DNA from: Rhyzopertha dominica
Taxonomy: Eukaryota > Arthropoda > Insecta > Coleoptera > Bostrichidae
Assembly (NCBI GenBank): GCA_025024175.1
Contig: QCXZ01000064.1
Span: 53,031,325-53,095,324, forward strand
Length of the DNA stretch: 64,000 nt
Direction of reading: 5' to 3'
A program made the translations under genes and the position numbers. Below the pieces are notes generated by a model, which saw only the letters and a list, made by a program, of their open reading frames with translations, did no database searches and had not been told where the DNA came from. This document shows positions 1 through 64,000 of this stretch, piece after piece; the stretch's first letter is position 1; each line of letters opens with the position of its first letter.

Positions 1-324
1 CAAACGGATAGATACTCACTTACTAAACACATGGACATCATATTAAGTATTAAGGATAAAGAAAGTAATGCAAACAAGAGATTAATACTTGAAATGGTTC
101 ACATAAATCAAAATTCCAATATAATAAATAAAAAAATCAGATATTAAAAAACTGAGCAACATTTCCACGAACTTGCTTTCACAAGAAATTCTAAAACAAG
201 GCTGGGTGAGCTTGAGTAATCTGACAGCGCTGTAGACGCTCTAATTTGATAAATTTGACAAAGAATTCGTTTTTATATCTGTGATAAGTCAGTTTGAATT
301 TATGGTACATATGTTGAAGCCTAT

Positions 325-404
325 TTGGTCGTGGGTGCTCCGCACCCACAATTTTCTTCTCGTGGGTGCTGGAGCACCCGAGCACCCACGGAGTCGGCGC
401 CCCT
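325..404. repeat. hAT-like transposon terminus with GTGGGTGCT inverted repeats
   Basis: Several copies of the word GTGGGTGCTC and its complement GAGCACCCAC are interleaved here and can fold into nested hairpins. The right edge, read on the minus strand, begins CAGGGGCGCCGACTCCG, which resembles the CAGNGGCG ends of hAT elements. No partner terminus or target duplication was found nearby, so this is probably a truncated end. Confidence 0.45.
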
Positions 405-1832
405 GACTAATGATGTAATCTAAGGGATAAAGCCATAGACAGGACAAGGATGAGGACCTGGGGTGAAAACCCCTCTGTGAGTCTTAACTGTAGGTATCTG
501 TTTGAGTTTAACGGATGAGTAACTTATGTTTTGTTTTTGCATCTCCCGCGCGTATGTGAAACCGCCTTGTCTGTCCACCGGAGTGACCGCATTGTTATGA
601 CCCACGGATGAAGGCGGTGATAATGTAAGTTTTTCTTGATTATTCCCGCACTAGTTTTTCTAACATTTTCACAAAGTCCTTTGAAAATCATTTTAACTAG
701 CTGTCAAAAGCAAATTTATTAGACGTAATGTATGTGCCATGTTGTCTGCAACAGAACAGTCAGTTTTCGCGAGCTTGTACTGTTCAATACTTGGCAAAAA
801 TTTAATATCATCCATGCTTAGCACCTCTGGTTAAGTAACAAAAATTATGAAAGTTGCAAATAGCTTCACACCCATTTACCAACTGAAATTAACAAAACCA
901 CTCTATATGTGTTCAATTTACAAGTTTTTAATGACAGTTTTTAATGTGAAGATAATAGTTTCTAGTGGCATGAGGAAAAAGTATACTGTTTGAGGAGTAT
1001 TTCGAGTATTTGTAACAAATTAAAACAATTAAAAAGAATTTGTATATACCAAATACATCGTCTCTACTAAAAATCTCTGCGAAACGAGTAACGGCGAATA
1101 GATAAAAAATGTATGCTCATAAAAGCACAAATAGTAAACAACAGTGATAGTAATATACTAAAAAATACATCTCTTTGAAGTATGCATATTAAAACCATTT
1201 ATAGCTTAAAGAACATTATACACACAAGATTAAATAAAGAAGTTTGTTGGACATTGTAACAACTTACATATCAACAAATCTTGGAAAACTGGCACTAAGA
1301 CTGGATAACAACTCGAGCATTAAAGGTGAAAATGAAATGAAATGAAATTTCTCGTAGCGTATTTTTTTAATAATATTAGATCTGTTTAGATGTATAATAA
1401 TACTAGTTTTGTATTACTACATTTATATAATGGCTTTACACGCGCAGTTCCCACTTGCATTAAAATGACTTTAAATTGCTGAACTAATCAGCCCGAGACA
1501 GAACACAGATATCCCACTCTTATTATATATAGGAATTCAAATGTGGTCCCATAAGAAAATCCATTTAAGTTAAGGCGACTACAATATCGGAATCGTGATC
1601 CGTTTGAATCGGAGTCGAAGTTCTGACAGCCATTTATTTTCACTAAAAAGCTTTAATTATGACATGTTTAGGGCGATAAATGAGGGTGCGCGACACAAAT
1701 GAATGTATCTGTTATGCGATTTAGAACCTTTAAAAATATACTAAAAAGGTAAAAATATACTTTCTATAAAAAATCCTTTGAGTTTGCCAGGTGTGCAAGT
1801 ACAGGCAATTGTTATTTCTCTAGGAATTACTA
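405..1832. other. AT-rich DNA, no recognised feature
   Basis: I see only short chance ORFs and no repeat pairing with the rest of the window. The stretch around 420-605 is less AT-rich, but its short minus-strand ORF has no recognisable motif. Confidence 0.5.
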
Positions 1833-2219
1833 GGCGTTTTTTCGCGACGCAGCGGGTTGAAGATAGTTCACAGTGGTTTGAACCACTGCATTTTCGCGAC
1901 CAACCGTTGACGTCAGCATTGAAAACGCTTAAAACGTATTGATGTCGGTTTCAAGCGCTCCCGATCGGCAGTTCGAAGACGGTTCAAAAACGTGGGGGAA
2001 GTAAATTGTTAGAAACGCCGGATTTTACTTTTGACACTGACATTTACCTAACCAAAAAACTTTACGTTTTAAGCCGTGTGTAAGACCACAGAATATCTAC
2101 CGACACAAACAAAACAAACAGTTCAAACTATTGTATTTTCGCGATTGACGAAACTATGACGTCAGTGCAGAATAAGTTTAAAATACTGGTGAAACCCGCT
2201 GCATCGCGAAAAAAACGCC
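1833..2219. mobile_element. MITE with ~27-bp TIRs and TA target duplication
   Basis: The ends are inverted copies beginning GGCGTTTTTTCGCG and continuing through GCAGCGGGTT, with one T-run length difference and one substitution. TA lies directly outside both ends (1831-1832 and 2220-2221), as expected of a Tc1/mariner-type insertion. A second, inner pair of TTTTCGCGA words lies about 70-80 bp inside each end, next to GACGTCA. The 387-bp interior has no coding potential, so this is a non-autonomous element. The superfamily is inferred from the TA duplication only. Confidence 0.75.
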
Positions 2220-2221
2220 TA

Positions 2222-3150
2222 CAGTCTACCATTACATATAATTGAGCTAAGTGGTACCCTTAGCGGTACCACTGGCGACGTTAATTTTGCCCTACAACAA
2301 TTTTTTAATTCCCAAGGAATCGAAAATGGGATTTCTTGTAGCTGTCACAAGCTTAAAGAATGTTTCCATGAGACGCAAGATTTTTTTAGGGATCTGCTGT
2401 GAATTTGATGGTTTTACGGGTATTGCGAAGTAAATCGTGCGGTTACTTACAATTCATTTATGTAACACAACACTATGACTGTTTGCTCAATCCTCGTATA
2501 AAAATAAGATATATCAAATAGTGCACACAGAGATAAACTATCAAGAATTGCAATCTATCTCGTTTGTAACAAACTTTCAGAAAACCTATGCAGCGATTCT
2601 GTGAGCCCGAAGTACCTGGCTCCGTGGTGCGAAGTTTACGTCTAATAGTTTGCACGTCCGACACGTAACCGTACAATACAGATGTCTGACATCATGACCA
2701 TGAAACTACCAGCCCGCTTAATAATGTAACCCATGCAGGTTTATTATCCGGGGCGTTCCTTTGAAAGTTGGCGCCCCCAGCATGTTGTACGAACGTGCTC
2801 AAGTTACAAGAGGACGGCACTGTAATCGATAATCGGGAATCAAAGGACGTTTTGTCCTAGCACCACAGACACGGTCAACCAACAAAGCCCATCACGCTGT
2901 GTTGGTAATTTATGGCAAGTTTGATTGACTTTGATAGGCTTAACGTGCGCATTGGGCCGACGCTTGGGGGCACTTGATACAAGAGGAATTTTACTTTTTG
3001 CAGAGCCTGCCATTTGAACAACATTTTCGCGTTTCTTTTGTTAAATTATAAGGTATATTTGTTGTCATAAAAATGTATCTTCAATGCAGAGTGAGATACT
3101 TCGCGGACAAGAAATTACTTTGTTTGAAAGCTGCCGCGGTTGTCGTCGAT
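2222..3150. other. no recognised feature
   Basis: This stretch contains only short unrelated ORFs. Part of it (2700-2960) is less AT-rich than its surroundings but shows no motif I recognise. Confidence 0.4.
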
Positions 3151-3271
3151 GACATGTTGTTTTCCGGGCTGGTTCCCACGTTGGTTATTTGACCTTGACG
3201 TTTTGACACTCATGTCGGTGTCTTCCTCAGAAGTAGCTTTGAAACTGAACCAGCCCGGAAAACAACATGTC
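3151..3271. repeat. PLE-type terminal inverted repeat with hammerhead-like hairpin
   Basis: A perfect 25-bp inverted repeat (3151-3175 against 3247-3271) contains TTTTCCGGGCTGG. Its 71-bp spacer holds GACGTTTT, a GACAC/GTGTC hairpin, and TTCCTCAG (3197-3230). The layout GACGTTT(C/T)G, hairpin, (T/C)CTTC(C)TCAG is the one associated with Penelope-like element termini. On the minus strand it reads CUGAGGA, stem, AAAA, CGUC, which resembles a hammerhead core with the usual GAAA changed. Similar motifs occur at 40239, 41804, 43805 and 61231. The PLE assignment is from family knowledge and is not proven here. Confidence 0.6.
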
Positions 3272-4260
3272 AAGAAATTGCTTGATGACATAAATCGCCA
3301 TGCTATAGATTGCAGCATTTGTATGTTTCATACTCAATAATTGTGTTTAATAGCAAAATAAAAGTTTTATGAGTGAAAAGTGGAAATGCCTAAACAGATG
3401 CTAAGTCAGTGGATTACTGTAAAAGAAAAACCAATGAGCAGTGTGAAAAAACTAAAAATAAGAAACACATGATAACACTAATTGAAAAGAAACAAAAAGG
3501 GACAGAAGAGAACAGACAGAAATGGAAGGATATTGCGAAGAAGTGTTTTCCGAAAGTTATGGAAATTGCAAGCAACAACAAGGATTTACGGAATCACTTA
3601 AACAAAGTGAAAAGCGTGGATAAAGAAAAAATGTTGAAAATGAAAACTAATATTAAATGAACGCAATGAAAGGCAAGGTAGAAGAATAACAGAAGCGATT
3701 GAATGCAGGTGACGTAGAACAGAAAGAGTAATAAAAGTAAAGCGTAAACCGCGACACAGCAGGCATTTTTAATGAACTAAAAAAAACTGTTTAGAGGTCA
3801 TTACGAAAAGAAGTCACAGATGGCAGGAGAAAGGGAAATAATACAGAAATGCTATAAAAAGATTGCATATAGATGGCAAGAAATCAAAGTGGAACAAAAA
3901 GAGATAGTGGAGGAGGAAGAAGCTGGAAATCATAGGGCTGAAACTAAGGAGGCATAAAAGAATGGCATCGATCCGATGGATGGTAACAACATCGTGAGAA
4001 TGAAAAGGCATACACCGAGGAGCCCCAAGTCATTAGAAGGAAGCCAGAAAATAAACTGAGCAAAGCATAGGCTATTACTAAGTGTAGAAATAAATAATGA
4101 AGAACGTATTAGTGAAAATGACGTCACAGAGAAACTTCTAAAACAAGATGTCGAGATTCATTACCGTGAAAAACAAAATACAAGTAGATGCAAACAATTA
4201 TTACAATTTTGTGTTATCTATTACCATCACAATATATGTTTTCAGTCGAAATGTAGCTGC
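3272..4260 (+). other. A-rich region with a lysine/glutamate-rich short ORF
   Basis: The plus strand is strongly purine-rich and carries an ORF at 3409-3660 (83 codons by the annotated start) rich in Lys, Glu and Asn. Such composition can come from base bias alone. I see no domain, signal peptide or splice-site support. It may be a decayed transposon ORF or nothing. The minus-strand ORFs at 3814-4127 are shadows of the same bias. Confidence 0.25.
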
Positions 4261-4970
4261 TGTATGAACATTATATTTATAAGATGACGCTTCAGATGCT
4301 ATCCTCTTAAAAAAGAGGCGGCCGATAGGATCAATTTAAAAGTCCCTTCAATTCTCTAAAGCTCTCGTTTAGAAAATTGTAATTAAACAATCAATTAAAA
4401 AATTGCGAGGCTTTGGAAACACATTTAAAATAAATGTAGCAAGCAGATCTGTTAGCGATATCAGTTGTCTGTGTCAATTACAGTGGCTGTTGTATTGCGA
4501 TTGCATGTTGTTACCTCTGTCAAGCGAGCAAGCGGAGTTATGAGTTATGTTAGAGTATAGTTACACTGACTAAAGGGAAATATTCCGAAGATATTATTGG
4601 AATTAGCTTCTGAAAGTTACTGTCTTGGACTTAAGAGTATGCCTACTGCACATATATTATATATGATGCCACTTTTGTCTTCCCGCCAGGTAAAAACGTT
4701 TTTAAATCTTCTACATAAACTTGCGGCATTAATACAAGATATATCACACACAATCTGTAAGTTACAGTGTGCCAAAGTGCTGGTTCAGCACCAGCTTCAG
4801 GTCCATCCCATGTTACGCGATATTTCTATTCTGTAAGTCGCATTTTTCTACGAGCCTCTAACACTAAGTTAAAATGAATATGACAAAGATTAAGCATTCA
4901 AAGTAGTTTTATTTCACTAGGCTCCTTTTTTAGCTGGGTTTTTTTTTCAATGGGTTTGCACGCTCATTAA

Positions 4971-5135
4971 GCAATCGGGAATGCAGGTCTCTGTTGTACT
5001 TACCGGCTGTGCCAACCTGCGTCGTAGTTCGTGAAGCCACCGTTACATTATCAAATGACCGTGCAATCAAGAATGTAGGCCTGTGTACCTACAAACCGTA
5101 CCAACTTACTTCATAGTTCGTTAAGTCACCGCGAG
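4971..5135. repeat. diverged two-unit tandem duplication
   Basis: Two adjacent ~75-bp segments offset by about 95 bp share an ordered set of words: CAATC..GAATG.AGG, then CC(A/G)ACCT/CCAACTTAC, then TAGTTCGTGAAGCCACCG against TAGTTCGTTAAGTCACCG. Similarity is roughly 75-80% by eye. No coding frame is kept. The flanking 4261-4970 and 5136-5725 show nothing else I recognise. Confidence 0.55.
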
Positions 5136-5725
5136 ATGATTCCTTATCGATTTTCTCAAAATGGCCCCCAAAGCGATTAAAGACGTGTTCACGTCAGAAG
5201 TTGAGTTGTGTTAGTTAATTTTATTTTTTTCCTGTTCCTGTTATTAGGGGCAAATAGTAAAATGGCCATAAATAACATATCCATGCCTACTGATTTTGTA
5301 TATAATGGTGCATTCAGTTAAATACACAATTAATTTATTTCTTTTGAGAAATTATTCTATTTATCGTAGTCCATATCTATCAATTTACTAATTACTATTA
5401 GTAATTATTATTACTTATTATTCACTTTGACGCATTTAGGCTTTCGTTTTCCTAAGCACAATATTATGCTCGATACTGTCATTTTTAAGAATGGCGTGAT
5501 ACTTCAAACGAAAAGTATTATATCTCCTAAAGATGGTGTGCTGATCTTCATGAGCACGCTTGCGTGTATGAAAGATAAGGATGCTGTAGTGTCCGCAAGT
5601 GCGTCTGAGTTACCTTAATTGATACATTTTGCATATGTATTTCGTCTTTAGGTCAATTTTGTACTCCCAAAGGTATCCCGAGCCATTCACATGAAATTAA
5701 TTTGCCGACAGGTGTATAGACCATT

Positions 5726-6604
5726 TCATTTTACTTCTACATCCAACGGATGGGAAGTATTGTATCGCGAAAAAAATTTTCAAAAATTTTTATTTGCTCT
5801 TTTGCTTTAAAATGGTCGAAAACGCAAAAAAAATTCTTGTCTGTGTGTAGGTCTGTGTCTGTGGTATTGTTTGTGGACACGATAACTTTCGACAGACTTA
5901 ATAGGTATATGATCTTGAAATTTGGCGGACGTATAAATCTCAACTACCCAAAGCGACCTATTGTTTGTGGGGTAAGTAGGAAATCGGGAAGGGGCCGAAA
6001 TTGAGAGGTAACTACCCTTTTTGCAAATTTTTATTTTTTATATTTTTTTCGTTTTAGTATGTAATTAGTAGTATAACTGCGAGTATTATTAGCTCTTATA
6101 AATTTTCGGTACAGCAAACTGTTTAGAAGATATTAGCAAAAAAGCGTCACTTAAAGAAAACGGTTTTTCTTAAATATCTCCGAATATATTTAATATATTC
6201 AAAAAATGAAAATGCCCTCAGATAGGAAATAATATTTCTCACAAAAAGTGTCTTAGAAAATTTATCCAAAATTTTGACATTTTCGAAATATTTTCAAAAA
6301 ACCTATTTTGGACCCTGCTCGTACGATTTTTTTAAATTTTGGTATTATATAGAAAATCACATTTCTGATCAGAAAGCGCTCTTGTAATTTTTTTGTTAAG
6401 TTAATAATTATCGAGTTATTTGGAAAAAAGCGATTTTAAAATTTATATATTTTTGCTATCACGAGGACGGTTTGTCTTAGAAAAAATGTGTAGAGAGAAA
6501 AAATGCTCAAAAACTGATTATTAATCGTATAGTATAAAAAATAAAAACGTAAATGTCATTTTGACAATCGAATGTGGAAGTATTGATTCAATTTGCAGCG
6601 GTTT
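5726..6604 (+). repeat. dispersed ~0.8-kb repeat, copy 1
   Basis: This 879-bp segment is matched over its full length, in opposite orientation, by 25009-25822, with similarity about 85-90% by eye and a few indels. It starts TCATTTTACTTC and ends ATTTGCAGCGGTTT. The start is a near-palindrome built on ACTTCCACATC. The word TGGAAGTATTGA recurs at the far end, so the termini are related but are not classical long TIRs. No transposase is encoded. An ORF at 5750-6004 keeps no counterpart worth calling, because copy 2 has an indel in it. The class is unknown. Confidence 0.8.
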
Positions 6605-6631
6605 GACTACGTAGTACTAGTATTGGTGGTC

Positions 6632-6752
6632 GGTTGCACAAACGTGGATCAAAGTTAATCCCAACGTCATGAATCCGGTGTTCTGATTGGCGTAGCTATA
6701 GCAACGACCGCGGATTAAACTCGGACTAACTGTGATGCACGTTTGTGCAACC
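6632..6752. mobile_element. 121-bp MITE, GGTTGCACAAACGTG ends
   Basis: Perfect 15-bp inverted ends GGTTGCACAAACGTG are extended imperfectly through ATCA.AGTTA.TCC. The whole unit is 121 bp and non-coding. Short elements with GGTTGCACAAA ends are widespread in insect genomes. No clear target duplication is visible, so the superfamily is left open. It lies only 27 bp from the end of the dispersed repeat at 5726-6604. Confidence 0.75.
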
Positions 6753-8711
6753 TTGATATGTTTATGTATAACACAAAGCAAGTTGCAAGAGTTGATAGAT
6801 CACTAATTTTGCTAAGGATATATGTTTTAATAATTATTGTGGTTTCCATCACAGCGTATGCAGAGAAGTGGAAAGAGCTATAAATTCCGAATCACTGTCC
6901 TTAAGTGTGCTTTGGAACTAGCTCTGAATTACGGTGTATGTTTTAATGCTTAATGAAATGTTAACTAAGTAGTTATAATTTGAATAGATCGAATTGTTTT
7001 AAAATAGCTTACAGTTGTAGAGGTATTTTCTTAAATTAAAGAGAAATTAAAAACAAAAATGTTGAACTGGCGAAGAAGCGCACAATTGTGTCGTGCAATG
7101 TACTGGAATAAAAATTAATTTTTCCTTACACCCTCAGCAGACTGATACCATATGACAAATATAAGAACAAACCTTATTATTTAAACAATCTTACCAACTA
7201 CTTCTTGTAATTCACAGGTAATGCGGCTCTTATAGGCCGGCTAAGCTAGAAGCCTAATCGAATGTATCCACCGGAAACCCAAACCATCCCTTATCAATAA
7301 GATGATCCCTTATCCGATGGCAGGAAATGTAAGCAGGAAGAATCACGGAAAGCAGAGCGAGAACCGCAGACAGAATGATCCTAAGCCGAGTTTTAAACAG
7401 CTCCTTCATTCGACAAAGGAAACAATCGTGTAAAACGAACAAGGGCTTTATGCCTTCCATATTCTTCATGTATCGATCTGAAGCGGAACTCCGAAACATT
7501 CCCTCCGGCTTCATGTATTTTATAGGCGAAATGGATTGCGGAAAGGCATCGGATCACCAAGGCCGCCATTCAAGGGGTGGTAGTTTGATATCAGTGAGTT
7601 AACTTTAAAAATAGGATCGCAGAATTCGCAAGTAGCTGATCACACGAAACGTCAGATATAAGTCGGCAACATAATTAAATATTATTGTAAGACGGATGAC
7701 ACCCAGTACCCAGTCGTGGAGAGGTACATCACAAATACAATGGTTTGTTACATCTTACATTATTTTATATAATTTATATTTATATTTTTATAGAAGACTA
7801 TATACGTTTGCAGAACGTTAATGGCTTTAAAGGTGGAAATTTAATTACTTCAAATGTTTAGCTACCAAATACTGAAGCAAATATTTAGAACTAAAAAAAC
7901 AAATAGGTAGGTAATAACTTCTGTTTAAATAACAACTTTGTGGTTGTGGAACGAGGCGTTGCATATTTCCATATTCAAGTAATACTGTAATTCTTGCTGA
8001 AAGCAAGTTAAAGGCTAAACCTTGTCTTTCCAAATGTTGCTCCTCTGATACCTAGATTTAGGGGGTGTACTGGTACTAGAAATAGAGCAGTTACCTGCTA
8101 TTATGGAAATCAAACTCGTCAACTTCGAATACATATAGGACGTGGCTACTCATGTGATGCGCAAAGCTGGAAGCCCACCGGGCTATAATTATAGAGATAT
8201 CGGCCTTACAAGTATTAGAATACATTGATTACTATTCATTTTCTGTACCACTTCCTTATGAATGTAAATATAATAAGCTGCCACACCTTTAATATAATTA
8301 TATTTGTATTGGGTATGTACGTTGTTGACATTATCACTCACTAGTCAGGTGGCTTGGAAAAAATTGTACTAAAAGCCGTTTTATGTTCTACTTGCTTTGT
8401 AAAGAGAAATTTTTTAGAAGGATGTTTGAAAAGCAAAGAATTGCACGCGGCCAAGGCGAAAAACAAGTTCACTATGACCAGCCTATTGAGCGATATATCT
8501 AAACCACTTTGACAAAGCCGAATAAAAATTGAAACTGCAGATTGTGGTCTATTTTCGTCAGTTTTGGTTACTTTGCATTATACGCGTTTAATTATGATCA
8601 ATGCAAAGTATTGGTTTATTGGGTAAGCATGCCATTTAAATTAGAAAAAGTAACTCGCTTCTGTAAGATCCAGAACCCGAGTCTCCAAAATGGATCCCTG
8701 TGGTGTTCCAT
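6753..8711. other. no recognised feature
   Basis: Overlapping opposite-strand ORFs at 7254-7602 occupy a stretch of slightly higher GC, but neither shows a motif, and both could be chance. The rest is AT-rich with no repeat partner in the window. Confidence 0.4.
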
Positions 8712-9103
8712 TATTATATGAATTCAATGTAACATACAGTGGCGTAGCCAAGGGGGGACAGAGGGGCAATTCGCCCCCCCCCCCGCACCAGGAAGTCAGG
8801 AAGCAAATTATTTTGATAATGGAATAGCAGCTTTTTTACATTTAATAGTACAAATATGTGTTGCAAACTATTGGTTTGTTGTATAATAAACATTTTAGCA
8901 AATTAAACATCAAAATTTAAGTCACACATGTTCTGGATTTTCCTTGTGTTCGTACATACATATACGAGTATGCAACCAACCCAACCATCATCTAGCTATT
9001 GGAAAGTTTAATATAAAGTGATACGAAATCTCGCTAACAAATGGCGAGATGATGGTTGGTTAGTTGCATATATGTATATATGTTACGTTGAATTCATATA
9101 ATA
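8712..9103. mobile_element. nested inverted-repeat element
   Basis: An outer inverted repeat of ~24 bp (8713-8736 against 9079-9102; TTATATGAATTCAA core, one mismatch) encloses CAGTGGCGTAGCCAAGGGGG at 8742-8761, a string typical of a transposon terminus. It also encloses an inner inverted repeat TATGCAAC(C/T)AACC(C)AACCATCATCT near 8967-8991 and 9047-9070. The interior is non-coding. It could be one foldback element or a TE end inserted beside another repeat. Confidence 0.55.
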
Positions 9104-10602
9104 CTCGAATGGTCTGGGCTTTAACTCGAACGAACATAACTGAGATCAGCCCTGGAGTTTTAATTAGCCTGCTTAGCCAATAATGCAATACTTCACAATT
9201 ATTATTCAGGAGAAATATACAATACTTTAATTATAATTGAGTTTTAATAAATTTGCAATTATATATTAATAGTACATGCTATTCTACAGGGTACAAAAAG
9301 TAGACTCNGCTTTGACGTTTCACTTTAAAGTTTTTTAAAGCTCCTTTTCCATATATTATGAAGCATAGAAACCATCAAGCGCCTGCTAGAATCGAAGATG
9401 TTATTAACGTATTGGCTTACGTAGCCATAAACCCTTACGTTTCTTGTAATACTTTGATAACAGGAATTGGAGTCAGCAAAACGACTCGTACATAGAATAT
9501 CAAACCGGCAAAGATGTCCTTTCAAAATGCATAGATAAGTAAAACTAAACTAACTAGTCATACTGCCAAGAAAAATTGCAGGTATCCTAAACGTTTTTGT
9601 GCTATTATCTGGATGACGAATAAGCAGAAAAATAAGTTTAGACAAAAGCAGTTTGCAATTTTGTACTAAATAGTAAGCTACAATAAAAAATATACGTTTT
9701 TATTTTAAAAAAAGGTGGCCTTCAAGTAGTTAGGTTACACCTAAAGTTAAAATACAACCCGTGAATTTGTAGACTATAAAGGACGAGACAACTTCTATTT
9801 ATTTACATTTTCTTGTAAAAATAACGAGTAAATAGTTAAAGCCTGAAAATTATTGTAACACTCTATGCGAGAATAATAATTTTGGGCGACACTATGCCAT
9901 TTATTGGCATTTTATAGTATCATCCACCCGTCTCTGCTATTAGAGATATACATATATGAATGATTTACCTCTTTAATGCTTTTCGTTTGTATAAAAGGGT
10001 TCAAAATAGCAATACGTGCTTTTAGAAGTAACCAGATGAGATTAATAAATTGTACAAAGTACTCTACAAAAAGTCGTAGGTTTATGTTTTAGTTACGAAA
10101 GTTCATAATAAGACAAGGGGGAAAGATATACATGTAAAGTTCTGGCACCTAATTGATATATGGGTGTATCAATGCTTCTTGATGAGAATCGCTGCCTTAG
10201 TTTGTAGAAAAAATATAAGGAAGTTTTATCAGTTTATTGGGTTTAAAAAGTTTAGTAATTATTCCAACTATGCTCCATGCTCAAATACAAAAAAATCATC
10301 ACGTAAATATTACTTGGTAAACAAACCTCGCCAAATTTAAATACACTTTGTATAGTTTTCCTTCNCCTTAAGTGTAGATGGATTCGTTTTCAATGATCAT
10401 ATATGTAAAGTGTACAAAATAAAATATATCGATATCCCGTTGCGAATAGTTCTTGTTCCAAACCTGACCTTGAAAAACCCCCTAAAATTAGACAAAAGAG
10501 TGCTGATCATCGGACTGCCCTTTCGATGTTCCCCGGGAAAATCAATCATATATAAACTTCGTCACCAAATAGCTCTCAATGAGCACTAGCTGTTCACTAG
10601 TA
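9104..10602. other. no recognised feature
   Basis: This is AT-rich DNA. TACAGGGTA at 9287-9295 looks like the first bases of a CAGGG-type transposon end, but no partner was found. Confidence 0.4.
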
Positions 10603-10959
10603 CAGGGTTTCTATAAATGAATCCAGGGCGCTTATGGAAATTATCGATTAAATCAATTTGCCGCCTCTCAGCAAAGTGACGTACACTTATCATCAGTCGA
10701 TTTTCAATTATATGATATATTTTAGTGTGAGAAAACGCCTGGGGGTGTGAATTTTCAACATATTATGTAGTGTTTTGTGGGATAATTAACTTTAAGGTTG
10801 CAGAAAGCTCACATTTTGGAACTGTGGTGTGAAATTTATCTGCGATTTTCAGTACTATGGTCGTGCATATTGTAGCTTGGCAGTAGTTATAAAAAGACGG
10901 CACAAAGAATTCAGAAATCAGCGCCGCCCGCGTTGCATGAGTCATTTATAGAAACCCTG
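10603..10959. mobile_element. 357-bp MITE with CAGGGTTTCTATAAATGA ends, copy 1
   Basis: Both ends carry CAGGGTTTCTATAAATGA in inverted orientation and are flanked by TA (10601-10602 and 10960-10961). The interior is non-coding. A 5'-truncated second copy in inverted orientation lies at 23555-23874, confirming a dispersed family. The TA duplication points to the Tc1/mariner superfamily. Confidence 0.85.
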
Positions 10960-10961
10960 TA

Positions 10962-12216
10962 TAACTTTAATGCGGCTACAAACTTCACGCAATGGCAGAA
11001 ACCCAACTGATTTTTTTTTACTTTTTTTCAGTATTTTGTTAATGTCTTACAATAAATGCTTCTGAATTTCTTTTATAATTGCTCAGTTTTATTTCTAAAT
11101 ATGTAAAGTTTTAAGTATTTTCATCCTGCACAAAAAATCTATTGTGATTATATTTCGACTAGTTCTCTTTATTATAAGTAAGCGATCTGATTTCTATCTT
11201 TGCCCCGTAAATATATACCTACGTTTAAACGTAAAATGTGTGATAACATAGCTAATTAGTCGGCTTATGCAGAATAAAATTGCGATATACTAAAAAATAA
11301 TCTAATCTTCTTAAATGTCGCCACGGGATATTTAATCGGCGGAACGTCGATATCCACGAATATAGTTTTCCGCAAACGCGCTCGCGTCCACATCAAAGAA
11401 TAAACACAGGGAACGTATAATGTTTTCTTTATGTTCCTGTACATACAAGTTATAAGTAAGGAGAAAGGTAAACACAAACACATATTGGTTACAAGATAAT
11501 AACTTTTGAGTCCGCCCGCACGCGAAACCGTTCACAGAGGCCCTCGAGGCAATATTTTTTTAACACACGTATTTCCCAAGGTAGATAATTCAATCGCAAA
11601 AACCGCATCGACGTATCGCATTACGCAACGCCGAGCAAATTGAATTTGAATACGGTCCACGGGGTACAGTTATACATTTTTGACAATGTATTCTGGCGGG
11701 TTCCCGAAGCTTAAGCAGAGGTAAATAACTGAAAAGCCGGCTTTGCCGTATGCGACTGACGATAAAAGAGATGGTTTTCTGTGTGCTGAATGAATATGAG
11801 AACGGGAGGGGTCCTGCCGTTACAGACATTGGCGGAAAGTGGGGCAAAAATCAGGAAATCAGACAGATATAGAGTATTGCTTTAATTTAGCACCTGATTG
11901 CACTGACGAATAGTACCGAAAATGAACAGTTAATTTTTTCCAAAAATGTTCTCTGTGAATGGGATCATGCAGTTATACAGTGATTGTAAGAGTACTGACT
12001 GTAAAAGTCTCTGCAATGCAACTTCACTTCATCTTTAAGTCAGACGTCAAAGTGGATGTATAGCGTCATTTTTTGTTGTTAATCGAGACGTTTGCAAACT
12101 CTTTACTATAACAATGTTAAAAAAAAACTGGTCCAATAACACACTTATGATTCTGCTATATAACAGATAAATGTAGTTTCCCTGCAATATATCTATCGAA
12201 TGTATGAGCTTTAATA
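10962..12216. other. no recognised feature; slightly GC-richer block
   Basis: The stretch 11330-11850 is less AT-rich and has overlapping minus-strand ORFs of 67-85 codons with no motif I recognise. It could be a diverged exon or regulatory DNA, but nothing in the sequence decides this. Confidence 0.35.
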
Positions 12217-12218
12217 TA

Positions 12219-13734
12219 CAGGGTGTCTCTAAATTCGATGTCATAATTTCTATTGCGTGTTCCTGACGTGAATTTATGACGAAAAGTCTATATAAACATG
12301 TGTCCGAAAATGCTTCATTTTTGATATACANNGTGTTGAAGTTAAACAAAAATTTACGAATTTTTTTATTTTTTAGAGAACGGTTTTTTGAAACNTTACG
12401 AATTTTGGCAGAATGTTATAATAGATCATGGCTAATAATCCGGCATAAAAGATTTTTTTCATATCTTTAACAGAGGCGGCGTAGGGGGAGGGGCAGAGGG
12501 ATTTTCTCTTTGAAAAAAAGTTGTGTGTGAAATGTCAAAAAGCTCGTTACTATTTTCAGAAAGAGCAACAAATAAGGTACAAAAAAGGATCTTTTATTGC
12601 ATTTCGCTAGAACGAACCGTTTTCGAGAAAATCGAGAAAATATGAATTCCTACAGGTTGGCGCAAATAGACCAAAAATTAACTTTTTTTATTTTCCAAAG
12701 AAATTAACGTTTATATGGCAACAACTTTTTGAAAGTAATTGAACTATATCATTGCAAATGTTCAGATATAAGGATTACCTCCATATCTAAACAGTGACGG
12801 CAATTTGGGGAGGGGGAGCAAGAAGTCTTTTTTTATAAAAAGATTGTTTCCACATTTTTAAATTGTTTCAAAAATTATGAGGATCAGTTAAAAATATTAA
12901 AAGAAGAAAAATTTACATTTTATACTGCTAAGACAATCTATTGTAAAATTAAGAAATTGCATTTTTTAAAGATTTTTAATAACGCCAAATGCAAGTTGCA
13001 TATCTAGCTTTAAATAATAATTAGTTTAATTTAATTAATTAATTAATTTAATTTTTCTTTTTTATATTTTACTGGTCTTTATAATTATTGAAACGGATTT
13101 AAAAATGTGGAAACAATCTTTTTATAAAAAAGACTTCTTGCCCCCTCCAAATTACCGCCACTGTTTAGATGTGATGGTAATCATTGTGTCTGACCATTTA
13201 TCATGATATGGTGTGATTAATTCAAAAAAATTGTTGCCATATAAACGTTATTTTCTTTGGAAAATAAAAAAGTTAATTTTTGGTCTATTTACGCCAACCT
13301 GTAGGAATTCAGGTTTTGTCGATTTTTTCGAAAGCGGTTTGTTCTAGCGAAATGCAATAAGAGGACCTTTTTTGTACCTTATTTGTTGCACTTTCTGAAA
13401 ATAGTGACGAGCTTTTTGACATCTCACACACAACTTTTTTTCAAAGAGAAAACCCTTCTGCCCCTCCCCCTACGCCGCCTCTGTTACACATATCAAAAAA
13501 TGTTTTATGTCAGATTATTAGCCATGATCTATTATAACATTCTCCCAAAATTCGTAAAGATTCAAATAACCGTTCTGTAAAAAATAAAAGAAATCGAAAT
13601 CTTGTTTTTAACTTCAACACTCTGTATATCAAAAATGAAGCATTTTCGGACACATGTTTATATATACTTTTCGTCATGATTTCACGTCAGGAATACGCAC
13701 TAGAAATTATGACATCGAATTTAGAGACACCCTG
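12219..13734. mobile_element. foldback element: ~700-bp inverted arms, TA-flanked
   Basis: The left arm (12219 to about 12925) and right arm (about 13035 to 13734) are inverted copies through nearly the whole element. They share the start CAGGGTGTCTCTAAATTCGA, an internal GGGGGAGGGGCAGA-type tract, and an inner TGGAAACAATC segment. TA duplicates lie at 12217-12218 and 13735-13736. Only about 110 bp of AT-rich DNA separates the arms. Arm divergence (single substitutions and small indels, roughly 10%) shows this is a biological palindrome of some age and not an assembly join. No transposase ORF is present. A transcript would form a long hairpin. Confidence 0.85.
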
Positions 13735-13879
13735 TATAATAGACCAGATGGATAGGCAAATAAAGAGCTGTCGCTATAGAAGTGAATTTTGCAAAGCTAC
13801 TCGAAACATTTTTTTAAAATGAATTTCTGCTCATATTATTAACGACAAACAACGTCGTTTTATAAAGAGCCGATCAACA

Positions 13880-15020
13880 TGTGCCGCAACTAAGCACAGT
13901 TTACTTAATTTGTACCAAGTGCTGTTTGAAATTTGCCTAACTGGAAGCTACTTTTTGTAGAAAGGGACCTTCTACGAGTAGGTGGACGGAGTGGCAATGG
14001 GAAGCCTACTAAGCCTGGTTTTGGCTAACCTCTTCATGGAACACTTTGAGAGGAAGGCGATCGAGACCAGGAGTAAAAGCCATCGACTTGGTTCCGGTAC
14101 GTGAATGACACCTTTGTCATTTGGGGACATGGTATGGACAAAAGCTCAATGCCTTTCTGCAGCACCTCGACAGACAGCATCCTAGCATCCAGTTTACTAT
14201 GGAGACTGAGAATAACCAACAACTTGCTTTCTTGGATGTACTAGTGAGGAAGCGTGGTAATAAGCTGGGGCGCACAGTGTACAAGAAGCCAACACATACC
14301 GGCCGATACCTGCACTCCTTGTCTAACCATCACCCGGGTTAGAAATACGGAGTCATCAGAACCCTGACAGAAGGAGCTCGAAGGATTTGCAAACCGGAGA
14401 ATCTACTAGCGGCACTTGAATACTTGAGAACCGTGTTCGAGGCAAATGGATACAGCAAGAGGGATATCGAGAAGTCAATGGGCCCGAGATCATCAAGGGA
14501 AATCCAACAACGACCTGCCACCTCTCAAGCTTATCTCCCCTATGTTGCTAGAGTCACGGACAGGATTAGCAGATTTCTGAAGAGGCAGGACATCAGAACA
14601 ATTTTCAGGCCTACGAAGGAGATCCAGCAGACCATCATATCAGCGAAGGACAAGAGGGACACACTTTCAGGAGCAGGAGTTTACCGCATACCGTGTTCTT
14701 GCAGCAAAGTCTACATTGGAGCTACCAAGAAATCAATGGGAACGAAACTCAAGAAGCATAAAGCAGGCTACCGGTTAGGATGAACTGAGAAATATTCTGT
14801 AGCCGAGCACGCATTGAGCAACGGGGGCCACAGGATACATGTTGAGAGCCATCGAGATCCACAAACATCCTGATAATTTCAATAGAAAGGAGGACACCAG
14901 CTGTGCCGATCGACATCCCGATGTCAACCGGAGCATAAGAAGGCTCGCCCCCAACCCACCCACCGGTATAAATACAACATTAACTTCTATACAAAATAAT
15001 GTCTTGGTTAGATATGATTC
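13880..15020 (+). pseudogene. Penelope-like element: RT C-terminal half and GIY-YIG endonuclease, decayed
   Basis: Conceptual translation in shifting plus frames gives the second half of a PLE reverse transcriptase. The parts are a KGTFYE.VDGVAMGS block (~13955-14000), the catalytic box at ~14095-14115, a FLDVLVRKRG block (~14230-14265) and a KPTHTGRYLHSLSNHHP block (~14285-14340). A GIY-YIG endonuclease module follows, with GVYRIPC and KVYIG (~14678-14720) and an AEHALSNG helix (~14803-14824). The usual YVDD of PLEs reads YVND here, losing one catalytic aspartate. Frameshifts lie near 14090, 14140, 14770 and 14830, stop codons occur near 13960 and 14340, and the N-terminal half of the RT is missing. 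The element is dead, but its family could have supplied PLE machinery to other elements in the window. Confidence 0.93.
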
Positions 15021-17747
15021 TGATATCCGATCTGATGAAAAAGTCTTGTTGTTTACAGAAAGTAATATTAATTGTTCTGTGGTAAGGTAATTACTGAGGC
15101 TTGCACATAGTAATTAAAGCTTTTCCAAAATAACGTTGGTGTATTGGATGGTATATCATTTTTGAGGATCCTGAGAGTAAAAGTTTGCTGTCTATAAATG
15201 AAAATTTTACACTAGCAATTTCAACATTAACTATTTAGATACTAACGAGTGACTATAATTTTAGTTTATTATGCCATCGCTAACTCTTTACATGTTAATT
15301 ATTAATGTTCATGAGATACCAAGAATTTCAGACTGGACAATTCGATGTTGTCAGTATAACTTCTGTAAACGAACACTATACTTATGAGCCATGATAATGT
15401 CTGCCTGAGTAATGAAAATTTAAAAATATTTAATAATCTGAAATTTGGAANGAGNCCATNTCAGATTTGAAAGAAATGTACACTAAATATGGATAATTTA
15501 ANAATTCGACCGCACCAATAAAGAATGCTTGTTTCAAATCCACAGGTNATCCATGGTATGTCGCAGAAGGTAAAGAAATTGTCTCCAATGATGATGAGTC
15601 AATTATAGTATATGCATGGTAATCGGGAATAAAAACAAATGTTATTAAGCGCATTCTGAAGTTCTGGATCGCTCTCTCAAGAATAGCTTGCCATCCTTTG
15701 GTTATTTATTGACAAACTGTGTCTTTTAGAGCAGGTATGGTTGGAAGATGTAGTTTGTTTGAAAGGTGGGGCCTAAAGGTATCCTCAAGTGAACTTTCTG
15801 TGGAGGCTTAAATCCGGATATCGCTCAGGGCTCTGTAGTGCGGCAGTGCAATAGGCTGCTGGAGAAGAGATAAAAATATGTTGTTGTCAAAATGGCATAC
15901 ACCGTAAGGCGTTACTCAAAAAAAATCACCGAAGAGGTAGTTGATTATTTTGTGGAAGCTGGTGGCTTCTGTGAGGTATGTCCCTAAATAAAGCCCCACA
16001 GATTCAGGTAAAACCTATATACGTAGTGTGGGGTGAGTTCTGCTGTCTGGCTTGTTGCAGAACAATTGAAGCTATTTAAGAAAAAAGTATAAGATTTTCA
16101 ATATCATGCCAATAGTATAAGTGCGCTGACTTCAGTTTATACAAAAGCAAGACTAAAGGTCTTCGAAATAAGAGAGCCTTTTTACTGCATCAGTGAAGAC
16201 AGCTAAAACTGTTATTTCTTTAGTGGAGGTGAATGAAAGCAATAAAATAGAAGTATAAAATGAACGAGAAATTTGTATTTAAGATATTCCCGAAATGCGA
16301 AAGAAGCAATTCAAACAAAAAGGGTCATACAAGAAGTTACTTTGAAAGAACCTTATCTCTCTTATATGTGTTAATATGTACAAAATCCAGTTGGTTTGAC
16401 TTCAAAATCAAAATGAGGGCTAATTACAAATGAAAAATTAGTTGTAATGTCCTTGAAATCAGAAGAAGCTATGGGACAATTGGAAATTTCCTTAACAAAC
16501 TTAACTAATGCTTAACAGAGTAAGTCTTTATATAAACCTGCAACTATTGCTTTAGAAGATCTCAAATAGTTATTTCAATTATAATATACTTGGAGCTATA
16601 GAAAGAAGAAAACGTGAATATAAAGTGAAATTGCAGGTCATAGCTGGCAATACCTTTTTCTGTAATATATTCGCCTACTGACCCAACTAACTAATTCTCA
16701 TCATTCTGGTATGATAAATTGTGAAGTATGTGATTGAATTGAATTTTTGGGAATTAAATTCATCTAGTTCAGAACACTGCTTTATTTTTATTCAATCCCA
16801 TACCAACTAAACTGAACAGGAATATATGGATCGATTTTGAAAATCAACACCCGTCGAGGTCCTTTGATCCAGAAATATCGGAAACTGAGAATGCGACTTA
16901 TGCTAACAACTGCCCAGATTTGGTTTCTCCAAACATGCATCAGAAGAGAATATATGGATCCAATTTTGAATAAATTATGAAAATTAGAACTTTTTTCTAT
17001 TATCGTATGGCAGTAACTATTAATACAATACATATGGTCAACATCTACTCCTACCAGTTTTATAGCAAGATTTACAGGCAAATAGAGAAGCAATATAAAA
17101 AGCTACATAATTAATCAGACCATAATTGCCTTTACTACACCGCTATTGGGTGAATCCTTGTAGATGACACTTGTAATTGCCTCCACCGACATACGTCTTA
17201 ATAAAATTATGATTAAAAATATCATTATGTAGCTTAATTTTGTAACATCCACTAGTTGTAATAAGTTTCATGCACGCTTTCCTCGGCAAGCTCGCGCAAG
17301 TAAATCGTTGCCGTCATTTCAGCCGAACAAACAACTTATAGCGGAGCCGTTCCAGTTTAAAAGGTTTTCAAAGTAGTGCAGCGCGGAGCTTCGCAATTCC
17401 CATATGCCCGAGAGGACGAGCCTCTAATGCATTCCCGTATCCGGCGGCGTGTTATAAATATTTCAAACAATGAATAAAACGGTCCTAATGTGAGAGATAT
17501 ATGTTTCTCCAGTGTAATTGAAGTCTACGGATCTAATATGACCAATAAAACTTTTGGACACCTTTGTTCGTTGCAGCCCTAGGGGATCATTGTGACTGCG
17601 ACGCGAACGCCTGACATAAAGTGTCTACCCTAATGTTTTAAATTCGCTAAGCGCCTGACGGATTTTATAGAAAGAGCTTTGCGCGTTTGATACCCCGCTT
17701 TCACGGGTCGAGTGTTTTATCTCCCGTCATGTACGAGAATATCTTGA
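15021..17747. other. mostly unrecognised AT-rich DNA
   Basis: A 32-codon open stretch from an ATG at 15893 ends in a GAGGTATGT context that resembles a splice donor, but it cannot be tied to a gene. The plus strand around 16845-16970 gives a short open stretch (HPSRSFDPEISETENATY), possibly a decayed coding fragment. The opposite 101-codon minus ORF at 16788-17093 has no motif. Words such as GAATATATGGATC(C/G) repeat at 16821 and 16949. Confidence 0.3.
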
Positions 17748-17762
17748 TAATGATTAAGATTA

Positions 17763-18017
17763 AAATGCATGTCTATGCTGTGCTGTCTACACCTCAACCA
17801 ACTGCAGATAGATCTATTTCGCTGTCATTACAGTTCATCAGTACAGTTTAGGTCTAGTGTAGACAGCACGGCATAGAACTGGTTTTGCTTACATACCAAA
17901 GCAATGGTATGATGTAAGCAAGAATTTAGGAAGTAGTACCCGTTAAGGCAGCTAAGTGGCTTTGTCATCATGTCAGTGTAATACTGACAGATGACATTGC
18001 CATCCTAAATTCTTACT
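17763..18017 (-). mobile_element. hammerhead-bearing retroposon, copy A (full length)
   Basis: This 255-bp element, read on the minus strand, starts AGTAAGAATTTAGG and ends GACATGCATTTTA. It has two structured halves. The first is a ~19-bp imperfect hairpin (17958-18001) built on GTCATC/GATGAC and GTCAGT/ACTGAC, lying inside an AAGAATTTAGGA/TCCTAAATTCTT pairing. The second is a hammerhead ribozyme domain closed by a 13-bp GTGCTGTCTACAC-type stem. A further hairpin, ATACCA/TGGTAT, lies between them. There is no ORF and no obvious tRNA-type A/B box. Homologous copies lie at 29369, 31062, 46142 and 57904. It is best explained as a retrozyme-like non-autonomous retroposon. Confidence 0.85.
17800..17848 (-). 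ncRNA. type I hammerhead ribozyme, copy A (slightly decayed)
   Basis: On the minus strand the order is: stem I strand AACUGUA, core CUGAUGA, stem II ACUGU/ACAGC with loop AAUG, core GAAA, short stem III AUA/UAU with loop GAUC, cleavage triplet AUC, then stem I strand UGCAGUU. Stem I keeps six Watson-Crick pairs and one G-U pair. The first stem II pair is A.C instead of the conserved G-C, which should weaken activity. Cleavage would fall between plus-strand positions 17806 and 17807. All invariant core residues are present. Confidence 0.85.
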
Positions 18018-18032
18018 TAATGATTAAGATTA

Positions 18033-18750
18033 TTTAATATCTACCTGTAAATGTAAAAAAGGTGGTGTGGCCTTGCGAAGCGCATTCCGTTTTTGATAAA
18101 AAAAGATATCGAAAATGGTAGTTTTACACTGAGAAAATCCTTTTAGGAAATTTTTGGTTTGGTCAGTAAGAGTTCAAGTTAAACCATGTGTACTCCTACG
18201 TTATATATTTAATGTGCTTGCTGGTGAATCTGATTGGTGGAAAGGTTTGGAATGAAATGATTATGAAATTAATCACTAACGAATATTAGGTTTTATGACG
18301 TTGTAAGTCTAAACATTTGAATTCGCATTTTATTCATTTTTTTGTACTAGGATTGATAAAACTCACCTAACCTTGTTTTTAATATTTTAAAAATGTACTG
18401 GCCAATGACGAATGCTTATACCCACTACGTATGTTCTCGCTTACTTGGTTTCATATTTTGTAACTAGCTAATACACAACCTTTACTTACAGTAATTGGTC
18501 AGACTCAAATACTGTGTGTTTCATAAGTCCTGGCCCCGGTGGTGGGCATACACTACACGCGACCACTTTAAATAATTGGCATATGCCCATATCTTATCAA
18601 TTAAAAGTTATATCAAAACACAACTCCTTTGATGAGTTAATGTCGTATTGAAACAAAATTAAATACTAAAATACTTTTAAAATTGTGTTTTTTCAATAAA
18701 CTGGCCATGTTTAAAATAAATAAACTGTCGCTGATTTAGCCAAGGAGTTG
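18033..18750. other. no recognised feature
   Basis: This is AT-rich DNA between the hammerhead repeat and the truncated start of the non-LTR element. No ORF or repeat is recognised. Confidence 0.4.
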
Positions 18751-18754
18751 GCTA

Positions 18755-20621
18755 ATGCTTAATTTGTCAATAGCAAAAGATGAAATAAGTAATATCAATG
18801 GAAAGAATAAGAATAACTCATTCACAAAGACAGTAACAAACTATGAGAAACTAATTGATTTAATAAAACAGAAAACGTGGCAAGAAGTTTTGAATGAAAC
18901 AGATCCACAAGTAGCAACTGATGTATTCCTAAATAATTTAAGTCAAGTAATGAAATCAGCAAACAAAACCTTAATAAGACATAAAAACTATAAAAAAATA
19001 AAAGCATGGATCACAACAGGCATCATAACGTCAATAAAGAACCGAGAAAAAATGAAAAAAAAAAACTTATAAAAAACCCACACAACCCCGAAAAAGAAAA
19101 AGAATATAAAAATTACAGAAATCAATTAAGGACTCTAATTAATACAGTTAAAAATACCTATTATAAAGAAGCATTCGATAACAACAGAAAAAACATTAAA
19201 AATACTTATAAACTAATTAATGAAGCAACTAATGGAAAACAGAATAGTAGCACTCACGAAAAAATAACTATAATTGACGACAATAACGACCCAATTACAG
19301 ACGAAAGAAAACTAGCAACATTCTGCAATGAATATTATATCAACATTGGTGCAAAAATGACAGAAAAAATTAAGAATAACACAAATCATATTAACTTCAA
19401 CTCTTTAACCAATAACTCAATATTCCTAACTCCAGTAACTACAAACGAGTTAATAAAACATATCCATAGCTTGAAGAACAAGTGCAGTGCAGGCATTGAC
19501 CAGATTCAGTCAAAAACAATTAAAATAATTCATACACATATTATTGCACCTCTGAAACATATAATAAATTTGACTTTCACTAAGGGTATAATTCCAGTAC
19601 AATTTAAACAATCTGTTGTTACACCAATTCACAAATCTGGAAATAAAAATGACATCAGTAACTACAGACCAATAAGTGTGATCACCAATTTTGCAAAAGT
19701 TTTTGAAAAATGTCTAAAAATTCGCCTGGAAAGTTTTTTCAAAGTTAACAAGATACTATCAGAGAATCAATTTGGATTTACGGAGGGAAGAAGCACAAAT
19801 GAGGCCATACAGAAATTAACAGAAGAAATTACAAATCATCTAGACACTGGACAAAAAAGTATCGCAGTCTTCCTAGACTTAGCTAAAGCATTTGATACTG
19901 TGTCGCATACCACTCTATTGAAAATACTATTTAAATACGAAATCAGGGGCCCTGCACATAATATTATAAAAAATTATTTAGAAAACAGAGAACAGTATGT
20001 AAAGATAAATAAAACAATAAGTGATCCATCAACAGTAAGAGTGGGAGTACCACAAGGAACAGTCCTAAGGCCAATACTTTTCAATATATACATAAATGAA
20101 TTAACAAACTTACCACTGAATGGAAGAATAATATCGTATGCTGATGACACTGCAATTGTCTTCCACGGAAAAAACTGGAGTGAAGTTAGGGAAATAACAG
20201 AAACCGAACTCAACAAAATCCAACAAATATTAGACGAACTCAAATTAACCTTAAATGTAAAAAAAACTACCTACTTAGCATTGTCTATTTCCGAAATAAA
20301 CAGACCGTGCTTTAAAGCTCTGAAAATAGGCAGTAGCACAGACCATATTAAGGCGTATGCTCATATATACACAAACAGCAACATAAATATAACACCATAA
20401 AACATAAGTACAATACAAGAGATAAAAATAAAAATAATTCGATCATTCCGCAGAGCAACCGCAACATAAAGCTAAAGTCAATAACATACTTAGGACCAAA
20501 CTTTTATAACATGATTGCCACCCAAATAAGACAAATAAATGATCAGAAAAAGTTTTCTAAAATTATGAATGACTTTGTAACTAGAAATAATGACCACTTC
20601 AAAGAAATATTTAACACTTGA
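18755..20621 (+). pseudogene. non-LTR reverse transcriptase, frameshifted with internal deletion
   Basis: The first segment (18755-19072, 105 aa) is the linker region ending in KAWITTGIITSIKNREKM. A frameshift in an A-run near 19050-19065 moves the frame to 19006-20400 (464 codons). That segment carries RT motifs YRPISV (~220-225), FLDLAKAFD (~289-297, catalytic Asp 291), GVPQG (347-351) and YADD (378-381), so the RT core itself looks intact. Just after the thumb (about residue 455) the frame runs into HKYNTRD..., the far C-terminal end of such proteins (20401-20621). The usual ~200-250 residues between them are missing, which fits an internal deletion near 20380-20410. It is not functional as a full retrotransposon. 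Confidence 0.9.
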
Positions 20622-20981
20622 TCCATCCGTGAACCATTTAATATAATTATATAAACATTGTGCAATACAGATAGGTACAAATATACAAGTAGCTCCTCTT
20701 CTTCACTTTTGTTATGTCATTATAGTATATGCTGGTATGTAAGTAGTAGTATAATTAGCATTTAGTATTTAGATAACTTAGACTAAGTAAAAATCAATAG
20801 AAAATAAAACTTATAATTTAACATGTCATGTCTTGCACTGTACGCACAGGTAACAGTACCTAGGTGCAATGCAACACATTGCATACATTTTTTATAGGTA
20901 TATAACTTTAATTTAATGTACTTTGTATTATTTTTGATGATTGAAAATAATAAAATTGAATTGAATTGAAAAAAAAATTGT
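18755..20981 (+). mobile_element. Jockey/CR1-type non-LTR retrotransposon, 5'-truncated and internally deleted
   Basis: The element begins inside the endonuclease-RT linker of ORF2, so the 5' UTR, ORF1 and endonuclease are lost. It continues through RT, a fused C-terminal domain and an AT-rich 3' UTR, and ends in TTGAATTGAATTGAA followed by an A run (20958-20981). A short microsatellite-like tail of this kind is typical of CR1/L2/Jockey-group elements. Base composition is extremely A-rich on the coding strand. No clear target duplication was found. Confidence 0.85.
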
Positions 20982-21167
20982 ATCGTATTCTAAAAGGTGC
21001 CAAAACAAAATCAATAAAACGACTAGAACTAGAACGTAATAAAGCCAAATATTTACAAAGGAAAAAATAACAGAAATAAAAATCAGAAACAAGGGATCTT
21101 TTAAGACAAAAACAAGGCCCGATAAAACACTGTATACTTCCTTTCCCGCGCGGGATCACTCCGCCAT

Positions 21168-21330
21168 ACCGTCATAATTTTTGCAAACTATAGACACCAT
21201 CCATTTCATTTTCATCGTTTTCAGAAGATGACGAATCACTGTTTGAACTATCCGAGTTGTCACTATTACTACCCAAAGGGATTATAATCTTGTCAACTTG
21301 CTCCTCGATTAAACCATCAGTTTTCCAACA
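21168..21330 (-). pseudogene. possible coding remnant with acidic Ser/Asp/Glu tail
   Basis: On the minus strand an open stretch of about 53 codons reads GDECWKTDGL, then a hydrophobic segment, then a low-complexity run of Ser, Asp, Asn and Glu, ending at a stop. Acidic tails of this type occur at the ends of some insect transposases, but I cannot name the family. An in-frame stop lies just upstream. It lies about 190 bp beyond the non-LTR 3' end. Confidence 0.3.
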
Positions 21331-23554
21331 TTCGTCTCCAACTTAGATAACATGGCGTACAAAAAACCTCCCAATTGTAAAGAGAAATTTGGTCAAGTGC
21401 TCGATGCGTTAGAGAAATTAAATTTCTTAAATTTCCGGCATTATTTTCACGAAAAAATCATTCAAATAAAATAGAAAAAACTATTGTTTCATATTATTTT
21501 TATTTTTAACGCGTTCCAAATCAATGTTCCCTCCTGTTATTAGAAACTAACGCACAATGAAAGATTGCAGTGGCCCACCCCAAGTTTGTATCACGTCGTC
21601 GCCTCTTTCCCGGCCGATATGCAATATTTATTCGGAAAAATTAGTTCGGATCATCATTTGGCTATCCGTTACTAGTCTGTCCACAGGTTCAGGCGCTGGG
21701 CTCCGTTAACATTCTGAACTGCATTACATTCCAAGTCAGGCCCAGGACTTAAGAAACGCACAGTAATCACATACTGTTACATTAATTATGTGAAGTAACC
21801 CTTTAAAGACTTATATATTTATATTTATTTCTTACGCGGGTAACTTATGTATACACTTATGTGACCCTCGTGTGGTTGCCTAAGTTCATGTTCTGACCTG
21901 CGAGCATTATCGATTGCTAGAATGTTCTCGAAGCAAAATTTTCAATTGGGAAATGTACAGATTGTTGAAACACACGAGAGATGGTCTGATTTGAAAGACA
22001 GTGAAGCAAGCGAAATGCAAGAGAATAAATGCAAGCCATGTGTTTTATGCAAAAATTAGTGCAGTATAGGGTTTTGAATAGTGGTTTACTAAATTTGTAG
22101 TGTTGTAATAGCAGCGTTTTCAACTAGTTATCTTGAATTTAACGTATTTCGGTCCTGGGTTATGAATAAAGGAATTCCTAAATTCTCAATATTTTGGGCA
22201 CAATTGTGAAGAATAAAATCCTCAAAGGTTAGGCAGAAAACCATAGTTGACAGTTGACAGTTGAAATGTATTGTATTTTTGCACGAATCCCTTAAATAGC
22301 TCTAACGTCAGTAAAAATAATCTTGGCATAGTTTTGGTCATGATAGAAGGTGGAAATAAAAAATTGGTACAATACCTTTTATCATAGCTCTAAACAAATA
22401 TTCAGACATTTTTGTCCGTATTTATGAAAATTCTAAATTATCATGTAAGACACGTAAGAAATGCATGTATTTGCCGTCTAAGATATTACCCAGCTGGTGG
22501 CAAATAATAATACTGTTCATATCCGTCCAAATTTTACAAAAGACTTGTTCGCTGATTGATTTTAATATGGAGAGTGGAAGAAGATGCCGTTTCCTCCTAC
22601 AGCATATACAAGCTAAATAATGGACCGCACGACCTAACGCAGATGGAGTTCTAGAACTCTACAATTCAGTGGTGGAAAGCAAGTGAAATCGTTTCAAATA
22701 AACGTTATGAGAAACTAAGTGTGTAATAGGATTATAGCTCTTTCCACAACTAAAAAAGTAACTTTACCGCGATCGGCTCGAATTGACGTACCTGCAGCAG
22801 TAATCTTATGGATTAATAATTCATTTGTAGCTTGAGATATTTCACTATAGAGAAAACTTTACAAGCACGCTTAAAGTTAAAAAGAGTAAGGTCTGGTAAC
22901 CTGAGTGGTCAGGAAACAGAACTTCTACTTCCAGTTTTCTTGTTAGCAGAGTTATTATTGGGATACCTTTTGATGTTCCTATTAATATGTGGACCTAACT
23001 GAAACCACTTGTTTATTCGTTTCTTCCAGTAGTGTTGGCAATTTGTTTGGTATAATTTGTAGATAATTGACAGACTGTAAACAATCCTCAAATACGAATT
23101 GCCCAATAAGTTCATGATTGATAATATCACACTAAATATTCGCGCACAAAACGATGTTCAAGAATGACTAATGTAGTTTCAAGAAGATTGTCAAGCGTCC
23201 ATGAATGTGAATTTTCGGTTCATGTACTAAAAGTGACTTTAACGATAAGTAAATACGATTTAGCCACAAAATTTAACACAAGCTCCGTGAAGGATTTCAG
23301 GTTATAGAGATTGGGCAGACTGGATGTGGTATGAGTGCATTTTAAGCTAGGTATGTGTCGAGTCCCGACAAACCCTGATACATATACCTTTACATACCTT
23401 TACACCTCCATTATATTATTATGGTAACACAGCATGCGTGTAGTTGTAACGATACATTTTATCAAAATCTGATGAAAACAGGTTGTTTATGCGCATAAAC
23501 TGTATATTTATAATTTCCTGGCCAGTCTGGATAGATAGGTTTTACCTTCATTTT
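21331..23554. other. no recognised feature
   Basis: This is AT-rich DNA with short chance ORFs and no repeat partner in the window. Confidence 0.4.
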
Positions 23555-23874
23555 CTAAAAATTTTTTGTGCCGCCTTTTGGTAACTGCTGCCAAGCTACA
23601 ATATGGACGGCGATAGTACTGAAGGTTGCAGATCAACGTCACACCACAGCTCCGAAATGTGAGCCTTCTGCAACCTTAAAGTAGATTATCCTACAAAATA
23701 CTACAGAATATGTTGAAAATACACACTCCCGGCGTTTTCTCATACTAAAACATAACAAATAATTCAAAAATCGACAGATTACTTGTATACGTCACTTTAC
23801 TGAGAGGCGGCAAATTGATTTAATCGATAATTTCCATAAGCGCCCTGGATCCGTGATTCATTTATAGAAACCCT
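23555..23874. mobile_element. MITE copy 2 (truncated), family of 10603-10959
   Basis: This is an inverted-orientation match to the MITE at 10603-10959, ending at 23874 with the reverse complement of AGGGTTTCTATAAATGA. The opposite end is missing; similarity begins near TTTTTGTGCCG at about 23562. Similarity is high but with many substitutions (roughly 85%), so the copy is old. Confidence 0.85.
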
Positions 23875-25008
23875 AAACAATTTTAAGGAGCTGTTGCTGC
23901 GTTAGTAAGAAAATTCTAATATACACAATTTAGGTCAAATTGACCAAAATTGGTCGCTAGAACTTATGGTTTTATTTCTCCCGTTGAGTCGCGGTACATC
24001 CTGCATAAAGACGCACCTGTAAGTACGATGTTCCGCACAGAAATCATTTCGACGCTTGAAGTGCACAATGGTATCTCAAAACGTTATGAGCATAACATTT
24101 CGCTTAGTTGTAGCAAATAGAAGGAGACCAGAAATGACTTTACGACGAAGATACGGAGGCGAATATAAAACGACAATTTATAGGTTGAGTATGATAATTT
24201 CGCCGAGTAAGGGCACACTTAAACGTGAAATATAATTAAACTGTACGTTATTCGGTAAAATTTTAGATGTAGATATAAAATTTCATTTCCCTTGGAAAGC
24301 CATTTGCACCCATACAAAGCGCGAAACAAAGAAATAAATGAGTGAATTTTACATCCTCGCCTTTCATATTTCTTAGTTTATAACGGCGCTACGTGACTTT
24401 TAGTGGCTTTTTGATACCTACCGTGCACATTTGTTTATTGCAGTGTAACTGACGCTCACCCGAGCCGCTCGTATTTACATTTTCAATTTAGCCACCTGCC
24501 GGAAAAATGGGGCAATTCGCCTCTTCCACACTCGGCGGCGTCGCCATATAAGCCGCTGGGTTAATGCTTCGAGGCAACGGTGCATCCTGACACTGCCGTT
24601 TTAAGCGTTTGGAATGCAAACAAAGTAGCATAATCTTTGTTTCAGAGTGAGCCGCTAAGCTGCGCCTTAAATTACCCTAGTAGCAGTTTAATTAATACCA
24701 CCAGGATTCTTGAATGCAACAGATAATGGCGCTTATATAACGAGCAGTATAGCTGTATGCAAATGAGTTGCCGCTCAATTTGATGAACTTCCTAGATATT
24801 CCCAATGGGACACACCGCACTTTGTATATGTGTACTATTCGCTGGACGCACCAACATTTCAACGATCTACGTAATTCTAACTTTTCTGGCAACGTCTCCT
24901 TCTTACCTGAGCAGCTGACGCCTGCGTAAAGATAAGCGTGGTTAACAGGCGTAAACAGGACTTTCTTTCTTACCGTTCTTTAAGGAAAAGATCTATTTTT
25001 AGTAAAAA
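23875..25008. other. no recognised feature
   Basis: The block 24440-24660 is relatively GC-rich (GGCGGCGTCGCC) but has no supported ORF. It could be conserved non-coding DNA. Confidence 0.35.
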
Positions 25009-25822
25009 AAAACCGTTGCAAATTGAATCAATACTTCCACATCCAATTGTCTAAATGATATTTGCGTTTTTATTTCCTATACTATACGATTAGTAATCAG
25101 GTTATAAGCATTTTTTCTCTCTACACATTTTTTCTACGACAAACAGTCCTCGTGATATTAGCAAAAATATATAAATTTTGAAATCGTTTTTTTCCAAATA
25201 ACTCGAAAATTATTAACTTAATAAAGAAATTACAAGAGTGCTTTCTGGCCAGAAATTTGATTTTCTATATAATAACAAAATTTCAAAAAAATCGTACGAC
25301 AATGGTCCAAAATAGGTTTTTTGGAAATATTTCGAAAATGTCAAAATTTTGGATAAATTTTCTAAGACACTTGTTGTGAGAAATTTTATTTCCTATCTGA
25401 TGGTATTTTCGTTTTTTAATATATATTAAATATATTCGGAGATATTTACGAAAACCCGTTTTCTTTAAGTGACGCTTTTTTGCTAATATATTCTAAACAG
25501 TTTGCTGCAGCGAAAATTTATAAGAACGAATAACACTCGCAGATACACTACTAATCACATCCTAAAACAAAAAAAAAAACAAAAAATAAAAATTTGCAAA
25601 AAGGGTAGTTTCCCCCCTATTTCACCCCCTTCCAGATACCCTACGTACTCCACAAACAATAGGTCGCTTTGGGTAGTTGAGATTTATACGTTTGCCAAAT
25701 TTGAAGTTCATATATTAAGTCTTTCGAAAGTTATCGTGTTCACAAACAAAACCAGACACACAGACAAGAAATCTTTTTCGCTATACAATACTTCCCATCT
25801 GTTAGATGTGGAAGTAAAATGA
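25009..25822 (-). repeat. dispersed ~0.8-kb repeat, copy 2
   Basis: This is an inverted full-length match to 5726-6604. It is 65 bp shorter because it lacks a small segment near the start that copy 1 contains. The termini agree with copy 1 to within a few bases, which defines the family boundaries. The terminal near-palindrome ACTTCCACATC/GATGGGAAGT is clearer here than in copy 1. Confidence 0.8.
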
Positions 25823-27890
25823 CATTTTTTAAATGCGCTATAAAATAGCGAGAGCTATTTCCAGTCTAGGATAAATTTTACCGGCTAACATAGCACTTTG
25901 AACCTATCCTTTTAAGATTCGGGTACATGGAAATGCTATGTGTACTACCTGAAAGCGTATAAAATCAACTTTTATTTGTGTAGAAACCATATTGTGTTAG
26001 ATTTGAAATAAGTACACTTTTGCCATTTTTCGAAGCAGGGGAAAGAGTATAAATATCAAAATATTGGGTAAATTTATCAATGGTGGAACAATGACCTGAT
26101 TGATGCGAAAAGAACAAAAACTGTTACAGATACAGTTTCTTGAACTCCATAAATGGTAGTCAGTAAGTGACTGACATAACATAATGGCTAAATATTCGAC
26201 AACCAGCAAACGACAAAAAAAAACTGGGTAAAAAGCAAATTGTGGTCAAAACGCAATGATAATTAATTAATATAAATATAAATTGTCTTATTTACAAAAC
26301 TGTAAATACAGTAAAATTTATAGACTAGTGTATTTCACAATTTTCATCCAGAACTCATATTTGACCCTTGCAAATGACCTTCTCTAATAAGTCGTCAAAT
26401 GGTTTCCAAGCTTAATGCGTTTTGAACTGCAACATTCTTGTTGTTACGAATCGTTGTCTTAGGACGGATATAGCTTTAAAAGACTATCTTGGTCAGGATG
26501 AGTCATAACACGATGTTTGCTTAATTCTGCTCTTCTACCTTTTCCTATTAAGATTGTTCAACTAACTACTGTTATGTGGAATCCCATCAGAATCTGTCAT
26601 ATATTCGGTGATAACTCTAACTTTTGTATCAAATTTCCAAACTCACATTACATTTTAACAATTAATACAAAAAAAAAATAATCCATCCCAACTCACTTTT
26701 ATGAAAGTCAATTTATTTAATATAAGTTTTAGGAATCCAGTAAAAGCATTATCAGCATGAATTAAAACCCGGTGTATTGTTAAAAATGCAATTAAATATA
26801 TTTCAGTTTATCTAAATGGAGCTTAATTTGGTTAAAATATTAAGTAGCCGGTTAATTTTTTAGAGCAAGGCACTGGCGATCTAAGAAGGTTGGCTTGACG
26901 CATAATGCTGAGGCATTTGTCATTCTGAGTTTTAATAATGTTAATTATCCATCGAGTCTATTACTAGTTACTACAATTGTATCTTTAGCACCTATACATA
27001 TGAACTCCCAGCTTAAATTTCTAAAGCTTCTGGTGTGAAAAGTTGAAACTGTACTAAAAGCGTATCGCTTAATGCATTAGTTTTTCATATGTGGTAATTC
27101 TGAATCAGAAAGCGTGCTTCTATTAGTAGAACTTTTAAGATGAAATTTATGTTCCTTTGGTACTTTGTATGATATCATTATACATTATGTGGATCACGGA
27201 TCTTTATTACCCCAAGCAAAATGTATCAACTCATTTTTTGTTAAACGCGAGAGCGATGCAACTGAACGCGACTCACCTAACTGAGTTCATCAATAACTGA
27301 ATTAGTGATAAAGGGAGTTTGTGTGATTAGTGTACATAAAAAACATATAAATAATTTGGGTCTTTATTTTACAGAAGTCACCTTGCAGAAAATCCACGAA
27401 GATTATCATGGAATAAATACTTCATTAATTACATTAGTACCTATATCTTATAAACATTTATTATTTCTATTTATGTTGCATTATGCTCTACAGGACGTTC
27501 CTGCTTTGCCGCCCCCCTAGACCAAAAGCTGAGTACGCCCATGGATCCAGTTAAAATACAAGTAAATCAGTTAATATTTAGATAGATACAATTATGGGCA
27601 CATCGATAATTAGCTTTATTAAATTATATATCCATAGTTGTTACCGAAAACGCGGATATATAGACTCTATAATTAGGTTCTCGATGTATCCCTAATTGTA
27701 GTAGTATTTGAACATTGATAATGGAACAAAAACCTACGAAATGTCAACGAAAATACAAAACTGTTTCCCTTTTCGCTGAGCCTATCTAGTAGTCTAGTGT
27801 ACTAATGTTTAACGATGACTGTCAGAAACATTCGAACAACTTTAAAGATTGATGAGAAAGCAATTAACACCATTTTACACAAACATTTGA
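25823..27890. other. mostly unrecognised; possible TE terminus at 27505-27545
   Basis: No gene is recognised. The string GCCGCCCCCCTAGACC (27509-27524), followed by GAGTACGCCCATGG, reads on the minus strand as CCATGGGCGTACTC, which resembles terminal sequences of hAT-type elements. A matching second end was not found. Confidence 0.35.
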
Positions 27891-27899
27891 GTCTTATTG

Positions 27900-28450
27900 T
27901 TCGCTGTGGATTCTCCACAACTTAATTTCAGCTCGAAAAAAAAAGACGGTATAAGATGGCGCAGATCTGCATTGAATCGCTTTGACCGTGGATCTTCTAA
28001 TTTGATGTAAATAATCACATGTGATGAAGTATGCTATGAACCCTAGAAAAAAGCAACAATCTTCAGTTTGAGTATTCGAAAATGAGTCGGCCCCAACAAA
28101 AGCTTTTCGTGAAAAAGCCGCCTGTTTCGGAATTACTGAGAATGTTTCCACTATGGCACTGGAGGATAGAAATATGTTACTTTACACTTAGATTGTCTCA
28201 GGTACGCGAAAAATATCCAAGAGGCTGGATAATCTTGAATCAAAATAAAGCTTGGATCAAATACGTACTTCAATGACCAAAACATAAAAATAAGGGGTCA
28301 TCAGCCGTATAGTCCAGACTTACACTTCTTCTTACTTCCGGGGGTAAGTGATAAATTACGTGGTTTACGTTTTACTTCGGGTGAAGAAGCGGCAAATGCC
28401 TTTAAAAAATAAATAAGCTACGGTCAGAAGAATGGTTTTCGGGATGTATA
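27900..28450 (+). pseudogene. heavily decayed mariner-family transposase
   Basis: In broken plus frames this region shows an ordered series of mariner transposase blocks. They are LNRFDRGSSNLM followed by an ITCDE block (first catalytic Asp, ~28010-28025), VFENESAPTKAFREKAACFG (~28070-28130), an ALEDRN block, a degraded stretch where the second catalytic Asp should be, then GHQPYSPDLHFFLLP (~28295-28340) and KLRGLRFTSGEEAANAFKK (~28350-28405). There are several stops and frameshifts. Its diagnostic words (FENES.PTK, KLRG.RF) differ from the intact mariner at 37659, so it belongs to another lineage. Confidence 0.85.
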
Positions 28451-28950
28451 AATTGTAAATTAATGCTAATTGTCAATAAACTGTGTTTTACATTACTAGG
28501 CTCAGCCGAAAGAGAACAACCCTTGTACAATGATTTTCATTATCCTAGCTTTGTATACGTATTACTTTGTATAGTATGAGTACTGATCTTCTTTTTCAAA
28601 AATATTTATCACAGTGCAATACCGTTATGCTTTTATGTTTGGCACAATAATTAATTATATACCTTTCTAAACTCCAACCATAAGTTACTATTAGGGTTCA
28701 TGATTTCTCGAGCTTTTCAATTTCTCGGGTCTCGAGAATTCTGGAGGCTTCTCGGTTTGACGAGAAATTTACATTTACGTACGCTTTCTCATATTACTTG
28801 GTTCCAATACCGTCAACAAATTCAGTGGTTTTCCTCTCAAATAAAAGTATCGAATTAATTATAAAACTTTTATTGATTATATTCAAAAACATTAATCTTA
28901 TGAATAAGCTAATTAACTTTTTTTAAATACAGAAATAATATTATTCAAAC

Positions 28951-29245
28951 TCATAATTATAATTACAGCACCATTTTTGGCTGGTTATTTATAACTTATA
29001 GACAAAAGTAGCTTCTATTAAACTAAACAAAAAATCTACATGAAAGAGAACGTTAATAACTTAACTTATAATTAAATTACACTCACAGCACTATTTTTGG
29101 CTGGTTATTTAGAAAAACTTAAAACTTGTAAACAAAAATAGCTTCTATAAAACAAAAAAGATAACATGAAAAAAAAACGTTAATATCTTAAATTCAGGTA
29201 GAAAATAAATGTGAACCATAATTAAATTACAATCACAGCACCATT
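28951..29245. repeat. 2.5-unit tandem repeat inside hAT element
   Basis: The words ATAATTA.ATTAC.(A/C)TCACAGCAC.ATTTTTGGCTGG and ACAAA(A/G)(A/G)TAGCTTCTAT.AAAC recur in order, starting at about 28952, 29067 and 29218 (the third is partial). The spacing of ~115-150 bp shows that units gained indels after duplication. Confidence 0.7.
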
Positions 29246-29368
29246 TACGGCATGTATATTATAATAAAAACAAATGAATACTTTGCAAGATCAATGGAAC
29301 ATCTCACGCTGAGGAGCTGAACATACAGACAGGCAGATACATAACAATTAGGTCAGCTTACTCTGTCT

Positions 29369-29524
29369 TACATCATACCATTGCTTTGGTATATAAGCAA
29401 AACCAGTTCTATGCCGTGCTGTCTACACTAGACTTAAACTGCACTGATGAGCTGTAATGACAGCGAAATAGATCTGTCTGCAGTTGGTTGAGGTGTAGAC
29501 AGCACAGCATAGATATGCATTTTA
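29369..29524 (+). mobile_element. hammerhead-bearing retroposon, copy B (5'-truncated, nested in hAT)
   Basis: This copy keeps the ATACCA/TGGTAT hairpin, the hammerhead domain and the conserved 3' end GATATGCATTTTA, but lacks the first hairpin domain. The closing stem GTGCTGTCTACAC (29417-29429) pairs with GTGTAGACAGCAC (29493-29505). It interrupts the hAT transposase remnant immediately after SDKAINA, so it inserted after the hAT did. No clear target duplication is visible, and some flank may have been lost. Confidence 0.85.
29437..29485 (+). ncRNA. type I hammerhead ribozyme, copy B (all core residues intact)
   Basis: The order is: stem I strand AACUGCA (29437-29443), CUGAUGA (29444-29450), stem II GCUGU/ACAGC (29451-29455 and 29460-29464) with loop AAUG, GAAA (29465-29468), stem III AUA/UGU with loop GAUC, the canonical GUC triplet ending at 29478, and stem I strand UGCAGUU (29479-29485). 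Stem I is seven perfect pairs and stem II five perfect pairs. Every invariant hammerhead residue is present. The short stem III is like that of invertebrate PLE and retrozyme hammerheads, which often cleave best as dimers or with loop contacts. Confidence 0.92.
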
Positions 29525-29529
29525 AGCAT

Positions 29530-29853
29530 TTATAGCTTTATCAGACAGTCGGTTTTTTATTTTATTAACTATATTTCCTAAAATTGAAACACCCTTTCAT
29601 TTTCAGTTGAGGTATGCTTAACTGAAAGCAATGCTTTGTACATCGATTCTAAATTTAGTGACCAGTACCCAGTCTGTTCAAAAAGTAAGAACTCTTTATT
29701 TACTATAGATTTTGACAGTGCCACTGCACTTGCCTCCTCATTTGTTGAAATGCTTTTAAGTGCTTCTTCTAATTGAATTTCGAAGCTTTCGGGCTCAGGT
29801 TCCGATGGGCTTACATCTTCTACCACTCCCGACTCATTTTCGCAACGCAACAA
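29530..29853 (-). pseudogene. hAT transposase C-terminal (dimerisation) remnant
   Basis: A 91-codon minus ORF (29578-29853) ends in LYWSLN-type sequence followed by LLSVKHTSTENERVF, matching the hAT C-terminal signature (PTS.E.ER.FS). After a frameshift and stop near 29570 the frame resumes as NRLSDKAINA (to about 29526), where hammerhead repeat B interrupts it. The catalytic core is absent. The acidic N-terminal part (SPSEPEPESFEIQLEE) fits the linker before this domain. Confidence 0.8.
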
Positions 29854-29953
29854 ACGGCGATATAATTCCTATATAGGTAGAATAGGTACATGATTTCTCG
29901 AGTTCTCGGCTTTTCTCGAGCTTGATTTCCCGGGAATGAACCCTAGTTACTAT

Positions 29954-31061
29954 TAAGTAAAAACACAGACTCTGGTTATAGAAAATGTAGTTCTGATGAA
30001 TCAGATACATTACACCTAATATGTAGGTACCTGATGCAATCTTCTGGTCAACTCCTAACAACCTCTTTTGTCATTCCATACCTTGGGAAATTTTCCTGTA
30101 CCATGTTGACTACTCCGGTGCCCCAGCAGCCCTTTAATTTGTCGGTATCCCCGTATCCGCACTGCTTTGATTACAGTGCGGAAGTGACTTTGATATAATG
30201 CCAATGAAGCGGCAAATTCGAAAGCGATAAAACTGCAGAACTGCATCCGAAATCCAAACAGATGCCATATAAATTGCAGGTAATCCACTGGGCGGTTCTA
30301 AACTCATAGCGCAAGTTTTATCGTTGTGGAATTGAAGACGCCTGCCAAATGCTCTAATGTGATCACGAACAACTTTTCGGGACGTCGAATCAGAATCAGT
30401 TAGCATATTTCATTTCCCGTATTGATTTGTTCGACGTCGGAGCGCCGTGGGACCCTTTGATATTCCCTTTGTTTTACTTTCATAACTCCATTTATTACCG
30501 AAAATGGATTTACACTGGAAGTTAGGCGGCTGGAAGTGAACGGCAAATGTGGCGAAATCGAAATGAGGAAAAGATCAAATGAAAAATAATGGCGGACCCC
30601 GACAACTTTATATTCATAACTTCAAGTTCGAATATGGACCCGTATGAGAAAAAAGATGAATTANGCCGTTCCTTGGCCCGAGAAGAGGGTAAGGCGAATA
30701 TGCCAGCCGGGGAATCACGGTTCAGCGCTAATGATTCTTCAGTTGAGTTCCCAGTTCGATTTGTGCGACTTGATTAGTGACATCATATAGAACGATGTTG
30801 GAATTTTTGAGAAGAGGGCGGGTTTTATTGTATTTGTATAAAAATGCTGTTACTAAGAAACGGTACTACTAGAAAAGCTTTATTCTTGATACGTGTTACA
30901 TGGAATATACCTTGTTTACTTATTAAGCATCATCAGTTTTTCTTAGACTATGGTTCACCGTTTTTCGTGCCACTTTGTAAGATCTGGAAGAATCTGCAAT
31001 TCTGTGTAAATTTCACATGAGCATCGCATTATTACATGAGTTAATCATACAAATATTTTTT
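29954..31061. other. no recognised feature
   Basis: Minus-strand ORFs at 30055-30406 and a plus ORF at 30589-30777 lie in a mildly GC-richer block. None has a motif I recognise and they overlap in several frames. Confidence 0.35.
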
Positions 31062-31144
31062 TTCTATGCCGTGCTGTCTGCGCTAGACCTAGTCTGCACT
31101 GACGAGCTATAATGGTAGCGAAATAGATCTATCTGCAGTTGGTT
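31062..31144 (+). mobile_element. hammerhead-bearing retroposon, copy C (truncated both ends)
   Basis: This copy contains TTCTATGCCGTGCTGTCTG, the hammerhead domain and stops at GTTGGTT, so both the first hairpin domain and the 3' end are missing. AT-rich DNA on both sides prevents a clear call on target duplication. Confidence 0.8.
31092..31140 (+). ncRNA. type I hammerhead ribozyme, copy C (compensatory stem II change)
   Basis: The core CUGACGA (31099-31105) keeps CUGANGA, since position 7 is free to vary. Stem II is GCUAU/GUAGC with loop AAUG: the fourth pair is A-U where copy B has G-C, and the fifth is a U-G wobble where copy B has U-A. GAAA lies at 31120-31123, stem III is AUA/UAU with loop GAUC, and the AUC triplet ends at 31133. 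Stem I has five inner pairs (CUGCA/UGCAG), then a mismatch. The double change in one stem pair is evidence that the helix is real. Confidence 0.87.
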
Positions 31145-33569
31145 TAATATATATTTTTTGTTGCAAAATACGAAGAATTGCCATCAATTACCATAATAAC
31201 TTATTTCTTAAAATTCCGCTTACGTAATATGAAAACTAAATAAATGTATAAAACGCAATACAGCTTTTACCTTACTGTATCCCGCAATCGGTTTAATTCC
31301 AAAAGAATGCATGTCTGTATATCAATTACCTCAAAAGCTTATCGGTTGAGTTATATTTTATGTTAAAAGTAAACATATTCAAGTAATTTAATAAAATTTT
31401 TGCAAATAATCACCTAATTTTATTTGTAGACCTGTATTACGTATATATTTGAATATAATAATTGAAATAAGTCTGATACGTACCTTTTAGTATTTGATAT
31501 GCTAAATTTTAATTTAAGTTCTTTTTCAGATACTAATAAATGCTTGCAAATGTGTTTTATTTAAGGTGTTTTAGATGCTTACTACCAAAACTTGTCTTTT
31601 ATGCAATTAAATACTTTCTAGTAATTGACTATACTAAATACTTTTAGTTTTGTTTGCGACGTAAAGGGTTTAGGCAACAACAAACTTTTAAGAATGCTAT
31701 ACGCAGAATTAAGACAGTTCAAGCAATATCTTAGTTCTGCTGATTTACAGAACGTTATTCTAAATCTGATGACGCGGACAAAAGTGGATCCTAAATGCGC
31801 GTATACTCCATGTGCAAGAGTTTAGGTCTTTAAACAATGCAGAACAACATTAGAAAGATGTCACCAGTGTTATTCTATCAACGGTAATATCACAAATTGC
31901 GACATTGTAAATGGTCGCTAGTTTATTAAGATCGAGTTGTATTTGTTAGGATTATTTACTAAATCAAATTTTATAATAGAAAATCAAGCAGACATATACC
32001 GAATCGACTGGATCCTTTGTCTGTGATATTTTTATTTATTTGAGATAGTAAAAATAAGGTCATAATAGTGTAGTTTTGTGTTACCTATTAAAATAGTCTA
32101 TTCTGATATTCAATTTGTAATAGTGGCTGATACAGCTCCTGATTGGTTATTTTCAATCGTTACCACGAATGTGATCTGATAAAATTAAAATTTGACAGAT
32201 GAAGGAAATAATCGAGGATATAAAAACATAGTGTCCACATCAGATAAAGTCACAAATTGGTTTTATTGTTAATTTAATTACTGGTATATTAATATTTTGG
32301 GTGCCGTATCCTTCTGTAATACTTTTATAGTAAATAAGTACCAACCCTCAGAATNATACTATTAAATAAACACGACTGATCATAAACTACGCTGTAAAAT
32401 TGGTTTCCTTGCAAAATGTTGCTGCAATAGCCTTTCTTCAAGACCGTTACTTATGTTCGTTAAGATTGGAAGGGAAAAGTACAAAGTTCTCATTTTCAGT
32501 ATTTACAAATCAATAAACAATACCATCGAATGGCTTTATGCAAAATTGCTTTTCTTTGCAGAAACGACGATAATAAATATTGTGTTGTTTGATACAGTTA
32601 CAGAGGAATAACAACATGTATTTTAATAAATTACTCAGTATACTTTGCGGTAAGTACTAAAACATAGATAAAAAAGTACCCACACTCAATTGTAATTGAC
32701 ATAAATCTCCAATGAAATTGTAACAAATGTTATTGGAGTTTCTATGGCATTTATAACTATCCAGTATTTTCCTATTTTGCATAAGCTTCCCCAAGGCATA
32801 GTGCAAGCTAATGCATCTAATAATGCTCAGCTAGACGTAAATTTGAAACGGAAATGTAAACTGCTATGTAAACTGTTCTAGGTTATACTCACAAAATATC
32901 GGATAACGCTACCTTAGTGTACTGGAAGCTCTTACCTGCAACAAGAAAAAAAGTTGTATATGCAATATAAGGGCCAGGAATTTTTTATATGGTTTTTCTG
33001 TTTCTGCTTAGTTTGCTGACAGATAGTGAGAAACGCCCTTACACAATTTTAGGGTGAGGCCAAACGTAATAGGCAGCAAATATGTGGACACATAAAATGG
33101 ACATGCATAGTTTAAGTTATATACCTATATTAATAACAGATAAGTAACAAAAAGGTCATATACTAAATCAAAGTAGTAGCAGAATAGGAATTTGTTTTAG
33201 TTATAGTATCGGAATGGTCTTGATACGTGTATATTAGTCGTAACAAACACTTATAACATTAAAAGTTTTCACATAATGTTAATAGCATGAATCATTCCTT
33301 CTCTACTATCACGGTAAATCATCAATATTGAAACTACGTTAATCCTTGCTTGGATAACCAGTTGAACATTTATCCAACTTAATTTTCTGACGCTTCTTCT
33401 TTCGCTCTCTGTCTCTTACCTTACTCATCTTACTGTGCATGTACTGAGACATTCTACCATTAGCTCCGCATTGTAATATTAAACCTTTTATTTTATTTAA
33501 GGTGTTTGCCGTTTACATATTTATGTAGTGGACGAATAATATGACGTAGAATGAGAGTAGGGATCAGTA
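31145..33569. other. no recognised feature
   Basis: This is strongly AT-rich DNA with short chance ORFs only. Confidence 0.4.
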
Positions 33570-33573
33570 AATT

Positions 33574-33710
33574 ATACAGGGTAAATCAGTTTTTGTAGAC
33601 AGACAGAAGATAGAACACATGTTTTTAAAAGAAAAAGTTCCTAAACATATATCGCAGAAAGCTTCGTTTGCGAGATACAAGGTGTGTTTCATTATAACTC
33701 ACTCTATATA
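33574..33710. repeat. CAGGG-type transposon terminus fragment
   Basis: TACAGGGTAAATCAG at 33576-33590 and GCTTCGTTTGCGAGATACA at 33661-33679, followed by GGTGTGTTTCAT, resemble terminal and subterminal strings of insect mariner-like elements with CAGGGTGTTTCA ends. No inverted partner and no transposase lies nearby. This is a resemblance from family knowledge only. Confidence 0.4.
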
Positions 33711-36700
33711 TATGCGTGAATGAGACAATAGAGAAAACTGGTAAGAATAGTATGAATAGTTATAGAGTTAGGTACAATCTAAATAAGAAAAATTAAAAGA
33801 ACGGGGAAAATATTGTTGGTGTCATTTATGGCCCCTTGGTCCCCCCATCTGTCAGGATATTATATGTAACTTACATCCCTCAAATGCTATACATTTCTCT
33901 GGTATCCTTACATTAATAGGTCTTTTTAATCATTTATTCCAAAGTAAAAACTAGGAGAGATAATTGGAGTACACAGTACTCAGCGTTCGTGTTAGTAAAA
34001 CAAACTATAAGGAAAATTACACATACCACAGAACGTAAACTGCTTGTGAAGCTACATATACTTAAACAAGATGGTGTTTATTTAAATTACAGCTATGGAC
34101 TCTTGTTTCCCGTTCAAAAGTCAAATAATGTCTAGAGTAAATGCTAATGTTCTGTAGCTTCAGATTTTCTATAGACGTATCACTTAATATTATTAATTGT
34201 AAAGTTGATTATGTCAAGATACCCTTGGACATGAAGAAGGTCAGGTAGATTTGGTATTTTGATACATTGTTAGTATTAAGCCCACTTCGCGGTTTTTCCC
34301 GAACAGTTGATCGAAGTGGACATATCTTACCCCTCGTTTCGAGTTACCTACATTTTGTGCAATACTAGTGATAACGCGTGCCATCTAGGTATTATTAAGT
34401 ATTATGTCTAGGAGGACCTGGTGGTAAATAGGGAACTCAGACAGGGTCTCAAGCACGAAAGTAGATACTTGCCTCAATGCGGAGAATGCATATAATATAT
34501 TATATTTGTGAAGCACGAATGAAAAAAATTTTAAACAGTGCATAAAAGCAGTTTGTGATGCATATCCTAACCTGGCGTGAGGGAAAATTCTCTCAAAACT
34601 ACCTTAAAGTAAAAAAAGCCAAAAGTTTTTCTACAATGCATTCGACGTGTGTACATACATAAGTCAAAATTATAAATATATCGAAGATATAGTATAACAA
34701 TTAAAATTTTCGCTGATATTTAACGTTAGGGATGCAATGCGTCATCAATTAACATCGTTGTTCTACATTATAGTTGGTTGCCACCTCATAGGCGTATTTT
34801 CTGCCCAACAGCCTTTTAACATTTCTTGCGGCGCGCTTTTCTCTAAATTCCATTTTTATCGGGCGGAAAATACTTCACTTTCATTCGTACATGCAGAGTT
34901 GAACAGTCACTTGAAATTTTGGTCTAATTTGACATATCGGCTTAGCCGGAGTAATTCGGGTGATCTGAATAAGTGCTCGATTTTTGATTAGTGTGAATAC
35001 ATTTGGATTCTTTTGGAGCGCTTATCTAATAGCTTAGCGGGATTATATCACCTCGCGACTACATGTGCATAGTTTTTCTCTAACTACCCTCGATCATCCG
35101 GTAAAGAAAAGGTAGGCTGCTTTCTGTTGCGTCGTTTGCGTCTGTCTGGTATTTTTTGTTTCTTTGTTTATGCAATGAGCCTTTTCTTTCAACCGCCGTT
35201 TTACTTGCATACGGATTGTGAGGCGATTGCATCACCTTAACAAATTGAGCAGTTTCTGTTGGATATTTCTTCGCCGTGGTCATACATTGTTTCCGGAGAA
35301 GATTGTTGGGGTTCATACGTCATTACTGGAGGAAATTGTGGCTGGATGTATGCCTCTGGTCTTGGCTGATGTGAAATCAAGTCATAGAGAAGACTGCTAG
35401 ATTAGGTGATAAGTACCTACAGTATAAGACATTTACCGCAGAAAAGTACATAATACATTTGTGCCGTGTTGAATCTTATTACAAAAACGGCTAGCAGTCA
35501 TTTTGTTATTCCTTATCGCTCTTTTTAGCCGGTGCTAGTGCTGGACAAGTTTATATTACGCAGATTGTGAGTCGTACACGAAATAATCTTGCTCACTACA
35601 ACACGACTGATATCCATCAACTAATTTTTTATTGTATGTTAACGATCGTAATTTCTTTGAACTTATCTTCTCTTAAGTATTGCCACTTTAATATTTTTCT
35701 TGTTTGAATTTATTTACTACATTAACTTTGTGTAGCCTTAATTTACAGTCTTGCTATACTTATTCGTACAACCATTCATCTTTTTTTTTGGAGTGATATT
35801 GTAGTTTCTTTTAAGTATAAAGCATACTTAATATTGGTTAATCAAATACGCAAAGAATTTAACCATAATTGAATGATTAGCGGTTCTTAATTGTTGAACG
35901 TTGTTTTAGAATTAGTTTGAAGTATATTTATGTTGTGTAAGGGAGCGATTGCGCAATGAAACCTAAGTTTGGTCTTTATATTGAATAGTTATTGAATATC
36001 GATTCTAAAAATAGCTACATTTTATTCTGGTTTCGGTTTAGAGTTTATTACAACTTATTATATTGCATTACTTTGGCTATGAATTTATTTTAATAAACAA
36101 AGTATTCTAAGGTATTCCGGGTTTTCTTTTCGTTTATGCATTGTTATTTCAGTGATCAAAACATGATTATCTTTGCCTTCAATTTTGCTTTCTGACAGTC
36201 GGAAGCAAATAATACGTTGAGTGCAGGGTAGGACTGTCTAGCGCCCATTTAAACATAATTTTCTTTTAAGGTAATTATTTAGTATTTCTTTTCTGTTTGT
36301 TTACTCACCCCTAACTCCTCTAAGTTAGTCGACGCACTCTTATTCTTGTTATCTATGAGGTAAGTGTTTTGGTCATTTGGTTTACTAGTGTCGTTTAGAA
36401 ACGTAACAACAGCCCACCCACAATTTTTCTCAGTACAGCGATCCTGGATACAACAAGGTGTAGAAATTCAGTTAAATAAGAGAAAAGTTTCCTACTATGA
36501 TGGCAACAAGAGGACAATGATACTAAAAAATGACAAAATTGTGTTTTTAATTTTTCGTAATAAACCTCATGTCCTTTCAGCGATTGCTCTAAATTTTGAA
36601 ACGACTAGGTAAGAGTGTCTTGTCAATTCATCACCCAACAGTAGAAAATCGATACCATGTTTTATTTCATTACAACGATTTCCAAATGTCCTACTAACGA

Positions 36701-37494
36701 GATCTATTTCATGATAAATCCAACTATAGAAATACTGCCTCCGAATTATTCCAAGATATCCACTGCATACGCACTTGGGCATAACGAGAATCATCTAAGC
36801 ACATTGGTGTTTCCGTTGACGATTATATCTCCGACTTGCAACGACTTACAGTTTCCATGCCTAAGTCTAGGTTTGAATTGCATCATCTGATAGCGCTTGC
36901 ACAAAGTGAGCGATGTAGCTACATTAAAAAATATTCTTAAACTTAGCGCCCAATCTACCTCACGTCTACATCTTCTGGTAGATTTACTATGCTAATAACA
37001 GAGCCCTGGGAAATACGTCAAACCAAAAGTGTCTCCTTCTCTTGCTAAGAGTATCAGACTGTGACCCGGCTCAAAAATTATGGGCCATCGAGACCCCAAG
37101 ATGGGGTATCCAGCCGAGCTCATGTTGCAGAATTATCGGACCCAATGCCCTGTGGTGGCCGTATGTTACTATTAAGATGTCGTTTCCACGCTCCCCCCTA
37201 TTCATACCGGAAGGACAGAAACGTTGAATGGCTAAACGGAGGAAACATAAACCTCTATATTAGAACATAGAACGCGCTGCCGTCTTGGGTTGTCAGAAAT
37301 CGACCGAGAAGTAGCACAAATCAAGTTTAGCAATCGTATACTTCGTAGCCCGCTCTATTTAGAAAGAGATATGGACGATATTGAGTTTTTTATTTAAGAA
37401 CTACAGGCACCTTTCGGGAATTAGCGATAGAAGCACCCAAAGCTCTTGAGCTAGTGTATTACAAAAAGTTAGGGTCAAATTAAAACTTCTACTT
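33711..37494. other. no supported gene; one signal-peptide-like ORF at 34737-34991
   Basis: The ORF at 34737-34991 (84 aa) starts with Met-Arg, then a hydrophobic run (SLFYIIVGCHLIGVFSA) and QQ, which looks like a signal peptide, followed by a short sequence with possible N-glycosylation sites (NIS, NTS, NLT). There is no splice or homology support and chance is possible. The rest is AT-rich. The block 37040-37230 is GC-richer, with overlapping short ORFs in several frames. Confidence 0.25.
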
Positions 37495-37496
37495 TA

Positions 37497-38828
37497 CGAG
37501 GCATGTTTTTTAAGTAAGTACCGTTTTGCGATTCCACCGCCGCAGCGCTACGGTCGGCGTTCCGCGCATGCGCGCTGGTTACCTACATCTCTTGTCTACG
37601 CACTGACGCCATTACAGTTTGATTCTTCATTGTATACGTTGTTTACTGAGTGTTTAAGATGCCTCCGACAATCGTGAGTCCCGCCGATTATGAAGTACGG
37701 GCTGTTAAACGATTTCTTAGTGCTAAAGGCGTAAAACCGATCGATATTCATCGCGAGATCTGTGAAGTTTACGGACAAAACATTATGAGTGATGGAATGG
37801 TAAGGAAATGGGTGAGAGCATTTAAAGATGGCCGCACAAATGTGCATGATGAAGAACGGAGTGGGCGTCCTCCGGCCATTAATGAAGATTTGGTGCAGAA
37901 AGTGAACGAAAAGGTGAGAGAAAACAGACGCTTTACAATTTCATCATTGTGCGACTGCTTTCCTCAATATTCTCATAATGTTTTGTATCGCATTGTGACC
38001 GAGAACTTGAATTACCGGAAATTGTGTTCACGTTGGGTTCCGAAAATGTTGACGGATTTGCACAAAACCCAATGTTTAGGCAGTGCATTGACTTTCCTTG
38101 AGCGGTACCACAATGAAGGTGAAGATTTTTTAGACCAAATTGTTACTGGTGACGAAACATGGGTAGCCTACGTCACACCAGAATCGAAACAACAATCCAT
38201 GGAATGGCGACATTCATCATCACCCAAAAAAGTAAAGTTTAAGCAAACAATTTCTGCCCGGAAAATCATGTGCACAGTTTTTTGGGACAGAAAAGGAGTA
38301 TTGCTAGTGGAGTTTCTGCCTCGTAATGAGACAATTTATGCAGCGTCTTATTGTAAAACATTGGACAATCTGCGTCGTGCAATCCAGAACAAAAGACGTA
38401 GCAAGTTGAGTAAGGGTATCGTTTTGCTGCATGACAATGTCCGTCCACATGTGGCTAATCGGACCAAAGATCTCATTAAATCTTTTAAATGGGAAACTCT
38501 AGATCATCCTCCATACAGCCCTGATCTGGCGCCCAGCGACTACCATTTGTTCCTGAACTTGAAGAAACACCCGGGTGGTCAGCGTCTTCAAGACGATAAC
38601 GAAGTCGAAACATTTGTGATACAGTGGTTAACAAGTCAGGCGGCAGAATTTTATGAGGAGGGTATTAAAAAACTGGTGCCACGTTATGACAAGTGCCTCA
38701 ATATTCACGGAAATTATGTAGAAAAGTAGATTAAGGTACAGGCTTTCATGTAAGATAAAATTATTGCGATATCTTTGCACGTCTTTTTTTAATTCCAGAA
38801 CGGTACTTACTTAAAAAAACATGCCTCG
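37497..38828 (+). mobile_element. complete mariner transposon
   Basis: The 1332-bp element has ~28-bp inverted ends beginning CGAGGCATGTTTTTTAAGTA (the right copy has one extra T in the T-run) and is flanked by the TA target duplication at 37495-37496 and 38829-38830. The TIRs, a 162-bp 5' leader, an uninterrupted transposase ORF and a ~100-bp 3' trailer are all in place, which is the structure of an autonomous mariner. The near-identical TIRs and intact ORF imply a recent arrival compared with the other elements in the window. Confidence 0.95.
37659..38729 (+). CDS. mariner transposase (D,D34D), intact
   Basis: The 356-aa product is a cut-and-paste transposase that binds the TIRs and inserts at TA. 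I chose the ATG at 37659 (MPPTIVSP); the frame is open a few codons further upstream, but only from a GTG. The first ~115 residues form the paired helix-turn-helix DNA-binding region (RHVEW-like start, then SDGMVRKWVRAFKDGR and EERSGRP linker). WVPKML (126-131) is the mariner linker motif. The catalytic triad is D165 (VTGDETW), D259 (LLHDN) and D294 (SPDLAPSD), with exactly 34 residues between the second and third. Length and motif order are normal and there is no stop or frameshift, so it could be active. One oddity is HDNVRPH, where HDNARPH is usual. Confidence 0.97.
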   Translation: MPPTIVSPADYEVRAVKRFLSAKGVKPIDIHREICEVYGQNIMSDGMVRKWVRAFKDGRTNVHDEERSGRPPAINEDLVQKVNEKVRENRRFTISSLCDCFPQYSHNVLYRIVTENLNYRKLCSRWVPKMLTDLHKTQCLGSALTFLERYHNEGEDFLDQIVTGDETWVAYVTPESKQQSMEWRHSSSPKKVKFKQTISARKIMCTVFWDRKGVLLVEFLPRNETIYAASYCKTLDNLRRAIQNKRRSKLSKGIVLLHDNVRPHVANRTKDLIKSFKWETLDHPPYSPDLAPSDYHLFLNLKKHPGGQRLQDDNEVETFVIQWLTSQAAEFYEEGIKKLVPRYDKCLNIHGNYVEK

Positions 38829-38830
38829 TA

Positions 38831-40162
38831 TATTGTTAGTGTTGCTATTAGGAACGTCCAACAATCAATTAAGGCATATAAACATATCCGTTCACGACTT
38901 TAAAACACTATATTTCACTGAACAACCCAGAAACCTTTGTGTCATGTAAAAATGACTTGGGGTGCTAATAATATCACTCAAATTGCGCAATTCTGGTTAT
39001 TGCTGAATTAGGACGATTACTAGCAGCCAGTAATTGATTTATAGGCAGAAAATAAATTGAATTGTATGGCAATACGTGGTAATATGTGAAAAGCAAACTA
39101 GTGACATTTCTCACGTTAGCGTAATGTACTGGTTATTGACAGGGTGTGTTTCTGTTAAGTCAAATGCGAAGTACCTATATTTGATTGCTCATATTTTCTT
39201 TTAGTTAATGTGTAGGTATCTGATGCTTTGAGTTTTGTACTTTGCTGAGATTATTTTCGATTATAATTGCTAATTATGAAGTGTACAACTAGTGTATTAA
39301 TAAAGCAGACCGTCTTTGGAGCCTGAAACTGTATTCCCTCTATCCGTGACGTCACACTATTAACCGAGCGACATAAACGGAGTCTTAGTAGTATGCGCTT
39401 TATTAAGGAAATTGAGGAGGTGCTTTTTAGCTTTAGAAGCATTAGCAACATATTATCGTCTTTTTAGGGCTGTCAGTGTTTCTGACATNGAGATACATAC
39501 ACAGCAGATGCTTTCATTTAATCTCTTTTATGATATCAATATCACTTTTCTAAAATATATAAATCGGGGTTTCCAGTTGTAAAGCGAAACTTTACCAGCA
39601 AAATGTTCCCTTTTTGACGGTGTTGTGGGTTTATATTTTACTCAGTATTATATATAATACGACATGCGGAAAAGTGGTAAAATTTAGTGCTTATTCAAAG
39701 TGCCAAATCCCGGTTTTCTAAAGTTATGTCTTGTACCCCACGCAAAAAAAACGTGAGAAAGTAACAGCGTGTCGATCTCCACGTACTTACCGTTATATTG
39801 GCGTCTTAAATAGATCACATTTGGCTTCAAATTTGGTCAATAACTGTTAAAAGGTAAAGCGACACCTTTGAACCCATAAAGTCGGTGCTCAGAATATTTA
39901 TTACCAGTTTAAATGGAACAATCAGAATTTTTTAAAATTAAGCTGTAGGCAAGTTTTTACAAAATTCCAGCTTCTTGCCAATCTCACCAGAAAATATAGT
40001 AGGACTTCCCATTTCTTCATCTAGGTACTTCATTAAGAGGCATGATGGTAATTCATTAGTATACAGTAAGAAGATAAACCACAGCAATATTCTGCAAAGT
40101 TTATTTCCGGTCGGCAAATTATACCATTATCGCATTCCTACGATAATAATTGATAAACCAAT
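38831..40162. other. no recognised feature
   Basis: No gene is seen. GACGTCAC at 39348-39355 and neighbouring sequence are GC-richer but unassigned. Confidence 0.35.
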
Positions 40163-40375
40163 ATGAGATAATATTTTGTCGGATAGGTCACTGTCTTTTT
40201 GTTTGAACTTGTGTCAGGCAAATTTTGAGGTTCTTCGTCTTTGACAAAGATTACAGGTGTAATCGAAACGTCAGACTATTAACTTTTTGTCAGTGTTTTC
40301 AAGAGACAGCGATCTATCCGACAAAATATTATCTTATATTATGGACGCTGAAAGCATTCACTCTCGTAAACCAAT
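40163..40375 (+). repeat. PLE-associated structured repeat, copy 1
   Basis: Inverted arms of 34 bp (40166-40199 and 40301-40334, three mismatches; core ATATTTTGTCGGATAG) enclose a hairpin motif at 40239-40272: UUUGACAAA, a perfect GAUUAC/GUAAUC stem with loop AGGU, GAAA, CGUC. This matches the hairpin-GAAACGUC layout seen in reverse at 3197, 43805 and 61231. The unit continues to CTGAAAGCATTCACTCTCG (40349-40367), which is shared with 41757-41935. Confidence 0.65.
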
Positions 40376-40984
40376 ATGATTTTGTAAAATAAAGCAATAA
40401 TGCGCCTATTATTCCTTTTGCTGCACTGACTAGCTAATATGACCAAAATATTTAGAACCCGGTCGTGCTACTAGCACAATATGCTACTCCATTATAGATG
40501 TAGTTCTCTTCTTGTTGGTTTTTTCACTGAGGGTTCGTGCATGCAATGCACTTGTATTTTTATATTCTGTATCCTTCAGTCTACCTCGTGATCTTTTCCT
40601 TTGTCTTCTTACTTTGCTTCGACCCATTGTTTTGCATACATCTTCATGTGTTACTATGCGAATATCCTTAAGCGCCGCACTTGCTATAATAGCAACTGAT
40701 CAGAAATTCCAGTACGATCGCAAGCTTGAGCTAGACTTGGTAACCTTGGGCGCACTTGGGTAATATCCGTAAAAGTTGACTTTTGTACAGCAGACTCCTT
40801 TTTCTGACAATATCCATCATCTTCCAAATCATCTTTTTCTGCGAAATTCGCATTAGTATTTATTAAATCACCTGGCTTTGGATTAGAGGTTGTAAACTGG
40901 ATTTTTGCATTATAGTCTTTAGAAGCCTGAAAAAACTGTGTAGTCACAAAATGTCAATCACCTATTTACAGCAAAAGTAGGGAA

Positions 40985-41265
40985 AGTGGAGAAGCCATGG
41001 GTAGGACGTCTTTTTGAAATCCGACAACAAATTTAACTTTACACAGGCAGTTTTCAAATACCTGTCTTATATTTGCTTGTTTTAGGTGGATTCCTCTGGC
41101 ATTCGTTAGTATTCTTTGTGTTAAATTTTCCGAGCTTATAGTTTGTGTTTTGTAAACCATGAATATTAGATGACCCCTCAGAAAGAAATCTAAAGCGGTT
41201 AAATCGGGTGACGGTGGCTTCATTTAATGATTTCAAGTCTACCAATCTACCAATGATCGGCATTT
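40985..41265 (-). pseudogene. mariner-superfamily transposase C-terminal fragment
   Basis: The minus-strand ORF contains PPSPDLTALDFFLRGHL, then VYKTQ, a helical segment and IRQVFENCL, matching the C-terminal part of insect transposases of the DUF4817/IS630-Tc1-mariner type (PPRSPDLTPLDFFLWG..K..VY). The third catalytic Asp lies in TALDFF. Upstream, IGRL and an in-frame break replace the usual NRWIGRGG. Only this fragment survives. It resembles the DD41D element at 52991-54420 more than the intact mariner. Confidence 0.75.
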
Positions 41266-41756
41266 TCACACATTAATGGCGTAATGCGATGGGCTGCCAT
41301 AGCTGGTAAATTGATTAGTATCCGTTCAACATTTTATTTCCTTAACCGACACTTGGTTTCTAATAGGTGTTTTACAAAACTACTTCATCCTGTGGTAAGG
41401 CAAGACTAAAAAAGAAAGATCACATACGTTCTACTAGGCTGCAACAGATAGATAAATTTTCCGTAGCAGAACACTCATATTTGAATAAACACACGATTGA
41501 CTTTGATAAAACAAAAATTTACATATAGGAAAATATTGCTACAAACGTCTAATAAAAGAAGCTATAGATTTTTCTAGATAGGGATTTTAAAAATTATGAA
41601 TTGGGTATTATTTGAAAGGTCATTTTGTAGTTTTCTTTCATCAAGTAGTTCGTGTATATCTAGTGAGCAGTTCCTTTCTCGTCGGTAGGTTTAAATTTAA
41701 TGAGGTTGACACATTGCTTCCATGACGCCTCACCTCCTATCTTATTTGTTTATTTA

Positions 41757-41935
41757 TTTTCAATTGTTTGAACTCGTGTAAGACGACATTTTGAGGTTCT
41801 CTTCTTCGACAAAGATTTCAGGCGTAATCGACACATCAGATTAATATTTTTCTCAATATTCAATAGTAACAGGGATATTTTCGAAAACATTATTCAATAT
41901 TTAGGACACTGAAAGCATTCACCCTCGTATCAGAA
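41757..41935 (+). repeat. PLE-associated structured repeat, copy 2 (decayed)
   Basis: This is a diverged direct copy of 40200-40375, sharing TTTGAACT(T/C)GTGT, TTTTGAGGTTCT, GACAAAGATT.CAGG.GTAATCGA, and CTGAAAGCATTCAC.CTCG. Here GAAACGUC has become GACACAUC and the hairpin has a mismatch, so the motif is broken. The large flanking inverted arms are not preserved. Confidence 0.6.
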
Positions 41936-43259
41936 AGGTTCCTTTAAAAAGTGAATGGGGGCAATTATTGTCATTAAAAAAAAACCTGAGAGCTACGAAG
42001 AAGTAATTGGGATATACGCAGTAAGGTAGAAATGAGCCTCAAGTTGATACAAACGCAAGCAAGAACCTCCAGAATGACCGCGTTTAATAGATGTCACGTA
42101 TCCTTTGCCCCAATTTAACCCTTGACGTACTCGATCATGCGATTCTACGTAGTCCGCATATTGGATGGAAATCGAAACGCAATCTGATCTTTGTATACAA
42201 ACCATAAAATTTAATACAAAAGGGAATCTCCCGTTCATGACAGGGGACGAGGATGTGGTCTATCGCCATCTTCGGCGAGTTGCCCGATCCTACCGGCGCG
42301 CTTGTACGTGATTCCATTAACCCACGTGATACACATCTCCCCGTAGCCACCATTTAGCCGGGAATGTTTAAAACATGAGTTTTTTTTCGTGAGGTAGAGC
42401 GCCAGAAGCGAGAAAGTGTCGACACCTACTTCCATTAGCATATGGGTGCCTTCGCATTCATAGAAATGGTTTTCAGTTCTCTGGACGAGTAAATTGCTGC
42501 TTCACTCAAGGAATCTCTCAGCACGTGATTCCTCAATGCGGGAGCTTTCCTGTGCGTGCAGCAGGAATAAACTTTTGTGCTCACGATTATGCTTGCGTGC
42601 GCTTGACGCCCAGATTACGGATTATTTCGATTCTTTATGCTAATGGAGTTACTGCACTGAACGTTAGGTATGTCAATGTCCGGTTGATTTGGTTTTATGT
42701 CTGGTGACCTAGTCCTACAGAAGCAAAANTATGCAGCTCTTGTCAAGGTAAATCGCGCAGGTATCTAGGCGTTGGATATCTGATACTAAGGAGTTCTCAT
42801 ACAGTTCAGCTTTTCTTCAAATACTTCGGAAATAAATATTTTAAGGGTTTCGTATGGGGGCCCGAATGTCAAAAATTTTGTCTCTTGAATTTGCAGCAGT
42901 TATCCATAAAATCGGTGCAAATTATTTTCATAATCGATAAGCGGAAGTTACCAGTCAAACGAATATTGTTTATTTTCGAAATACTACTTGGAACTGTCTT
43001 TGATACAGTGTGTGTATAGGAGGCTAAACGCGATATAAGCGGTTTTTTTCATTACTAGTTCGACGATTAATTAGTTTGCACGTAACATTCATTTGCATGT
43101 AACAGTGTTTAATTTAATTTTTCGTGGTCCAGCAGCATATATGTACGAAATACGGCAAGCCCTATTCAAAATCGAGGTCAAAACGGGATATGTAAGTCAG
43201 TGATTACTATGTAACGCTGCTTAACGCCATCAGGTGCATTTGCAGCTGAATCGCTCGTC
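41936..43259. other. no recognised feature
   Basis: Overlapping ORFs on the minus strand at 41993-42441 lie in a GC-richer block with no recognisable domain. The rest is AT-rich. Confidence 0.35.
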
Positions 43260-43597
43260 GCTCAGTATTTTCGAGCTTCAGAGCGTAATTCGTTGCGGTG
43301 GCACGATTATAGCGACCAGCAGCTAATTACAATCCAAACTTATTATATAATATATTGAAAGATAATTATTGCCAGAATACATTTAATAATGTACACAAGA
43401 TATAGTTAATGTGTAAGTTAATTATAGCCTGAAATCAATTTTTAATGAACATAGATTTATTTTATTCAATTTACAGACAGATGAAATGAACAATTGTTGC
43501 CAGCCTTGACCGAGATTTAAACTCGGGACCTTTTGAACACTAGTCAAACGCTGTCTGAAACGCCCGTTGCTCAGTATTTTCGAGCTTCAGAGCGTAA
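43260..43597 (-). mobile_element. tRNA-like SINE candidate between 29-bp direct repeats
   Basis: An exact 29-bp direct repeat containing CAGTATTTTCGAGCTTCAGA (43260-43288 and 43569-43597) encloses 280 bp. On the minus strand the enclosed DNA begins near the right repeat and contains a tRNA-like T-arm: CCGAG, seven-base loop TTTAAAT, CTCGG (about 43508-43524), where a B box would lie. The distal part is AT-rich. The direct repeats could be an unusually long target duplication of a SINE. The A box is not clear. Confidence 0.5.
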
Positions 43598-43740
43598 AAT
43601 GGGTAATATCGCTGAATGATACTTCGGTGAAACAAATTATCTATATTTTTCTCGTGTATTCATGGTGATATTCCATAAACAGTTTTTGAGCTAAATGGAA
43701 TTTCCATAGGTGCAGTAAGAAAAAAAAACTGCAATGTAAA

Positions 43741-43839
43741 ATTTATTTTTATGTTGTTTTCTTTCGGGCTGTTTTGCCATGGTTCAAGGTTTCTTCTGTC
43801 TTCAGACGTTTCGCTGCTCGTCGCTGGTAGCATCTTCAG
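43741..43839. repeat. PLE-type terminal fragment with hammerhead-like hairpin
   Basis: ATGTTGTTTTC, then CGGGCTG and CCATGG, parallels the arm of the 3151-3271 repeat. It is followed by GACGTTTCG ... CATCTTCAG at 43805-43839. On the minus strand this reads CUGAAGA, an imperfect stem of GCU/AGC, GAAA, CGUC. The opposite inverted arm is absent, so this is a half terminus. Confidence 0.6.
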
Positions 43840-45764
43840 TGTTGACTTGATTGCAACTGTTAACCGTTACGGAACAAGAGTCTTGCAAATTGACTTGTAT
43901 TTCATACTCGAGAAGATAAACTAATAAAAGCTATCGTTGAATCGGGCATGCTTCATATTATAAAACAAGTATTAGAAGAACTCAATACTTAGTTGCAAAG
44001 ATGAACAAAGTGACAAGTATGGGTGCCGTATGAAGTGAACGAAAATGATAGACCTCTATGTTGGGTTGACAACATCAACTTATCATACGATAACAGATGA
44101 AGTTCGACAAAGTGGCTGAATTGTTGCTAGAGAACGAAACACTTTCCGACGATCGACGCATCGTTAGACAATCAGTCATCCTTATTCACAGCAACTATAG
44201 TTCGCAGCTATCAGCGGCTATGCCACAGAAGTTGATTGTAAAGCTGTGCAGTACTCCACACTCGACCACTTTTGCAAGCAGGAAAATAACATCACGCCTA
44301 TAGCAGCCAATGCATTTCTGCAACCTATTATTCTACGTTAAATTGGCCTTGCTCTGTCTAATACATTTTTTCCAGTTACGTTACGATATAATACGTAAAA
44401 CACTTGTGTATGATCCTTGCCATTTCCAAAAATAAAAGTTTGCAAGTAGGATCATAGAAAGGTGTATTACATATTACTATTTAATAACTTCAAATACTTT
44501 ACTATACATTAGTAAATTACTATCATTTTAAATTGGCAGCAAATTCCACGCATCATTGGACACTCCTGGAAGTGTAATTACAAGTTTAGTGTGTGACAGG
44601 CTGTGATACAATCATATCTGATAATGACTTCGTCAGCATGGGGAAGTTGCAAATCCACGCCTCCTTGTCCTATTTATTACCCCACAGCCGGAAGCGCCCA
44701 AAAGGGAGCGCGTTCTGGGACAGGGATCTTTCCATACCCAGTCGTGTATTTACAAGGGATATTATGCGATAGCTACTGAAACTGGTGAATAAGGAGGAAA
44801 CCGTTAGTTGGCAAACCTACGGCAGGTGCATTTTTATCGATCTTATCGCACGGAATACTTTATATACTTGACCATTATAAAATTACTGTGTATATGTTTT
44901 AATCTATAGTTATTTAGGCAGCTAGTGAACTAGGCGTATCTGAATATTCCATAAATGGAAATGTAACAGCAATTATCTTTCTACCTGAGCACGACGCTGC
45001 TCTGCCGCATTTTGTAAATAACAGGCTAATCAAATATAAACGAGCCTTTACAAATAAAGGCAAAATATCTGTATTAATATATTCAATTTTTCTACATGGT
45101 CTCCGCCTTTAACAACGCATTTTTTCGAATGCTTAGGAAATTAATTCATCCCGTTCTCGTAAAATGAAGCAGGCTGGGTCTGCAATTAATTGCACAAGAA
45201 TGTATTTACTTGAGAGAGAGTGAGAGAGAGGATCAAACATAGTGCTAAGTCTGGGCTATAAGGAACATATGTAGGAGCTGCCTAGAGCATTCCCCCCAGC
45301 ATTTTGTTGTTGCACCTACTGGTTGTCCTAGAGTTGTCATGGAGGAGCAGTACCTCTCGGATGGGACAGTCTCTTCTCTTGGTGTAACATCCCCTTTTAG
45401 CCTCAAAAAACGTTCATGAATATTAGCAAAGTTTCGTCTGAAACACAGGTGCGAGAGCGGTGAAGATGTCTCGTATTCATCGTCTTCCTTAAACTTGTTG
45501 TACCAAATCTTTACCCTCATCCATAAAAATATATATTTCCTGAATTAGGTCTGCGACTTGCGAAGAAATTTGGTGTGTAATACGTTTTCAGGGTTAAAGA
45601 ATAGTTTTATAATGTATTGTGCAACAGGCAGTGGCACATTTACCTCGCTCATCGTAATGGTGGTAGATGCCGCACGTGCTGGTTTTTTCTGCTCTAGGCA
45701 TCCCCACCTAACAATTGATACCACTCCACCATACGCAGCTGTTCCTCCCAACGTTCAGTAGAGA
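43840..45764. other. no supported gene; GA-rich microsatellite at 45212-45231
   Basis: Only short ORFs are seen. A short (GA)n-type tract, GAGAGAGAGTGAGAGAGAG, lies at about 45212-45231. The minus ORF at 45245-45520 begins with IWYNKFKE, which resembles a mariner N-terminal word, but nothing after it supports that. Confidence 0.35.
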
Positions 45765-45860
45765 AAGGATTTTTTTGTAAGGCGTCCAATCGGTTGATTT
45801 CCTGCTTTAGATAAGGAGACCATATAGTTAACGAAAAAGCAAGAGGTGGTCTGATGTGGG
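45765..45860 (-). pseudogene. non-LTR retrotransposon RT C-terminal fragment
   Basis: Within a minus-strand ORF the segment IRPPLAFSLTIWSPYLKQ, continuing EINRLDALQKN, matches the highly conserved VRP.LEY...VWSPYLK.DI..LE..QRR block downstream of the RT thumb in Jockey/CR1-group elements. Flanking sequence in the same ORF does not match, so only about 30 residues are recognisable. This is the region deleted from the larger element at 18755-20981, so the two cannot be compared directly. Confidence 0.6.
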
Positions 45861-46141
45861 GGCTGTACATTTTTAAGGGTGTCTGAGAACAATTACTTAC
45901 AAAAAACACAAGTTTACTGGCTAGGCTGGCTACTTTTGTCACTTCAACACTCGATAATAGTTTGCTGGTTAACTTATCGATACGATGATCGTCTTTATCG
46001 ATTAATACCAGAAGTTTTGCACCTCGAACAAAGGAACAAATTTGAAGATTCTGCGTTCCAATAATATTTACCTATATAATAGCCAGCAAAATTTGTCTCA
46101 GTACACAACAGTTTAATGCTGAGAAGGAACAGTATATACAT

Positions 46142-46229
46142 AAACTGCACTGATCAGCTATAATGACAGCGAAATAGATCTATCTGCAGCTGGTTGCGTT
46201 GCGGACAGCACAGCTTAGGCATGCATTTT
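46142..46229 (+). mobile_element. hammerhead-bearing retroposon, copy D (5'-truncated, ribozyme dead)
   Basis: The 88-bp copy starts at the stem I strand of the hammerhead and ends in the conserved GGCATGCATTTTA. It is flanked by an 11-bp direct repeat with one mismatch, AGTATATACAT (46131-46141) and AGTATATAAAT (46230-46240). Truncation at the 5' end with an intact 3' end and target duplication is the pattern left by target-primed reverse transcription. The core reads CUGAUCA (46150-46156): the essential G8 is replaced by C, and stem II has an A.C mismatch, so self-cleavage is not expected. GAAA (46171-46174) and the AUC triplet remain. Confidence 0.85.
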
Positions 46230-46240
46230 AGTATATAAAT

Positions 46241-49200
46241 ATTTAAATCATTCAAGTACAGCAACACAATGGATTTACAGTCGAGTGTATACTTATGTAA
46301 TACAGACAATACAGCCTAACATGCAACACTAGGGCGCTGTAACAGGTTAATTTTGAAAAATTGTTGTTATTTAAACTGTATCGGGATATAGGTCATTGCT
46401 CTCTAACAGCTGGTAGCTCTTCGTGTAAAACACGTCCGTTTCTTCTGGTTGACGAATTCAAGGTGTAGTCTTATCATCTAGATGTTTTCTTCTGGCGCTG
46501 GAAAGTTCGAGAAAAATCTTCCGCAAGGCATTCTGTTTCCGTTGTCGGAATAATTCAAGTCATTTGACGGATCTGTGCCATAATTAAGCCACTAGTTTTC
46601 TGTAAATTTTTGGTTGCAATAAATTATAGTGTAGTTGTTTATTGAACCGAGCCATTGAGGGATTTCGTAGAAGCAGTGAGCTTGAAATTTCACCGTTTCC
46701 TCAGCTATAAACAGAGCTGAATTTCTTATCACCTCGTCAGGCCGTTCTACACCTAAAGGTATGCTTTCAGATATGCTCAGTTCCCAGGCTAATGTTCGGT
46801 TTCTCATAATTTTAGGCCTTTTTACGTACTTGTCATCGAAATTCTTGTGGTGTTGCTCTTGAGTCCTGGTTGCGTAAAAACAAGCCATCAGGCTCCCGTA
46901 TCGAGGTCCTTCCAGAATCGAGTTGACCTTTGATCTTCGTATCTACCCCATCGTTCTTAGAGGGTTGGACTACCATCCACCTACCCACCACCAAGGTCTA
47001 GGGGGTACCAGGCTTATATAACTCGCCGTTAAGTCGACCTGGATTTTTACAGTGGTGGAGACGTCATTCTACACCCGCCGTGGAGTAGCCCATCACAAAA
47101 ACAGATAAAAATTTCACATAATATTATCTTGTTTATCTTTATTTCATTACCATACGATTTCGAAAAGATCGTAGCGGTTTATGTTCGCTATTAACTTTGA
47201 CTGTAATAATTTACACTTGAATTTACTTAACTATTACTTAGCGTGTTTTTATCGCGTTACTCCTATTTGTTCATATTTGTTACGATCTACGAAAAATTCA
47301 TGGGTAACCCTGCTAGTATTACGTGAAGCCTAAAATTGAAATGTAATTTCTCTTTAGAAATAATTTGTAAGCCGAGTATAGCTATACCAGGTACAGTCAG
47401 AAAGTTTCGATAACTACTATTATTTTTATTCAGTTAAAAGTTACTGTTTACTTGCGTTTATATTGCTAAGTTTATACGAACGTAAATTATACCAATTGTT
47501 AAAGGGAGCAGTGAGTTTTATTTTGTTTCTTACTTATTAAGAAGTCATCTTTCCCGTTTTTGTTGTTGTGATAAATCGGTTGCTTAAGATTTAGTTGCAA
47601 AACGGGTGGCGCCTTTCAGTAAGATTCGCGGGTTTAGGAGATTTATCCACCCCCTCTACGCTGTGCTGGTGGGTACTGTTTAGTAGCCGTAACTTTGGTG
47701 AGATAGTTTCCACTGCCACCCTCTATAATTTTCTCTACTTTCTTAATTTACGGTTTTGTGCGCGACGTAAGGGTAATCCTCTAGAAGTCACGTCACAGCG
47801 CATCACTGAGAAGATCCCAGTAGGTCGACTGACTCCATAATAATAACAGTGAAATGCCTGTTACACAAAAAAAACACTGGGGAAGGACTCGTGGGAAAAG
47901 ACTGCATTATCTAATGAACGTGTTATGGTTACTGACAAGGAAGAACACAGGCTATATGCACAGTTCCTAATCGTGAGGGGTACAGATGCTGATTTCCTTA
48001 CAGCGTCAGCAATGTTGCATTAAATTTTCTAGCATTTATGTTGCGAAACTAGATATATTTCGAGAAACCAACTTCACAACAATGATGTTAATAGAAACTT
48101 GCTGTAAAATATGTTTTGGAGATTCCGATTATGTGTAGTAGTAATATAAGGGATGAGACTTGCTTCCTTTTCGGTTAAAAGCAGAAAGCCTGAAACAGAA
48201 ACTAATTCGCTCGAATGTACAAACACAGCCTAAATTACTTAAATCCTGCTCAGGTAATTCTCGCAGTGATGTGCCCCATTCATCTACCTCATCTCGGAAC
48301 GCGCATAAATCTAGATGTTCGCGTTTTTTCCCGGGAACTGGCTGTTCCGCCAACAATATGGGGCCATAAACAGGATCCAGCATAACTGTGGTACATGATG
48401 AAGTGTGCATTATAATGAAGTATTGTGCACAAGTGGGAGGCTTACTCTGCGCGCCAGTTAAATTAAACTGTGTTAATTTTCTTCTCCCGTGGTTTTCCAT
48501 TAAAATTTGCGCACGGCTTATCTCTAATATCTCTTGCGTTGTTTTTTAAATGCGCTCAGCGCTTAACGCTCATTTCCGACCAGTGAAAGGCCTCTACGGT
48601 AAAACAACACAAAGCTTTCAATAGTTCAGCGCACTAAACACTGTTGAAACCAACTGACGCACAATTCGCCCAGCAGCACCGCGCTGGAGCATCCTTAAAC
48701 CAAATAAAGTTGCTTTATCCTTTGTTTCGAAGCGGCACAGTTCTAATAATGGAAAAGTTGGATTAGCAGGTTATGAGAAGCCGTTAAACCTTTAATTACT
48801 GGAATTTATGTGACATATATACGTATTTGGAATTAAGTATGAAATGTGAATGTGAATACATACATAAACAAGCATTTTACTGCTTTTTTTCACATACCAT
48901 TATGACTAGGAACGTAAAACCAATAGAAACATCTTAAGTGTTAACTTGCTATTGGTTTCCGATAGATATTGTGAATTCTATTTAATAGTATAGAAACCTA
49001 AAGAACTTCTCTGAATTTGCCTAATGCACAATAACTAATACCAGATCTAATTATTAGTTGGCTATAAGAATACTAAAGTATTTTGCTATTTCTTTTACCC
49101 AACTGTTTTAAACTGCAAAAGGTTTTGTCACTTTGTTGTAAAAATAAGTACAATTGAGTCAATAACTGTACCCTAAAGGTTCTACGCGCATGGTGACACT

Positions 49201-50430
49201 TTGATATCAACTCATCTGCGGGAAATGTTATGAGAATTCATCGCACAATAGTTTTGAAAGTGAAATCGCCAATTCTGTCAGTTACGAACTGCTTTATAGC
49301 TGCCTAGGCCAACTCAGTTGGATTTCAGTATGGATGATATAGCAGAAATAACATTGTGGCATTTTGAGTTAAGCAATTTACCGAAGAAAAACTTTTTATT
49401 TTAAGGCTTGTACGTTTTCAGCGTATTTTTCGTCTTCTCTATTCTTGGTTCTTATACTTTTCGAAATTGATTTTATTATAGCAATCGCCGTTCATTCTTT
49501 GCGATTTAAGAATCTCATTCGTCACCTGCATTTACAATTAGCAGGTTTACCTAATCGCTCGTTTGTATTATCACTCAATGATTGAATTGAATTGAATATC
49601 AGATCTTTTCATAGGAATATTACGGTTTGTCTCCGTCTTCATCCAACGAAGAGCCATTTTGTCACAAATTTTCGAAGGCTCCCATAACTTTTTATGCATT
49701 CGCCTCAAGGTTGCTATCTCTTTCTCCGTTGTATATTTTTCTGCATAAAATGGAATACATGACCTCCCCCACCCGTCAAAATCATTCAAATCGGACTCTG
49801 CAGTAGTCTTCTTTGGTCTGGAGTTAAGAACCTGTTTTGCTTTCCATAATCAAATCTTATTTCGTTTACAGTTGTTTGTACGGTTCGCCGACAACCACGT
49901 ACATTCTTGGATCTTTTTACGCTTCCTAGTAAGCTGATTGTTTGAGCTATCCCATTTAACATTAAAATGTCAATTTCATGTAAACGGTACCAAGAACCGG
50001 CACAGTTCACGAAGTCAAACAATCCACAAACAAAACACTATCTCAAACCGAAAAATTAATCACAGTCTAGCTTTATTCGTTTACTATCTCACTACTACTT
50101 CAAACGAAAAGGGCGTGAACAAGTGTGAGGTACCGTCCAGTAACGGCTGGTGAGGGAGGGCTGCCAGGCGCCGCCCTCCCTACGTAAATGACTAGGTACA
50201 TCAAATTCAATTAAATTAAAACATCTATTTACATTTATATCTAATGATCTAATTTACCAATTATTAGATATTACCCATAGGTATTTAATTTACAATCTTA
50301 TGTAGATTTGCGTTCAGCGCGTGCACTGCGGGAATCCGCAAGCCATTTGATTCACTTGCTTGCCGGCTGCCGGGCGGGCTGATTCCTGTAACCCCAAAGC
50401 GTGTCGATGCCAATGAGCGGTTATTAAGCC
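46241..50430. other. no supported gene; longest ORF 48129-48500 (minus)
   Basis: The minus ORF at 48129-48500 (123 codons) lies in a GC-richer stretch but has no recognisable domain, and the opposite strand is also open (48160-48369), so it may be chance or a decayed exon. TTGAATTGAATTGAA near 49581-49596 matches the tail of the non-LTR element at 20958 and may mark the end of another decayed copy. CTTATATAACTCGCC at 47012-47026 is TATA-like but unassigned. Confidence 0.3.
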
Positions 50431-51980
50431 TACACTGAAAAAAGTTCATTGTCAACAACAACAAATTTCCGTTTGTTATGGACAAATTTGTTGTAGTAAA
50501 GAATTATTTGTTGTAAATACCATACATTTGCTTCCTTGTTGTTTCGATTTACTAAAATCATGTTGTTGCCTGTACCAAGATAAATTTTGTTACCGCAAAT
50601 AATATATATGATAAAGTTAATAAATTAAATGAGTTACATACACAAAAAAATGTTGTCATTTTCTAGCCAATCATAACCATTTAAATCACGCCATTACCAT
50701 ATAAGGTCCTAACCGAAAATGCTGCTAAAGCCATTCATTGTTGCCAGGTTGGGCGATTCATCCCCAAAGAGAAAGAATTCGTATTTGGCAACCTTGAATT
50801 TCACAGCCAAAAACTATATCTCTAGATTTGATTTATTAAACGTTGTAACAATATAATGTATGTGTTCATGCAGAACTCGCTCTAAGTTGAATTTATTTTT
50901 ATTTAAATTTTTGTTCGTTATGTTAATCTGATTGTATGCTACGACCATCAATGACGGTTTTAGCGCGTTCGTAAAGGCGGTAGCAATCTGCATTTGATCA
51001 GTCTGGACGGCATTTTGCCGAGTATGAGGAATGGGGGACATACTGCTGAAGAATACTGTCAATTAGAGGTTTTCAATGTAAGTACAATTAATTCTTTATG
51101 TTATTTCTTATGAGTTTTTAGGGTAGTTTCAAATTGAAGCGTTTTTAATTACTTGTATGCCCTGTAGTAGAGCTACAGTAATCCGGATCTAGACTGGACT
51201 CAACCGTGTTAGTAAAAAATCCAGAATGTTGGTTCCCTTTGTTACTTAGTATTATTTCCTACTTCCCAGAAAGTTAATGCTTCCTACTTTGTGCTGTTTT
51301 CTGGGGGCCATTTTGCTTATTTTACCCGTTTCCAGTCCATGTTCATACAACGCTACATTTATTGATATTCACGACGGTCAATGGACATGCAACTTTAAGT
51401 TTTGTGTTAATAGAAATATTTATTTTTATATTTTCAGCAATACATTCTTTCAGTTAATAAATGTTTCATGAATGAAGTCTTGTTTTATTATATTGTACCA
51501 TGTTTGCAATGAAATTAGCATATGTGCGGCAGTTCAGAAATTAAGTGTGAACAAAGAGTGGTAAGTACGTATTCATTTATAAATAAACCAGATTAAAAAT
51601 TAATAAATATAGCTTATTGTACCAACATGTTGTGCATTTGCTTCCATAAATATTAGGTATCTGTACATGTAAGTAATAGTGAGTGTTGGAAGACCTAACA
51701 GTTCATCAGTCGCTTTAAATACGCATGACTTGCCCGTACAACAAAATAATTGGTTATTGTAACTACTACAAACACATTGTGATTAATAAATTATAAGTCA
51801 TTTTAACAGATATCGTTTTTGTTGCTACTAATAACAAATTACTTCTAATAACAAATATTTTGCGCAGCAAAAATAATTCGTTGTCTTTACAAAGTTTTTA
51901 GTTGAGGCTATAGCTACAAATAGAATTTATTGACAATACTAAATTTAAACTAAACCGAACAAATCCTTTCTTTTAGTGTA
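50431..51980. mobile_element. candidate TIR element with TACACTGAAAAAAG ends
   Basis: The left end TACACTGAAAAAAG (50431) is matched in inverted form by CTTTCTTTTAGTGTA ending at 51980, with similarity extending loosely further in. Both ends are followed inward by clusters of ACAACAAAT and ATTTGTTGT words, which are rare elsewhere in the window. The interior (1550 bp) has only short ORFs. One of them (51277-51471) begins with a hydrophobic, signal-peptide-like segment (MLPTLCCFLGAILLILPVSS) after a pyrimidine-rich CAG, but I cannot support it as an exon. Confidence 0.5.
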
Positions 51981-52067
51981 CGTACAGGTAGTTTTTTGTG
52001 GAAAATTGTGTTCAAGACAAAAAAATGAGGGTGTGATTTAATTAAATTAAACTTCAGTTCTCTGAGT

Positions 52068-52376
52068 ATGGCGGACAAAGTAAACATTAAGGAAAACGAA
52101 ACGCCCTGTACTTGTATTAAATTTAAATCAAGTNCAACCCAGTTACCAAAAATCGAAAAGGATTTACCAGAAAGTTTGATGCAAATGTTTATGAAAAGAC
52201 TTCATGGTTGCGCGGATGGGAAGAGACAAATGCGTTTTTTTTGTTTTGTTTGTTTGTTGTTTGGTGGCGATGATAACTGGACATTTCTAAGAAATAAAAT
52301 GAAAAGTATTTAAAATAGGAATACTTTTTGTACTACTCAATTAGCGCCCCCCAGATAAAAATGCCACTAGCCGCCA
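52068..52376 (+). pseudogene. hAT transposase N-terminal remnant (TTF-type zinc finger) and TIR
   Basis: An open stretch reads MADKVNIKENE... and then, across a frameshift near 52200-52240, KTSWLRGWEE and FFCFVCLLFGGDDNWT. The CF.CLLFGG...W word is characteristic of the TTF-type zinc finger at the N-terminus of hAT-like transposases. About 60 bp further, the minus strand begins CAGTGGCGGCTAGTGGC (52360-52376), a hAT-type terminus followed by GGGGGGCGC. The order (finger next to an end) fits the 5' end of an element whose remainder is missing or was deleted internally. Confidence 0.7.
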
Positions 52377-52379
52377 CTG

Positions 52380-52989
52380 GTTCCGTCCTACAAATTCTAT
52401 TGCGTATCTTTCGAACAAAGACGTCCACCCGCAAAGATACTCTTGACGAATTGTACATTGTTTATAGGTGTTCTAAAGCCCAAAATGAACAAGAATACTT
52501 TTCGAGTTCTTTAGCTTGTTCTCTCCGCAAAATGGCGGGTGGCTGAGCAGTAATTATATATTATTACATTAAATTAGGTAGGTATACAACCAGTGGTTCA
52601 ACTATCCAAAAAAGCAGCAAGTAGGGAATTTAAGGCTTTAAACTGTAAACAGAAAAACCTCCTCGTCTGTTTTTAAGACCTTCTAAAACCTACGACAGGC
52701 TAATGTAGTTTCACCTGTGCGGAAACTTGATTGAATTAAAATTAACCTTGATATCCAAAAATGCAAACCTAGGCAAAGTTGGATGTTGATTAAAGTGCCA
52801 CCTTGGACATAATTCACTAACTTCAATAGATAAGCAGATCTGCAGCTCTTGGGCATTAAAGAAATACTTGCGGTAACTCGAGCAATTAATTACCCATATC
52901 AAAACTGGGTAGGTCGAAAACAATCGGCCTTGGAGCGTTAACCTGCGGCACGCACCGATTTATTCCCAACCCCAGTCACTTATTTATAA
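52380..52989. other. no recognised feature
   Basis: A short plus ORF at 52328-52546 runs through the hAT terminus and is not a gene. The rest is AT-rich. Confidence 0.4.
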
Positions 52990-52990
52990 T

Positions 52991-54420
52991 ACAGGATATT
53001 TCACGAATGATAATGACCCTGATGAAATTAAAAATGCAACCCAAAATACATTTGCAGAGGTAACATTGATAATTGTTCACCGTGTTAAAAATATAAAACG
53101 TAGAGAGCTGTATAAATTCGTAAATTTTGACATAAAATTCAATCATTTTTAAGCAAATTTGGTATAGTAAAACAAATTTTATTTTTGAAAAATGTTTATT
53201 CAATAATATTAATGTAATAAATGCTCAAAATGTCGCCCTCCGCTGTTTCACAAGCTTGAATTCATGCCCAAAACGATCTTTTAACATGCATTAACATTTC
53301 TAAAGTGATCAATCTACATGCATCACGTATTTTATTTTCCAAATATTCTACACTTTCAATTGGTGTTTAGTGTACTTGTTTTTTTACCATATACCCGACA
53401 GAAAAAAATCCAAAGGAGTAAGGCTCGGGCTTCTCGGTGGCCAATGATTAATTGAACCTCTTCCTATCTATCGATTAGGCAAAACCAAATCAAGACGATT
53501 TCGCACTATTCTATGATAATGCGCAGTTGCCCCATCTTGTTGGAACCATAGATCTAGTCTGACTTGTAAATTTACATTTAGGAGAAGTACCGGTAAAATG
53601 TTTCTTAAAAAATTTAGATAAGTATTGCCGTTTAAAGTGTCACGAAATAAATAAGACCCAACAATTTGATTCTGCAATATTCCGCACCAGACATTCGTCG
53701 AGTAGATAGTTTGAAAATGTCCTTCTCGAATCCAACGTGGATTTTCTTGCGCATAATAATGCATGTTATGTTTGTTAACTCCACCATTATTAGAAAATCT
53801 TGCTTCATCTGAGAAGCAAATGTCATAAAATCTCACATTCAAATTTTGGAGTTCCCGAAAAAAGTTACAAAAAGCCAGTCTTTTAGGATAATCTATCTCC
53901 TTTAAGGCCTGAACCAATTGCAAGTGATACGGATGAAATTGATTGCCTTTAATTATTCGGTGTACTGAAGACAGACTAATACCGGTTGCTCTTGAGACTA
54001 CCCTTTGACTAATATGAGGATTTCCAATACTCTAATGTCATTGTTAGGGCCTATTGATGTTCTTTCTCTTGACTTTTTCAGTGGTGGCCAGTTTGTCCTT
54101 AAAGTTAATTCAAGTCTCTTGAAAATTATATCGGCAGGAGCTCTTCTATTTGGAAAACGTTGTCTGTATAAACGGGCAGCAGCGGAAGCATTTTTCTTGC
54201 ATTCAGCATAAATAATAATCATATCTGTTTTTTTTATTTGTATACATTTTGATTTTTAATAAATACAGTGACAGGAACCATAGCGCTTAGCCGTTATCGA
54301 CTCCCAATTTATTTTTAAAATAATACCATTCTGTAAAATTACCACATTGGCTATGAGAATGTATTTTAGGTTGAATTTTTAATTTCGTCAGGATCATTAA
54401 ATTGTTAAATGCATTTAATT
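52991..54420 (-). mobile_element. DD41D mariner-type element, decayed
   Basis: Inverted repeats of at least ~43 bp flank a dead transposase: 53013-53056 and about 54354-54398, sharing CCTGA.GAAATTAAAAAT.CAAC..AAAATACATT with a few mismatches. The left outer end TACAGGATATTTCACG resembles the CAGGGTGTTTCA ends of insect mariner-like elements. The right outer end is worn (about 54415). Inner similarity continues weakly for another ~25 bp. Confidence 0.8.
53230..54225 (-). pseudogene. DD41D Tc1/mariner transposase with stops and frameshifts
   Basis: Reading the minus strand from 54222, the N-terminal helix-turn-helix (ECKKNASAAARLYRQRFPNR) is followed by a frameshift near 54010. The frame then gives PHISQRVVSRATGISLSSVH and, in the ORF at 53468-53923, FSDEARFS (first Asp) and WFQQDGATAHY (second Asp). 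A TAG replaces Trp in NR.IGRG near 53470. Translation past it gives PPRSPSLTPLDFF with the third Asp, exactly 41 residues after the second. The C-terminal part (to ~53225) has further breaks. The spacing assigns it to DD41D, distinct from the intact D34D mariner at 37659. Confidence 0.88.
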
Positions 54421-54574
54421 TGGCAACTAAAAGCTAAGGCTATGCCACATCAATTTTTTTGCTTTCGCCACATAATACACTAATCGTGATGTTACTTAAA
54501 CCTCTCAGCAGTCGATTTACCTGCTAGTTTGTCTACATTCATAATATGAAGGCCGTAGTGCAACTGAGAAATGA

Positions 54575-56054
54575 CTGTAAAGCAGTGATGGGCGCGTAAA
54601 ATACACCATGTAAATTACTCTATTATCTACGCGTAAACTATGTAATATTATACTTTGAAAGTCTACTGTAGAAAGTAGCATTGTGTAGACAAACACAAAT
54701 CTAGAAATATATAGTGTGTTTTAATTATTGTGCATAATAGCAGTACTACTCAAAACGCCTCAAACGTAATATTAGTTTTTTGTATCTTATTATTATTTTT
54801 ATTATTTGTTAACTAAACAAAATACTACCCTGTTGTAACCAGGTTAACGAGACAAATGCGCAAACAACAATAACTTGTTTAGACATACGTTATTTAAGGC
54901 CGGAAGACCAGACTAAGCAGGACAAACGTGCTGTTAAAAGCACTTTGTAACTTTCCGAATTGTAATTTTATTATTTTTCTTCTCTAGAAATGGAAATACG
55001 CGAGCAATTTCATACGCTGCCCTTGTCTTTTTTAGCTTTTCTAGCGATATTTTTAATCCCAGATCAATTTTATTGTGCTGTGTTAGCAGGATATACACAA
55101 AGCTCTCATTTGTGGACTAGGTACATTGATATAAAGAAGCAAGTAGCAAGTGATAAGTAGTTATAGTACCTAAACATATTTTTTGTATGTGAAATATGCG
55201 CTTCAGAATTTGATAGCATGTAAAAGGTAAGCTTCTTAGGGATACACCTGATATAGTTATGGAAGGAAAGACTTCAAACGCACACGTATGCTTTGTCTTT
55301 TATGTCCCAAAAAGTAAGAAAACCATTTGGATATTATGGTGACCTACTGAAATAGGTTATGCATGTTTGTAATATAGATATTAATACAGTATATAATAAG
55401 TGCATAATGCTTAATGCAATAATAGGCCATATTACACGCGAATTGTTCCAATATTCGAGTGTAATATGGTTCATTATCCACGAAATGAATATTATACTTT
55501 ATCTGCAACTGTATACAGAATGGCCCATTGAAAATGAATAGTATTATTAGAATTTTTTTATAAATGTTGTTTATTGATGAAATTAATAGTAACATTAGGA
55601 TTTGCAATATTAATGGTTACGGTAAAAATATCCTTCATTTGCAATGGGACGCTCTGTATACAGTTGTAGATATAGTAGAGTACCCAATTCGTGTATAATG
55701 GACTATATTACACACGAATCTGATATAATCAGCAAATACCGTGTAATATTCTCTCTAATGTAAAATGGATTGTATTATGTTGCTACAGATACGCACATAA
55801 TAATAGTTGTAGATAAAAATTATTAAATTTAAAATTTCAAGGAATTCAACACAAGGAGAAGCTAACAAGGCAGGGAAGTTAGAAATAAAATACTTTCTGT
55901 TTAGTTTTAGCGTGTACTTAGTATACTTTAGCCATAATATACTCGTCTTATATTTTCTACTCAAAATCTACTCCAAAGTGCTTTATCTGCATGTTCTACT
56001 GGTGTAAGGTAGAAAATTATAATTTAGGCGTAAACGCCCATCACTGCTGTAAAG
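54575..56054. repeat. 8-bp TSD (CTGTAAAG) of non-autonomous hAT
   Basis: CTGTAAAG at 54575-54582 is exactly repeated at 56047-56054, immediately outside the CAGTGATGGGCG termini. Confidence 0.9.
54583..56046. mobile_element. non-autonomous hAT element
   Basis: The 1464-bp element has inverted ends CAGTGATGGGCG (12 bp) and a perfect 8-bp target duplication. The interior is very AT-rich with no transposase. It contains several copies of a word around TATTACAC(G/A)CGAAT or its complement (55427, 55457, 55707, 55740), which may be subterminal-type binding repeats or simple divergence of a short tandem. The exact duplication suggests a relatively young insertion. Confidence 0.88.
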
Positions 56055-57890
56055 ATGTAAAGGCACCTTGCAAAAGCCACGTCGTCCAAGCCTTGAGTCA
56101 TGCAGGCATATTAAAAGGCTATGGCCATCAGTAACAATAAAGCCTAATGCTTTCGCTGTAAAACGACCATTCACGACCAATTTCGTTATACCATCAGCTG
56201 AATAAACATTTCTAGTTGTTTATCCTGTCTTTTTATTTATTTTTCTTTCTTTCCTTCTTGTCTGTAGTATATCCTAAGACTATTTCAAATTCTGCTTGTC
56301 AGTGTTCCCTACCAGCTTATGCATTTTTAACCAGCTCTGGGAATTGCCGTGCTTTGTAACGAGGCGATAATAATAAGCATATCGCAGTTTCAAGAAATTG
56401 CCGGGTTGCAACGTTCTCCGTCTACGCCAAACGACGAGAACTGTAGTTAAGGAACAAATTGCATGGAAGTATGCTGTGCTTATAGGAAAACGCTCGTTGA
56501 GGAACGGCTCAATGGGTCCAAACACGCAATCTCCCAACTTGTTTATTGCGTTAAAAGTCACGGATACGTCGACAGGATGAGTGTGTATTAGACGAAATCA
56601 TACGTTTTATATTTTTCAGCAAGAACTTCAAAGCAAAGCGATTCCCTCGTCAATAGTCGCATAACGTCCAATGATTCCTCAGAATTAGCAGTAAGTCAGA
56701 TAAGTTGACCACAATGATGTGATATCTCGTGCTGTTTTTAATCTCAGTAACATTTTCCTTCCAACATTAGCCTTAACTGAATATAATATTAAATACGGTC
56801 AACAGTGCTGAATACGACTGACTTAAAGCGACGGTACCTTAAATATTTGACAAAGCCTTGCTTTGAAAACATAAATTCTAAATAATGTAAAGCTCCTATA
56901 TTCTGGAGCTTCTCTCATCTCACCGATACCTATCTCCCTCGCACTAGACCCGATGCGTACTCATCTCTCCGATCCGACAAATGTAAACGCGTGCTCTGAT
57001 TGGTTAGAGCGTTCGAGTTATATCTACTAGTAGGTTAAACCTACTGTATATCATGTATTCATCTTCATTCTTTTCATTCCAATTGTTTGATGTTTATCTC
57101 TCTTTAAAATATGCTTGACTGATGAGTACCGTTCTAAAATGTTTTTCAACATAGGTACACACGTAAATACAGGACAAATTAGTTTTCGGGTAGAGCATTG
57201 GCGAAGGTATTGGAAGCTTTGACAAACATTAGAATACGTTACGTTGCATACAATATAATCTATAGAGTTGAAAGCGTTTAGAGGTATGTATGATAACGCT
57301 AGGTCATGTGTAAAATCCAGTATAATTTATACGGGTAATTATTAACTAAAATGTCATAATTATTAACAAATCTTAACTCTTTATTAATACATAAATTATA
57401 TTATAAATTTTATTGATTATAAACTGAACAACAAAAGTATTGAAATGCATTTAAACTTTTTCATTATCATACATTTTTAATAATAAACTTCGCTAAATAT
57501 TATAAATAAACGGGTGTTATATTTATGAATGAAATTTATAAATGCCATATATCGCTAAATTACCATGGGATGTTATAAATAAATTATTTATAAAGATAGA
57601 TCTAAAAAATACTGTATATTGGATTCTTCAGATGACGTAATATTATCATGCTTATGACTAAGAGGTAGCGCACTTATCTCGAGAACCGTTAACTGTATAA
57701 AATATTGCCCAAGATCAAATTTTTATAATACTCTACATCTTCTCTAGTAAACTCCAAATACCTTTTAGAGCCGATGAAACAAGATATTTACAAATTACCC
57801 GATTTTGTGACCTTTGACCTTGAATATCTTGGATCGCGTACATGTATTCTATGAGATTCTTGAGCTGACTTTTAATATCTTAAAATAATG
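56055..57890. other. no gene; part of a distant inverted repeat pair
   Basis: The segment ~56938-57012 (TAGACCCG, then GCTCTGATTGGTTAG) is matched in inverted form at ~58382-58440 (CTAGCCAATCAGAGC, then CGGGTCTA). The pair brackets 1.4 kb that includes hammerhead repeat E and could be worn TIRs of an older element. The rest is AT-rich and unrecognised. GTAGGTTAAACCTAC (57029-57043) is a small perfect palindrome. Confidence 0.35.
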
Positions 57891-57903
57891 GTGCATGCAA
57901 GTT

Positions 57904-58134
57904 AAAATGCATGTCTATGCTGTGCTCTCTGCGTCTCTGCTTATAGCTCATCAATGCAGTTTAGAACTAGTACCGACAGCATGGCCTGCTGTCAAGTTGA
58001 TGTATGCAGGTGCATGCCAACTTGTCAGGCTACAGATCACTTTATTTAGGAAGTATAATCCGTTAAGGCAGCTAGGTGGCTTTGCCATCATGTCAGTGAA
58101 ACGCTGACAAATGGCATTGCCGTCTAAATTTCTA
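57904..58134 (-). mobile_element. hammerhead-bearing retroposon, copy E (near full length, ribozyme deleted)
   Basis: The 231-bp copy is flanked by a 12-bp duplication with one mismatch, TGCATGCAAGTT (57892-57903) and TGTATGCAAGTT (58135-58146). On the minus strand it starts ATAGAAATTTAGACGGC and ends GACATGCATTTTA, agreeing with copy A at both ends. The first hairpin domain is kept with compensatory changes (GCCAT/ATGGC where copy A has GTCAT/ATGAC). The hammerhead has UUGAUGA for CUGAUGA (57948-57954) and a deletion that removes GAAA and stem III, so it is inactive. A separate stretch (57975-58050) differs from copy A. Confidence 0.85.
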
Positions 58135-58146
58135 TGTATGCAAGTT

Positions 58147-59525
58147 TATAATAACTTTTTCATTCAGAAACTGACTCAATATAGTTTAATTTTTTCAACT
58201 GTTTTATTGAGGCATTTATTTCATGCATAAAATTTTATACGAAAATACGTATGGGATAAGTATGATTTACTTTTTAGTGTGAACCTTACAAGGTTAGACA
58301 ATACCACGGTTATTCTGTTCAATATCCATCTATTGTTAAACACAGACTGTTTGTATCCAGTAATCCAGCACCGTGTACGCGTAAGCTAGCCAATCAGAGC
58401 GCGCGTTTTCTCTTACCGGGTCTAACGCTGGAGATCTGTGAATACGCAGCCCGGATAGTAATTAGGCAGGAAGCCGACACAGATTCCCAGACGGGGGAGT
58501 ATTACGAAGCGAAAGAAATCCGGATCGTGGTGGGCTGCAAAAGAGACAGGTGTGTTTTAGGAGCTGTAAATCCAAAATCCTCCGGGCGCGACCTGGCGTG
58601 CCCGACGATCGAAACATGCGAGGTAGAGCTGCAATTCATCAAGCTTTCGCGCTTGGTTTACACAAATGTCAGTTTCATTAGCCAAAATGTAAATGGACTT
58701 TACAGGGCCAGTAAGACATCTCTATTGACAGGGTAGCGGACAAAATCAGGCATTTTTCCTACTTTATTAAAGATGGATTTATACGACCACAACTACTAAA
58801 GACGTTTCTCAGTTAACATTATTTTGACTACTGCTCATCTTTATCGTAGTTGCAATAGTACAGTTGCTAAAGCTTTCGTAGAATTTGAATGACTTACACA
58901 GCCCTGTAATGTTTTACTTATAATCTGAACACAAGGTTTAATAAAGCTAAATGTATCAAAAAGAAACCATTTAATAATCTCAGAAACTTGCATTGTGTTA
59001 TTTGAAACAAGTTATTAGTGTGTTTTGAAAACAAGGTTCTGTTAATCAATAGACAAAGTCCTGTGTAACATTTCTCTTAACTTCAACAACTGTAAATTTG
59101 GTACTTATGATTCTGTTGCAATTTGAAGGTGATTCAATTATTTTCACTTTTATTTGCATTTTTTCTATTACTGCAAAATGCCTATCGTACGGGAGAAAAC
59201 CGTGGTATCGTAGCGGAAAAAATGTTAGATGTTATGAAACATATCACCCCCAAGGTGCTATTTTATATTATTATTTTGCATACAATTACGCTCGTGCCTG
59301 CACCACCTGCAGCTCGGGAAAAAAGTCCCGATCGCGCACATATGTTGGCGCCGTCCTACTACTTCGATAACCCCACTCTAATCTAGACCGTGATTCGACC
59401 CCACTCTAATCTGGGCCGCCAAAAATGCATAAAAATAGCGGCGCTAGGGCCGCGACTTGACTTGAGATCTCTTTGAGGTTTCGACCACTTCTCCAAAGCT
59501 ATTGCCGTATTGTACTTACTGCCTG
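58147..59525. other. no supported gene
   Basis: Short plus-strand ORFs at 58527-58736 and two overlapping ones at 59098-59386 (with a hydrophobic start) lack motifs. CCCCACTCTAATCT occurs twice 31 bp apart (59371 and 59399). GC content rises from about 59200 towards the minisatellite. Confidence 0.35.
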
Positions 59526-60037
59526 CTGACGCTAATCCTCTCGGGAACAGGTGACCCTGTGGTTGTCCAATATCGACATAGCTTTTCCAGCTTTGTGAGC
59601 TAGGGAACGTTTGAATCTATCACCTGCTGACGCTAAGTCTCTTGCAGACTGGGTGACCCTGTGGTAGATTGAATCGAAGCCCAGCTCGAACTCTCCGAGT
59701 TAAGTAACGTTTTGCAGCTATCACCTGCTGACGCTACGTCCCCTGTGGACGAGGTGACCTTGTGGTAGTTCAATTCGAAAGCGAGCTCGCTCCCTCTGGT
59801 AACTCCCATTTCTGACACTAGGTCCTCCGTGGACCAGGTGACCCCTGGGCAAGTGCCAGTCCTAATTGTCCTAGGTAACCTCCATTGCTGACGCTAAGTC
59901 CTGCGTGGACTGGGTGACCCCTGGAGAATTACCTATCCTAGTTCTAACCTGGTACTCCATTGCTGACGCTAAGTCCTCCGTGGACTAGGTGACCTCTGGA
60001 AAGCACCTATCCGCCTCTTAACAGTTAGTGGCGAGGT
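59526..60037. repeat. GC-rich minisatellite, six diverged units
   Basis: The word CTGACGCTAAGTCC (or a variant) starts at 59526, 59627, 59728, 59812, 59888 and 59963. Each is followed by a short hairpin (GTCC...GGAC) and GGTGACC. The period is 101 bp for the first two intervals, then 84, 76 and 75 bp, so the array switches unit length while keeping the ~40-bp core. The last unit runs out near 60037. It is not in a constant open frame. Confidence 0.85.
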
Positions 60038-61094
60038 CACCATCCGTAAGCAGCACAACAAAGACGGCGCTCCGTAACCATAGCGGATCGCCCCACCCGA
60101 ATGAAGCGCGCCGCTCACTCGCATCCTACGACAGGCCCACGGCGACGGTGCCGCCGTACCGAGCCGGAACCTTCCACGACGGCTACCGAGCTGGGGGATG
60201 TCACGAGGGCTTGCGAGAGACGCTAGGTAACAATCTCCTCGTAAAAATCTTTGTATATGTGTATTTGCTTTATGAACTTATTTATTATTTGTTCAGTAAT
60301 GTAATTTATGCTAATTCCCTATTCACTTGCCCTATTTTGTGTATTGGTATCGATCTTCATATGTATCAGGCCACTACAGGCTTTATTTGGCGTGACTTTT
60401 CGTTGGGAATGCCTCTAGCAGAGATCAAAGGCTGTTAGGCTACCAAGAATGTCCTACAACGTGGGTGCTCTCGAAGCCCGAAAGGTTTCACCGAGAGACA
60501 GTGGTGATGTGCTCCTTCAAACTCTAGGCTGGGCGTTGCGAGCATAGCGTCTCCACGTACCAAAAAGCCGAGGCATCATTTACTGCAGGATATGGAATTT
60601 TAGCTCTAGGTTATTGCCTTCGAGAACCACGCTGAATAAGTCATACAAGGCTGTCGTTATTGTATATGTTTCCCCCATGTATTATGTGTATGTGTATATA
60701 CCTGTTCTGTTTTGTTTGTGCTCTTATGTTTGTTTCGATATTTACCCTTGTTTGCCTGTGATGTATTGCTTACGTTAATCCCTGTCTCGTCACTTGTTTC
60801 TGATAATTTCCTTACAGCTTAATTATACAATCTCTCTACAGCGACAACAATTACTACTGGTCAATGTAGTTCTACCACTGACCACTAATTAAACAATTCT
60901 GTTTGTTTCTCAGGCACATACAGGTCCCTGCTACATACTTGGCCTTTTCGAGGAGCCTCCTCCAACAATTTATGACGCAATAACTTATTTTTCATAGTTA
61001 AATATAACATATATTTACTATGTAAAGACTGGAGCCTTTACTGCGGTTTTTCTCCAGTCTATTGTAGCACTCCGCAGTTTTTCGGTGCAAAATA

Positions 61095-61097
<3 letters not shown>
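60038..61097. other. GC-rich patch then unrecognised DNA
   Basis: From 60038 to about 60235 a GC-rich open frame (in the ORF 60028-60438) runs to GAGACGCTAGGTAACAA, where a splice donor could lie. The frame becomes AT-rich and hydrophobic afterwards. It may be an exon or part of the same repeat unit as the minisatellite, and I cannot decide. 60440-61097 shows nothing recognised. Confidence 0.25.

Positions 61098-61160
<63 letters not shown>
61098..61160. repeat. (AT)n microsatellite, left
   Basis: An uninterrupted TA/AT run of about 63 bp directly abuts the left arm of the palindrome at 61161. Confidence 0.95.
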
Positions 61161-61164
<4 letters not shown>

Positions 61165-61393
61165 AAACAGGTTTCCGGGATTGGCTCCGCGTTGTCATTG
61201 GTTGGTTCTCCTCTGAACCTTGGAATCGACGACGTTTCGGCACGATCTCACGTACCATCTTCAGGTCTTCTTGCTGCTGATCTCGCTGCTGCTGCTCTGC
61301 TCCGTGTCACACGGCTTGAACTCGTCGATTCCAAGGTTCAGAGGAGAACCAACCAATGACAACGCGGAGCCAATCCCGGAAACCTGTTTCATC
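61161..61393. repeat. 72-bp perfect inverted repeat with PLE-type hairpin in the spacer
   Basis: The arms 61161-61232 and 61322-61393 are exact reverse complements over 72 bp (starting GATGAAACAGGTTTCCGGGA). The 89-bp spacer begins with GACGTTTCGG, a hairpin GGCACG/CGTACC, and ATCTTCAG (61231-61264). On the minus strand this is CUGAAGA, U, a six-pair stem GGUACG/CGUGCC, GAAA, CGUC. The same layout marks PLE termini, and this is the least decayed example in the window. Arm identity of 100% implies recent origin or active homogenisation. Confidence 0.85.
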
Positions 61394-61422
61394 ATACAAC
61401 GCCCGCGGAAACCTTAAGCAGA

Positions 61423-61428
<6 letters not shown>

Positions 61429-61494
<66 letters not shown>
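61429..61494. repeat. (AT)n microsatellite, right
   Basis: A ~66-bp AT run lies 35 bp beyond the right arm of the palindrome, separated by ATACAACGCCCGCGG and neighbouring bases. Confidence 0.95.
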
Positions 61495-61497
<3 letters not shown>

Positions 61498-61782
61498 ACA
61501 CCGAATTATGTGTTTTTGTTTACGTTTCCGTTACAGAGCTTCATATCGAACTAATTAAAACACAACGTAATTTTTGGGCCCTACTAAAGAACTAGACGAT
61601 CACATTTATAAAGTAACTTACTCATACTATTATGAGCTTTCTAAATTTAAATACATGGCCTGGGTAGGTTATGTAACAGTTATAAACTTTTCATTAAGTA
61701 CCGCGGTATGGTATACTTCAGCATATGCTGGCTATGATGTTGGCCTCTTAATCCATCGGTAAACAAGTATAGCTTTCTGATA

Positions 61783-62510
61783 TTGCTAATAATGTACATG
61801 GACGAGACATATATCCATGCATCCCATATCCATTTGAAATCTTTGAGCGATGGTAAAAACGATTTTTTGCGCCAACTTGTGTCTAAGGACCAAAGGCTAA
61901 TTATTTTAAGCGCAGGGAACAGAAATGGATTGATACCAAATTTTTACCTGAGATTCAAGTCGCAAAGTAAAACTGGTTAATGATTAGCGCAGTAAAATGA
62001 ACTCCCAAAACTAAAAAAAAAATGGGTGGAGCAAAAATTGTTACCAAATTTTCCACAAAGTGTGTTGGTGATCGATAATGCGCCTTACCATAAGGTGGAA
62101 GTCGAAAAGTGCCCTAATATGTATGCAAGGAAGGAATAAATGATGGAATGGTTGCGAAAAAGGAATATTTCATTTTTACCGAGTATGTTAAAGGTCGTGT
62201 TGTATGCGTTGATTAAACTGCATAAACCCCGTTCCAAACATACGTCATTGACAAGTTACTAAATGACAAGGGCCACGATGTTCTCCGACTTCCACCCTAT
62301 CACCAAGACTTAAACCCTATTGAGATGGTTTGGGCTGCAATGGAGCACTGTTGCATACAGAAATGTAGTCTTCAGTTTGGACAAAGTCGAATTGCTATGT
62401 GATGAATTTTTTAATACATTTGCTGCACAAGATTAGAAATCATACTGCCAACATGCCAAAACAGCTGAAGATTTTTTGCTGCTAAGGAGCCTTTACCGGA
62501 CTCTATATGT
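61783..62510 (+). pseudogene. IS630-like DDE transposase, decayed
   Basis: The first segment (61783-61980) reads MYMDETYIHASH (first catalytic Asp, ~61794) and then LIILSAGNRNGLIPN and FKSQSKTG. After a stop, translation resumes with LLPNFPQSVLVIDNAPYHKV (second Asp, ~62074), KE.MMEWLRKRNISF and LYALIKLHKPR. A frameshift near 62240 leads to YVIDKLLNDKGHDVLRLPPY, then DLNPIEMVW with the catalytic Glu (~62320). More stops follow. The DNAPYH and NPIE words and a long second-to-third spacing match a DD-E family found in many insect genomes. The upstream DNA-binding part was not found. Confidence 0.85.
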
Positions 62511-64000
62511 GACAGTATAAAAATCCGTTTTCAAACCTTTACTTTACGAATATGCCTGGTAGCACTTAAGCCATTGTTCTGCCAGGCAAAATATAAACCG
62601 CTGGTATGAACCAGTACAATGAGACATTTCTTGAGTATAACCAAAAGAAAGAAAAAGCTCGGCTATTATTCCTGACCCACAGTAATAATTAGCTACAGAT
62701 TCTGCCTGTTTTTCCTTTTTTGTAGGCGTTTTAAACGCAAACAGTTGCTCTGATTTCTACATGCAGTACGCAGAGTCTGCCTAGATTGACTTTATATCCT
62801 ATAATCGAGAAAAGAAACCGAAACCCTAAAGGCCGGAGCTGGCGCTTGTTTCCCCATAATTTATAAATACAGAAGTTGGCTAAGGTTTCTCTTTCCTGCG
62901 GCAACAGCCTAGTTTAAAAGGCCATAAATCATCCGATACGGCGGAGAAGATGGAAAAGTTTAACGAACACCTCACAGGCTGTCGCACTGGTTCTGCGTAA
63001 TCACTTAGAGCTGTTTTATTTGCATGCTTAAATTGTTAAAGTTTTCGAGTCTCTGTACTCAACAGAAACTAATAATTTTTTTGTACGAAAAACACTACAG
63101 CTAAGCAACACACTTAATAGCCACGAAACTAACATTTACATTTGTCGCAGTGGACCAAAGTTTTCTCGATTTACATAAAGTGAAGGTAATTAGGGTTGTA
63201 TTCAACTGCGGTGTAAGGGAGTAAGTTCAGCGAACTTTCAGTTTGGCGCACTCTTCTGCTCGACTGAAGTACAATGCTTTTTTCAGAAAGAAAGCAAACA
63301 GTTGTCAAGGACTAAAAAGCAGAGGTTAATGTTTCTTGCATATTGCAGGTGAAGGATAGCTAAAAATTCACCCTTATTTTGTGTTTCTTTTAAAACGTGG
63401 CTGAAGCAATAGCTAGGTTGACTTGCTTGCTTTTGGACACAATTCAGTGTTTCTTTTTTTTAGACAACCGTTTAACAAGTTTTCAGTATATAAAACAAAC
63501 ATTAAATATGATTGTTTATCGTTAGCACAAACGTAACCAAATAATAAAAAAACATATTCAATTACGGTAAAAAGTACATGATTCATGAAAATACATCCTC
63601 TTATCCTCAGCTAATATGGCTAAGTAAAAGTCTGAGAAATCAGTTAAGCGGATTACAAAAAGGTCAATTTACATATTATATAAATCACGAAAATTCAAAT
63701 AACAAAATGAAAGTTAGCATTATCGAAAGGCAAGCACAGCAGTGTCTAGACTAGCAAGCAACAGCTTACACCAAGTGTCTCCGCAACTCCTAATATGTTT
63801 CTTATAACGTTTTTGCAACAAATTTTAATTCCGTACTAGCATGGCATTAATAAAGTGGCTTCATGCGCTTCACACACATTATTAATATTAATACCAAGCC
63901 TACCGTAATTATTTTTAGTTAAAAAGTGCTATACCAGTAGATTTGCTACTTCTGAATATAACATATATTTTCTAAGATTCATGTTAGTAATTACTCTAAG
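62511..64000. other. no recognised feature
   Basis: This is AT-rich DNA with no ORF or repeat that I can connect to anything else in the window. Confidence 0.4.

Follow-up and report, generated by a model that had tools for sequence, protein, structure and literature searches.

Five short copies of a hammerhead-bearing element lie within 64 kb of the genome of the beetle Rhyzopertha dominica, raising the question of what kind of element this is and which machinery mobilises it. A 2020 review states that the repeats of animal retrozymes contain no conserved motif revealing an autonomous partner, the likely candidates that it names being Penelope-like elements (PLEs) and Terminons (PMC7761336). 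PLEs have also been rated a strong candidate partner (PMC7229834), and a link between retrozymes and PLE insertion has so far been proposed in the literature. The longer copies described here carry an insertion scar of PLE type, which suggests an answer.

Copies in the window and the genomic unit

The whole 64,000-nucleotide stretch analysed is referred to as the window. Inspection and blastn located all five copies where the original prediction had placed them, and each carries a type I hammerhead domain (D3), complete or in part. Copies A and B are 96% identical across 159 nt. The predicted common 3′ terminus was also found: A, B, D and E finish in ATGCATTTT, and C stops within D3. The element extends past the hammerhead, with a further structured domain (D1) at the start of A and E. 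Its full unit is 352 nt in the order D2, D3, X, D1, and in chimeric copies an inverted segment (V) is joined to a direct segment (U) that ends after D3. The features of the window are as follows.

17762..18017, minus strand: copy A (locus L001), V segment (D1, orientation A, ~18017-17925) plus U segment (D2 + D3), 3′ end ATGCATTTT at 17762
17931-17925, minus strand: V/U joint of copy A, TCCTAAA
18018..18032, unstranded: target-site duplication on the 5′ side of copy A, TAATCTTAATCATTA; its 3′ counterpart, at 17748-17762, has its first T in common with the element end
29362..29524, plus strand: copy B, D2 + D3, U only, 5′ truncated, complete hammerhead with its core at 29444-29450
after 29478, plus strand: predicted cleavage position of copy B
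31062..31144, plus strand: copy C, D3 trimmed at both ends, core intact, weak duplication
46142..46229, plus strand: copy D, 5′-truncated D3 (U only) with altered core; duplication 46131-46142 / 46230-46241, 12 bp with 1 mismatch
57904..58134, minus strand: copy E, V (D1 and a reverse-complemented stretch of X, ~60 nt) followed by a D3 whose hammerhead is broken
~57985-57983, minus strand: V/U joint of copy E, GCC (by eye)
58146-58135 / 57903-57892: duplication of copy E, 12 bp with 1 mismatch
14343..14783, plus strand: PLE fragment, C-terminal part with a GIY-YIG-like motif, candidate class of driver

Only A and E have the V+U architecture; B and D consist of U alone, C could be either, and none of the five is tandem. 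The 15-bp duplication of copy A is perfect and was equalled by 0 of 3,000 control pairings, compared with 9 for copy D, 21 for copy E and 28 for the weak 9-bp duplication of copy C. At copy B a target duplication was sought and none was found (2,055 of 3,000 control pairings equally good). The PLE fragment gave no match in its own Pfam search, and one of three relatives tested matched GIY-YIG.

Searching the 479-Mb host genome yielded 58 distinct loci, selected as best matches with two queries that both include D1 and D3 and favour long, young copies. Forty-six of these are V+U, six are U only and six are without a recognised D3 end (L008, L010, L013, L025, L028 and L040). In 43 of the 46 chimeras V starts at one fixed site, unit positions 195-210. 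When only the unit-query sample was considered (n=28), where D1 in terminal orientation was not required, 19 loci were V+U at tau (the site where D1 meets D2), two were V+U elsewhere, six were U only and one was unclassified. More than one unit is contained in 16 of 39 V segments and 21 of 45 U segments (longest U, 1,002 nt), so the templates of those inserts were multimeric or circular. Tandem units, for which a check had been suggested, were indeed present (L024, L032, L041). The original prediction, made from solitary short copies, is right in calling the element a retrozyme-like retroposon but incomplete: the genome contains a 352-nt unit, short tandem and head-to-head arrays of it, and a two-sided scar of PLE type that had not been predicted.

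The hammerhead domain and class membership

The hammerhead elements and stems were arranged in the predicted order, but the strict motif was passed by B and C only (two matches in the window against none in 100 dinucleotide shuffles). A looser scan additionally accepted copy A, whose stem II begins with an A.C mismatch at its base; the core of copy D is altered to CTGATCA, and copy E combines an altered core with an internal deletion. Copy A has a stable fold with 73% of its bases paired. Copy C by itself folded no better than shuffles, and the minimum-energy fold of copy B differs from the hammerhead fold (-53.5 versus -45.4 kcal/mol, tertiary contacts left out). Rfam returned no match at the gathering score, the best hammerhead match being HH9 at 25.8 bits, where the cut-off is 52. 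A second ribozyme in D1 was considered and dropped, as Rfam searches of A and E (E up to 1) gave only weak HH9 and mir-214 matches, on A.

Taken by themselves, the five copies of the window show no more compensatory change than shuffles do (84 of 500 as high). Across 68 copies we counted 29 double-changed cells where shuffles averaged 7.3, and none of 500 shuffles reached that number. Two of the five covariation measures were not extreme, being equalled in 58 of 500 shuffles for double-change pairs and in 45 of 500 for pair types. The hammerhead pattern is retained in 35 of 49 D3 copies (first 30 loci). Amphibian satellite hammerheads (newt, axolotl; PMC7229834) similarly have a palindromic tetraloop capping helix III, whereas here stem III is 3 bp and the entire 10-mer (ATAGATCTAT or ATAGTACTAT) is palindromic, in 63 of the 68 copies. 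Judged on sequence, D3 qualifies as a canonical type I hammerhead.

Metazoan non-LTR retrozymes (Cervera and de la Pena 2020, PMC7229834) combine a type I hammerhead with a unit 170-400 nt long, a GC content under 50%, target duplications that are large (more than 4 bp) where they occur, tandem repeats, non-coding and highly self-paired RNA that self-cleaves and is found as circles and linear forms, and PLEs in the same genome; LTR, PBS and PPT are absent from them. The present element is alike in its unit size, its GC content (0.41-0.44 in copies A, B and E), its duplications, its multi-unit U segments, the high pairing of copy A and the presence of PLEs in its genome. In L032 and L041, the tandem loci examined, the longest stop-to-stop frame within the repeat is 67 amino acids. 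With 352 nt and no longer frame, the unit is not a PLE, for which an open reading frame with reverse transcriptase and GIY-YIG would be expected. In contrast to the described retrozymes, the loci sampled here are mostly head-to-head chimeras with at most ~3 units in one direction; the word 'inverted' is absent from the main text of PMC7229834. The proposal of a non-autonomous, hammerhead-bearing, retrozyme-like retroposon is supported by the duplications, the GC content, the fold of copy A, the retained pattern and the double changes.

Target duplications, junctions and joints

We consider that the family is probably a non-autonomous retrozyme of the metazoan non-LTR kind, and that its insertion proceeds by two-sided target-primed reverse transcription as in PLEs. 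The template would be a multimeric or circular sense RNA, and the target AT-rich DNA opened by a staggered cut. Priming on the RNA would take place at site beta, directly past D3 (UUUU|AAUG), for the bottom strand and at tau, on RNA of the same sense, for the top strand. Both strands would be copied for a variable length and the cDNAs then joined through short stretches of microhomology, in many cases at the inverted arms of D1. We infer that a PLE protein acts in trans, that sense RNA serves both strands, that the hammerhead cleaves and that circles form.

The aligned inserts themselves establish two preferred ends, opposite orientation of the segments, duplications, microhomology at the joints and many templates longer than one unit. 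A target duplication (score ≥9) accompanies 39 of the 46 V+U inserts, and its median length, which omits the seven loci below that score, is 13 bp; 35 inserts reached a score of ≥11. Identical searches of 2,070 mismatched pairings gave 30 (≥9) and 5 (≥11). These duplications flank the entire chimera, and the joints vary among loci while the V start is constant. These observations speak against a canonical tandem retrozyme spread via circular RNA, whose head-to-head forms would have been produced later by DNA recombination; tandem units are present here and tandem repeats are described for retrozymes (PMC7229834), yet we regard this origin as very improbable. A palindromic DNA transposon or foldback element is scarcely credible: forms with one whole inverted unit do carry large inverted repeats, but the left and right ends are unlike, duplication length is variable, copies are 5′ truncated and the hammerhead covaries.

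Twin priming yields inverted 5′ parts, and the duplications, mostly 11-16 bp, as well as the 5′ truncation resemble those of LINEs, which are abundant in this genome. A LINE-mobilised SINE with ordinary twin priming is nonetheless improbable, given the fixed start of the inverted segment and the lack of a poly(A) tail at the 3′ ends inspected. Furthermore, the best Pol III A/B box scores in copies A, B and E did not exceed those of random stretches, giving no sign of the internal promoter of a SINE, and no head-to-head pair occurred among the 92 LINE matches listed.

At the 3′ junction, matches to the RNA of at least 1, 2 and 3 nt were found in 35, 25 and 16 of 35 inserts (random 0.32, 0.11 and 0.034; four of the 39 omitted because the motif was not found). 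This match may reflect a cutting preference and not RNA pairing, because it is confined to AAT, the fourth base being G in just 8 of 35. In B and E the 3′ end has a lone TTTT, which suggested a Pol III terminator; this was discarded: many templates continue into X, and the junctions match AAT beyond TTTT, possibly through the same preference.

The 5′ junction bears on whether the PLE machinery instead copied the inverted segment from antisense RNA starting at D1, by template jump or self-priming. Antisense templates, self-priming and bidirectional promoters have been proposed for Penelope in Adineta vaga (PMC3846280), and an RNA 5′ end could explain the fixed V start. That start is spread over ~10 nt, however, and 20 of the 27 inserts scored show a target match of ≥1 nt there (random 0.32; of 39, nine were omitted for a mismatched start and three skipped, and L054, with 9 nt, is probably an artefact among those kept). 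Priming fits this somewhat better than run-off, though end joining could equally produce the target match. We view the antisense route as unlikely, and priming of the top strand on sense RNA as the preferred reading.

V/U joints are variable, with 29 distinct U-start positions, and their median overlap is 4 nt (39 scored, seven of the 46 loci omitted for split alignments) compared with 1 nt for simulated joints, of which 139 of 150 were in range (Mann-Whitney p 3.6e-4). The joint TCCTAAA is common to six inserts and TTTAGGA to two, which may reflect inheritance; leaving these eight out gives a median of 3 (by hand). An impression that many copies start at the hammerhead cleavage site (listed as 303-352) was also considered and rejected, since the joints vary once flanks are included and none of 45 U starts and none of 39 V ends falls at 304-311. 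L034, omitted from this count, has U from 308, the first base past the site. Simple snap-back of the first cDNA would not, by reasoning, place X after D3 in the forms with one inverted unit. Two exact patterns had no match in viral contigs.

The scar of Penelope-like elements in the same genome

A like scar is evident in four PLE insertions of this genome (L081-L083 and L084), the set in which it was examined, PLE loci L061-L080 being left out. They consist of head-to-head copies with two fixed ends and target duplications of 16, 13, 14 and 18 bp, and the inverted side is longer by a ~30-nt tail. Among the PLE matches listed, at least nine pairs within 5 kb are head-to-head and none tail-to-tail (by eye). 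In vitro, the PLE PAc cleaves and extends both strands from internal starts, its tail located between the two start sites (PMC11167929); the inserts described here would be natural footprints of such two-strand extension. The inverted 5′ copy, the palindrome at the inverted joint, the target duplications, the two start sites flanking a tail and the hammerhead upstream of a start site are all features that the retrozyme shares with PLEs (PMC11167929, PMC3846280). Unlike PLEs, the retrozyme is without a reverse transcriptase or endonuclease frame, and its hammerhead stems are fuller.

The predicted hammerhead cleavage position lies 46 nt from the AACATGTC end motif in this PLE and 45 nt from the D3 end in the retrozyme. 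With the hammerhead located ~45 nt upstream of the first start site in PLE and retrozyme alike, its ribozyme domain may serve the PLE protein as a recognition handle, and the palindromic stem III would permit action as a dimer. On balance we favour the idea that in animals hammerhead retrozymes are inserted by the reverse transcriptase of PLEs, each of the two target strands being primed at a different internal site on a single hammerhead RNA, multimeric or circular. With a common scar and near-equal spacing in one genome, the question of the driver becomes testable with purified PLE protein.

Several observations count against this explanation. The sample is biased, and only two of the five window copies are clearly V+U. 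The two ends differ here, whereas PAc showed start sites that did not differ between top and bottom strand and were not homologous to the cut DNA (PMC11167929). The retrozyme tail (X + D1) is ~200 nt against ~30 in the PLE. The limited 3′ match and the recurrent joints point the same way, as does the PLE end region, where no stem-loop is predicted (z 0.34; retrozyme z -4.9 at one locus). Comparison of the unit with 23 PLE loci gave no sequence similarity besides apparent retrozyme copies, which sit in L075 and L080, and one 33-nt match in L074.

Hammerhead copies in the window and their conservation

The five hammerhead-bearing copies (A–E) of the original prediction are real and were all re-found in the window, including by blastn. 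The ribozyme claimed for them was complete in copy B and kept its core in copy C, but was altered in copies A, D and E, where the sequence changes should weaken or abolish it. The type I hammerhead of copy B is whole: stem II has 5 bp, stem III has 3 bp and a tetraloop, the proximal stem I has 7 bp and the distal stem 13 + 7 bp. The 3′ strand of this distal stem is missing from copy C. A strict hammerhead motif scan gave two matches in the window versus none in 100 shuffles, and an Rfam search gave no match reaching the gathering score. Copy A folded at −108 kcal/mol (z −9.8), and its 5′ domain, the structured domain D1, reached z −9.7 alone. The fold of copy E was weaker (z −2.9), copy C alone folded no better than shuffles, and the minimum-energy fold of copy B differs from the hammerhead fold.

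Conservation of the core among the genome copies sampled, on which the original prediction depended, was also observed. The motif fits 35 of 49 copies of D3, the hammerhead domain, in the first 30 loci. When 68 of the 86 available copies were aligned (65 of 83 distinct genome copies together with B, C and D), standard pairs filled 97.7% of pair cells, and double-sided changes occupied 29 cells versus 7.3 in shuffles (0/500 as high), a comparison that gives no true probability owing to the kinship of the copies. One A-U to U-A tetraloop swap accounts for 17 of these cells, and stems I and II for the other 12. Stem III and its loop form a perfect 10-nt palindrome, in two versions, in 63 of 68 copies. 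Such a palindrome would permit dimeric hammerheads of the kind described for amphibians.

Unit anatomy and inverted-direct inserts

Searching the genome (479 Mb, 138 contigs) with copy A, as originally proposed, returned 2,039 first-look candidates and a tandem-unit query 2,162, totals that are not copy numbers; 40 were scored in each case, and both queries are biased toward long copies. Full units in the top rows of the tandem-unit search (best 40 of 2,162) were 98–100% identical. The unit measures 352 nt and reads D2-D3-X-D1 in the hammerhead sense, with inverted arms of ∼15 nt on both sides of D1.

Removing two duplicates (L031 and L036) from retrozyme loci L001–L060 left 58. In 46 of these, the insert between the target duplications consists, 5′ to 3′, of an inverted segment V followed by a direct segment U. 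V is the reverse complement of the unit, starting as a rule at the D1|D2 border (unit position 195–210 in 43/46; exceptions L027, L046 and L047), and U is a sense segment with its 3′ end after D3 at ATGCATTTT. The remaining loci comprise six with U only and six without a visible D3 end. The copy A query favours D1 in terminal orientation, whereas the tandem-unit query does not; the latter's sample (n=28) held 19 V+U inserts at the D1|D2 site, two V+U elsewhere, six U only and one unassigned. Within the window, the V+U layout fits copy A (D1 | D2 D3, joint TCCTAAA) and, by eye, copy E (D1 and part of X | D3, joint GCC); copies B and D are U only and copy C may be of either class.

Among scored joints V spanned 53–809 nt and U up to 1,002 nt. 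Since 16/39 V and 21/45 U segments exceed one unit, the templates of those inserts were uncleaved multimers or circles. At L028 (1298–1746) the host flank of a retrozyme insert is also inverted on the other side, a later inversion or assembly artefact.

Target duplications, junctions and joints

Target duplications scored ≥9 in 24/30 first-query loci versus 3/870 mismatched pairings; with both queries, 39/46 V+U inserts scored ≥9 (30/2,070 mismatched; median duplication 13 bp) and 35/46 scored ≥11 (5/2,070). In all 35 of the 3′ junctions scored, the unit sequence past TTTT carries on into the target for one base or more, in 25 for two and in 16 for three (random expectation 0.32, 0.11 and 0.034). 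Agreement stops at the fourth base (G in 8/35), so the pattern is compatible with primer-RNA pairing as well as with preferential cutting at ATT; PAc, a Penelope-like element (PLE) assayed in vitro, likewise cuts at ATT (PMC11167929). The 5′ junction matched by at least one base in 20/27 scored. The RNA of one locus, L024, is predicted to form a 9-bp hairpin (z −4.9) that carries the 3′ end site in its loop; no hairpin was predicted for the PLE end region (z 0.34).

V-U joints overlapped by a median of 4 nt versus 1 in simulations (p 3.6e-4), at 29 distinct positions among 39. TCCTAAA is shared by six inserts and TTTAGGA by two; the median without these eight is 3 (by hand). Of 45 U starts and 39 V ends, none fell at the predicted hammerhead cleavage site, a count from which L034 was dropped; there, at 1857, U resumes at unit 308, one base after that site, the sole case seen.

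Comparison with PLEs and mode of insertion

By every defining feature tested, the element is a metazoan non-LTR retrozyme. Having no RT frame, it is not a PLE, nor, on a Pol III promoter test, is it a SINE.

The window's own PLE fragment best matched, among named records, weevil, cockroach and another beetle, with lizard lower down; the window's LINE frame best matched beetle proteins. These matches make an insect host likely. A PLE protein search gave 5,997 first-look candidates (best 150 scored). By eye, the matches listed included nine head-to-head PLE pairs within 5 kb, at least one same-strand pair and no tail-to-tail pair; the LINE search showed no head-to-head pair among 92 matches listed. 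Four PLE insertions were retrieved by position. L081, L082 and L083 each consist of head-to-head copies, flanked by duplications of 16, 13 and 14 bp, respectively; L084 (474 bp, 18-bp duplication) is of the same kind. In the first three, the inverted copy on the left begins no more than 3 nt from GGTTTGAAGG and the one on the right stops no more than 2 nt from AACATGTC, which makes the inverted side ∼30 nt longer.

By sequence order this PLE carries a minimal hammerhead (CTGAGGA, paired stem II, GAAACGTC) with a stem I of only ∼3 bp by eye. Its predicted cleavage site lies 46 nt from the end of AACATGTC in the seven occurrences listed, three of them within direct copies ending there; the L083 direct copy did not fit the pattern used. 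In the retrozyme, 45 nt separate the predicted cleavage site from the end of D3. A second PLE family, the window's own, apparently ends ∼50 or ∼89 nt past predicted cleavage (by eye). PAc has its cut site at +26 and its most frequent start 111–118 into the ORF (PMC11167929). L075, found via PLE protein, holds a nested retrozyme copy with intact hammerhead (1273–1397).

The retrozyme probably inserts as PLEs do, by Penelope-type two-sided target-primed reverse transcription. We lean, less firmly, towards a PLE reverse transcriptase priming both target strands at two internal sites of one multimeric or circular hammerhead RNA. A cutting preference could account for the 3′ match, which slightly lowers confidence in both readings. 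PMC7229834, PMC7761336 and PMC8969392 propose retrozymes as possible PLE clients; among the open-access papers searched, none described inverted-direct retrozyme inserts in its title or abstract. The novelty is the joint evidence of a PLE scar on a retrozyme.

Other features of the window were as follows.
5906–6604 and 25010–25714: ∼700-bp repeat in opposite orientations, blocks 86–92% similar, another dispersed family
12212–13741: long inverted repeat, a palindromic element whose ∼250-nt arms, each split into two blocks, are 90% complementary
37650–38729: unbroken mariner-type transposase frame, 359 aa (Pfam Transposase_1, HTH_48)
40421–40443: weak, relic-like resemblance to the hammerhead region, which the covariance model (E up to 10) did not recover
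59610–60018: array of ∼76-bp units and related ones
61098–61494: 75-nt perfect inverted repeat between two (AT)n runs
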